Shown here piece by piece: positions 1 through 37,496 of a DNA stretch of 37,496 nucleotides (position 1 is the first letter of the stretch; each line of letters starts with the position of its first letter). The DNA comes from Modestobacter sp. DSM 44400. GTDB lineage: Bacteria > Actinomycetota > Actinomycetes > Mycobacteriales > Geodermatophilaceae. The notes beneath the pieces were generated by a model. It ran no database searches. It was not told the DNA's origin and saw nothing but the letters and a program-made list of their open reading frames with translations. A program made the translations under genes and the position numbers. The stretch lies in the NCBI RefSeq assembly GCF_900107175.1, contig NZ_FNOZ01000039.1:1-37496 (forward strand), read 5' to 3'.

Positions 1-250
1 CGCGCACCGCGGCGAACATCCGCACGTAGGTGCCGTCGTCAGACCAGCGACGGTGGCGTTCCCACACCGATTGCCACGCGCCGAAGTGATCGGGCAGGTC
101 ACGCCACGGCGACCCGGTGCGGTACCGCCAGATGATCGCCTCGAGCGTCAGTCGGTGGTCATTCCACGGCCGGCCCTGATGACCGCCGGCAGGCAGCACC
201 GGCTGGATCAACTCCCACAACTCGTCCGGGATCTCGTCGGTACGCAACAT
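1..250 (-). CDS. IS5-family transposase, N-terminal part (runs off window start)
   Basis: Reading the minus strand from an ATG at 250 gives about 83 residues beginning MLRTDEIPDELWELIQPVLP, followed by a WRYRTGSPWRDLP-type segment. This is the N-terminal helix-turn-helix region (DUF4096 type) of IS5-family DDE transposases, which bind the element ends. The DDE catalytic core would lie beyond position 1 and is not visible. The element's terminal sequence probably lies around 278-299, where the transposon meets the interrupted channel gene. Family call is from motif recognition; the exact IS name is unknown. Confidence 0.85.
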   Translation of the reverse strand, partial: MLRTDEIPDELWELIQPVLPAGGHQGRPWNDHRLTLEAIIWRYRTGSPWRDLPDHFGAWQSVWERHRRWSDDGTYVRMFAAVR

Positions 251-277
251 TCGTCCAGCGTCGCCCACCAACCCGCC

Positions 278-299
278 AATCTTTGGCAGACACGCTCTA
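278..299. repeat. Probable terminal end of the IS5-type element
   Basis: The stretch upstream of the transposase start (reading AGAGCGTGTCTGCCAAAGAT on the minus strand) sits exactly where the potassium-channel reading frame ends in a TAG at 297-299. IS5-family elements insert at CTAG, TNA or TA-like targets, and a CTAG occurs at 297-300. The other end is outside the window, so the inverted repeat cannot be confirmed. Confidence 0.45.
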
Positions 300-601
300 G
301 TCGGCCAGCGGCGTGAACAGCAGCAGCGTCAGCGTGACGATGCCACCGACGATCACGTAGGCGCCGACGACGTGACCGGCCGCCGAGACCGGGAAGAAGT
401 CGCCGTAGCCGACCGTCGCCGCGGTGACGACGAAGTACGACCAGTAATTGCCGGGCGTGACGATCTCACTGCCGGCCGGCTCGACCAGCGTCATGGCCAG
501 CAGCTGGTTCCGAAGACCAGCACGATCACCGCAAGCGGCAGTCGCCAGCCCAGCAACCGACTGCGCACCAGCCGGGTGAACCGGGCGAGGATGAAGAACA
601 C
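297..601 (-). pseudogene. Two-TM potassium channel, frameshifted and cut by IS5 element
   Basis: A GTG at 601, preceded by GGAGGG, opens a frame with TM1 (LPLAVIVLVFG) that ends prematurely near position 491. A second frame from 494 carries the pore helix and selectivity filter TATVGYGDFFP and TM2 (VVGAYVIVGGIVTLTLLLF). The two frames rejoin if one G is restored around 505-508, where TGCTGG stands for an expected TGGCTGG. The protein then stops at the insertion-sequence junction, so the cytoplasmic C-terminus (often an RCK/TrkA-N domain) is missing. Family: Ion_trans_2 channels, which conduct K+ across the cytoplasmic membrane. Two independent lesions make a functional product unlikely. Confidence 0.8.
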
Positions 602-712
602 GGCCCTCCGATCAGCGCCGATCGGTCGGGGCAACCTACCGCCCCGGCCGGTCCCGCAACCGGGACGGCTTTCACGGCCTCTCTCCAGGCGCGGCCCGCC
701 TAGGCTCCGGCC

Positions 713-1903
713 ATGTCCTCCGACCAGCCCACCGCTGCCCGGGTGGTCGGCGGGCGGTACGCGCTGGGCACCGAACTGGGCCGCGGCGGCATGGGGGTCG
801 TCTGGCTGGCCACCGACCAGGTCCTGCAGCGGGAGGTCGCGCTCAAGGAGATCAGCTACCCCGTGCACCTGACCGACGCCGAACGCGCCGTGCTCCGGGA
901 GCGCACGCTGCGGGAGGCGCGCGCCGCGGCCCGGCTCGACCACCCCTGCGTGGTCACCATCCACGACGTCGTCGAGGAGGACGGCCGGCCGTGGCTGGTC
1001 ATGGAGCACGTGCACGCCCGCAGCCTGCAGCGGGTCCTCGAGGACACCGGGCCGCTGCCGCCGGCCCGCGTGGCCCGCATCGGCCTGGACGTGCTGGCCG
1101 CCCTGGAGGTCGCCCATGCCGCCGGCGTAGTGCACCGGGACGTGAAGCCGGCCAACGTGCTGGTCGGCGAGGACGGCCACGCCTGCCTCACCGACTTCGG
1201 CATCGCCACCACGACCGGTGACTCCACTCTGACCGCGGACGGCGCCGTCCTCGGCTCGCCGTCCTACATGGCACCCGAGCGGGCGAACGGCGAGCCGCCG
1301 GCCGCCGCGGTCGACCTGTGGTCGGTCGGCGCCACGCTCTACACGGCCGCCGAGGGCCGCACCCCCTTCGACCGCGGGGAGCCGATGGCCACGCTGCTCG
1401 CCGTCGTCAGCGACGAGCCCGCACCGATGCGGGCGGCCGGCCCACTGGAGCCGGTGCTGCGCGGCCTGCTGACCAAGGATCCGGCGAGCCGGATGTCGGC
1501 CGCCGAGGCACGCCGGCAGCTGACCGCGGTGCTCGCCACGGACACGGCGGAGCCCCCGGCGCACATTCCGACCGGCGACCGGCACGCGGCGGGGGGCGAG
1601 GCCGGACGCGGGGCCGAGGTCCAGCGGTTCGACCTGGCCGACCTGCTCTCGCTCGCCTCGTCGTCCCGGGCGGTGCTCGGCACCGTCGCCCGCGAGACCC
1701 GGCAGCGCGCGCACCGGCGCACCGCCACTCCGCAGCCGCCTGCCCCGCGCAACCGCCACGAGCGCCGGCAGGCCGCCAAGCAACGCCGGTTCCGCTTCAA
1801 GCGCCGGTGGGTGGTCGTGCCGCTGGTCGGGCTGGTCCTGCTGGTCGTGCTCGTGCTCGGTGCCCTCGCCCTGCTGCTGACCGGGGTCATCGAGCTGCGG
1901 TAA
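713..1903 (+). CDS. Membrane-anchored Ser/Thr protein kinase (PknB-like)
   Basis: A 396-residue protein with an N-terminal Hanks-type kinase domain (about 15-275). Visible features are the glycine loop GRGGMG (23-28), the ATP lysine K45 in VALKEI, the catalytic aspartate D143 in HRDVKPAN and the metal-binding D161 of DFG, followed by an APE-type segment (YMAPER). A basic, proline-rich linker leads to a single C-terminal TM helix (about 366-391) with almost no extracellular residues. It therefore lacks PASTA or other sensor domains. It should phosphorylate Ser/Thr of cytoplasmic partners from the inner face of the membrane; substrates cannot be inferred. It is transcribed alone, and the DinB-like gene follows 41 bases later. 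Confidence 0.93.
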   Translation: MSSDQPTAARVVGGRYALGTELGRGGMGVVWLATDQVLQREVALKEISYPVHLTDAERAVLRERTLREARAAARLDHPCVVTIHDVVEEDGRPWLVMEHVHARSLQRVLEDTGPLPPARVARIGLDVLAALEVAHAAGVVHRDVKPANVLVGEDGHACLTDFGIATTTGDSTLTADGAVLGSPSYMAPERANGEPPAAAVDLWSVGATLYTAAEGRTPFDRGEPMATLLAVVSDEPAPMRAAGPLEPVLRGLLTKDPASRMSAAEARRQLTAVLATDTAEPPAHIPTGDRHAAGGEAGRGAEVQRFDLADLLSLASSSRAVLGTVARETRQRAHRRTATPQPPAPRNRHERRQAAKQRRFRFKRRWVVVPLVGLVLLVVLVLGALALLLTGVIELR

Positions 1904-1944
1904 GCGGCGGTTGGCGCCGCGAGGCGCCGGGGTAGCGCGCAGGT

Positions 1945-2454
1945 ATGGAGAGTCGCGACCTGCTGCTGACCGCCTTCGACAACGTCGAGGGGGTTGTCCG
2001 CCGCGCGCTGGACGGCGTCGACCCGGCCCTGCTCACCGCGCGGATCGACCCCGAGGCCAACACGATCGGCTGGCTGGTCTGGCACCTCACCCGCGTGCAG
2101 GACGACCACGTCGCCGAGGTCGCCGGACGGGCACAGGCCTACACGGAGGCCGGTTGGGCCGAGCGGTTCGCGCTGCCCTTCGACCACAGCGCGATCGGCT
2201 ACGGCTTCAGCAGCACGGACGTAGCCGCCACCCGGGTTCCCGACCCGCAGCTGCTGGTCGACTACCACGCCGACGTGCACCGGCGGACCGCCGAGTTCGT
2301 CTCCGGGCTGTCGGCGGCCGACCTCGACCGCGTCGTCGACGAGCGGTGGGACCCCCCGGTCACGCTCGGCGTCCGGCTGGTCAGCGTGGTCACCGACGAC
2401 CTCCAGCACGCCGGCCAGGCCGCGCTCCTGCGCGGCTTCCTGGAGCGCCGCTGA
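1945..2454 (+). CDS. DinB-superfamily protein (DUF664 / mycothiol transferase type)
   Basis: This 169-residue protein has the four-helix pattern of the DinB/YfiT fold, with WHLTRVQDDH (about residues 52-61) and DLQHAGQ (about 152-158) supplying histidines in the places where the family binds a divalent metal. In actinobacteria such proteins often belong to the mycothiol-dependent S-transferase/isomerase group acting on thiol conjugates in the cytosol. Substrate unknown. The ATG at 1945 follows a short gap from the kinase gene; the acyl-CoA dehydrogenase starts 28 bases downstream, so the two may be co-transcribed. Confidence 0.82.
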   Translation: MESRDLLLTAFDNVEGVVRRALDGVDPALLTARIDPEANTIGWLVWHLTRVQDDHVAEVAGRAQAYTEAGWAERFALPFDHSAIGYGFSSTDVAATRVPDPQLLVDYHADVHRRTAEFVSGLSAADLDRVVDERWDPPVTLGVRLVSVVTDDLQHAGQAALLRGFLERR

Positions 2455-2482
2455 CCGGCTGCCGGCAGGTAGCGTCGCGCGG

Positions 2483-3697
2483 GTGAGCAACGACTCCCCG
2501 GTCGACTTCTACGCCCTCGAGGACCTGCTTGCGCCCGAGGAGATCGAGATCCGGGACCGGGTCCGCGACTTCTGCGCCCGGGAGGTCACCCCGGTCATCA
2601 ACGACTACTGGGAGCGGGCGGAGTTCCCCTTCGAGCTGGTGCCGAAGATCGCCGAGCTCGGCGTCGCCGGCGGCACCGTGACCGGCTACGGCTCGCCGGG
2701 CATGAGCGCCGTCGCGGCCGGCCTGGTCGCCGCCGAATGGGCCCGCGCCGACGGCAGCCTGGGCACCTTTTACGGCGTGCACAGCTTCCTGGCGATGCAG
2801 TCGATCGCCCTGCTGGGCGATGAGGAGCAGCGGGAGCGTTGGCTGCCGGCGATGGCCCGGATGGAGCTGATCGGCGCCTTCGGGCTCACCGAGCCCCAGC
2901 ACGGCTCGGACGCCGTCGCGCTGGAGACCAGCGCCCGCCGGGACGGCGACGAGTGGGTCCTCAACGGCGCGAAGAAGTGGATCGGCAACGGCACCATCGC
3001 CGACCTGGTGCTCATCTGGGCCCGCGACGGGGACGGCAAGGTCGGCGGCTACGTCGTCCCCAAGGGGTCGGCCGGCTGGACGGCGACCCGGATGACCGGC
3101 AAGACCGCGCTGCGGGCGGTGTGGCAGGCCGAGATCACCCTGGACGACGTCCGGGTGCCGGCGGAGAACAAGTTGGCGAACTGCTCCTCGTTCAAGGACG
3201 TCTCCACCGTCCTGGACCGCACCCGCTACACCGTTGCCTGGCGGGCGCTGGGCATCGCGCAGGCCGCCTACGACCTCGCACTGGCGCACACACTGCAGCG
3301 CGAGCAGTTCGGCCAGCCGATCGCCGGCTACCAGCTCGTGCAGGAGAAGCTGGCCCGGATGCTCGCCGAGATCACCAGCATGCAACTGCTGAGCTGGCGG
3401 CTGTCAAAGCTGGCCGACGAGGGCCGGATGACCGCAGCGATGGCGTCCATGGCGAAGATGAACAACTGCAAGAAGGCCCGCCAGATCGTGTCCGACGCCC
3501 GCGACCTCTTCGGCGGCGACGGCATCCTGCTCGAGCACCACATCGCCCGCCACCACGCCGACATCGAGGCGATCTACACCTTCGAGGGCACCGACCACGT
3601 GCAGGCGCTGATCGTGGGCCGGGAGATCACCGGCATCTCGGCGATCACCGGACGGCGGCCGGCCCGCGCTCAGCAGGAGCCGCCGCAGTCGATCTAG
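2483..3697 (+). CDS. Acyl-CoA dehydrogenase, glutaryl-CoA dehydrogenase-like
   Basis: A 404-residue flavoprotein starting at a GTG. The acyl-CoA dehydrogenase signatures are present: FGLTEPQHGSD for FAD/substrate binding in the middle domain, and DARDLFGGDGILLEHHIARH in the C-terminal helical domain. E368 in TFEGTDHVQALIVGREITG matches the catalytic base position and sequence context of glutaryl-CoA dehydrogenases (YEGTxxxxALIxGRxITG). That subfamily dehydrogenates and decarboxylates glutaryl-CoA to crotonyl-CoA in lysine and aromatic degradation. Substrate is inferred from motif context only. The stop overlaps the end of the convergent LuxR gene by 4 bases. Confidence 0.88.
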   Translation: MSNDSPVDFYALEDLLAPEEIEIRDRVRDFCAREVTPVINDYWERAEFPFELVPKIAELGVAGGTVTGYGSPGMSAVAAGLVAAEWARADGSLGTFYGVHSFLAMQSIALLGDEEQRERWLPAMARMELIGAFGLTEPQHGSDAVALETSARRDGDEWVLNGAKKWIGNGTIADLVLIWARDGDGKVGGYVVPKGSAGWTATRMTGKTALRAVWQAEITLDDVRVPAENKLANCSSFKDVSTVLDRTRYTVAWRALGIAQAAYDLALAHTLQREQFGQPIAGYQLVQEKLARMLAEITSMQLLSWRLSKLADEGRMTAAMASMAKMNNCKKARQIVSDARDLFGGDGILLEHHIARHHADIEAIYTFEGTDHVQALIVGREITGISAITGRRPARAQQEPPQSI

Positions 3698-4485
3698 CGG
3701 CACCGACGGGTGACGTGCCCCATAGCCGCCGGAGCGTGCGGCAGGGCCCTGGCGGCTGCCGCCGCGATGCTGTGCACGCCGAGCCGCTCCCGGATGTGCT
3801 CCATGTGCTTGCGCACGGTCCCGACGGAGATGAACAGCTGCTCGCCGATGGCCGCGTAGGAAACGCCGGCGGCGGCCAGGACCAGCACCTGCCACTCCCG
3901 GTCGGTCAGCCGCGGGACGCCCGCCCGCCTGCGTTCGGCGTCCAGCCAGATCTCCTGCAGGTGCGGCCGCAGCAGCGCCGCCACCTGCCGGTCCCGCTCG
4001 GTGAACCCCGGTCCGGACGAGCGCATGAAGCACACCCGCCGGGCCTCCCCGGGCGCCGCCGGCAACGAGACGATCATCGCGGCCTTCAGCTCGGGCAGGA
4101 TCTCGCTGATCGGGTCGGCCAGCCGCTGCCGCTCGGTCGGGAAGAAGTCGCCGGTGTGGATGACCCGGCGCAGGTCCCCGCTGCGCTGCGGCCAGGAGCA
4201 CAGTCCCTGCCACCAGTACTCCCAGAACGGGTCGTCGGCGGGCGCCTCGTGCGCCCCCGGGCCCTCGCGCCCGCCGCCGGACGCAGCCCCTTGCAGGCAC
4301 GACGTCCGCTGCGTCTGGAAGACATGGTGCTGGTAGGTGACCTCGAGGTCGCACGGCACCAGCCGCAGCAGCCCCTCGAGCAGCGCCCAGGGCATCGCCT
4401 CGCCCGGATCGTCGACGTGCGCCTCCTCGATCACCTCGACGAGCAGGTCGAAGTCGGCGGCGCCCAGTTCGCTGGTGGTGGTCAT
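3694..4485 (-). CDS. LuxR-family transcriptional regulator
   Basis: 263 residues. The last about 65 contain a LuxR/FixJ helix-turn-helix: LTDREWQVLVLAAAGVSYAA followed by the recognition helix VGTVRKHMEHIRERLGV. The N-terminal 190 residues have no receiver-domain signature (no conserved phospho-acceptor pattern) and may be a GAF- or PAS-like sensor. The ATG at 4485 has a strong ribosome site (GAGGAGGT) 5 bases upstream. It is divergent from a small membrane peptide at 4682, with repeated ATACCGG words in between, which may be its own operator. It converges on the acyl-CoA dehydrogenase gene. Target genes are not evident. Confidence 0.88.
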   Translation of the reverse strand: MTTTSELGAADFDLLVEVIEEAHVDDPGEAMPWALLEGLLRLVPCDLEVTYQHHVFQTQRTSCLQGAASGGGREGPGAHEAPADDPFWEYWWQGLCSWPQRSGDLRRVIHTGDFFPTERQRLADPISEILPELKAAMIVSLPAAPGEARRVCFMRSSGPGFTERDRQVAALLRPHLQEIWLDAERRRAGVPRLTDREWQVLVLAAAGVSYAAIGEQLFISVGTVRKHMEHIRERLGVHSIAAAAARALPHAPAAMGHVTRRCR

Positions 4486-4546
4486 CGGACCTCCTCGGTG
4501 CGAGATCGCTCAGCGACGTGGGTCCGACGGTAGGCCGGACCCGGCG

Positions 4547-4577
4547 ATACCGGAATACGCCCGAAGGCGCATACCGG
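4547..4577. promoter_or_regulatory. Direct ATACCGG repeats in divergent promoter region
   Basis: The heptamer ATACCGG occurs at 4547-4553 and 4571-4577, 24 bases start to start, between the LuxR regulator and the divergent small gene. Spacing of about two helical turns would suit a dimeric regulator. No promoter hexamers are clear enough to call. Suggestive only. Confidence 0.25.
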
Positions 4578-4681
4578 TCCAATCCCATCCGCAGCACGCT
4601 CGGAAGGAGCCCGAGCCGACCGGATCGGGCCGACCCCCGGCTTCCCGTGGTCGCCGCCGGCGACCCGGAAGGGACTCCGCC

Positions 4682-4897
4682 ATGACCGCCATCGCCCACG
4701 CCCCGGGCGCCACCTGGGCCGCATCGCACCGCTTCCTCCTGCTCGTCCTCGCGTTCAGCGTCGTGCTGGTCGCCGCGGCCATCACCCTCACGCTGACGAT
4801 GAGCGGGGACCCCACCGCCACGTCGCCGTCGGTACCGCACGCCGGTGGTGGCGGGGCGGCCGTGTGCATGAGCACGCCCGTGCCGACCCTCTGCTGA
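4682..4897 (+). CDS. Small single-TM protein, unknown
   Basis: A 71-residue product starting at ATG 4682 after a GGAAGGGA-like ribosome site. A hydrophobic segment of about 25 residues (FLLLVLAFSVVLVAAAITLT, about 18-37) is followed by a short Ser/Pro/Gly-rich tail ending with two cysteines (AAVCMSTPVPTLC). It looks like a membrane peptide with its tail outside. It is divergent from the LuxR regulator. No family recognised; coding is supported by start context and hydrophobicity only. Confidence 0.5.
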   Translation: MTAIAHAPGATWAASHRFLLLVLAFSVVLVAAAITLTLTMSGDPTATSPSVPHAGGGGAAVCMSTPVPTLC

Positions 4898-5064
4898 CCC
4901 GTTGGGGTACCGCCGCTCCGCGCCCTGAGCCCGCTCGGAGAGGCGGTGCCCCCGACCGCTCGGCCGCGCTAGCGTGGCCGGGCACGTCCGGGCCGGTCCG
5001 CCGACGAGGGTGCCCTTGCCCGGGAGCCGGCCGAGCTCCGCAGCCTCGCCACACTGGAGAGCCG

Positions 5065-5517
5065 ATGCAGACGAGGGACGACCGATGGCCCGCCGTCCGC
5101 CGGGTCCGTCCGACGACGCACCGACCGGGTGCATGGCGGACGGTGACCGCGTGCCTGTGCCTGACGGCGCTCACCTGCAGCGGATGCGAGCGGACGCTCT
5201 GCCCGTCGGAGGCCAAGTCGGTGGGCATCATGGTCCGGGTGTCACCGGCCTGGGCCACCGAGGGCCTGCGCGTCAGGGTGGGGTGCCCCGAGGGCGAGGA
5301 GTGCGGCTTCCTCGACGGACCCGTCTCCGGGGACGCGCGTCAGCCGGTCACGATCGCGACCGTGTTGCGGCCCCCGGCGGTGCGGGTCGAGGTGATCGAG
5401 GAGTCGACCCGCCGGACGGTCGCCGAGGGGACCGCGCTGGTGACCTATCGGGCCGTCGGACGGCAGTCGAGGTGCGGCGGGGACGCGACGGCCGCGGTCG
5501 AGTTCGACCCCGGGTGA
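5065..5517 (+). CDS. Putative secreted lipoprotein, unknown function
   Basis: 150 residues from ATG 5065. A basic N-terminus (about 1-28) precedes a hydrophobic stretch with LTALTCSGC, where the final cysteine could be the lipidated residue of an imperfect lipobox. The remainder is a small beta-rich domain with four further cysteines (GCPEGEECGF and a late SRCGG) that could form disulfides outside the cell. There is no recognised family. It stands alone between a small membrane peptide and a convergent hypothetical gene. An upstream in-frame extension exists, but the ATG at 5065 places the signal peptide correctly. Confidence 0.6.
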   Translation: MQTRDDRWPAVRRVRPTTHRPGAWRTVTACLCLTALTCSGCERTLCPSEAKSVGIMVRVSPAWATEGLRVRVGCPEGEECGFLDGPVSGDARQPVTIATVLRPPAVRVEVIEESTRRTVAEGTALVTYRAVGRQSRCGGDATAAVEFDPG

Positions 5518-5529
5518 CCGGCCCGCGGT

Positions 5530-5784
5530 TCAGCTGGCGTGGTGCAGCACGGGTGCGGTGCGCCGGACGCACTCGGCGCACGCACTGCGCCCGGAACCGA
5601 CCCGCTCCCAGCGCTGCGAGCCCCAGACCTGCACGATCGCGCCACAGACGGCGAGCTCGACCTCACCGTCCAGCTCGTCGGCCGGCCGGTGCGCCTCCAA
5701 GGCGTGCCAGGACGCGGGTGCATCGACGGGCTGTGCCCACGAGTGACGGTCTGGCCGGGCGAACCCGACGGCGTAGCTGCCCAC
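5530..5784 (-). CDS. Small conserved-looking hypothetical with CxxC
   Basis: An 84-residue product read from a GTG at 5784 (start GSYAVGFARPDRHSWAQPVD). It has a CG at about residue 47 and a CAEC near 69-72, a pattern that could bind one zinc together with a histidine. No TM segment or signal. The gene converges on the lipoprotein gene 12 bases away. An in-frame ATG at 5850 would lengthen it, but the extra residues look non-coding. Function unknown. Confidence 0.55.
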   Translation of the reverse strand: MGSYAVGFARPDRHSWAQPVDAPASWHALEAHRPADELDGEVELAVCGAIVQVWGSQRWERVGSGRSACAECVRRTAPVLHHAS

Positions 5785-5873
5785 GACTCGATTGTGCCTC
5801 AGAACACACCGGTGTTCCACCCGGACCGGATCCGATCCGTCGGCGCGCACGGTCGGTGAAGGAGCCTGCGCGC

Positions 5874-6353
5874 TCAGTTCTCATCGTCGCTGAGCTCGGC
5901 GAGGAGCCGGCCCAGCGCACCGGCCAGCGCAGCCGCCTGCCGGACCCCCAGCGACCCGGCGAGCGCCTGTTCGCGGGCCTGCATCAGCGCCTCCCAGCGG
6001 ACCAGCCGGGTCCGCCCCAGCGCGGAGGGGTGGACGACCACGCGGCGCCGGTCGGCCGGGTCGGGCAGCCGGTAGGCCAGGGCGGCGTCCACCAGCCCGT
6101 CGACGACCCGGGTCGCGGTCGGGCCGGGCAGGTGCAGACCGGCGCCCAGCTGACCCATCGTGCGACCCGGCTCGGCCACCAGGCGCCGCAGCACCCGATA
6201 CCCGTCGAGCGTGGCGCCGTCCTCGGCGAGGGCGGCGGCGACGGTGCGCGAGAGCCGGCGGGAGGTCGCGGTCAGCAGTTCGACCAAGTCCGGCGGAGCC
6301 TGCGGCCCGCTCGCGGCCGGCCGGTCGGGGACGACGACCTCACCCCGCGGCAT
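5874..6353 (-). CDS. MarR-family transcriptional regulator
   Basis: 159 residues from ATG 6353 (an ATG at 6365 adds four). It has the MarR winged-helix pattern: helix-turn-helix about 55-95 (RTMGQLGAGLHLPGPTATRV), then the wing with the family's DPADRRRVVVHPSALG (D-x-R-R/G-x-x-V pattern), and a C-terminal dimer helix. It is divergent from, and starts within a few bases of, the amide-binding protein gene, so it very likely controls that amide-utilisation cluster and itself. The effector could be an amide or its acid; this is inferred from position. Confidence 0.87.
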   Translation of the reverse strand: MPRGEVVVPDRPAASGPQAPPDLVELLTATSRRLSRTVAAALAEDGATLDGYRVLRRLVAEPGRTMGQLGAGLHLPGPTATRVVDGLVDAALAYRLPDPADRRRVVVHPSALGRTRLVRWEALMQAREQALAGSLGVRQAAALAGALGRLLAELSDDEN

Positions 6354-6375
6354 GCGGCTGACCATACTCAACACC

Positions 6376-7419
6376 GTGCCCAGCAGCCCGGCTCCGCTGG
6401 ACCCGTGGGAGGTGCTGCTCTCCGGGCCCGCGCCGGACGCCGTCCGGATCGGGCTGGCCGTGCCGCTGTCCGGCCCGCTGGCATTGACCGCCCCGTCCGC
6501 GCTGGCCCTCGCCGGGCTCGCCGCCGAGGAGTGCACCGGCGCCGGCGGGGTGGGTGGCCGGCGGGTGGAGCTGGTGGCCATCGACTCCGGACGGGCGCCG
6601 GAGGTGGTGGCCGCCGAGGCGACGGCGCTCCGGGATGCCGGGGCCATCCAGACACTGGTCGGCTTCCACACCAGCGATGTGCACCGGGCCCTCGAGCGCG
6701 CGTGGGCCGGCCGGGGCACCTACGTCTTCACCCCGCCGCACGAGGGCGGCCCGAGCGCCCCCGGCGTCCGGCGGACCGGGCACGGCCCGCACGCCCAGCA
6801 CGCTGCCGCCATCGCCTGGCTGGTCACGCACCGCCGGGCCGCCCGCTGGGTGCTCCTGGGCACGGACTACGTGTGGCCGCGCGCCGTGCACCGCGCCGCC
6901 CGGACGGTGCTCGCCGACCTGGGTGCGCAGGTCGTCGGCGAGGCCCTGGTCCCCTTCGGTCCGGGCGACCCCGCTCCCTTGCTGGACCTCGTGGTGCGCA
7001 GCCGGGCCGACGCCGTCCTGTTGTCGCTGGTCGGCCGCGACCTGGCGCTGTTCCACCGCGAGTTCGCCCGCGCGGGCCTGGACCGGCGGGTCGTGCGGCT
7101 GTCCGGTGCACTGGAGGAGAACGGCCTCTACGCCCTCGGCGGCGATGCGACCGGCGAGCTGTACGCGAGCATGCCGTCCTTCGCCGCCTCCTCCAGCTCG
7201 ACCGATGAGCGCCAGCTGGAGCTGCAGGAACGGCACGCCAGCCGGTCGGGCCACGACGCCCCGGTGGTCTGCGCCTACGCCCGGGGCCTCTACGACGGGG
7301 TCCGGCTGGCCTGCGCCTTGCTCGGCGCCCCGGGCGGGCGGGCGGCCGCCGTCCCGACCGGTGCACCCCGCCTGGCCCGCGCCGACGGGTTGTCCTTCAC
7401 CGAGCTGCGCGCCGGCTGA
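6376..7419 (+). CDS. AmiC-like periplasmic-binding-fold amide sensor
   Basis: About 347 residues from GTG 6376 (ATG 6352 is an alternative that overlaps the divergent MarR start). It has the branched-chain amino-acid/amide binding protein fold (Peripla_BP type I): VRIGLAVPLSGPLALTAPSA at the N-terminus, then GGVGGRRVELVAIDSG, a GTYVF segment and WVLLGTDYVWPR. There is no signal peptide, unlike ABC transporter binding proteins. That, with the amidase downstream, matches cytoplasmic AmiC-type ligand sensors, which bind short-chain amides and regulate amidase expression. No AmiR partner is seen; the MarR gene may take that role. Confidence 0.78.
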   Translation: MPSSPAPLDPWEVLLSGPAPDAVRIGLAVPLSGPLALTAPSALALAGLAAEECTGAGGVGGRRVELVAIDSGRAPEVVAAEATALRDAGAIQTLVGFHTSDVHRALERAWAGRGTYVFTPPHEGGPSAPGVRRTGHGPHAQHAAAIAWLVTHRRAARWVLLGTDYVWPRAVHRAARTVLADLGAQVVGEALVPFGPGDPAPLLDLVVRSRADAVLLSLVGRDLALFHREFARAGLDRRVVRLSGALEENGLYALGGDATGELYASMPSFAASSSSTDERQLELQERHASRSGHDAPVVCAYARGLYDGVRLACALLGAPGGRAAAVPTGAPRLARADGLSFTELRAG

Positions 7420-7508
7420 CCGCCGCACGCGCTTTGTTTCCATCCGGAAGCATTTTCGGCCTAGTCTCCTCCCGCCCGGCAGTTCGTGCCGGAGACAGAG
7501 GAGCCGTC

Positions 7509-8951
7509 ATGAGCGATCACCGCACCACCCCGGCCGCGGCTGGCCACCGCGCGGCCTCGCCATCGGCCACCGCCGACGAGGGCAGCCCCGGCGTCGAGGC
7601 GTTCGGCTACCGCCAGGAGCTCAAGCGCTCGCTGAGCTTCACCGACCTGCTCGTCTACGGGCTGGTCTTCATGGTGCCGATCGCCCCCTTCGGGATCTTC
7701 GGCGGCGTGTTCCAGGCCTCCGGCGGGATGATCGCCCTCGCCTACGCCATCGGCATGCTGGCCATGGCGTTCACCGCCGCCTCGTACTCGCAGATGTCAC
7801 GGGCCTTTCCGATGGCCGGGTCGGTGTACACGTACGCCGGGCGCGGCATCGCCCAGCCGATCGGCTTCCTGGCCGGCTGGATGATCCTGCTCGACTACGT
7901 GCTGGTGCCCGGGCTGCTCTACCTGATCGCCGGCGTGGCCATGAACTCCATCATCAGCGCCATCCCGGTGTGGCTGTGGGTGGCCGCCTTCGTCGTCCTC
8001 AACACCGTCGTGAACTACCTCGGCATCGAGTTCACCGCCCGGATCAACAAGATCATGCTGGTCGCCGAGCTGGTCGTGCTGGCGATCTTCCTGGTCATCG
8101 GCGTGGTCGCGCTGGCCAGCGGCAAGAGCACCGACAGCGCGCTGCACCCGATCTACAACAGCGACACCTTCTCCTTCGGGCTGGTCTTCGGCGCGGTCTC
8201 CATCGCCGTCCTCAGCTTCCTGGGCTTCGACGGCATCTCCACCCTGGCCGAGGAGAACCGCGAGTCGGCCCGGTCGATCGGCAAGTCGATGATCGCCGCG
8301 CTGATCCTGGCCGGGACGTTGTTCATCGTGCAGACCTGGATCGCCGCGCTGCTCGTGCCCGACCCCGCGGGGCTGGTCGCCAACGGCGACCCCGGTGGCA
8401 CCGCCTTCTACGACGCCGCGCAGAACGCCGGCGGGCACTGGCTGTCGGTGCTCACCGCGGTGGCCACCGCGATCGCCTGGGGCTTCGCCAACTCCCTCGT
8501 CGCCCAGGCGGCCACCTCCCGGCTGCTGTTCGCCATGGCCCGCGACCGGCAGCTCCCCTCGTTCCTGGCGAAGATCGACCCGAAGCACCGGGTGCCGGTC
8601 AACGCCACTCTGCTCGTCGCCGTGGTCAGCCTGGCGCTGGGCATCTACATGAGCCAGCGGGAGGACGGCATCGCCCTGCTGTCGACCCTGGTCAACTTCG
8701 GTGCACTGTCGGCCTTCCTCGTGCTGCACGTGGCGGTCGTCGTCCACTTCGTGTTCCGGGAGAAGAGCCGGGACTGGTGGCGGCACCTGGTCGTGCCGGT
8801 CATCGGATTCGCGATCCTGGCCTACGTCGTCTACAACGCGCAGGTCGCCGCCCAGCGGCTGGGCTTCGTCTGGCTGGGCATCGGGTTCGCCCTGCTGGCC
8901 TTCCTGCTGGCCACCGGCCGCAGGCCCCAGCTCGCCGAGGAGAACGCGTGA
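7509..8951 (+). CDS. APC-superfamily permease (amino acid/amine/amide)
   Basis: 480 residues from ATG 7509, with about 12 TM helices. The first reads LSFTDLLVYGLVFMVPIAPF and the second begins GGMIALAYAIGMLAMAFTAA. The AFPMAGSVYTYAGRG segment is typical of APC-family (PuuP/YeeF-like) transporters, which import amino acids or amines with protons. The stop overlaps the acetamidase start (GTGA), so the two are translationally coupled and the likely cargo is a nitrogen compound related to the amidase substrate. A 41-residue cytoplasmic N-terminus precedes TM1. Confidence 0.9.
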   Translation: MSDHRTTPAAAGHRAASPSATADEGSPGVEAFGYRQELKRSLSFTDLLVYGLVFMVPIAPFGIFGGVFQASGGMIALAYAIGMLAMAFTAASYSQMSRAFPMAGSVYTYAGRGIAQPIGFLAGWMILLDYVLVPGLLYLIAGVAMNSIISAIPVWLWVAAFVVLNTVVNYLGIEFTARINKIMLVAELVVLAIFLVIGVVALASGKSTDSALHPIYNSDTFSFGLVFGAVSIAVLSFLGFDGISTLAEENRESARSIGKSMIAALILAGTLFIVQTWIAALLVPDPAGLVANGDPGGTAFYDAAQNAGGHWLSVLTAVATAIAWGFANSLVAQAATSRLLFAMARDRQLPSFLAKIDPKHRVPVNATLLVAVVSLALGIYMSQREDGIALLSTLVNFGALSAFLVLHVAVVVHFVFREKSRDWWRHLVVPVIGFAILAYVVYNAQVAAQRLGFVWLGIGFALLAFLLATGRRPQLAEENA

Positions 8952-9970
8952 CCGTCGCTCTCGAGGTCGTGCGGCTCGACCCCACCCCGGAGCAGCTGCG
9001 CTACACCTTCGGCGGCGGCGAGCCGCTGCTGCGGGTGCAGCCGGGCACGGTAGTCGAGCTGACCACCGAGGACTGCTTCGGCGGCCGGGTGCGCACCGTC
9101 GACGACCTGCCCAGCCAGGTTTGCGAGTTCCCCTACCTCAACCCGGTGACCGGGCCGGTGCACGTGGAGGGAGCCGAGCCCGGCGACACCCTGGCGGTGC
9201 ACGTCGTGGACATCGCACCCGCCCGCGACTGGGCGGTCTCGACGACGTTCCCGCACTTCGGTGCGCTGACCGCCACGCACGAGACCGCGATGCTGCACGA
9301 CCCGCTGGAGGAGGTCGTGTGGGTCTACGAGGTAGACCGGGAGCGGGGCACCTGCCTGTTCCGGCCGCGCCGCGGCGGGCCCGAGGTGGAGCTGCCGCTG
9401 GACCCGATGCACGGCACGCTCGGCGTTGCACCCGCCGCCGGCGAGGTGGTCATGTCGATCACGCCGTCGGCGCACGGCGGCAACATGGACACCCCCGAGC
9501 TCCGCGCCGGGACGACGGTCTACCTCGGGGTCAACGTGCCCGGGGCGCAGCTCTCGCTCGGCGACGGGCACTGCCGGCAGGGCGAGGGCGAGGTCTGCGG
9601 CACCGCGGTCGAGGCGGCGATGCGGACCGTGGTCGTGGTCGACGTGATCAAGGGCGGCGGGCCGGCCTGGCCGCGGTTGGAGAGCGACGAGTTCCTGATG
9701 TCCACCGGCTCGGTGCGCCCGCTGGAGGACGCCTTCCGGATCAGCCAGCGGGACCTCGTCGGCTGGGCCGCCGAGCTGACCGGCTGGGACACCCTGGACG
9801 CCTACCAGCTGGTCAGCCAGGCCGGCCTGGCGCCGGTGGGCAACGTGGTCGACACGAATTACACGATGATCGCCAAGCTGGCCAAGCGGTACCTGCCCGG
9901 CCCCGCGGCGTTCGACGGCGTCCACGCCCGGCTGCGCGAGACCGGCGCGGCCTACCTGGCCCAGCGCTGA
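8948..9970 (+). CDS. Acetamidase/formamidase family amidohydrolase
   Basis: 340 residues from GTG 8948, overlapping the permease stop. The family's conserved blocks are visible: VELTTEDCFGG, NPVTGPVHVEGAEPGDTLAV, MHGTLGVAP, SAHGGNMDTPEL and LGDGHCRQGEGEVCGTAVE (a metal-proximal histidine/glutamate region). Family members hydrolyse formamide or acetamide to ammonia plus the acid in the cytosol. With the AmiC-like sensor, MarR regulator and permease it forms a small amide/nitrogen scavenging operon. Two perfect palindromes follow the stop and probably end transcription. Confidence 0.92.
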   Translation: MTVALEVVRLDPTPEQLRYTFGGGEPLLRVQPGTVVELTTEDCFGGRVRTVDDLPSQVCEFPYLNPVTGPVHVEGAEPGDTLAVHVVDIAPARDWAVSTTFPHFGALTATHETAMLHDPLEEVVWVYEVDRERGTCLFRPRRGGPEVELPLDPMHGTLGVAPAAGEVVMSITPSAHGGNMDTPELRAGTTVYLGVNVPGAQLSLGDGHCRQGEGEVCGTAVEAAMRTVVVVDVIKGGGPAWPRLESDEFLMSTGSVRPLEDAFRISQRDLVGWAAELTGWDTLDAYQLVSQAGLAPVGNVVDTNYTMIAKLAKRYLPGPAAFDGVHARLRETGAAYLAQR

Positions 9971-9976
9971 GCCGAA

Positions 9977-9998
9977 CCGCTTTCGGCGCCGAAAGCGG
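9977..9998. terminator. Perfect 22-bp palindrome, copy 1 (bidirectional terminator?)
   Basis: The sequence is a perfect inverted repeat around GGCGCC with arms CCGCTTTCGGC and GCCGAAAGCGG. It lies 6 bases past the acetamidase stop, in the 64-base gap between convergent genes. No U-tract follows, as is common for high-GC actinobacterial hairpins. Confidence 0.6.
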
Positions 9999-10009
9999 GG
10001 CTGCCGGGG

Positions 10010-10031
10010 CCGCTTTCGGCGCCGAAAGCGG
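10010..10031. terminator. Perfect 22-bp palindrome, copy 2
   Basis: An identical copy of the palindrome at 9977-9998, separated from it by 11 bases and ending 3 bases before the stop of the convergent AGE-epimerase gene. Each copy can form its own hairpin, and the pair can also form one larger structure. Probable two-way terminator. Confidence 0.6.
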
Positions 10032-10034
10032 AAG

Positions 10035-11291
10035 TCAGGCGGGGTCGCCGGCCAGGGCCGCCCGGACGCCGGCCGCGACGCTCCCGCGCACCGGAATCCG
10101 TGGGAGCAGGAGGGCCTGCACCACGTGGTAGACGTCCGGCTTGCCGACCCAGGTCGTCGTGCCGACCGCGCCCTCCGGCGTCAGCTCGTGGTGCCAGCTG
10201 CCCCGGACGGCGTCGCGGAAGCGGGCCGCGGCGTGCTCCTCCCAGCGCCGTCCGTCGTCGGCGTACCGCGGGTCGCCGGTCACCGCCGCGAGCACGGCGG
10301 CCGCGCCGACCGCCTCGGCCAGCACCCAGTGCATCCGGGCGGCGACGACCGGCCGGTCCGACCAGTCGAGGGTGTAGACGAAGCCGTCGTGCCCGTCGGC
10401 CCGCCAGCCCCGCTCGACCGCCGCGCCGTAGAGGGCCGGGGCGTCGGCCTGTAGCCAGGCCGGTGCATCGGGGCCGAGCACCGCGGCGGTGTGCAGCGCC
10501 AGGCCCGACCACTCCAGCTGATGGCCCACGGTGACGCCGTAGGGCCTGAAGGGGTCCGACGGCCGGTCGGCGTTGTACTCGGGGAGCACGGTCCACGAGG
10601 CGTCGAAGTGCTCCGGGAGCCGCCAGTCCGCCTCGCGCGCCCAGCCGTGCACCACCCGCTCGACCACCCGCTCGGCCCGGGTCCGCAGCCGGCCGGCCGA
10701 GGGCCCCGGCAGCGGCCCGACGCCCGGCGCCTCCAGCGCGTCGGCGGCGGCCAGCATCGCCTCGACGCCGTGCATGTTGGCGTTGACGCCGCGGTAGTCC
10801 GAGCAGGTCGACCAGCCGGCGTCCCACTCCTCCACCGCCAGGCCGGCCGCGTCGTCCCAGAAGTGCGCGTCCCAGGCGGCGAGCGCGTCGGCCAGCAGCG
10901 CGGGGCCGCCGGGCACGCCGGCGGTCGCCGCGCTGGCGGCGGCCAGGACGACGAAGGCGTGCACGTAGGCCGCCTTGGTGCCATCAGCCGCACCGTCGGC
11001 CGGGCCCAGCGAGGCCACCCAGCCGCCGTTCGCGGCATCGCGGAACGGGCCGCTGAGTGCGCGGACCCCGTGCGCGGCGAGCTCGTCGGCGCCCGGTAAG
11101 CCGAGCATCGAGCCCAGGGCGAACACGTGCGTCATGCGCGCAGTCACATAGGTCTCCCGCGGCCGGTCGGCCAGCACGGACCCGTCGGCGGACAGGTACC
11201 CGAAGCCCCCGTCGGCGCGCCGCGACCCGGCCGCGAAGGCCAGCAATCCGGCCAGCTCGTCGGTCAGCGGTCCCGCTCCGGAGCTGTGCAT
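10035..11291 (-). CDS. AGE-family sugar isomerase/epimerase (YihS/mannose isomerase-like)
   Basis: 418 residues with the alpha6/alpha6-barrel pattern of N-acylglucosamine 2-epimerase/YihS proteins. These show as repeated helical blocks with RPRETYVTARMTHVFALG, GTKAAYVHAFVVLAAA and RGVNANMHGVEAMLAAADA, where the conserved Arg and His residues shape the active site. Such enzymes interconvert aldoses and ketoses such as mannose and fructose, or sulfoquinovose and sulfofructose. The gene is divergent from a PfkB kinase whose start is 40 bases away, which suggests that the ketose product is phosphorylated next. Substrate is unproven. Confidence 0.85.
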   Translation of the reverse strand: MHSSGAGPLTDELAGLLAFAAGSRRADGGFGYLSADGSVLADRPRETYVTARMTHVFALGSMLGLPGADELAAHGVRALSGPFRDAANGGWVASLGPADGAADGTKAAYVHAFVVLAAASAATAGVPGGPALLADALAAWDAHFWDDAAGLAVEEWDAGWSTCSDYRGVNANMHGVEAMLAAADALEAPGVGPLPGPSAGRLRTRAERVVERVVHGWAREADWRLPEHFDASWTVLPEYNADRPSDPFRPYGVTVGHQLEWSGLALHTAAVLGPDAPAWLQADAPALYGAAVERGWRADGHDGFVYTLDWSDRPVVAARMHWVLAEAVGAAAVLAAVTGDPRYADDGRRWEEHAAARFRDAVRGSWHHELTPEGAVGTTTWVGKPDVYHVVQALLLPRIPVRGSVAAGVRAALAGDPA

Positions 11292-11331
11292 GGCCGCGCA
11301 GCCTAATGCGGTTGCTCGCTACGGTGGAACG

Positions 11332-12309
11332 GTGATCACCGTGTGCGGCGAGCTCGTGATCGACCTGATTCCGGCATCGAGCCCGGCACCGCCCGCCGGG
11401 CACCGCGCCGCTCCCCCGCCGCCGCAGTACGCCGCCTTTCCGGGCGGCAACGCGCTGAACGTGGCGGTGGCCGCCGCCCGGCTGGGAAACGTCGTGCACC
11501 TCATGTCGCGGGTCGGCCCCGGCCCGTTCGGCACGCTGCTGCGCGACCACGCCACCCGCAACGGCGTCTCCCCCGACGCCCTGCTGGCGGCGGCCGAGCC
11601 GGTCAGCCTGGCCGTCGTAGAGCTGTCGGACACCGGGTCGGCCGGCTACTCCTTCCACACCGTCGGCGCGGCCGACTGGCAGTGGACGGCCGACGAGCTG
11701 GCCCGGACGTGGCCCGCTGACACCCGGATCGTGCACGTCGGCTCGATCTCCAGCTGGACGCCGCCGGGCTCGGTGCACATCGCCGACCTGGTGCGCCGGG
11801 CGCGATCCGACGGCCGTGCCCTGGTCAGCTTCGACCCCAACGTCCGGCCCAGTCTCATCGCCGACGCTGCCGCCGTCCGGGCCCGGATCACCGACCTCCG
11901 GCGCACCGCGGACCTGGTCAAGGTGAGCGCGGAGGACGTGGCCTGGCTCGAACCGGGCGCCGACCTCGACGACGTGGTCACCCGCTGGGCCACCGAGGGC
12001 CCGGCCCTGGTGGTCATCACCGACGGCGACCAGCCGCTGCGCGCGGCCCGAGCCGGCGGCACGCTGCTGCGGCGGCGCCCGCCGGTGGTGACCGTCGTCG
12101 ACACCGTCGGCGCCGGGGACACCTTCGCGGCCGGGTTCTTCTCCGGCCTGGTGCGGACCGGCGTCCTGGACCGCGTAGCCCTGCTCGGGCTGCCCGACGA
12201 CGACCTCGCCGCCCTGCTCGATGACGCCGCCCTGGCCGCGGCGCTGGCCTGCACCCGCGCCGGCGCGAACCCCCCGACCCTCGAGGAGTTGACGGCCGCG
12301 CGGGGCTGA
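11332..12309 (+). CDS. PfkB-family carbohydrate kinase (fructokinase-like)
   Basis: 325 residues from GTG 11332. The first strand and sugar-binding region are ITVCGELVIDLIP and FPGGNALNVAVAAARLG; the C-terminal signature VDTVGAGDTFAAGFFSGL carries the catalytic base D263 and the anion hole. It phosphorylates a sugar with ATP in the cytosol. Pairing with the divergent AGE isomerase suggests fructose or a related ketose. An in-frame ATG at 11290 overlaps the neighbour's start codon and would add 14 residues ahead of the beta strand, so the GTG is preferred. Confidence 0.9.
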   Translation: MITVCGELVIDLIPASSPAPPAGHRAAPPPPQYAAFPGGNALNVAVAAARLGNVVHLMSRVGPGPFGTLLRDHATRNGVSPDALLAAAEPVSLAVVELSDTGSAGYSFHTVGAADWQWTADELARTWPADTRIVHVGSISSWTPPGSVHIADLVRRARSDGRALVSFDPNVRPSLIADAAAVRARITDLRRTADLVKVSAEDVAWLEPGADLDDVVTRWATEGPALVVITDGDQPLRAARAGGTLLRRRPPVVTVVDTVGAGDTFAAGFFSGLVRTGVLDRVALLGLPDDDLAALLDDAALAAALACTRAGANPPTLEELTAARG

Positions 12310-12900
12310 TCAGCGCCCGACGGGGCGGGCGCGCACGTGCATGCGCTCCCCCTGCGGGCCGAACAGGCACAGCACCTCGGCCGGTTCTGCTCCGGGGTTG
12401 CCCATCCAGTGCGGCACGTGGGTGTCGAACTCGGCCGCCTCGCCCGGGGTGAGAACGACCTCCCGCTCGCCGAGCAGCAGGCGCAGCCGACCGGACAGCA
12501 CGTACAGCCACTCGTAGCCCTCGTGGACCCGCAGGTCCGGCTCGGCGTTCGGCCAGTGCGGGGGGAACACCTGCTTGAAGGCGCCCAGCCCGCCGGGCCG
12601 GCGGGTGAGCGGCACGACGGTGACGCCGCCGCGGTCGAAGGGGCGGGCGTGCACGCGGGGATCGCCGGTGGGCGGGGCGTCGACCAGCTCGTCGAGCGGC
12701 ACCTGGTGCGCCCGGGCCAGCGGCAGCAACAGCTCCAGGGTGGGCCGCCGCTGGCCGGACTCCAGCCGGGACAGCGTGCTCACCGAGATGCCGGTGGTCG
12801 CCGACAGCTGGGCCAGCGTCGCACCGCGCTGCTGGCGGAGCCCGCGCAGCCGCGGGCCGACCGCCTCCAGCACACCGTCGAGATCGGGGACGTCGTCCAT
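12310..12900 (-). CDS. XRE-family regulator with C-terminal cupin domain
   Basis: 196 residues from ATG 12900. Residues about 12-70 form an XRE helix-turn-helix (RGLRQQRGATLAQLSATTGI followed by SVSTLSRLESGQRRPTLELL). Residues about 110-190 form a cupin barrel (HEGYEWLYVLSGRLRLLLGE and TPGEAAEFDTHVPHWMGN) with histidines suitable for ligand or metal binding. Regulators of this build sense small metabolites and repress adjacent genes. It abuts the PfkB stop convergently and is divergent from the CPYC flavoprotein gene, its probable target. A TTGACA-like element lies at 12933-12938 on the minus strand. Confidence 0.88.
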   Translation of the reverse strand: MDDVPDLDGVLEAVGPRLRGLRQQRGATLAQLSATTGISVSTLSRLESGQRRPTLELLLPLARAHQVPLDELVDAPPTGDPRVHARPFDRGGVTVVPLTRRPGGLGAFKQVFPPHWPNAEPDLRVHEGYEWLYVLSGRLRLLLGEREVVLTPGEAAEFDTHVPHWMGNPGAEPAEVLCLFGPQGERMHVRARPVGR

Positions 12901-13009
12901 GCCGACCAATTTGCCAGTACAGCAACGCAACTTGTCAATCGGCGCACGAGGGGCGCACCGTCTGCATCGAGGCCGCCCGCTCGGACGGCGGCCGGGACGG
13001 AGGACGACA

Positions 13010-13975
13010 ATGGAGACGCAGCACGACGTGGTGGTGGTCGGGGGTGGCGCGGCCGGGCTGAGCGGCGCGCTCGCTCTGAGCCGGGCCCGGCGCTCGGTGC
13101 TGGTCGTGGACGCCGGCGACCCGCGCAACGCCCCGGCCGGACACGTGCACAACTACCTGGCCCGGGAGGGCACGCCGCCGGCCGACCTCCTCGCCGCGGG
13201 CCGGGCCGAGGTGACCGGCTACGGCGGCACCATCCAGGCCGGCCGGGTGACGGCAGCGAAGCGAGTGGACGACGACGGCTTCGCGGTCTCCCTGGCGGAC
13301 GGGCGCACCGTGCGCGCCCGTCGCCTGCTGGTCACCACGGGCCTGGTGGACGAGCTGCCCGCCGTTCCGGGCCTGGCGGAGCTGTGGGGCACCGACGTGC
13401 TGCACTGCCCGTACTGCCACGGCTGGGAAGTGCGCGACCAGCCGGTCGGCGTGCTGGGCACCGGCCCGTTCGCGGTGCACGGCGCCCTGCTGTGGCGACA
13501 GTGGAGTGCCGACGTGACCCTGTTCGTGCACACGGCGCCGGCACCGTCGGACGACGAGCTCGAGCAGCTGGCCGCGCGGGGCATTCCCGTCGTCCGCGAG
13601 CCGGTCGCCGGGGTGGAGACCGCCGGCGGCCGGCTGTCCGGGGTGCGGCTGACCGACGGCACGGTGGTTCCACGCACCGCGCTGGTCGTCGCGCCGCGGT
13701 TCACCGCGCGCTCGGCGGTGCTCGCCTCCTTGGGGCTGGAGGGAGTCGAGCAGGAGATGCACGGCGCGGTGATCGGCAGCGCGGTGCCCGCGGACCCGAT
13801 GGGGGCGACCGCCGTCCCGGGGGTGTGGGTGGCCGGCAACGTGACGACCCTGCACGCGCAGGTGATCAGCGCGGCCGCCGCCGGGCTGACCGCCGGAGCC
13901 GCGCTCAACGCCGACCTGATCGCCGAGGACACCCGCCTCGCGGTGACCGCCGCCCGGTCGGCGGTGGCGGTGTGA
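13010..13975 (+). CDS. FAD-dependent thioredoxin-reductase-like oxidoreductase (CPYC)
   Basis: 321 residues from ATG 13010. It has an N-terminal FAD Rossmann motif (VVVVGGGAAGLSGALALSRA), a redox pair C133/C136 in HCPYCHGWE, a second nucleotide motif GVLGTGPFAVHGALL, and a C-terminal FAD contact GVWVAGNVTT. This is the thioredoxin-reductase-like group that includes small-molecule dithiol oxidases (GliT/HlmI type) as well as unassigned enzymes; the CPYCHG form is typical of the latter. NADPH use is not certain because the second dinucleotide motif is weak. It is translationally coupled to a methyltransferase and divergent from the XRE-cupin regulator. Confidence 0.87.
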   Translation: METQHDVVVVGGGAAGLSGALALSRARRSVLVVDAGDPRNAPAGHVHNYLAREGTPPADLLAAGRAEVTGYGGTIQAGRVTAAKRVDDDGFAVSLADGRTVRARRLLVTTGLVDELPAVPGLAELWGTDVLHCPYCHGWEVRDQPVGVLGTGPFAVHGALLWRQWSADVTLFVHTAPAPSDDELEQLAARGIPVVREPVAGVETAGGRLSGVRLTDGTVVPRTALVVAPRFTARSAVLASLGLEGVEQEMHGAVIGSAVPADPMGATAVPGVWVAGNVTTLHAQVISAAAAGLTAGAALNADLIAEDTRLAVTAARSAVAV

Positions 13976-14613
13976 GCGGCCCGATGCACGACTTCACCCG
14001 CGGCGCGTACGAGGACCGGTACCGGTCCTCGGCCGCGCTCTGGAGCGGCCGGCCGAACGCGCAGCTGGTGGCCGAGGCGGCGGACCTGGCGCCCGGCACG
14101 GCACTGGACGTCGGCTGCGGCGAGGGAGCCGACGCCCTCTGGCTGGCCGAGCGCGGCTGGCGGGTGACCGGCGTGGACTTCGCCGACACGGCGCTGGCCC
14201 GCGCGGCCGGATACGCCGAAGAGCGGGGGCCCGAGGTGGCCGCGCGGGTCTGTTGGGAGCAGGCCGACCTGACGGCCTGGACTCCCCCGGCCTCGGCGTT
14301 CGACCTGGTCTCGGCGCACTTCTTCCACCTGCCGGGAGACCAGCGACGGGGAGTGTTCGGCCGGCTGGCGGACGCCGTCGCCCCGGGCGGGACGCTGCTG
14401 ATCGTGGGCCACTCCGCGATGGACCTGCACGCCTCGATGCACCGGCCGGACATCCCGGGCATGTTCTGGACCGCCGAGGAGATCGCCGACTCCCTGGACG
14501 CCGACCGGTGGAACATGCTCGTCGCCGAGGCGCGGCCCCGGCCCGGTCGCGATCCCGAGGGCCGGGAGCTGACGCTGCACGACGCCGTCCTGCGGGCCTG
14601 CCGACGCCGATGA
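13972..14613 (+). CDS. Class I SAM-dependent methyltransferase
   Basis: 213 residues from GTG 13972, overlapping the preceding stop by 4 bases. SAM-binding motif I is ALDVGCGEGADALWLAERGW, with an acidic residue at the end of the next strand (VTGVDFAD) and motif III around APGGTLLIVGH. This resembles the Methyltransf_25/TehB-like group, which methylates small molecules, sometimes thiols or tellurite/selenite. Coupling to a dithiol-type flavoprotein would fit a thiol-handling or detoxification pair, but that is inference. Confidence 0.85.
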   Translation: MSGPMHDFTRGAYEDRYRSSAALWSGRPNAQLVAEAADLAPGTALDVGCGEGADALWLAERGWRVTGVDFADTALARAAGYAEERGPEVAARVCWEQADLTAWTPPASAFDLVSAHFFHLPGDQRRGVFGRLADAVAPGGTLLIVGHSAMDLHASMHRPDIPGMFWTAEEIADSLDADRWNMLVAEARPRPGRDPEGRELTLHDAVLRACRRR

Positions 14614-14717
14614 GGACGATCGCGGAGCGGAAACCTGTCGATGATCGACGAGTCTTTCGGCAGCTGTTGTGATCCCCGACACGCGGGCCGAGGGCGCCGC
14701 CTGCCGATGATCCCTCC

Positions 14718-16349
14718 ATGGCACGCCGGCTCGCCACTGCGCTGACATCCACCGACCCCCGGGTCGCCGCTGGGCGCTCGCCGTCGCCCTGGTGGCAGAC
14801 GGCGGTGGTCTACCAGGTCTACCTGCGCTCCTTCGCCGACAGCAACGGTGATGGCATCGGCGACCTGGCCGGTCTCCGGTCCCGGCTGCCGTACCTCGCC
14901 TGGCTCGGCGTCGACGCGCTCTGGATCAACCCGCACTACCCGTCCGGCGGCGCGGACGGCGGCTACGACATCGTCGACTACCGGGCGGTCGACCCCGACT
15001 ACGGCGACGTCGCCGACCTCGAGGGCCTGGTGAAGGACGCGCGGCGGCTCGGCCTGCGCGTCGTCCTCGACGTCGTCCCCAACCACACCTCCGACCGCCA
15101 CCCCTGGTTCTCGGCCGCGGTCGCCGACCCGGACTCGCCGGAGGCCGCCCGGTACCACTTCGCCCCGCCGTCGGAGGAGCCGCCGAACAACTGGCAGTCC
15201 CTTTTCGGTGGTCCGGCGTGGTCCCGCACGGCGGACGGCCGGTGGTACCTGCACCTGTTCTCCCCCGAGCAGCCCGACCTGAACTGGCGCGAGCCGGCCG
15301 TGGCGGCCGACTTCGAGAGGACCCTCCGGTTCTGGCTGGACCGCGGGGTCAGCGGCTTCCGGGTGGACGTCGCCTACGGCCTGTTCAAGGACGCCGCGCT
15401 CCGCGACAACCCCGGCAGCTACGCCCCGACCCTCTTCGGCCACGGCCCGGAGCAGGCCATGACGTGGAACCAGCCCGAGGTGCACGACGTGTGGCGCCGG
15501 TGGCGGGCGGTCTGCGACGAGTATCCGGACACCATGCTGGTCGGCGAGGTGTGCCTGGCCGACCTGGAGCAGGTCGCCCTGTACTCGCGCCCCGACGAGA
15601 TGCACCAGTCGCTGTCGTTCCGGCTGCTGAAGTCCCCGTGGGCCACCGAGCCGTTCGCCGAGGCGGTGCAGTCGGCGCTGGACGCCTTCGGCGGGGTCGG
15701 CGCGCCGGTGTCCTGGGTGCTCGGCAACCACGACAAGGAACGCCAGGTCACCCGGTTCGGCGGCGGGGCGGTGGGCACCGCCCGGGCCCGGGCCGCGGCC
15801 CTGCTGATGCTGGCGCTGCCCGGCTCGGCGTACGTGTACGCCGGTGACGAGCTGGGGCTGCCGCAGGCCGCCGTTCCGGACGAGGCGAAGCTCGACCCGA
15901 TCTTCTTCCGCAGCGGCGGCGCCCGCGTCGGCCGGGACGGCTGCCGCGTGCCGATGCCGTGGAACGACTCGGACGGCGTCGGCTTCTCCCCCGAGGGTGC
16001 GGCCCCGGCCTGGCTGCCGATCCCCGCGGACTGGCAGCAGTACGCGGTCTCCCGGCAGACCCGGGACGGCGGCTCGACGCTCACCCTCTACCGGCGGGCG
16101 CTCGCCCTGCGCGCCGCGCACCCGGCGCTCGCGGCCGGCGACGCGACCGTCAGCACGCGCGGCGACGTGCTGACGGTGCGTTGCGTCGGGGAGTCGGAGA
16201 CAGTGCGGTGCCTGGTCAACATGGGCGCCGAGACCGTGCTGGTCGGCTGTTCCGGCTCGGTCCTCCTGACCTCGACCGTGTCCGTGCGCCACTCGGCCGG
16301 CAGCGTCGCGCTCCCCCCGAACAGCGCCGTCTGGGTCGTCGAGGACTGA
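14718..16349 (+). CDS. GH13 alpha-glucosidase (oligo-1,6-glucosidase/trehalose synthase-like)
   Basis: 543 residues. The (beta/alpha)8 barrel begins at about 28 (WWQTAVVYQVYLRSFADSNG). Conserved regions are DVVPNHTSD (region I), GFRVDVAYG with nucleophile D217 (region II), LVGEVCL with acid/base E277 (region III) and VLGNHDKER with D339 (region IV). The G-D-G-I-G-D loop after strand 1 is typical of subfamilies hydrolysing alpha-1,4 or alpha-1,6 bonds of maltose, isomaltose or trehalose. There is no signal peptide, so it is a cytoplasmic enzyme. It stands as a single gene; no transporter is adjacent. Confidence 0.92.
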   Translation: MARRLATALTSTDPRVAAGRSPSPWWQTAVVYQVYLRSFADSNGDGIGDLAGLRSRLPYLAWLGVDALWINPHYPSGGADGGYDIVDYRAVDPDYGDVADLEGLVKDARRLGLRVVLDVVPNHTSDRHPWFSAAVADPDSPEAARYHFAPPSEEPPNNWQSLFGGPAWSRTADGRWYLHLFSPEQPDLNWREPAVAADFERTLRFWLDRGVSGFRVDVAYGLFKDAALRDNPGSYAPTLFGHGPEQAMTWNQPEVHDVWRRWRAVCDEYPDTMLVGEVCLADLEQVALYSRPDEMHQSLSFRLLKSPWATEPFAEAVQSALDAFGGVGAPVSWVLGNHDKERQVTRFGGGAVGTARARAAALLMLALPGSAYVYAGDELGLPQAAVPDEAKLDPIFFRSGGARVGRDGCRVPMPWNDSDGVGFSPEGAAPAWLPIPADWQQYAVSRQTRDGGSTLTLYRRALALRAAHPALAAGDATVSTRGDVLTVRCVGESETVRCLVNMGAETVLVGCSGSVLLTSTVSVRHSAGSVALPPNSAVWVVED

Positions 16350-16444
16350 CCGCTCTCCCGTCGCTCCTGACGCGCCGTCCGGAGTTCGCCACAGTCTCGC
16401 TGCGATCAACCCGGTGTCCATATGACGGCTCCCGAGCCGGCTGA

Positions 16445-16960
16445 GCGGCCGGGGTGTCGGTGGAGACGGTCTACGCGCAGGGCAGCGAGGCCGCCCTGCT
16501 GATGAGCAGCGTCGACCGGGCCCTCACCGGGGACGACGAGGACGTTCCCCTCACCGACCGGGCCGCGTTCCGGAGCGCCCTGGACGAGAGTTCGCCTGCG
16601 GCGATGATCGAGTCCTTCGTCGGCGCGCTGACATTAGTAGCTGACCGGGCGGGCGGACTGCTCATCGCGTTCGAGGACGCCGCCGGCTCCGACGCTGCCA
16701 TTGCCGAACTGTGGGCCGCCGCTGAGCAGCGACTCCGGGTGGACTACCGGCGGCTGGTCGTCGCCGTGACGGCCGCCGGACCGCTGCCGGCCGGGTGGGA
16801 CGTCGAGACGGCCACGGATGCCATGTGGGCCACCTTTCCCCCGCGCCTCGCGCACACCCTCGTGCGCTCCCTTGCCTGGCCCAGGGAACGGACCGTGGCC
16901 TGGGTGTCCACCACTGTGACCGCCCTGCTCCTCCCGACCGACGACAGGAAGCACGAATGA
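16445..16960 (+). pseudogene. TetR-family regulator lacking its N-terminal HTH
   Basis: The frame begins just after a TGA with AAGVSVETVYAQG, which is the end of the recognition helix of a TetR helix-turn-helix, and continues with about 160 residues of a ligand-binding domain. The first about 35 residues of the DNA-binding domain are absent and I cannot find them in any frame upstream (16350-16444). A GTG at 16454 could still start a 168-residue remnant without DNA-binding ability. The stop overlaps the hemerythrin ATG (ATGA), so it was once the first gene of an operon with the two damaged genes that follow. Confidence 0.75.
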
Positions 16961-17553
16961 CCACCACTCCGTCCACGCGCATCGACACCCGAGACATGCT
17001 GGTGGTGCACGACGCCATCCGCCGGGAGTACGGCCTCGCGCCGGCGGAGGTACGCGGCGTCGCTCCTGCGGACACCGCCCGCGCCGGCGTCCTCGCCGCA
17101 CACATCGACCTGCTCAACGGCTTGCTGCACCACCACCACGCCGGCGAGGACCGCCTGCTGTGGCCGGTGCTGCAGCCCCGCGTGCCGGCCGAGATCGCGC
17201 CCACCGTCGAGCGGATGGAACGCCAGCACGAGGGCATCGCCGACGCCCAGCAGGAGGTCGAGGCCACCCTGGTCCGCTGGCGCGCCACAGCCGAGGAGCA
17301 GCACATCCTGCCGCTGGCGGCCTAACACCTCACCCCGGCGGAGTGGGCGCGGCTCGGCGAGGAGGGCATGGGCGGTCTGGAGAAGCGGCAACTCCCCCTG
17401 GTCTTCGGCATGCTGATGTACCGCGCCGACCCGCAGGTGATCGCCGGGATGCTCGCCCACGCCCCGCTGGTGCCGCGACTGCTCATGCCACGCTTGGCTC
17501 TGCGCACCTACGCCCGGTACGCCCGCCGGGTCCACGGCACGGCGACCCCGTGA
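16957..17553 (+). pseudogene. Hemerythrin-domain protein interrupted by in-frame TAA
   Basis: ATG 16957 opens a hemerythrin/HHE domain: LVVHDAIRREYG, then HIDLLNGLLHHHHAGEDRLL, then RMERQHEGI, and after a gap EEQHILPLA. These histidines and acidic residues would form a di-iron site. A TAA at 17323-17325 stops translation at 122 residues. The same frame continues after it for 75 more codons with HLTPAEWARLGEEGM, which is the normal continuation of this family (usually about 200 residues). The single stop could have come from CAA (Gln). The truncated product keeps most iron ligands and might fold. Its stop overlaps the next gene's GTG. Confidence 0.8.
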
Positions 17554-18037
17554 CCGCCCGCCGCTGGCGCACAACCGGCTCGGTCGAGCTCGTCGTAGCT
17601 GCCGCTCCGGACGAGGTGTACAAGCTGGTCAGCGACGTGACCCGGATCGGTGAGCGCAGCCCGGAATGCCACACCGCGGACTGGCTCGCCGGCGCCGGCG
17701 CTACGAGGTCGTCGAAGCCGAACCGGGCCGCGCCTTCGCCTTCCGCACACTGCCCGAGCTCGACCCCACCCGCCGGAACTCCACGACGTGGGGGTACCGG
17801 CTCGAGCCCGCCGACGGCGGGACGCGGGTCACCCACTCCTACGAGATCACCCGGCTGCCGCTCCGGCCGTTCCGGGCGCTCTTCGGAGTCCTCCTGCCCG
17901 ACCACCGGGACATGCGGCCACAGATGCGGCACAACCTGGAAGCGCTCGGCGGACTGCTCCGTCGCGAGGCGGCCGGGCCGGCAGCGGCCGAGCAAGGGGC
18001 CCGACCCGGCATCACCCCCGGGCCAGGGGGCTTCTGA
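17550..18037 (+). pseudogene. SRPBCC (polyketide cyclase/START-like) protein, frameshifted
   Basis: From GTG 17550 the frame reads VELVVAAAPDEVYKLVSDVT and then SPECHTADWLAGAG, an SRPBCC N-terminus. After about 17695 the coding signal jumps to another frame (RYEVVEAEPGRAFAFRTLPE onward to GF at 18037). Relative to family members about 15 residues between TADW and RYEV seem missing, so the lesion is a small deletion that also breaks the frame. SRPBCC proteins bind hydrophobic ligands in a helix-grip pocket. It is third in the decayed TetR-hemerythrin operon. Confidence 0.72.
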
Positions 18038-18073
18038 CAGCGCCGTCCGGCTCGTCGTGAACCGGACGCGGAG

Positions 18074-18111
18074 GCCGGCCCCGCCCGACCGCGCGGACGG
18101 ACGGGGCCGGC
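18074..18111 (-). terminator. Strong GC-rich hairpin after the secreted-protein gene
   Basis: Arms GCCGGCCCCG (18074-18083) and CGGGGCCGGC (18102-18111) pair perfectly around an 18-base loop, with extra inner pairing possible. It lies 12 bases beyond the stop of the minus-strand gene at 18124 and 36 bases past the end of the SRPBCC remnant. It could serve both. Confidence 0.6.
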
Positions 18112-18123
18112 TGGCGCGACCTG

Positions 18124-18558
18124 TCAGTCGTCGTCCGAGGAGTCCGGCGCGTCGCCGCGGGGACCCCCGTGGCCACCGTGGCCACCGCTGTCCGTGCCCG
18201 TCACCGCGAAGTCCTCGCCGACCTGCACGATCAGGTGGTCGCCGTCGGTGGTGACCACGTGTGACTCGTAGACGCCGTCCGAGTCGCTCTCCGCGCGCTC
18301 GATGGTGGCGCCGGGGTACTCGGCCAGCACCGCCGCCTCGACCTGGGTCTTGGTGTCCCCGGTCAGCAGCTGCTCGTCCGAGCGCTGCGGCTGCGACGGG
18401 TCGGTCTGGCTCTTCGAGCTCTCCGATCCCGTCGTCGGAGTGGTGGTGTCCTCGGCCGCGTTGGCGGCGAGCGTCCCAGCCAGGATCCCGCCGGTGATCA
18501 GGCCACCGGCCACCAGACCGGCCGCTCCACCGAACTTCCGCATCTTCGTGCTGTTCAA
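18124..18558 (-). CDS. Secreted PepSY-like protein
   Basis: 144 residues with an N-terminal signal/anchor (AGLVAGGLITGGILAGTLAA) followed by a probable AxA-type cleavage site at ANAA. A Ser/Thr/Gln-rich linker leads to a PepSY-like alpha/beta unit (about 72-120: VEAAVLAEYPGATIERAESD and DGDHLIVQVGEDFAVTG). The tail GGHGGHGG plus an acidic C-terminus could bind metal. PepSY-like units are proposed to inhibit peptidases or sense the envelope; no partner is visible here. It is a monocistronic gene followed by a strong hairpin. Confidence 0.75.
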   Translation of the reverse strand: MNSTKMRKFGGAAGLVAGGLITGGILAGTLAANAAEDTTTPTTGSESSKSQTDPSQPQRSDEQLLTGDTKTQVEAAVLAEYPGATIERAESDSDGVYESHVVTTDGDHLIVQVGEDFAVTGTDSGGHGGHGGPRGDAPDSSDDD

Positions 18559-18715
18559 CTGCGCCTCCTATGGGATGCGGCCCGGTCCCGCGCCGTGACG
18601 ACGACCTTCGGGGCGGTCCTGAGGGCCAGCTGTGCCGGCTGCCCGCAGCGCTGTGACTGCCGGCCGGCCCGGGTCGACGCTGCCCGGAGGACGCCGAGGC
18701 GGCAGGATCGGGGGC

Positions 18716-19717
18716 ATGACCTCTGCTCCCGCCTCCACTTCTGCCCTGGTCGCGGACTCCTCCGGCGACGAGACCGAGCTCTCGCTCCGCGACCTGCCCC
18801 TCACCGATCTCGGGACCGGCGACGTGCTCGTCGCCGTGGCCTGGTCCAGCGTCAACTACAAGGACGGGCTCGCCTCGACGAAGCGCGGACGGGTCGCCCG
18901 CATCTCACCGCTGGTGCTGGGCATCGACCTGGCCGGGACGGTCGTCGAGCCGGGCACGTCGGGCCTCGCGGTCGGACAACCCGTTCTCGCACATGGCTAC
19001 GACCTGGGCGTGGCACACCACGGTGGCTACAGCCAGTACGCGCGGGTGCCGGCCGGCTGGGTGGTCCCGCTCCCCTCCGGGCTGACCGCGCGCCAGGCGA
19101 TGACCCTGGGCACGGCCGGCTTCACCGCGGCCCTGAGCGTGCTGGCCCTGGAGGACCACGGGCTCGAGCCGGGGGCCGGCCCGGTGCTCGTCACCGGCGC
19201 CACCGGCGGGGTGGGCAGCGTCGCCGTCTCCATCCTCGCCGCGCGCGGCCACCAGGTCGCCGCGGTGACCGGAAAGGCGGATGCCCATGACTGGCTCCGC
19301 GCGCTCGGCGCGACCGACGTCATCGACCGGGGAGCCGTCGCGGACGCCTCCCGGCCGCTGAACAAGGAGACCTGGGCCGGCGCCGTCGACTGCGTCGGCG
19401 GAGACGTGCTGGCCTCCGTCGTGAGCTCCCTTCGGTACGGAGCTGCGGTCGCCGCCTCCGGGAACACCGCCGGCACGGCGCTCCCGACCACGGTGTTCCC
19501 CTTCATCCTCCGCGGGGTCGCCCTGCTCGGCATCGACTCCGTGCAGTGCCCCATCGACCGGCGGCGCGAGGTGTGGCAGCGGCTGGCCACCGACCTGCTC
19601 CCGCCGACCCTGGACCAGTTGGCCTCGAGCGAGGTCGCGTTGGACGCGGTGCCGGACGCTTTGTCTCGCATCCTCGCCGGCGGGTCACGGGGCCGGGTGC
19701 TCGTGCGGATCGCCTGA
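18716..19717 (+). CDS. Acrylyl-CoA reductase-like MDR oxidoreductase (AcuI/YhdH)
   Basis: 333 residues from ATG 18716. The zinc-independent medium-chain reductase layout is seen: SSVNYKDGLAST (YhdH signature) and ISPLVLGIDLAGTVVEPG near the N-terminus, GTAGFTAALSVLALEDHGLE, then the NADPH-binding VLVTGATGGVGSVAVSILAA. AcuI/YhdH enzymes reduce acrylyl-CoA or similar toxic enoyl-CoA compounds in the cytosol. There are no neighbours of that pathway, so the substrate is uncertain. An earlier in-frame start at 18632 would add a non-conserved basic segment and is not favoured. Confidence 0.9.
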   Translation: MTSAPASTSALVADSSGDETELSLRDLPLTDLGTGDVLVAVAWSSVNYKDGLASTKRGRVARISPLVLGIDLAGTVVEPGTSGLAVGQPVLAHGYDLGVAHHGGYSQYARVPAGWVVPLPSGLTARQAMTLGTAGFTAALSVLALEDHGLEPGAGPVLVTGATGGVGSVAVSILAARGHQVAAVTGKADAHDWLRALGATDVIDRGAVADASRPLNKETWAGAVDCVGGDVLASVVSSLRYGAAVAASGNTAGTALPTTVFPFILRGVALLGIDSVQCPIDRRREVWQRLATDLLPPTLDQLASSEVALDAVPDALSRILAGGSRGRVLVRIA

Positions 19718-20048
19718 GACGGCACTGCGGCAGAGCGCGCCGGCGGCGGCGTTCGCCTGCCCGTCCCGTGGACCAGCCGATCGGCCGGGTCGACTCCGGC
19801 GAACTCCGGGCGGAGCCGAGCCGGCGACCGTGACAGTGGCCGACCTCGACGCGGTCACTGTCGTGGAGGTGCCGATCAAACGTTGACGATGCGGCTGCTC
19901 GTCGCCGATCACGCCAGGCGTACGGACAGCGACACAGCCACCAGGGATACCAACGGGCTCGAGATGGCCGGAGCGCCGTCCGGATCGACATGATGGCTCT
20001 CAGTCGCAGATCACCGACCGCCGGCCTCCGTAGGAAGAGAGGAACTCC
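19718..20048. other. Intergenic region, no gene seen
   Basis: About 330 bases with no convincing open frame in either direction. An imperfect inverted pair GACAGTG (19832-19838) and CACTGTC (19856-19862) is present but coincides with a short low-quality frame. A GAAGAGAGGAA ribosome site at its right end belongs to the cytosine deaminase. Confidence 0.5.
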
Positions 20049-20546
20049 ATGACCGAGGTCCCCGCGGTCAGTTCGCCCCCCGGGCTGTCACCTGAGGAGC
20101 AGGATCGCTTCTACCTCGCCCTGGCGGTGGAACAGGCCCGGATCGGGTGGGCGGAGGGCGGGGTGCCGATCGGAGCGGCGCTGGTGCACGAGGGCAAGGT
20201 TCTGGCCGTGGGCCGCAACCGCCGCGTGCAGATGGGTAGTGCGATCCGCCACGGCGAAACCGACTGCATCGAGCGAGCGGGCCGCTTGCCGGCGTCGGTG
20301 TACCGGCACAGCGTCCTGTACACCACTCTCTCCCCGTGCTCCATGTGCGCGGGAATGGCCCTGCTCTACGAGGTGCCACGGATCGTCATTGGGGAGAACC
20401 GCACCTTCCTGGGGGCCGAGGACCTGCTGCGCTCTCACGGCGTCCGGTTGGACGTGCTGGACGACCGCGACTGCATCGCCCTCATGCAACGGATGATCGC
20501 TGAACGACCGGCGCTCTGGAACGAGGACATCGGTGAGGAGCCGTGA
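20049..20546 (+). CDS. Cytosine deaminase, yeast (Fcy1)-type
   Basis: 165 residues with the CDA-fold zinc site H68-A/G-E70 in IRHGETDCIE and C97/C100 in TTLSPCSMCAG. The middle and end (VPRIVIGENRTFLGAEDLL, LDDRDCIALMQRMIAERP and NEDIGEE) resemble fungal cytosine deaminase more than the bacterial CodA TIM-barrel enzyme. It deaminates cytosine (and often related N-heterocycles) to uracil plus ammonia. The gene is preceded by a good ribosome site and is not in an operon. Assignment to exact substrate is from family resemblance. Confidence 0.87.
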   Translation: MTEVPAVSSPPGLSPEEQDRFYLALAVEQARIGWAEGGVPIGAALVHEGKVLAVGRNRRVQMGSAIRHGETDCIERAGRLPASVYRHSVLYTTLSPCSMCAGMALLYEVPRIVIGENRTFLGAEDLLRSHGVRLDVLDDRDCIALMQRMIAERPALWNEDIGEEP

Positions 20547-20699
20547 AGCCTCTGTGATCCGCTTCCCGGCCGCACAGGCGCCTCGATGATCCCGGGGGAT
20601 GCGGTCGTTACGGGCGACGGCCACGACCGTCCGCTCGACCTGCCGGTCGCGCCGTGTCCTCCGCCCGAACGTGCTCATATCGACGAGGGTCCGCCCGGA

Positions 20700-21100
20700 C
20701 CGGTGCACGCCGACTCGCCGCCCGCAGCCAAGGTCGCCTTCTTCGCGGCGATGTTCGGCGCCCGCCGGGACGTGTACGCCCAGCGGTGGGAGAACACCCG
20801 GTCAGGCAGGTCCGGCTGGGCGCGCCGCCCCGCTGCAAGGCCGCGCCCGGCGCCGCGGGGCCACCGTGTTCCTCGATCTGGCCACCCTGGAGCCACACGA
20901 GAACCAGTGGACCTACCTGTCCGGCCTCGGCCGACTCACGCCAAGAGAGGTCACCCGGCTGGCGCACCGCCTCGGTGAGGTCACCGTCGGCGCCGGGGTC
21001 GACCGGCTCCGCTCCCCCACCTCGACCAAGATCGCGGCCCAGCCGCCGGCGGTGGTCCGGGCACGGCTGGGCGCCACGATCACCATCCATCGCAGCGACC
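20700..21100 (+). pseudogene. TOTE-type primase/helicase remnant
   Basis: Two pieces in different frames. The first (about 20716-20822) reads AKVAFFAAMFGARRDVYAQR then WENTRSGRSGW. That matches the segment at the start of the TOTE conflict-system primase domain. The second (about 20866-21090) reads ATVFLDLATLEPHENQWTYL then SGLGRLTPREVTRLAHRLGE and VVRARLGATITI, resembling the later helicase part. The intervening several hundred residues are missing and the frame is broken. Intact TOTE proteins are large anti-mobile-element primase-helicase-nuclease proteins. This one is dead. Confidence 0.6.
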
Positions 21101-21195
21101 ATCCACCGCTCGGACGTGGCCAGCTGGCACGAATACGGCTGCTGCGCCAGCCACTCCCGCTACTGGGGACTACCGCTGCACCTGCGGGCCCGATC
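21087..21195 (+). pseudogene. IS982-type transposase fragment
   Basis: One frame reads IHRSDVASWHEYGCCASHSR followed by YWGLPLHLRARSADR. This resembles the catalytic-core segment SDxAxWxxYGYCxSHSRFFWGLRLHL of IS982-family DDE transposases. About 35 residues remain and no ends are recognisable. It is fused directly to the TOTE remnant, indicating rearrangement at this spot. Confidence 0.5.
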
Positions 21196-21278
21196 GGCGG
21201 ACCGACCCAGGCCGTCATCACCATCGTCGAGAGGGAGCGGCGGAGTGCCGGGTCATAGTAGTAAATCGAATAGAGTCC

Positions 21279-21806
21279 TCAGCTCACGCGAACTCCCGCA
21301 CGCTCGCCAGCGCCGGAAGAGAAGGCGTCGTGGCGCTGGTCGACCATCGCCGTCTCGGCGTCACGATGGCGTGAGTGCGCAGCTAGTGCACCGAGGGCAT
21401 ACATCGCCACGGCGAGGATCGCGACACCGATGCCGTAGTGGTAGCCGAGGGCCGAGGCGATCTGGTTCCAGACACCACCCATCATCATGCTGCCGCCACC
21501 GCCACCGCCGGCCCACGCTGGGTGGAACGTGGGAGCGAGGATGAACCATGCACCGCCGAGCGATCCGAGCACTGCACCCAGCCGTACGGAGGACCGCACG
21601 CTTCTCAGCATGAGCGCCCCGCCGATGGCAGCGACGATGCCTGGAATGAGATGCAGGGTCACGTGCGATTCGGTCCACATCCAGGCCGGCGTGCCACCCA
21701 TCCTGTAGCCGAACAAGGGACCGACAAACGGCACCAGGGCTCCCCAGGCACCCAGTATCAGGATGACGAACGCTGACGTACGGACCCTGGCCGGCATGAC
21801 CGCCAC
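21279..21806 (-). CDS. Four-TM integral membrane protein, unknown
   Basis: 175 residues with about four hydrophobic helices (AFVILILGAWGALVPFVGPL; LHLIPGIVAAIGGALML; LGAVLGSLGGAWFILAP; YGIGVAILAVAMYALGALAA) and a glycine/methionine loop GGGGGGSMMMGG. I do not recognise the family; similar small proteins occur widely in actinobacteria. A second ATG nine bases inside (21797) is possible. It ends just after the mobile-element debris and is transcribed towards it, so it may be the first intact gene on this side of the hydrogenase island. Confidence 0.65.
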   Translation of the reverse strand: MAVMPARVRTSAFVILILGAWGALVPFVGPLFGYRMGGTPAWMWTESHVTLHLIPGIVAAIGGALMLRSVRSSVRLGAVLGSLGGAWFILAPTFHPAWAGGGGGGSMMMGGVWNQIASALGYHYGIGVAILAVAMYALGALAAHSRHRDAETAMVDQRHDAFSSGAGERAGVRVS

Positions 21807-22160
21807 CTTCGAGGGAGAGTATGCGTGCTAGCCGAGCCGAGGTGCCCAGGATCACAGCCGACTAAACCCTGCGTCAGCCGCCGGGCCAGGGTGGCCTCCG
21901 GGCCGGTCATCGCCGAAGCCGCTAGAGAGGCTTGGACCGGAGAGCCGGCCGACGGTGGTTGCTCGTCGGCCGTCGCCGCGGTGAACGGCTCGCAATTCGG
22001 CTTCCGGCAGACTCATCCGCCGAACCGCCGCTAGCGCTGTGAGCAGGAAGGTTCGCCGGATGGGTGAACGAACTCGGTGTGATCGCCCGCAGCTTCGCGA
22101 GCCTTGTCGTTGCCGCCCGTCGGCCCCACTCACGACGCTCCTGCGCCCTCGCGAGTTCGC
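21807..22160. other. Intergenic region, no gene seen
   Basis: About 350 bases between the membrane-protein gene and hypC, including what would be the 3' flank of hypC. No frame with coding character, tRNA or clear hairpin was recognised by eye. Confidence 0.5.
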
Positions 22161-22475
22161 TTACGTCTGTCGGCTCGCGACTCTCCGGCTCGCATCGAGC
22201 CCGTCGATATCGGCGGAGTCGGTGAGTTCATTCTCGTACATGTCGCTCAGGGCCTCGAGCGCGTCGAGCGTCTCGCGGGCCTCGGTCTCGCTGATCTTCG
22301 CCATGGCGAAGCCGGTGTGGACCACTACCCAGTCCCCCACCTGCGCGCCGTCGGGGCCGTCGAGACCGATCAGAGCCACCGATACCGAACGCGGCACACC
22401 GTCGATGTCAACTGTGACGCGCAACTGGGCGACGTCGCTGATCTCGATGATCTGGCCCGGGATGCCAAGGCACAT
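22161..22475 (-). CDS. hypC: [NiFe]-hydrogenase assembly chaperone HypC
   Basis: 104 residues from ATG 22475, with an AGGAG site upstream. The N-terminus MCLGIPGQII carries the essential C2, which after Met removal binds the Fe(CN)2CO unit with HypD and delivers it to the large subunit. The OB-like middle (VDIDGVPRSVSVALI; AQVGDWVVVHTGFAMAKI) is standard. The C-terminal helix (ETLDALEALSDMY) runs into a tail about 15-20 residues longer than usual. HypD, E and F, its partners, are not in this window and must be encoded elsewhere. It is divergent from the first CooC-like ATPase. Confidence 0.96.
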   Translation of the reverse strand: MCLGIPGQIIEISDVAQLRVTVDIDGVPRSVSVALIGLDGPDGAQVGDWVVVHTGFAMAKISETEARETLDALEALSDMYENELTDSADIDGLDASRRVASRQT

Positions 22476-22505
22476 GGCGTGTTCTCCTCGCTGAAGGGTC
22501 GGGGG

Positions 22506-22574
22506 GACTGTAGGCCGTTCGGTAGATGCGCGGAACCAGTAGCGCACGCCCGATCTGGTCCGGGTCCTACAGTC
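22506..22574. promoter_or_regulatory. Symmetric divergent promoters for hypC and ATPase 1
   Basis: GACTGTAGG (22506-22514) and CCTACAGTC (22566-22574) form a 9-bp inverted repeat 51 bases apart. Each contains TACAGT on its own outgoing strand, a good -10 hexamer. On the plus strand it sits 8 bases before ATG 22582, which has no ribosome site, so ATPase 1 is probably translated from a leaderless transcript. On the minus strand it leaves a leader of about 25 bases before hypC. No clear -35 hexamers. Confidence 0.5.
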
Positions 22575-22581
22575 TCCGGTC

Positions 22582-23340
22582 ATGCGCGTGGCGTTCGTAG
22601 GCAAAGGCGGTGCCGGCAAGTCGTCCCTGGCCGGGACGTTCGCCCGGGTGCTGGCTGCCACCGGGCGGCGCGTGGTGGCGCTGGACTCCGACCCGATGCC
22701 GGGAATGGCCTTCTCCCTCGGCGTGGCCCAGATCGATGCGGGCCTGCCCGACGACGCCGTCGAGGAGTTCGAAGAGACCGGCCGCCGCCGCTATCGGCTG
22801 CGCGAGGGCCTCACCGGCACCGGCGCGATCGAGCGGTACGCCGTGCGCGGCCCGGACGGCGTGCACTTCTTCCAGCTGGGCAAGGCCCGCGGCGCACGAT
22901 GGGATAACACGCGGCAGCATTTCGGCTTCCAACGGGTGCTGGACGACCTGCCCGGCGAGGACTGGAGCGTGGTGGGCGATCTGCCGGGCGGAACGCGGCA
23001 GCCGTTTCTCACCTGGGGTCGGTACGCCGAGACGTTCCTCGTCGTCGCGGAGCCGACTCCCGCTTCGCTGCTGACCGCCCGCCGGCTCGCGAGGCTGGCT
23101 GTCACCGGCAGTGCTCCGCGGGTGGTCGTCGTCGCGAACAAGGTGCGGACGCCGCGGGACGCCGAGGAGGTCGCTGAGCGGACCGGGCTGCTCCTGCTGG
23201 GCGCCGTGCCGTTCGACCCGGCGCTCGACGAAGCCGACCGGCTCGGGCGCGCCGTCCTCGATCACGACCCGACCGGTCCGACGGTCACGGCGGTACGGTC
23301 CCTGGTAGCTGCGCTGTCCACCGAGACGAGGGCCAGATGA
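22582..23340 (+). CDS. CooC/MinD-type ATPase 1 (no CxC motif)
   Basis: 252 residues with a deviant Walker A, FVGKGGAGKSSLAGTFARVL, the switch-like VVALDSDPMPG, and a NKxR nucleotide-specificity loop VVVANKVRTPRDAEEV. This is the CooC branch of the SIMIBI (MinD/ParA) ATPases, where CooC loads nickel into CO dehydrogenase. Unlike the other three copies in this island it lacks the paired metal-binding cysteines; the corresponding region reads HFFQLGKARGARWDNTRQHF. It also lacks the usual D-ME after it (VVGDLPGG). It may be a partner or regulatory subunit. The stop overlaps the next ATG by 4 bases. Confidence 0.88.
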   Translation: MRVAFVGKGGAGKSSLAGTFARVLAATGRRVVALDSDPMPGMAFSLGVAQIDAGLPDDAVEEFEETGRRRYRLREGLTGTGAIERYAVRGPDGVHFFQLGKARGARWDNTRQHFGFQRVLDDLPGEDWSVVGDLPGGTRQPFLTWGRYAETFLVVAEPTPASLLTARRLARLAVTGSAPRVVVVANKVRTPRDAEEVAERTGLLLLGAVPFDPALDEADRLGRAVLDHDPTGPTVTAVRSLVAALSTETRAR

Positions 23341-24071
23341 AGATCGCCGTGGTCGGCAAGGGTGGGTCCGGCAAGACCACCACGTCCGCCGTGCTGGCCC
23401 GCACGCTCGCGCGCTCGGGGTACGCCACCCTGGCGTTGGACTGCGACAGCAACCCCAACCTCGGCATCTCCCTGGGAATCGGCGAGGAAGCCACCGAGCG
23501 CCTGATCTCGGTGCGCGACGCCGTCGACGCCGGCGAGGAGGAACACGCCTCGAGCGCCGAGGACCTGGTGGCACGGTTCGGCATCGAGGGCCCCGACGGC
23601 GTCCGGCTGGCGGTGGTCAGCGCCATCCAGAACCCCGAACCGGGCTGCCCCTAGTGCGGCATCTCACCTGAGCAGTTGCTCGGGCAGCTCGCCGGTCCCG
23701 ACCGCGTCGTCGTCGCCGACTTCGAGGCCGGACTCGGCACCGTGTTACGCCTCGGGGACAACCCGGTCGACGTCGTCGTGATCGTCGTCGAGCCCACCGT
23801 TAAATCGCTCGAGGTGGGCCGCCGTGCGGCGGAATCCGTCCGGGAAGCGGGTCTCGGCCGGATCGTGGTCGCGGCGAACCGAGTGCGGGACGAGCAGGAC
23901 GCGGCGCGGGTACGCGCTGCCTTTCCGGGGTTGCAACCAGTACTCGTCCCCGACGACCCCGCGATCGTCGAGGCGGAGCGACGAGGCGCCGCCCCGCTCG
24001 ACGCCGCACCGGATGCCCCAGGCGTGCAAGCCCTGGTCGGGCTCGCCCACGACCTACTGCGCGCCAGCTGA
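23337..24071 (+). pseudogene. CooC-type ATPase 2, interrupted by an amber codon in its CxC motif
   Basis: ATG 23337 starts MKIAVVGKGGSGKTTTSAVL (Walker A with the signature lysine), then LALDCDSNPNLGISLG. At codon 106 (23652-23654) a TAG interrupts the motif: GCP, stop, CG. The same frame then runs on without a gap to 24071 through VVVADFEAGLGT, NRVRDEQDAARV and a normal C-terminus. If the TAG triplet is removed the motif is GCPCG, matching GCTC and GCLC in ATPases 3 and 4. The lesion therefore looks like a 3-base insertion, not a substitution. Outcomes: a dead gene, a split protein restarting at TTG 23676, or readthrough. The reading is direct; the consequence is inferred. Confidence 0.85.
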
Positions 24072-24083
24072 GCGGCGGTCGCC

Positions 24084-24400
24084 GTGGTCCGGGGGCCACG
24101 CTGCACCTCCGGATCGTGTTTCGCCGTACCCGGCCACCGACGGCTGTGGGCAGCGCACACGGTGTCGCAGTGGGGTGACATCGTCAGCACCGCCACCATC
24201 ACTCTGCTCGTCTACGAGCTCACCGGCTCCGGGCCATCGCCGTCGGCCTGTCGGTCGGCACGGTGTTCTTCAACCCGACCGCAGGACCGGTGCTGCCAGC
24301 CCTTGTCGGCACCGACATTCTGATCGTGGCGAACAGGGGCCACGTGGAACCGCCGCCGCGCTCTCCCAGGACGCCGTCGCACCGCTGGGCGGGCTGACCG
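24084..24400 (+). pseudogene. MFS transporter remnant
   Basis: About 100 residues spread over three frames. They read FAVPGHRRLWAAHTVSQWGD and STATITLLVYELTGSG, then in another frame RAIAVGLSVGTVFFNPTAGP and VLPALVGTDILIVAN, then AALSQDAVAPLGG. These match the first three to four helices of actinobacterial MFS exporters (RxLWxAxxxSxxGD, VGxxxLxxAN). The rest of the gene is absent. It is wedged between ATPase 2 and ATPase 3, so the cluster was invaded or rearranged here. Confidence 0.6.
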
Positions 24401-24437
24401 ATCGCCAGGTCACGCAGCAGGCTGTCGTGGACGAGCG

Positions 24438-25244
24438 CTACTCGTCAGCCGGCGCGCTCCGTGCGGCGCAGGACTGCAGCGCGTCGAGGGCGTCGAGCAC
24501 CTCGCCGAGCGCCCGCTGGACCTCCGGTGCGACGACTTGGAGCCCGACGGCCCCTGCGCGGTCCGCGGCCGCGACCTCTGCGTCGTAGGGCAGGACGCCG
24601 GCCAGCTCGATCCCCTCGGCGGACAGTGCATCGCGGAAGAAAGCCACGTCCTCGGCCGTGCGCGCCTTGTTGCCGACGGCCACGACGTCGGGGATGCCGA
24701 GCTCAGTGGCCAGCGCGGCGGTGCGGGCCGCGGTGAGCACGGACTTGCGCGTCGGCTCGCAGACCATCAGCAGGACGTCGGCATGGGCCAGCGTGCCCCC
24801 CGACCGGCTGAGGTGCTCCAGACCGGCCTCCATGTCCACCAACGTGACGTCGACGTCCTCGAGCGCGTCGGCCAGCAGGCTACGGACGGTCGCATGGCCG
24901 CTGCAGGTGCAACCGGCGCCCGCCGCAGCGACCTTGATGGCCGACAGTAATGTCGGCCCGGCCGGCGTCGGCCGGCCGTACTCGGCGATGAGGTCCGCCG
25001 CCGCCGCCGTACCCCCGGGCCCCACGACGGCGGCCCGCGGCAGGACGGGTACGGCCTCGGTTTCGGCGAGCGAGAGCCCCAGCGACAGTCCGAGGTTGGG
25101 ATTGGAGTCGGTGTCGATGGCAACGACGCGCCGCCCTCGCACGGCGTATTCCCGGGCCAGCAGCCCGGCGACCGTTGTCTTCCCGACACCGCCCTTGCCG
25201 ACGATGCCGAGCTTGAGTCGCAACTTCTTTTCGATGGCTGTCAT
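24438..25244 (-). CDS. CooC-type ATPase 3 (GCTC motif)
   Basis: 268 residues from ATG 25244, with an AAGGA ribosome site. Walker A is GIVGKGGVGKTTVAGLLARE, followed by VVAIDTDSNPNLGLSLGLSL. C112 and C114 (AGAGCTCSGHATVRSLLADA) match the CxC motif that in CooC1 binds metal at the dimer interface. The VDMEAGLEHLSRSGG segment and the VVAVGNKARTAEDV loop complete the CooC pattern. Established role of the family: ATP-driven nickel delivery. In a hydrogenase island without HypA or HypB, nickel delivery to the large subunit is an attractive inference. It is divergent from the small membrane-protein genes. Confidence 0.92.
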   Translation of the reverse strand: MTAIEKKLRLKLGIVGKGGVGKTTVAGLLAREYAVRGRRVVAIDTDSNPNLGLSLGLSLAETEAVPVLPRAAVVGPGGTAAAADLIAEYGRPTPAGPTLLSAIKVAAAGAGCTCSGHATVRSLLADALEDVDVTLVDMEAGLEHLSRSGGTLAHADVLLMVCEPTRKSVLTAARTAALATELGIPDVVAVGNKARTAEDVAFFRDALSAEGIELAGVLPYDAEVAAADRAGAVGLQVVAPEVQRALGEVLDALDALQSCAARSAPADE

Positions 25245-25343
25245 GTCTGGTCCTTCCCCGGTGTGCGAACGCTACTGGCGCAGATCACCTACCGGAGGCA
25301 GACTGCCAGCACGCGCCGCACCGTCGACAGGCAGGAGCTGCGG

Positions 25344-25601
25344 ATGATCGTCCTCTGGGTCATGAGCGCCATCGGGCTGCTGGTGGTGGCGCCCTTGGTA
25401 GTGCTCCTCGCCACCCAGGTCATCCGCCCGGCACTGGAGTGCGCACGCTATGCCGACGACATCCTGGAGCACGGCGTCGGCATCACCGCCGCCGTCGAAC
25501 CGGTTCCCGCGCTGGTCACCACCCGTGAGCTGACCGGCGAGGTGACCGGGAACGCCGTCGGCTACGTCGGCGCACTCCGGCGCCTCGCCGCCAGCTTCTG
25601 A
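25344..25601 (+). CDS. Small single-TM protein, hydrogenase island set A, gene 1
   Basis: 85 residues from ATG 25344, preceded by an AGGAG site 7 bases upstream. One TM helix (MSAIGLLVVAPLVVLLATQV, residues about 7-26) is followed by a cytoplasm-sized helical segment (ALECARYADDILEHGVGITA) and an amphipathic tail. No enzyme motif. It is the first of an in-phase series of small genes leading to DUF1059 and the NifU-type protein, so it probably belongs to the hydrogenase machinery, perhaps as a membrane tether. Function unknown. Confidence 0.7.
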   Translation: MIVLWVMSAIGLLVVAPLVVLLATQVIRPALECARYADDILEHGVGITAAVEPVPALVTTRELTGEVTGNAVGYVGALRRLAASF

Positions 25602-25611
25602 GGAGGCCGCC

Positions 25612-25878
25612 ATGTCCGCAGCCGCCATCGCCGCGCTCGTGGTGACGGGCGTTCTCGTTGCCACCTTGGCCTGCTATCTGCTCTGGATCCTCGTGATCCT
25701 GCGGCGCCTGACCGACACCTTCGGCAAGGTCGTGTTCGGGGTGACCGCGATCGCGCACCGCGTGCAGCCGGTCGAGGGCCTCGTCGGCGAGATCAATGGG
25801 GACCTTGTCGGCGTCGCCGACGCCCTGGAGGCACTCGCGGCCGACCTCGATCCCCACCGCGCGGCCCGGGCATCATGA
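25612..25878 (+). CDS. Small single-TM protein, set A, gene 2
   Basis: 88 residues, with AGGAGG just upstream of ATG 25612. An N-terminal TM helix (AALVVTGVLVATLACYLLWI) is followed by RRLTDTFGKVVFGVTAIAHR and an amphipathic helix with DLVGVADALEALAADLD. The post-TM part is clearly similar to the third small protein of the other set at 33898 (shared GKVxFGVxAI and GALAEL-like blocks), so the two sets arose by duplication. It probably forms helical bundles at the inner membrane face. No known family. Confidence 0.75.
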   Translation: MSAAAIAALVVTGVLVATLACYLLWILVILRRLTDTFGKVVFGVTAIAHRVQPVEGLVGEINGDLVGVADALEALAADLDPHRAARAS

Positions 25879-25903
25879 ACGTCCTGACGAATGGGAGCAG
25901 TCG

Positions 25904-26083
25904 ATGGCCGTAGAATTTCGCTGTCAGGACGTCGGAGTCGCCTGCCGGAACGTCGCACGGGCGGAGACCCCCGACGAGCTGGTCGCCGCGGTCGCCGCCC
26001 ACGCGAAAGCCAAGCACGGGGTCGAACTCAACCAGACCTTGATCGACTACGCCGTCACCAAGGTCCGGCCCGCGGGTGACTGA
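25904..26083 (+). CDS. DUF1059 small protein
   Basis: 59 residues: FRCQDVGVACRNVARAETPD then ELVAAVAAHAKAKHGVELNQ. The two cysteines, the AET-x-E-E-L helix and the AHxxxxHG pattern define DUF1059, a small cytosolic family of unknown function often found in actinobacteria. The start ATG 25904 excludes an earlier in-frame start within the previous gene. Its stop overlaps the GTG of the NifU-type gene, so it is translated with that Fe-S gene. A link to metal or Fe-S handling is inferred from this coupling. Confidence 0.82.
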   Translation: MAVEFRCQDVGVACRNVARAETPDELVAAVAAHAKAKHGVELNQTLIDYAVTKVRPAGD

Positions 26084-26648
26084 GCAGCTCCCCGACAGAC
26101 CGCCCGCGAATCCGCCGGACGCCTCGCTTGCGGCACTCGGACCCCTCCTCGACCGGCTCGAGGAGCTGCTGGATGATGTCGAGGGACTGGACGAGGGCGT
26201 GCAGAACCGCGTCTTCGAGCTGCTCGACGGCGTTGATGCGGTACACCGGCTGGCCGTCACGCGATTGGCCGACGCCCTGGCGGATGATCTCGGGTCGGTG
26301 CGGCGCAGCGACTCGGCGATCGACTGGTTGTTCGAGGCCTACGGCGTCGGCGTCGACGATGTGGACGCAGCCTCGGCGGCACTGGAGCAGATTCGCCCTT
26401 ACCTGCACGAGCACGGTGGCGAGGTGGACGTGCTGGCCGTGCAGCACGGCGTGGTGCAGGTCCGCCTGGCGGGCGCCTGTTCCGGATGCACGTCGGCTGC
26501 CCAGACGCTGCGTCACGGGGTGGAGGAAGCGCTACGGGAGAATCTGCCCGGTTTCTTAGCGATGAAGGTGCTGTCCGACGACGGCGCAGCAGTGCACCCG
26601 CCGCCGTCGTTGCCGGTGCTGCTGCAGATCACGCCGCGGCCGACCTGA
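26076..26648 (+). CDS. NifU C-terminal-domain Fe-S scaffold protein
   Basis: 190 residues from GTG 26076. Residues about 100-175 form the NifU-like (Nfu) domain with LEQIRPYLHEHGGEVDVLAV and the cluster-binding C135/C138 in LAGACSGCTSAAQTLRHGVE. Such domains carry a transient [4Fe-4S] cluster to apo-proteins. Residues 15-75 are a helical region (LAALGPLLDRLEELLDDVEG) not present in ordinary Nfu; it may dock onto a partner. The hydrogenase small subunit needs three Fe-S clusters, a natural client. It converges on the M52 protease gene 30 bases away. Confidence 0.92.
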   Translation: MTEQLPDRPPANPPDASLAALGPLLDRLEELLDDVEGLDEGVQNRVFELLDGVDAVHRLAVTRLADALADDLGSVRRSDSAIDWLFEAYGVGVDDVDAASAALEQIRPYLHEHGGEVDVLAVQHGVVQVRLAGACSGCTSAAQTLRHGVEEALRENLPGFLAMKVLSDDGAAVHPPPSLPVLLQITPRPT

Positions 26649-26678
26649 CCTGGGTACTCGTCGCAACCGGCGGCCTGG

Positions 26679-27176
26679 TCACGATGACACCACCTCATGC
26701 AGGATCAGCAGCCGCCGCACCTCCCGGACGGCGACCGGTACCGCAGCCAGCGCCGCAGCCGACAGTCCGTACCGGGGTTCCTCGGTATCGGTGGTCTGTA
26801 CACCGACGACCAGCGTGGTGACCGGCAGCACGCCCAGTCCCAGGGCGACCATCAGGGCCCGGGCCGGCGTGGCCAGGTGCATGTCGGCGAGCTCGTCGCG
26901 ACGCCGGTCGACGCTCAGCGTCCTGACGTCCAGTATGTCGGGCCGCTGCACCACGACGCTGCCCGGTGGCCGGCCCAGGTCGACCGCGTCGACCACCAGC
27001 AGCACGTCCGCGGCGACCCGCATCAACTCCTGCACGAGATGGATGCCGCCGATGCCGACCTCCAGCACCCGCACCCCGTCCGGCACCGGCTCGGCAAGCA
27101 GAGACTGCGCCACCGCGGGACCGACGCCGTCATCGGCACGCAAGACGTTGCCGAAGCAAGCCACGACGGCGTTCAC
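26679..27176 (-). CDS. Hydrogenase maturation protease (peptidase M52, HupD/HyaD type)
   Basis: 165 residues from GTG 27176 (GTG 27188 also possible; neither has a clear ribosome site). The motif ACFGNVLRADDGVGPAVAQS, then LEVGIGGIHLVQEL, D63 in LLVVDAVDLGRPPGSV and H100 in LADMHLATPA place the nickel ligands as in HybD (acidic residue near 16, Asp, His). It clips the C-terminal peptide of the large subunit once nickel is in place. Its start is only 30 bases from the divergent TPR gene, so they share a compact promoter region. Confidence 0.93.
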   Translation of the reverse strand: MNAVVACFGNVLRADDGVGPAVAQSLLAEPVPDGVRVLEVGIGGIHLVQELMRVAADVLLVVDAVDLGRPPGSVVVQRPDILDVRTLSVDRRRDELADMHLATPARALMVALGLGVLPVTTLVVGVQTTDTEEPRYGLSAAALAAVPVAVREVRRLLILHEVVSS

Positions 27177-27206
27177 AGCAGCGACCACGGTGGAAGAGTA
27201 GGCACC

Positions 27207-28433
27207 GTGGCACAGCCGGAGCAGGACGTCCTGACCCGGCGCCTCGCGCAGTACCCGGTCGAACGGTATCCGGTGCAGCACGCGACGACACAATTCCATC
27301 TCGGCTCGGTGCTGCTGCACGCCGGTGAGAGCGAGCCGGCCCGACACGCGCTGACCCGCGCCCGGGACCTGTTCGCACGCGCCGGCCTGCAGCTGGAGCA
27401 GGCAAAGGCGACCGTCATGCTCGGTGTCGCCCTGCGCACCGCCGGTCGGCTCGACGAGGCAGCGGCCGCCTTCACGACCGCGTTCGCCGACCTCGCCACG
27501 CTCGACCAGCCGGCCGAGCAGGCGGCTGCTGCCTACAACCTCGGCCTCGTGCTGCACGGCGATGGCAACGTGAGCGCCGCGCACGCTGCCTGGACCGGTG
27601 CCCGCGAGCTCTTCCTCACGGCGGGACATCCGGCCCGGGCCGCGGCAGCGGCACGTGACCATGGCGCCTCGCTGCTCACGACCGGCGCGGTCGAGGCCGC
27701 ACTGCCCCTACTGGAGCAGGCCGCCGAGCTCGCCGAGCGCGCCGGGGACGACCCGGGCCTGGCCGCGGCCGCGAACGTCCTCGGGCTGGCCCACCTCGCG
27801 GCGCAGGAGCCATCCGCCGCGGTCGCGGCGTTGCACCGTGCACTGGGTGGCTGCCCACGGAGCGTGCGGCCGGCCGACCACGCGATGATCCAGGCCAACC
27901 TGGCCCTTGCGCATGAACAGGGCGGCAACCCGGCACGCGCCCGGCTCGCCGCCGGACAGGCACTGGCGGTGCCGGGCGCCCCCGCACCGGTGCGCGAGCA
28001 GGCTCGGCAGCTGCTGGCCCGGCTGCCAGGGCAGACACACGAGGACCTGCTGACCGTCCTGGACGCCGAGCACCGCGACCAGTGGGCTGTGGTTCTTGGC
28101 GCGGAGGTGCGGCGGGCGGCGGAGCTTCCCGCCGGGCCGCGGTGCGCCCTGGTCAGCGGATTCCTGGACGGCCTGCTGGCACGGCCTGGGACATCATACG
28201 ATCTGGCGGAGAGCCTGCTGCAGGTCGTGCTCGAGCTGCCACCGCAGACGTACGAGCTGATCGTCTCCACCGTCGTCGACGGCTGCGCCGGTCGCCCGGA
28301 ACAGGACGCCGCACGGCTCCGCGCGGTTCTCGGCTCGGCCATGGCGAGGTTCGCCCTGCCGCAATGGCAACGACTTGTCGCGACCCTCAACGCCGCGGCG
28401 AAGGCTGCCGGACAGCCGGCCACATGGAGGTGA
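27207..28433 (+). CDS. TPR-repeat protein of the hydrogenase island
   Basis: 408 residues from GTG 27207. The first about 270 residues are helical repeats of TPR type (for example TTQFHLGSVLLHAGESEPAR; AKATVMLGVALRTAGRLDEA; AAAYNLGLVLHGDGNVSAAH; NVLGLAHLAAQEPSAAVAAL), seven or so in a row, predicting a solenoid that binds other proteins. The last 130 residues are another helical domain of unknown type. No signal peptide or TM helix. It is coupled to the BirA-fold gene by a 10-base overlap. Likely an assembly scaffold for the hydrogenase; the specific partner is unknown. Confidence 0.88.
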   Translation: MAQPEQDVLTRRLAQYPVERYPVQHATTQFHLGSVLLHAGESEPARHALTRARDLFARAGLQLEQAKATVMLGVALRTAGRLDEAAAAFTTAFADLATLDQPAEQAAAAYNLGLVLHGDGNVSAAHAAWTGARELFLTAGHPARAAAAARDHGASLLTTGAVEAALPLLEQAAELAERAGDDPGLAAAANVLGLAHLAAQEPSAAVAALHRALGGCPRSVRPADHAMIQANLALAHEQGGNPARARLAAGQALAVPGAPAPVREQARQLLARLPGQTHEDLLTVLDAEHRDQWAVVLGAEVRRAAELPAGPRCALVSGFLDGLLARPGTSYDLAESLLQVVLELPPQTYELIVSTVVDGCAGRPEQDAARLRAVLGSAMARFALPQWQRLVATLNAAAKAAGQPATWR

Positions 28434-29194
28434 CCGGCGATTTGAGCGCCGCCGAGGTGGCCGCCGCGCTCGGTGACCGGCCGGTGCGCACCTACCCCGC
28501 GCTGCTCTCCACCGAGGCAGTGGCCATGGCGTGGGCCCGGGAGGGGGCGCCGTCCGGCGCGGTGGTCGTCGCGGACTACCAGGCATCCCCGCGCGGCCGC
28601 GGCGGGCTGCCCTGGATTGTCCGTCCGGGCGCCGGTCTCGGTTTCACGCTGCTCGCCCGGCCCGGCCTCCCCCCCGAACGCGAGGGCTGGCCCTACGTTG
28701 CGGCATTGCTGGCGCTGTACGACGTCCTCGGCACCGACGGCGGTGGCCTCATCTGGCCCGACACCGTGCACGCCGCCGGCGGTGCCGCGCTGGCCAGGCT
28801 GGGGGTCTACGTCGAGCTCGGCCAGGCGCGCACCGAGTGGGTGAGCGCAACGGTGCTCGTCGAAGACACCCTCCCGCCCCGAGCGGGGCTGCTGGCCCAG
28901 CTCGTGGATGCCCTGGAACAGCGGCTGGCCGCACCCTCCGATCAGGTGTTGGCCGACTACCTCCCGCGCTGCACCACGCTGGGCCGCCGGCTTCGGGCCC
29001 GGCTCATCCCGATGGGACCTGGCGGGCCGGAGGTCACCGGCGAGGCGGTCGACGTACTGGCCGACGGCGCGCTGGTCCTGCGCACCGCGCGCGGCAACCG
29101 GGTCGCCGTCCCGCCGCACAACCTGGGGTTGCTGGAGGAGCCGCAGGGGCCGATCGAGCCACCGCGGCGGCTCTTCGGCCAGTCGAAGGCCTAG
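28424..29194 (+). CDS. BirA/LplA-fold protein without catalytic lysine
   Basis: 256 residues from ATG 28424. The order of segments follows biotin protein ligase: an LLSTEAVAMAWAREGAPSGA helix, VVADYQASPRGRGGLPWIVR in place of the BirA loop ending GRGRxGRxW, GLGFTLLAR for the core strand, and a C-terminal SH3-like unit (GEAVDVLADGALVLRTARGN). The position of the invariant KWPND is GLIWPDT, so the catalytic lysine is gone. It should therefore not be a normal biotin ligase. It converges on the degenerate M52-like gene with a 4-base overlap. It may bind a cofactor or act as an assembly factor; the role is not known. Confidence 0.75.
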   Translation: MEVTGDLSAAEVAAALGDRPVRTYPALLSTEAVAMAWAREGAPSGAVVVADYQASPRGRGGLPWIVRPGAGLGFTLLARPGLPPEREGWPYVAALLALYDVLGTDGGGLIWPDTVHAAGGAALARLGVYVELGQARTEWVSATVLVEDTLPPRAGLLAQLVDALEQRLAAPSDQVLADYLPRCTTLGRRLRARLIPMGPGGPEVTGEAVDVLADGALVLRTARGNRVAVPPHNLGLLEEPQGPIEPPRRLFGQSKA

Positions 29195-29967
29195 CTCGGC
29201 ACCGCCTCGACGGCCTCCAGACGATCGAGCTCCTCGACCAGCGCCCACCACAGGCCCCAGTCCCGGTGGTCCATCCCCGCGCTGCCCGCATTCTGGGCGA
29301 TGCCCAGCTTCAGCTGGTCCCGGCAGGCAAAGGTGCGCCCCCACCGGCCGTCCCGGTCCAGCCCCGCCAACTCCTCCAGGAGCGCGCGCAACGCGGTCAG
29401 CGCGGTGGAGTCCGCAAGCCGGTCATCGCCCACCAGCGGCCACAGCTCCCCGGCGAGCGTGAGCAGCGGTGCACGACGGACCTCGGCCCGTACGAGGTCC
29501 AGGGCCACCTCCAGGCCGGCCGTGGCCGGCCGGCTCAGCCCCTCCCCCGATCCGGTGACCGCCGGCTCCACCTCTACCGCGACCGTCCGGGGCGGCAGGG
29601 CACCCAGCGCCGCCGCGACCTCGACGACGAGGTCCGGGTGCACGTAGCCGGTCACGGCGTCGCCGACCGCGGCCTGCACCTGCGCCGGCGTCAACTCGGG
29701 ATGGTCGAGGCGACGGCGCAGCACCGTGCCGGGCGAGTGCCCGCGTCGCACGGCACTGACGAGAACCAGCGCCGCAGGACGGAGGTCCTCCAGCCGCTGG
29801 GCCACGGCGACGGCGCCGTAGTGCAGCTCCTCGACGAGCACCCCGGGGCCGAGGTCCTCGGCCTGCAACCGCTCGACGGCGAGCCGCCCCAGGTCCAGGT
29901 CGCTCTGGAACAGCTCGCTGACCCCGCCGACGAGGACACCTATCCACGCCGGCTGCGGTCTAGTCAC
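29191..29967 (-). CDS. Degenerate M52-like protein with C-terminal extension
   Basis: 258 residues from GTG 29967, which overlaps the large-subunit stop (29960-29962), so it is translationally coupled to it. The first about 165 residues resemble the M52 maturation-protease fold: WIGVLVGGVSELFQSDLDLG in place of GNxLxxDDGxG, ALVLVSAVRRGHSPGTV where the nickel-ligand Asp has become Ser, and TGYVHPDLVVEVAAALGALP with the His retained. The remaining 90 residues (LLTLAGELWPLVGDDRLADS to RDWGLWWALVEELDRLE) are a separate helical part. With ligands missing it is more likely a chaperone or stable partner of the large subunit than a protease. Fold call is moderate. Confidence 0.68.
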   Translation of the reverse strand: MTRPQPAWIGVLVGGVSELFQSDLDLGRLAVERLQAEDLGPGVLVEELHYGAVAVAQRLEDLRPAALVLVSAVRRGHSPGTVLRRRLDHPELTPAQVQAAVGDAVTGYVHPDLVVEVAAALGALPPRTVAVEVEPAVTGSGEGLSRPATAGLEVALDLVRAEVRRAPLLTLAGELWPLVGDDRLADSTALTALRALLEELAGLDRDGRWGRTFACRDQLKLGIAQNAGSAGMDHRDWGLWWALVEELDRLEAVEAVPS

Positions 29968-31861
29968 CGCCGCACGAGCAGGTGTTGACCTCGCGGACGA
30001 TCTCGCCGGCGCCGGTGTGGGCATGGGTCGTGCACGGCATGCACGGGTCGAAGCTGCGGATGGCGCGCAGCATGTCGATGCTGGTGAAGCCGGCCGGGTC
30101 CGAGAGGTCCTCGATGATCGGCGTGTTCATCACCGCCTCCTCGTAGGGACCCGGTTGACCCCAGGGGTCGCGCGGTGAGGCGTTGATCGTCGAAGGAGTG
30201 ACGATCTGGTAATTGGTGATCTTTCCCTTGTCCATGACCAGGTGGTGGGTGAGCCAGCCCCGTCCGGCACCCCACCAGCCGACCGACACCCGCTCGTCCT
30301 GGGGGATCGCCTTCTCCAGCTCTTCCGGGTTCAGCGCCGCCACCTTCCGCTCCCCCTGCTTGAAGAGCTTGTACGCCTCGAACAGGCTCTCCAGGCCGAC
30401 CAGCTGGCTGAACAGGTAGTGGTATGCCCGACCGCGGTTGCGCTCGAAGGCGTTCCAGCGCTCCGGCACGTGCCACTCGACCTCGCGTTCGCCGCGCTCT
30501 CCCTTCGGGATGAGAAGGCGCATGCTCGAGCCGGTCGAGGAGATGAAGTCGCTGGTCGGCGTCTTCTGGGCCAGGGCGCTGATCAGCAGCCGGGAGTAGC
30601 AGCCGGCCTCGACGACCTGGCGGTCCCACCGCGGCGCGGTCGACCAGGTGTACTTCTCCTTCCAGTCGCGGGCACCAGGCATCGGCAACGTCCGCTTGTT
30701 CCACGGGTGGTACGGCGAGATCGGGTTGCCGAGGGGGTCGGTCGGGAAGCGGCTCGTCTGCGACTCCTCGTAGTAGGAGTGCTCGACGAACTCCTCCAGG
30801 CCGATGTTGATGTCGGTGAGCCGGGTCGTGACGAGCTTGCCGTCCAGCACGACTCCCGGAGTTGACCAGCGCTTCTCACCCCAGGCGTTGCAGTTCTCAT
30901 ACGTCGCGTCGTAGGCGTAGGGGTCATCCCAATAGCCGGGGTCGATGTGGTTGGTCGGGCGGTGGCCGACGTACTGGTAGCGCTCGTCCGCCTCATAGAA
31001 GAAGGCCGGAATGTCGTCCCAGACCGCCAGCATCCGCTGGGCGTAGTCGAAGATCTTCCCGAGCTTCGAGTGGTACTCGTTCAGGCTCTGCAGGGTGAGC
31101 GTCGTGGAGACACCGCCCGGGACGACGTTCTGCGGGTGGGGGTACTTGCCGGTCAGGATGACGACCATCTCGCGGGAGAGCCGGGTGAACTCCAGCCCCT
31201 CCCGGTAGAGGCTGCCGGTCAGCGGGTTCAGCGCGGTCATCAGCTCGGCCATGGTCCGGAAGCCGTGGATGTCGACGTTGGGGCAGGCCCAGCTCTCCGC
31301 CTTCGGCCACAGTTCCGGGTTGGAGGACCGGATGACCGACTCGGAGTAGTCGGGCCCGGCGAGCAGGTAGAGGTGCAGCGGGTTGTCGTAGCCCATCTCC
31401 GCGGCCTCGGTCATGTTGCGCACGACGGTGCCCAGCGGTGGCGGCTTGATGCCCATGGCCTGCTCGATGGCGTACGCCGCGCAGTGGGCGTGCACCCCCC
31501 CACAGACACCGCAGGCACGGGAGGACACGAAGATGGCATCGCGGGGGTCGCGGCCCATGAGGATCACCTCATAGCCGCGGAACAGGGTCGCCTGGGAGTG
31601 CGAGTCGAGGTACTGGCCCTTGTCCAGGTCCGCCGTCACGTGCACCGCGAGTGCTCCCGCGATCCGGGTGACCGGGTCCATGTTGAGGTCCTTGATGTGC
31701 CCGTTGCGGGCCACCAGGCGCTCGATGCGCTCCCGTCGCTCGGTCTCGTCCATCCCGACGTCCGGCTTGGCGATCGTGACGTCGTAGGGGTTGGGAATGC
31801 CGCCGCGCAGCGTCGCGCGGCCGCGGTCATCGAACTCCACCGGCAGGGTCTTGAAGCACAT
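29960..31861 (-). CDS. [NiFe]-hydrogenase large subunit (uptake type)
   Basis: 633 residues. The L1 motif is SSRACGVCGGVHAHCA with C117 and C120 and the nearby H124; the L2 motif is RSFDPCMPCTTH with C607 and C610. These four cysteines hold the Ni-Fe(CN)2CO site. About 20 residues follow H613 (AHTGAGEIVREVNTCSCGGD) and should be removed by the M52 protease. The general layout (RIAGALAVHVTAD; TPGVVLDGKLVTTRLTDINI; NASPRDPWGQPGPYEEAVMN) resembles the group 1h high-affinity enzymes of actinobacteria but is clearly diverged, so 1l or another new group is possible. It reads after the small subunit with 21 bases between. Confidence 0.96.
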   Translation of the reverse strand: MCFKTLPVEFDDRGRATLRGGIPNPYDVTIAKPDVGMDETERRERIERLVARNGHIKDLNMDPVTRIAGALAVHVTADLDKGQYLDSHSQATLFRGYEVILMGRDPRDAIFVSSRACGVCGGVHAHCAAYAIEQAMGIKPPPLGTVVRNMTEAAEMGYDNPLHLYLLAGPDYSESVIRSSNPELWPKAESWACPNVDIHGFRTMAELMTALNPLTGSLYREGLEFTRLSREMVVILTGKYPHPQNVVPGGVSTTLTLQSLNEYHSKLGKIFDYAQRMLAVWDDIPAFFYEADERYQYVGHRPTNHIDPGYWDDPYAYDATYENCNAWGEKRWSTPGVVLDGKLVTTRLTDINIGLEEFVEHSYYEESQTSRFPTDPLGNPISPYHPWNKRTLPMPGARDWKEKYTWSTAPRWDRQVVEAGCYSRLLISALAQKTPTSDFISSTGSSMRLLIPKGERGEREVEWHVPERWNAFERNRGRAYHYLFSQLVGLESLFEAYKLFKQGERKVAALNPEELEKAIPQDERVSVGWWGAGRGWLTHHLVMDKGKITNYQIVTPSTINASPRDPWGQPGPYEEAVMNTPIIEDLSDPAGFTSIDMLRAIRSFDPCMPCTTHAHTGAGEIVREVNTCSCGGD

Positions 31862-31882
31862 GCGTGAGCTCCTCGGTCCGGT

Positions 31883-33247
31883 TCAGCTACGGATGCGCGG
31901 GCTGCCGCCGCTGGGGGCCTCGTCGGGACGCTTGCCCCAGACGTCGGCATCGTTACGCGCCGTGTCACCGGCGCGGCGCATCTTGTCGTAGAACTTGTGG
32001 CCCACGTCGGCCAGCGCAGACGGTTCGGTCTTCTCCCGGGAGAAGGCACTGGGCGAGGCACCCTGGCGGTCCCAGCGCACCTCACGGTTGAGGTTGTCGT
32101 TGCTGAACTTGCGCAGCGGCCGGATGACGCTGCCGACCAGCCGCGACACGGTGGTCGAGGCCAGCGAACCGGGCGGCCGCTTGTAGAAGGGCGTGAACTT
32201 GTCCGGGAAGCCGGGCATGGTGCAGCCGATGCACGCGCCACCGGCATTCATGCACCCCCCGAGACCCTTGATGGCCCCGCGGGAGGTGATGTTGCAGTTG
32301 ACGACCGGCCCCCAGCAGCCGATCTCGACGAGGCACTCCGGGTCGCCGAACTCGTGGGCGAAGGTGCCTTCCTCGTAGTAGGCGCCGCGAACGCACCTGC
32401 GGTGCACGGTCTCGCCGAACAGCCATGCCGGGCGGCCCAGTTCGTCGAACTCCGGCAGCGGGCCGAAACCCTGGAGGAAGTACAGCACCGCCGCCACCGT
32501 CTCGGTGAAGTTGTCACCGATCGGCGGGCACCCGGGAACGTTGACGACCGGCACGCCGAGCACCGACCGGTAGTCCTTGCCGAGGAAGTCCATCAGGCTC
32601 ATCGCGCCGGTGGGATTGCCCGCCGCGGATGGGACGCCGCCCCAGGTGGCGCACGTGCCGATCGCGATCATCGCGGCGGCGTTCGGGGCCAGCCGGGCGA
32701 CCCACTCGGTGGAGCTGACCGGGCGCAGCTCGCCGTCGGCACCCCATGGCTCCTCGCCGGTGGCCGACCAGTAGCCCCCCGATGCATGGGCCACCACCTC
32801 GTCGGCGATCGAGCCCTCGAGGATGACGACATAGGGTGCGTCGAGAGTGCCCTCGATCGCCTCCTCGGCCGGCCGCAGATAGTGCGGTCCGGACTCCATG
32901 TTGAGAACCGGGTGGTGCAGGATCACCCGCGGAAGGCCCGGATGGGCGCCGAGCATCATGCTCTCCACCGACGGGTTGGTCGCCCCCGTCACGGCGACGC
33001 TGCAGCCGTCGCAGCTCATGCCGGCGAACCAGAAGGCGTGCACCTTCTCCAGCGGCCCGAACCGGGTGGCCACCGTCGCCGTCGCCGCCGAGGCGAGCAT
33101 GTCCTCGGTCATCGCGCCGGACGGCATCCCGAACGCCCCGAGGGAGCTGCTGTCGTGGAAACCCGTGATGGGCCCGAGCGCATCGAGCAGCTCCTGCGCG
33201 GGGGTGCGCGCGGCGAGCTGGGGTGAACTGGTCTGCCGATCTGCCAT
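31883..33247 (-). CDS. [NiFe]-hydrogenase small subunit (uptake type, no Tat signal)
   Basis: 454 residues from ATG 33247 with an AGGAG site. The proximal-cluster ligands are C79 and C82 (AGMSCDGCSVAV), C199 (IGTCATWGG) and C240 (NVPGCPP). The other two clusters use H282 or nearby, C285, C305, C311, C318, C332, C339 and C342 (GGCMNAGGACIGCTMPG). There is no twin-arginine signal; the first about 60 residues are a soluble extension. About 100 residues after PGFPDKFTPFYKRPPG form a polar C-terminal extension without a TM helix. Electrons from H2 pass through these clusters to an unknown acceptor. It is the first gene of the catalytic transcript. Confidence 0.95.
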   Translation of the reverse strand: MADRQTSSPQLAARTPAQELLDALGPITGFHDSSSLGAFGMPSGAMTEDMLASAATATVATRFGPLEKVHAFWFAGMSCDGCSVAVTGATNPSVESMMLGAHPGLPRVILHHPVLNMESGPHYLRPAEEAIEGTLDAPYVVILEGSIADEVVAHASGGYWSATGEEPWGADGELRPVSSTEWVARLAPNAAAMIAIGTCATWGGVPSAAGNPTGAMSLMDFLGKDYRSVLGVPVVNVPGCPPIGDNFTETVAAVLYFLQGFGPLPEFDELGRPAWLFGETVHRRCVRGAYYEEGTFAHEFGDPECLVEIGCWGPVVNCNITSRGAIKGLGGCMNAGGACIGCTMPGFPDKFTPFYKRPPGSLASTTVSRLVGSVIRPLRKFSNDNLNREVRWDRQGASPSAFSREKTEPSALADVGHKFYDKMRRAGDTARNDADVWGKRPDEAPSGGSPRIRS

Positions 33248-33274
33248 CTGCTGCTCCTGTGCCGGGCCCAGGGA

Positions 33275-33290
33275 TGTGCAGTGCCTCACA
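33275..33290. promoter_or_regulatory. CRP/GlxR-like operator between hydrogenase and small TM genes
   Basis: The 16-mer TGTGCAGTGCCTCACA matches the TGTGA-N6-TCACA consensus of CRP/GlxR regulators at nine of ten defined positions. It lies 28 bases upstream of the small-subunit ATG and 82 bases upstream of the divergent GTG at 33372. That is close enough to the hydrogenase start for repression or for overlap with its transcription start. Direct sequence observation; binding is inferred. Confidence 0.45.
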
Positions 33291-33371
33291 TCGCGTCGTA
33301 GGTGCAACATACAGATAGCGGGTGTTCGCGTGTAGCGTGCGCGGCCTGGGTGCGGCTCATCTGGAGGCTCC

Positions 33372-33623
33372 GTGAACGGTTGGATCCTGGGCTACGTCAT
33401 CGCGGCGGCCGTGGTCGTCATCGTGGTGGTGGTGGTGCTGATGCTCATCTCCGGCGCTCGGCAGACCGCCGGCAAGGTGGAGGCGATCTTGACCGGCCTG
33501 GACGATGTCCGGGACGGAACGGCCGGCTTGTGGCAGGTCGGCGACACTGCTGCAACCGCACAGCGAATCGTGGACGCCGCGGCTGATGCCCGCACCAGCC
33601 TGACCCCGGGCGGCCGCTCGTGA
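33372..33623 (+). CDS. Small single-TM protein, set B, gene 1
   Basis: 83 residues from GTG 33372, with a GGAGG site just upstream. The N-terminal TM helix is almost pure valine/isoleucine (AAAVVVIVVVVVLMLI), followed by a soluble amphipathic part (ARQTAGKVEAILTGLDDVRD) ending with GGRS. Its stop overlaps the next GTG by 4 bases. It is divergent from the hydrogenase small-subunit gene and shares its promoter region, implying co-regulation. No known family; a membrane anchor or electron-path accessory is possible. Confidence 0.75.
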   Translation: MNGWILGYVIAAAVVVIVVVVVLMLISGARQTAGKVEAILTGLDDVRDGTAGLWQVGDTAATAQRIVDAAADARTSLTPGGRS

Positions 33624-33901
33624 ATGACCAGGGCTACTGGTTCCTCGCCCTCGGGCTGGGTCTCGTCGTGGCCGTCGTCGTCGTGGTGCTGCTGGAGATG
33701 CTGCTGCGGCAGGTGCACCGCATCGAGCGTGGTGCCGGGGGAGTCTGGCGGGCCGGCAAACAGGTCGCCGGCAACACGGCGACCACCTGGCTGCTCGGTG
33801 AGACCTCCGACCGGCTGGACGACCTGATCGAGGAGGCGGGCCGCCACGCCGAGCTGCTGACTCCGCCGCCGGCACCGGCCGCCAGGCATGCAGTCCGATG
33901 A
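33620..33901 (+). CDS. Small single-TM protein, set B, gene 2
   Basis: 93 residues from GTG 33620, with its stop overlapping the next ATG. One TM helix (WFLALGLGLVVAVVVVVLLE) is followed by an amphipathic region with LRQVHRIERGAGGVWRAGKQ and TSDRLDDLIEEAGRHAELL, then a Pro-rich tail. The post-TM helices alternate charge in a way suited to coiled bundles with its neighbours. Function unknown. Confidence 0.75.
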   Translation: MNDQGYWFLALGLGLVVAVVVVVLLEMLLRQVHRIERGAGGVWRAGKQVAGNTATTWLLGETSDRLDDLIEEAGRHAELLTPPPAPAARHAVR

Positions 33902-34197
33902 CGGCCCTGCTGGTCACGCTCACGATCGTGGAGATCGTCCTGGTGCTGGCCGTCCTCGTCTATTACCTGGCGCGTATCGCGGGCTCCCTGCGCCGTACGT
34001 CGACACTGCTGGGCAAGGTGGCATTCGGAGTGCGCGCGATCGAGACCCAGTGCTCGATCATCGGCCCCTCTGTGCTCACCGTCAATGAGCAGCTCGGCGG
34101 GATCGCGGGCGCGCTCGCCGAGCTCACCGACCTGGCCGACGCCGTCGTCGGCCCCACCCCGACAGCCGGCGCCACGTCGACGGCTCGGCAGCGCTGA
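33898..34197 (+). CDS. Small single-TM protein, set B, gene 3
   Basis: 99 residues from ATG 33898. TM helix LTIVEIVLVLAVLVYYLARI, then RRTSTLLGKVAFGVRAIETQ and a helix with LGGIAGALAELTDLADAVV. It is paralogous to the protein at 25612 (same length of helix, GKVxFGVxAI block and ALxEL ending). This links the two small-gene sets and argues for one conserved role in the hydrogenase island, such as a membrane platform. The Cys-rich winged-helix gene starts one base after its stop. Confidence 0.77.
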   Translation: MTALLVTLTIVEIVLVLAVLVYYLARIAGSLRRTSTLLGKVAFGVRAIETQCSIIGPSVLTVNEQLGGIAGALAELTDLADAVVGPTPTAGATSTARQR

Positions 34198-34198
34198 C

Positions 34199-34585
34199 GT
34201 GGACCAATTACATCCACCGAAGTCCGAGGCCCTGCGCGCCCTCTATTGGCGCAGCGAGATCCTGCAGGTCATGTACTGGCTGCGTGGTGAAGGGCTCGGC
34301 GACGTCGTCGACGCCGCACTGCTCGAGCGCTTTCTCGGTGTCGACGCCGCGGTGGGCACCGGTTACCTCGACCGGCTCGTCGAGGAGGGTTATCTCGACC
34401 GCGCCCGAGCCGATTATGTGCTGTCGGAGCAGGGCCTGGCGGAGGGCAGGACCGAGTTCGCCCTCTCCTTCGCCGATCTGACCCGCCCCGCGCACGGCGA
34501 GTGCAGCGCGGACTGCTGGTGCCAGAACTCCGCGGAGGAGGCCATCGCCTGCGCCGCCGAGCGGGACCCGCGGCCCGCCCGGTGA
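34199..34585 (+). CDS. Winged-helix protein with Cys-rich C-terminus
   Basis: 128 residues from GTG 34199. Residues about 8-80 look like a winged helix (ALRALYWRSEILQVMYWLRG; LLERFLGVDAAVGTGYLDRL; VEEGYLDRARADYVLSEQGL). The C-terminus has HGECSADCWCQNS plus a further AC, a C-x3-C-x-C pattern that could hold an Fe-S cluster or zinc. It overlaps the PadR gene by 4 bases. A redox- or metal-sensing regulator of the hydrogenase genes is a reasonable inference; a structural role in maturation is the alternative. Confidence 0.7.
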   Translation: MDQLHPPKSEALRALYWRSEILQVMYWLRGEGLGDVVDAALLERFLGVDAAVGTGYLDRLVEEGYLDRARADYVLSEQGLAEGRTEFALSFADLTRPAHGECSADCWCQNSAEEAIACAAERDPRPAR

Positions 34586-34953
34586 CCGCCCGCCGGGAAG
34601 AGAACGCCGTCGGGCTGCCGCGCAACTATCTGCGCCCGTGCCTGCTACTGCTGCTCGCCGAGGGAACAGCCCACGGCTACGAGCTGCTTGAGCAGATGAG
34701 CACACTGGGCATCGACCGGGTGGATCCCGGCGGGCTGTACCGCTGCCTGCGCGCGATGGACGAGGACGGACTGGTCCGCTCGGCGTGGGAGCCGTCCACG
34801 TCCGGACCGGCCAGGAGAACCTACGAGCTGACCGACGAGGGCCGCCAGTGGCTGCACGTCGCCGCCGGTTCACTGGCGGAGGTGGTCCGTACGCTGGATA
34901 GGTACCACGCCCGCTATGCCGAGATCGCCGAGCGGCACGAGCCCGTCCGGTGA
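34582..34953 (+). CDS. PadR-family transcriptional regulator
   Basis: 123 residues from GTG 34582. The PadR winged helix is seen in LRPCLLLLLAEGTAHGYELL, GIDRVDPGGLYRCLRAMDED and GLVRSAWEPSTSGPARRTYE, where the wing ends in the family's R-x-Y-x-L/LT-x-E-G (YELTDEGRQWL). The C-terminal helix (VVRTLDRYHARYAEIAERHE) should dimerise. It overlaps both neighbours by 4 bases and is co-transcribed with set B and ATPase 4. It probably regulates the divergent hydrogenase promoter; effector unknown. Confidence 0.88.
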   Translation: MTARREENAVGLPRNYLRPCLLLLLAEGTAHGYELLEQMSTLGIDRVDPGGLYRCLRAMDEDGLVRSAWEPSTSGPARRTYELTDEGRQWLHVAAGSLAEVVRTLDRYHARYAEIAERHEPVR

Positions 34954-35726
34954 GGCTGGCCGTGGCCGGCAAGGGTGGCGCCGGCAAGACGACGATCAGC
35001 GCCACGCTCGCCCGACTTGCCGCGCGATCGGGCCGACCGGTGGTGGCCCTCGACGCCGACGCCAACCCCAACCTGTCCACGGCGCTGGGAATGTCTCCCG
35101 ATGTGGCCGCCGGCCTGGGGCCCGTCCCGGCGTCGCTGGTGTCACGCCGCATCGGCGGAGCCGGTCTCAACCAGCCCATCGACGACGTGCTGAACCGTTA
35201 CACCGGGACCGGCCCCGACGGCGTGCGCCTGCTCGGCATGGGTGCACCAGCGCATGCCGACGAGGGGTGCCTGTGCTCCGCGCACGCCGTCGTGTCCGCG
35301 CTGCTGGAGGACCTCGGCGCGCCCGAACGGTTCGTCGTGGTGGATATGGAGGCCTCGCCCGAGCACCTCAGCCGCGGGACCGTCCGGCACGTCGATGCGA
35401 TCTGCCTGGTCGCCGAGCCCTACTACCGCTCGCTGGAGACGGTGCGCCGGATGGCGGCGCTCGTCGCCGAGCTGCCGGTGCCCTGGGTCGCCGTGGTCGC
35501 CAACAAGGTGCGGTCCGCGCAGGACGAGGAGGCGGTCCGCGAGTTCTGCGACCGGCACAGCTTCTCCCTGGCCGGCGTCGTGCCGTGGAACGATGAAGTG
35601 GTTGCGGCCGACCGTGCGCGGGTGCCCGTCGTGGAATGGCCACCGGCCCATTCGGTGGTGGCTGCGCTGACCGACCTTGCCGGCGAGCTCGATCGGAGCG
35701 TGCGGAGCGCCAGCACGGCCGGATGA
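34950..35726 (+). CDS. CooC-type ATPase 4 (GCLC motif)
   Basis: 258 residues from GTG 34950, overlapping the PadR stop. Walker [21 protein letters not shown], then [17 protein letters not shown], the metal pair C107/C109 in [20 protein letters not shown], the [15 protein letters not shown] segment and the [15 protein letters not shown] loop. It is the most complete CooC-like copy with ATPase 3. It closes the hydrogenase island: the next recognisable coding DNA is transposon debris. Probable nickel-loading or assembly ATPase for the hydrogenase; not CO dehydrogenase, since no cooS/cooF is here. Confidence 0.92.
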
Positions 35727-35901
35727 CCATGCGCTATCCGGAACGGGCCTCCGGCCGTGCTTCGAGTGCCTCGGCCGGTAAAGATCTGGAACTCGGCGAT
35801 GAATCCGCTGAACGCGGGCAGCCAGAGGGAGGCCGGGCACCAGTGCGGGCCAGACCGCGGAAACACCTCCGGCCAGGCATCCGGCGGGGTAACTGGTCAG
35901 G

Positions 35902-36294
35902 TCACGCGGTAGCGGGCAGCCAAGGATTTCCCTCGGCGAGCATGGTGAGGTCGTCGAAGAAGTGGGACCCGTTTTTCGGGCAGGGGCGAGGTAGGAGCGG
36001 ATCTGGCAGAACGTCTCGGCTCCGGTCAGTGCCCGCAGGCAGCCGGAGACCTTCTGCCGGACCTTGATCATCCTGATCTCGCGCTCAGCGGCGTTGTTGT
36101 CGACGGGAACGGCGAAGTCGGCGGTGAACCGCAAGTGGTCGGCTTGGCGATGCAGCGGGCGACGGGCCAGCGCGTGGTGCTTGTTGGCCAGCTTCCCGAC
36201 CCGGTCGCGGTTCTCGCTGATGCCGATGTTGGCTGCCGAACGCAACAACCGGGTGTGCCGGTCCAGCTCGACCGGGTCCAGGGTGGTGTCTCGT
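35902..36294 (-). pseudogene. IS66-family transposase C-terminal remnant
   Basis: The minus strand reads [40 protein letters not shown], then [20 protein letters not shown] and [20 protein letters not shown], the hallmark IS66 C-terminal block. One base is missing near 35970-35976. After it the proper ending [21 protein letters not shown]-stop is found in the next frame, finishing at 35902. The 5' part of the gene is cut off at about 36294 by the left end of the ISAs1 element. Dead transposase. Confidence 0.85.
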
Positions 36295-37496
36295 CATTGT
36301 CGTGAGTCGGGGCGGTGACCTGCCGTTTTGGGGGCGGGCACGGGTCGTGTGGTGATCTGAGAGTGTCTAGTCCTCGATCATCACGGAGTGACCCGTGCCC
36401 GCATCGCCATCTTCCCTGTCCACGGTCACCGACGCTGTCGGGAGCCTGGTTGAGTCCGGCAGCGACCTCTCATTGGCGGACTCGATCCGACTGATCACCG
36501 TCCTGGGGTCGGTGCCGGACCCACGGAAACCGCGCGGCCGTCGTCACTCTCTGCAGTCGGTGCTGAAGCTGGTGGTCGGTGCGGTGATTGCCGGTAAGAC
36601 CTCGATCGTGGCCATCGCCGGCTGGGCCGCCCGAGCCGACCATCAGCTGGCGCACTGTGGCCCGACGCCGTCGGCGGCCACGTTCACCCGGGTGCTGGCC
36701 GCGGTCTATCCGGTGGCTTTGCAGGGCGCGCTGGACCGGTGGATCGCCGGACGCCGCGAGGTCGAAGACGCAACCGCAGCGCCCGACGGGCAGACAGCTG
36801 CTGATGATCGGCCACCGGGTCCTCGGGAGGTAATCGCGGTCGACGGCAAGGTGCTGCGCGGGGCCCGCACGACCGACGGGCAGGTGAAGCTGGTCGCCGC
36901 CTACGACCAGACCGACGGCGTCGTCCTGGGGCAGGTCGCCGTCGAAGGCGGAGACGAGATCGCCGCCCTACCTGCGGTCTTGGACACCCTGCCCGACCCG
37001 GCCGACGTGCTGGTGACCGCGGACGCGCTGCACTGCCAACGCTCCCATGCGGTCTGGCTGCACGACCGGGGGGAGCGCACTACGCCCTGACCGTGAAGGG
37101 CAACCAGAAGAACCTGCGGGACACCCTCGCCCGCCAGCCCTGGGGACCGGTTCCCGGCCTAGTGAGCCACGAAGTCGGGCACGGCCGCCGCGAGACACGC
37201 TCGATCAAGGTGATAGCCACCGACGGGCAGCCCGACCTGCAAGCACTGTTCCCGCACGCCGCCCAGATCGCCAAGATCGTCCGAAGGCGAACGAAGAAGG
37301 GCGCAAAGAACCCCTCGGTGCAGACGGTCTACATCATCACCTCACTCGACCACCGCCAGGCCACACCCGAGGAGCTCGCCGGCTGGGTCCGCGGACAGTG
37401 GTCCATCGAGAACGGCCTGCACTGGGTCCGGGACAACACCCAGAGCGAGGGCCGGTCCCAGGTCCGGACCCGGCACGCACCCCAGAACCTGGCCAC
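36293..37496 (+). mobile_element. ISAs1-family insertion sequence, right end outside window
   Basis: The left boundary is placed where the IS66 coding frame stops and a new sequence beginning around CATTGTCGTGAGTCGGGGCG appears (36295 onward). The left 100 bases are non-coding and carry the terminal repeat and promoter. The element continues past the window end, so the right repeat and the target duplication cannot be seen. Confidence 0.6.
36395..37496 (+). pseudogene. ISAs1-family transposase, frameshifted (partial)
   Basis: GTG 36395 with a GGAG site opens SIRLITVLGSVPDPRKPRGR and RHSLQSVLKLVVGAVIAGKT, then REVIAVDGKVLRGARTTDGQ and VLVTADALHCQRSHAVWLHD, as in ISAs1 (H repeat-like) transposases with their DDE core. 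At about 37069-37075 a run of six G shifts the frame. Adding one G restores ALTVKGNQKNL and continues to EELAGWVRGQWSIENGLHWV, running off the window. Either a real inactivating deletion or a homopolymer error. Confidence 0.85.

Follow-up and report, generated by a model that had tools for sequence, protein, structure and literature searches.

The window, that is the whole stretch of DNA analysed here (37,496 nucleotides), is one entire contig of the soil bacterium Modestobacter sp. DSM 44400, whose genome consists of 182 contigs and is 99.93% complete. It carries a hydrogenase gene cluster, within which lie four genes for CooC-related ATPases (copies 1 to 4). The genes and features are as follows.

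22161..22475, minus strand: hypC-like hydrogenase chaperone (PF01455, E 1e-22; TIGR00074)
22582..23340, plus strand: ATPase copy 1, CooC-like, without CxC (CbiA/MinD-type Pfam match)
23337..24071, plus strand: ATPase copy 2, CooC-like, predicted selenoprotein (CxU) with terminal TGA (one in-frame TAG; 14 orthologs)
23652..23654, plus strand: TAG at the second Cys of CxC in copy 2, predicted selenocysteine codon (ortholog comparison)
23667..23684, plus strand: hairpin CCTGAGC-AGTT-GCTCGGG, predicted bacterial SECIS element (alignment, pair count, fixed codons)
24438..25244, minus strand: ATPase copy 3, CooC-like, CxC as GCTC (CbiA/MinD-type Pfam match; CooC1 alignment)
25796..26083, plus strand: DUF1059 protein (PF06348)
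26076..26648, plus strand: NifU-domain protein (PF01106)
26679..27200, minus strand: HycI/HybD-type hydrogenase maturation protease, start uncertain (TIGR00072, 96.6 bits for a slightly longer piece; PF01750)
27207..28433, plus strand: TPR protein (PF13424)
28424..29194, plus strand: cluster protein conserved in relatives (no Pfam match)
29191..30024, minus strand: second protease-like protein (TIGR00072 below cut-off)
29960..31861, minus strand: [NiFe]-hydrogenase large subunit, group 1m type (PF00374; closest solved structure HofG, 5aa5)
31883..33310, minus strand: [NiFe]-hydrogenase small subunit (PF14720, PF01058)
33620..33901, plus strand: small protein, single membrane helix predicted by eye (conserved in relatives)
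33898..34197, plus strand: small protein, membrane helix predicted by eye (conserved in relatives)
34501..34953, plus strand: PadR-family regulator (PF03551)
34950..35726, plus strand: ATPase copy 4, CooC-like, CxC as GCLC (CbiA/MinD-type Pfam match; 6 of 20 orthologs with TGA in place of the first Cys)

The gene content of the cluster points to a hydrogenase of group 1m. This group was described in 2022 (PMC9561532); the part of that paper used here lists adjacent subunits, HybD, an FeS assembly protein, a CooC-type ATPase (in the singular), TPR and DUF1059 proteins, two small membrane proteins and a BirA homolog. The window has the same gene content, with adjacent small and large subunits, HybD, NifU, CooC-type, TPR and DUF1059 proteins and two small membrane proteins, and the product of 28424..29194 is possibly the BirA homolog. 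Together with HofG as the best solved model, this suggests that the enzyme belongs to group 1m. Group 1l was also considered and was dropped because the gene content fits group 1m. The window hydrogenase is 38-45% identical to the other matches in the class, those being taken as group 1h. That a CooC-type gene occurs in the group 1m cluster is already published (PMC9561532); the cluster account in that paper, as far as it was available here, is silent on four ATPase copies, in-frame stops, selenium and missing hypA/hypB.

A preliminary description of this DNA had placed four CooC/MinD-type ATPases at 22582, 23337, 24438 and 34950. All four reading frames are present and match Pfam models of the CbiA/MinD type; the stop of copy 1 and the start of copy 2 overlap. 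The common Walker A motif was confirmed, with the deviant form GKGGxGK present in all four copies as GKGG[AVS]GK. The NKxR loop was claimed for every copy and holds for copy 1 (NKVR), copy 3 (NKAR) and copy 4 (NKVR), but copy 2 reads NRVR. The CxC motif is distributed as described: it is kept in copies 3 and 4, interrupted by TAG in copy 2 and absent from copy 1. Among the orthologs, CxC is absent from copy 1 in 12 of 12 genes, while both cysteines are kept in all 12 copy-3 genes and in 14 of 20 copy-4 genes.

In a sequence search, CooC1 was the closest relative of known structure for each of the four copies, with E values of 1e-26 (copy 4), 4e-21 (copy 3), 1e-10 (copy 2) and 2e-8 (copy 1). 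In the CooC1 sequence and fold comparisons copy 2 was searched as the Cys form of a relative. The top-ranking fold match of copy 4 and of this Cys form of copy 2 was likewise CooC1; the model confidence was low at the motif loop of copy 2. The CxC motifs of copies 3 and 4 align with that of CooC1, and the metal-site cysteines of the latter are given as Cys112 and Cys114 in the relevant part of PMC6006190. These data agree with the CooC-type assignment made earlier. A placement with partition proteins had been named as a finding that would speak against the suggested maturation route; such proteins are the best solved relative of none of the copies.

The ATPases belong to the same superfamily as MinD and ParA, and MinD, FleN and Soj came up as weaker matches by profile and by fold. 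They might be positioning proteins, which for example place the hydrogenase at the membrane. We regard this as very improbable: CooC1 is by far the better match (for copy 4 the MinD value is 8e-7), even though the margin over MinD/ParA-type relatives is small for copy 1, and CxC or its stop-codon form is conserved in copies 2-4. Another explanation is that the proteins do not handle nickel but help to assemble Fe-S clusters or activate the hydrogenase reductively in the manner of NifH. This would fit with the NifU-domain gene in the cluster, with strong NifH/BchL fold matches and with weak Mrp/NifH profile matches. NifU-domain genes, however, also occur in 29 of 40 group 1h clusters without these ATPases, and each copy has its best match among solved structures in CooC1, to whose Ni/Zn cysteines the CxC motif aligns. 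Nickel insertion would, moreover, be otherwise unserved in the 19 of 24 genomes that are without hypA/hypB (see below). An Fe-S or NifH-like role is therefore unlikely in our view.

Each copy forms a clade of its own, which travels with the group 1m hydrogenase. Homologous clusters without the ATPases, the other finding that had been named as contrary, do not form a general pattern: of 24 related loci, 19 show copy 4, and among the remaining five, four are contigs with a length of 3.6-7.3 kb. In locus L014 copy 4 is missing from its usual place, and genome G010 has a second hydrogenase (56% identical) with no ATPase within the 20 kb fetched. Of the group 1h clusters retrieved, 40 in number, none contained the four ATPases at E <= 1e-3. 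When the whole class was searched with copy 4, 44 of 393 genomes, own genome included, gave matches; the matches outside the own genome were far weaker (best 73 bits vs 550). Two records resulted from a plasmid search with copy 4. Two of these weak relatives, L147 from the class-wide and L057 from the plasmid search, were looked at and both are without CxC.

The absence of CO dehydrogenase, hypA and hypB, which the preliminary description had reported, is true for the window, where tblastn detected neither hypA nor hypB; Ni-CODH (PF03063) has no match in the entire own genome or in any of the 25 genomes. It does not extend to hypA and hypB elsewhere in the genome, which contains one match to each, outside the window and beside a second hydrogenase of group 1h. 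No hypA or hypB was found in the loci of 24 group 1m relatives, and at the sequence level 19 of the 24 relatives' genomes (completeness not reported) have neither gene over the cut-off. Eight of these 19 give hypB-model matches below the cut-off (19.6 to 55.7 bits vs 121.2), which we provisionally take as other G3E GTPases. The 40 fetched group 1h clusters have hypA in 36 and hypB in 28 cases.

The fact that 19 of 24 related genomes are without both genes makes a distinct nickel route likely. Linkage and CooC type speak for the distinct maturation route suggested earlier, while the presence of both genes in the own genome speaks against it. Nickel might arrive through HypA/HypB where these are present, or unaided, with the ATPases only helping assembly. 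With a single hypA and a single hypB present in the own genome, cross-use with group 1m may occur, and PMC6006190, in the part used here, reports genomes with CODH but without cooC. Against this, five genomes (the own one, G001, G014, G019 and G024) have hypA and/or hypB in a group 1h cluster or on its contig, and the genomes without both genes are the majority stated above. We judge HypA/HypB-borne or unaided delivery to be improbable.

Other parts of the maturation system vary as well. Of the 19 genomes without hypA and hypB over cut-off, 12 have hypD. Neither hypD nor hypF over cut-off was found in the own genome or in 8 other group 1m genomes, which leaves gaps in the known Fe(CN)2CO route there. 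A module of DUF6390 and an ABC importer lies beside hypC in five hypD-less genomes (G000, G003, G004, G009, G018), and a sixth genome, G007, has it next to copy 4; it was considered as a HypDEF substitute and rejected because G019 has the module plus hypD.

Copy 2 has a single in-frame TAG (23652-23654), which replaces the second Cys of CxC, and the frame is open on both sides. Among 14 orthologs including the window, this codon is TAG in four (the window, Blastococcus saxobsidens, B. mobilis and Geodermatophilus chilensis), TGA in six and Cys in four; three of the six TGA-bearing genes have TGA at both CxC cysteines. In copy 4 the first Cys of CxC is TGA in 6 of 20 genes, so that two ATPase paralogs out of four have stops in place of CxC cysteines. 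A count over 58 ATPase genes, partial ones among them, covered 14,024 codons and gave 19 in-frame stops within codons 1 to 235, every one of which falls on a CxC cysteine. No stops were found inside the matches of HydL (26), HydS (26), copy 1 (13) and HypC (14); other cluster genes have few stops, none aligned to Cys.

The interruption might in principle reflect a nonsense-mutated pseudogene or a sequencing error. There is one stop in an otherwise open frame, and hypD and hypF are also missing from the own genome, so that the island might be decaying. But stops recur at these codons: in copy 2 they are seen in 10 of 14 genes, from several lineages and from isolates and metagenome bins alike, in copy 4 in 6 of 20 genes, and always on the CxC cysteines. 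Purifying selection is evident on both sides of the stop, with dN/dS over 21 pairs being 0.09-0.22 before and 0.10-0.34 after it. A broken copy 2 is unlikely and not favoured, and a pseudogene or sequencing error is highly improbable.

A 7-bp hairpin begins 15 nt past the first base of the copy-2 stop. It is 98.6% paired across the ten stop-bearing copy-2 genes and is conserved in sequence: codons 112-115 (GAG CAG TTG CTC) do not vary among these ten genes, and they are among the ten of 71 invariant copy-2 residues at which one codon is kept. In the four Cys-form genes the AGTT loop is lost and 6, 5, 3 and 4 of the 7 pairs are kept; a claim that the hairpin is absent from Cys copies would be too strong, since two of them keep 5 or 6 pairs. 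The hairpin has no match to a SECIS family in Rfam and shows little covariation. In the ten genes its stability does not clearly exceed that of shuffled sequence (z from -2.3 to 0), and single-sequence folding energies were discarded as evidence.

The same region bears on a further alternative, in which the stop is genuine and the P-loop half and the C-terminal half are made as two associating polypeptides. A possible restart, TTG at 23676, is found directly past the stop. However, the codon alternates among TAG, TGA and Cys, the frame is continuous in the Cys forms of L015, L019 and L024, the double-TGA forms would need two stops one codon apart, and the codons past the stop are fixed. Two separate polypeptides are thus hardly to be expected. 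Copy 2 was rightly called interrupted in that a stop lies in its CxC; the stop is best interpreted as a codon for selenocysteine, a reading that had not been suspected. We predict from the sequence comparisons that the UAG of copy 2 is read as selenocysteine, and a new selenoprotein family is likely. UGA-selenocysteine is ruled out for the window copy, the codon being TAG.

The case for selenocysteine in the window copy came from its relatives alone.

The formate dehydrogenase of the own genome has TAG aligned to Sec140 of FdhF. A tRNA-Sec with anticodon CUA and UAG-selenocysteine are published for Geodermatophilaceae (PMC5330540, after Mukai et al. 2016), the family to which a neighbouring gene assigns the window. 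The UAG selenoproteins named in the part of that paper used here are formate dehydrogenase, a UGSC-motif protein and AhpC; in these, too, TAG stands at a Cys/Sec position and a hairpin follows, but unlike copy 2 none of those named is a P-loop ATPase. tRNA-Sec, SelA, SelB and SelD were not found in the readable fifth or so of the own genome (975,951 bases with overlaps counted, out of 5.0 Mb); E. coli selC was detected by ARAGORN as a control. Their absence from this portion weighs neither for nor against selenocysteine.

A HypA/HypB-free nickel route is likely for group 1m. We consider it reasonably probable that the set of CooC-type ATPases, with copy 2 as a likely UAG selenoprotein, loads nickel into the hydrogenase instead of HypA/HypB. 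UAG or UGA would be decoded as selenocysteine, and each ATPase dimer would grip Ni(II) between pairs of CxC (or CxU/UxU), as do the cysteines of CooC1. ATP binding and hydrolysis by the dimers would push nickel into the large subunit once the Fe(CN)2CO part is placed. Selenium in the nickel site would plausibly be oxidation-tolerant in an aerobic cell, and copy 1, without CxC, may be a non-binding partner subunit. For the wider statement, that CooC-type ATPases grip nickel via selenocysteine (CxU, UxU, UxC; UGA in several Actinomycetota, UAG in Geodermatophilaceae) and replace HypA/HypB, we see about an even chance.

If this is true, the known selenoproteins would gain a family that does not have one of the usual redox folds. 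Its selenium would sit where nickel is handled, and a pair of paralogs from one cluster would contain it. One orthologous site would shift among UGA, UAG and Cys, and the published UAG-selenocysteine code of Geodermatophilaceae would gain a further natural substrate. Nickel insertion into [NiFe]-hydrogenase would be possible without HypA/HypB, via relatives of the CO dehydrogenase-type ATPase, in group 1m hosts, bacteria thought to live on atmospheric hydrogen. Because a standard-code reading halves the ATPase genes, the family is easily missed.

The window ATPases resemble CooC of Ni-CO dehydrogenase (CooC1, PDB 3kje; the Acetoanaerobium CooC adjoining cooS, L179) in the deviant Walker A, the aligned place of CxC, size and fold. 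They differ in being linked to a hydrogenase, with no CODH in the 25 genomes, in forming four paralogs, one of them without CxC, and in the exchange of Cys for predicted selenocysteine in copy 2 (10 of 14 genes) and copy 4 (6 of 20). With HypA/HypB they share the presumed task of delivering nickel to a [NiFe] enzyme with the help of NTP, but HypB is a G3E GTPase. According to the part of PMC9164220 used here, an ATPase-type HypB of Thermococcus (Mrp/MinD family, PDB 3vx3, 5aun) is a P-loop ATPase that replaces the GTPase HypB; it works with HypA, unlike the route proposed here. This protein matched copy 4 with E 4.5e-4 and copy 1 with 1.5e-7 (CooC1 2.2e-8), and it was not among the matches at 1e-3 for copies 2 and 3. 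A CobW-related selenoprotein, which we take to represent a P-loop metal-chaperone family, combines a P-loop with selenocysteine as copy 2 does, but is not of the CooC/MinD type. It appears in Table 1 of PMC13188914 with the motif UxxC, which also differs from that of copy 2.

The preliminary description had placed four divergent CooC/MinD-type ATPases within one hydrogenase island, and all four genes are indeed found, at 22582, 23337, 24438 and 34950. The features on which the analysis builds are as follows.

22582-23340, + strand, MinD-superfamily ATPase (copy 1)
23337-24071, + strand, MinD-superfamily ATPase (copy 2)
24438-25244, - strand, MinD-superfamily ATPase (copy 3)
29960-31861, [NiFe]-hydrogenase large subunit (HydL)
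31883-33310, [NiFe]-hydrogenase small subunit (HydS)
34950-35726, + strand, MinD-superfamily ATPase (copy 4)

The island also contains hypC, two protease-like genes, genes for NifU-domain, DUF1059, TPR and small membrane proteins, and a PadR regulator. Judged by sequence, this set of genes matches group 1m, a hydrogenase type described in 2022 from polar desert metagenomes (PMC9561532, in extract); this was the only paper found in a search of the literature on group 1m from 2021 onward. Among solved structures the hydrogenase is closest to the group 1h enzyme HofG of Cupriavidus (459 bits, versus 189.5 for the next).

The relationship of the ATPases to CooC was analyzed by searches against solved structures, by fold matching and by phylogeny. 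The first solved relative was CooC1 of CO dehydrogenase in each case: for copy 4 (E 1e-26, with MinD at best 8e-7), for copy 3 (4e-21), for copy 2, run as the Cys form of the related locus L063 (1e-10), and for copy 1 (2e-8), where the Thermococcus HypB ATPase followed close behind (1.5e-7). CooC1 was also the first fold match for two models, copy 4 (mean pLDDT 90.8) and copy 2 in its L063 form (85.4). A tree of 61 rows contained one clade per copy, with a support of 99/91 for copy 4 and of 100/100 for the others. CooC proteins of CO dehydrogenase fall among these clades, but the forks between clades are weak and the tree comes with a long-branch warning; the Acetoanaerobium CooC used as a reference is encoded immediately behind a CO dehydrogenase gene. 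On this sequence evidence all four ATPases are of the CooC type.

Copy 2 of the window has a single in-frame stop, a TAG at 23652-23654, and this codon stands at the second Cys position of the CxC site. Among 14 copy-2 genes the second-Cys codon is TAG in four (the window, Blastococcus mobilis, B. saxobsidens and Geodermatophilus chilensis), TGA in six and Cys in four. Of the six with TGA, three (L016, L017 and L025) have it at the first Cys as well. The first Cys of copy 4 is TGA in 6 of 20 genes. Altogether 19 stops were counted within the first 235 codons (58 genes, 14,024 codons), and all 19 fall on CxC cysteines. No stops occurred inside the matches of HydL, HydS, copy 1 and HypC, and the few inside matches of other cluster genes are not aligned to Cys. 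The sequence is under purifying selection on both sides of the copy-2 stop, with dN/dS values of 0.09-0.22 before and 0.10-0.34 after it (21 pairs, 7 genes).

A reading of UAG as selenocysteine has a background in the Geodermatophilaceae. Three genomes of this family have been reported to encode a tRNA-Sec with the anticodon CUA, and B. saxobsidens DD2 to have an AhpC encoded with UAG (PMC5330540, in extract, which draws on Mukai et al. 2016). The formate dehydrogenase alpha gene of the window's own genome has a TAG (contig C98, 47089-47091; locus L225) that aligns to selenocysteine 140 of E. coli FdhF. TAG is also the terminator of 4 of the 17 island genes, so that any recoding would have to be local. 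No selenocysteine machinery was found in the 975,951 bases read, overlaps included, of this 5.0 Mb genome.

The stop of copy 2 is followed by a SECIS-like hairpin sequence, CC[TC]GAGC-AGTT-GCTCGG, in all ten stop-bearing genes, and pairing at its seven positions is kept in 98.6% of cells. The codons GAG CAG TTG CTC are identical in all ten; a single codon is used at just 10 of the 71 invariant residues, among them these four. In the four Cys copies the loop differs and 6, 5, 3 and 4 of the 7 pairs remain, so that there the element has decayed rather than being cleanly absent. A different hairpin, with 87% of cells paired and one compensatory pair, occurs in the copy-4 TGA genes. Against a SECIS reading stand folding energies hardly below those of shuffled sequence, slight covariation, and no SECIS match for the hairpin in Rfam.

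A scan of genome contigs resulted in 24 related hydrogenase loci, of which 19 contain copy 4. In four of the five others the contig is just 3.6 to 7.3 kb long, and the fifth, L014, is without copy 4 at the usual place. The full set of four is present in 11 of the 24 (L008-L013, L015, L019, L024, L025 and L027), a count in which copy 1 for the genomes of L009 and L024 is supplied by separate loci (L166 and L167) and L009 has both copy 2 and copy 4 in two pieces; L016 and L017 have copies 1, 2 and 4 only. The contrast set consisted of 78 other genomes from a 393-genome sample of the class, with a hydrogenase at 38-45% identity that was taken as group 1h; 60 of them were listed and 40 clusters fetched (20 kb each, one 8.5 kb). 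None of the four ATPases was detected in these 40 clusters at E <= 1e-3, and hypA was present in 36 and hypB in 28. In the 393-genome sample the strongest match to copy 4 outside the window's own genome reached 73 bits versus 550, and 14 of the 78 group 1h genomes had some weak match. The group 1h cluster of Cupriavidus has hypF, C, D, E, A and B and no annotated CooC. This distribution indicates that the ATPases travel with the group 1m hydrogenase.

Gene absences in the 24 relatives' genomes were counted without completeness figures, and many of these genomes are metagenome bins. Matches over the cut-off were obtained for hypB in two of these genomes and for hypA in five, one of them half-length (G013). 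In ten further genomes the hypB model gave matches under the cut-off (19.6 to 75.8 bits versus 121.2), which we took to be other G3E GTPases. A group 1h hydrogenase is also present in four of the five hypA genomes (G001, G014, G019 and G024), and its cluster or contig includes hypA or hypB. The same holds for the window's own genome, where a second, group 1h-like cluster (C98, ~78.7-88.9 kb; L002) contains the only hypA and hypB matches together with DUF5947, DUF6084, hypC and DUF6390. Neither gene was over the cut-off in 19 of the 24 relatives' genomes, 12 of which have hypD, and neither was found in the 24 related loci or the window. The clean cases include the isolates G. chilensis B12 and B. 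mobilis DSM 44272, in which hypC, hypD, hypE and hypF adjoin the ATPases; hypA was not found in their genomes, and the hypB model matched there only below the cut-off (46 and 56 bits). A Ni-CODH was found in none of the 25 genomes. A second group 1m-like hydrogenase, 56% identical, was seen in G010 (C4, 550-570 kb; L178), with no ATPases within the 20 kb fetched.

Each CooC1 dimer binds one nickel, in competition with zinc, at a site to which both monomers contribute Cys112 and Cys114 (PMC6006190, in extract). This Cys pair is kept in copies 3 and 4. For copy 2 the site would read Cys-x-Sec, with three genomes having Sec-x-Sec; in six genomes that of copy 4 would be Sec-x-Cys. We propose that the ATPase dimers take up nickel and hand it over to the large subunit with ATP turnover, that selenium may shield the metal site against lasting oxidation, and that copy 1 could act as a metal-free partner. 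A precedent for an ATPase in place of HypB is the Thermococcus ATPase HypB (PMC9164220, in extract). A 2026 review counts 119 prokaryotic selenoprotein families (PMC13188914); its table names no CooC-, MinD- or ParA-type ATPase, these words are absent from the main text, and the nearest family is a CobW-related selenoprotein. Literature searches on CooC with selenoprotein, selenocysteine with hydrogenase maturation, and selenoproteins with P-loop, nickel and hydrogenase, with subscription literature mostly outside their scope, gave no title among the matches listed that points to such a protein.

HypD had no match and HypF none over the cut-off in the window's own genome and in eight other group 1m genomes (G002, G003, G004, G007, G009, G013, G017 and G018); hypD had no match in 3 of the 78 group 1h genomes (G026, G068 and G070). 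The missing genes reflect either assembly gaps, or a novel way of maturing these hydrogenases, or inactive hydrogenases. This lowers confidence in the activity of the window's enzyme; the selenocysteine reading is unaffected because it is based on many genomes. Several hydrogenase clusters, for the most part ones lacking hypD, contain or adjoin an ABC importer (solute-binding protein, permease and ATPase) together with DUF6390 (L165, at ~75-80 kb of C98 in the window's own genome, L013, L059, L063, L162 with L009, L163 and L175); G019 has both alongside hypD. In L172 (G013, contig C267) the half-length HypA-like match at 9791-10494 lies directly before a DUF6390-like stretch, and no hydrogenase was found within the 14 kb fetched.

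The window makes up the whole of contig C66 in a 182-contig genome with a completeness of 99.93%. An alpha-glucosidase gene adjoins the island, and the best named relatives of this one gene are Modestobacter, Geodermatophilus, Blastococcus and Klenkia proteins (78-86% identity); all four genera belong to the Geodermatophilaceae, and most likely the organism does too. Transposase-like ORFs were seen by eye near both contig ends (2-271, part of 35142-36248, and 36395-37090). They may explain the contig breaks and may point to mobility of the island.
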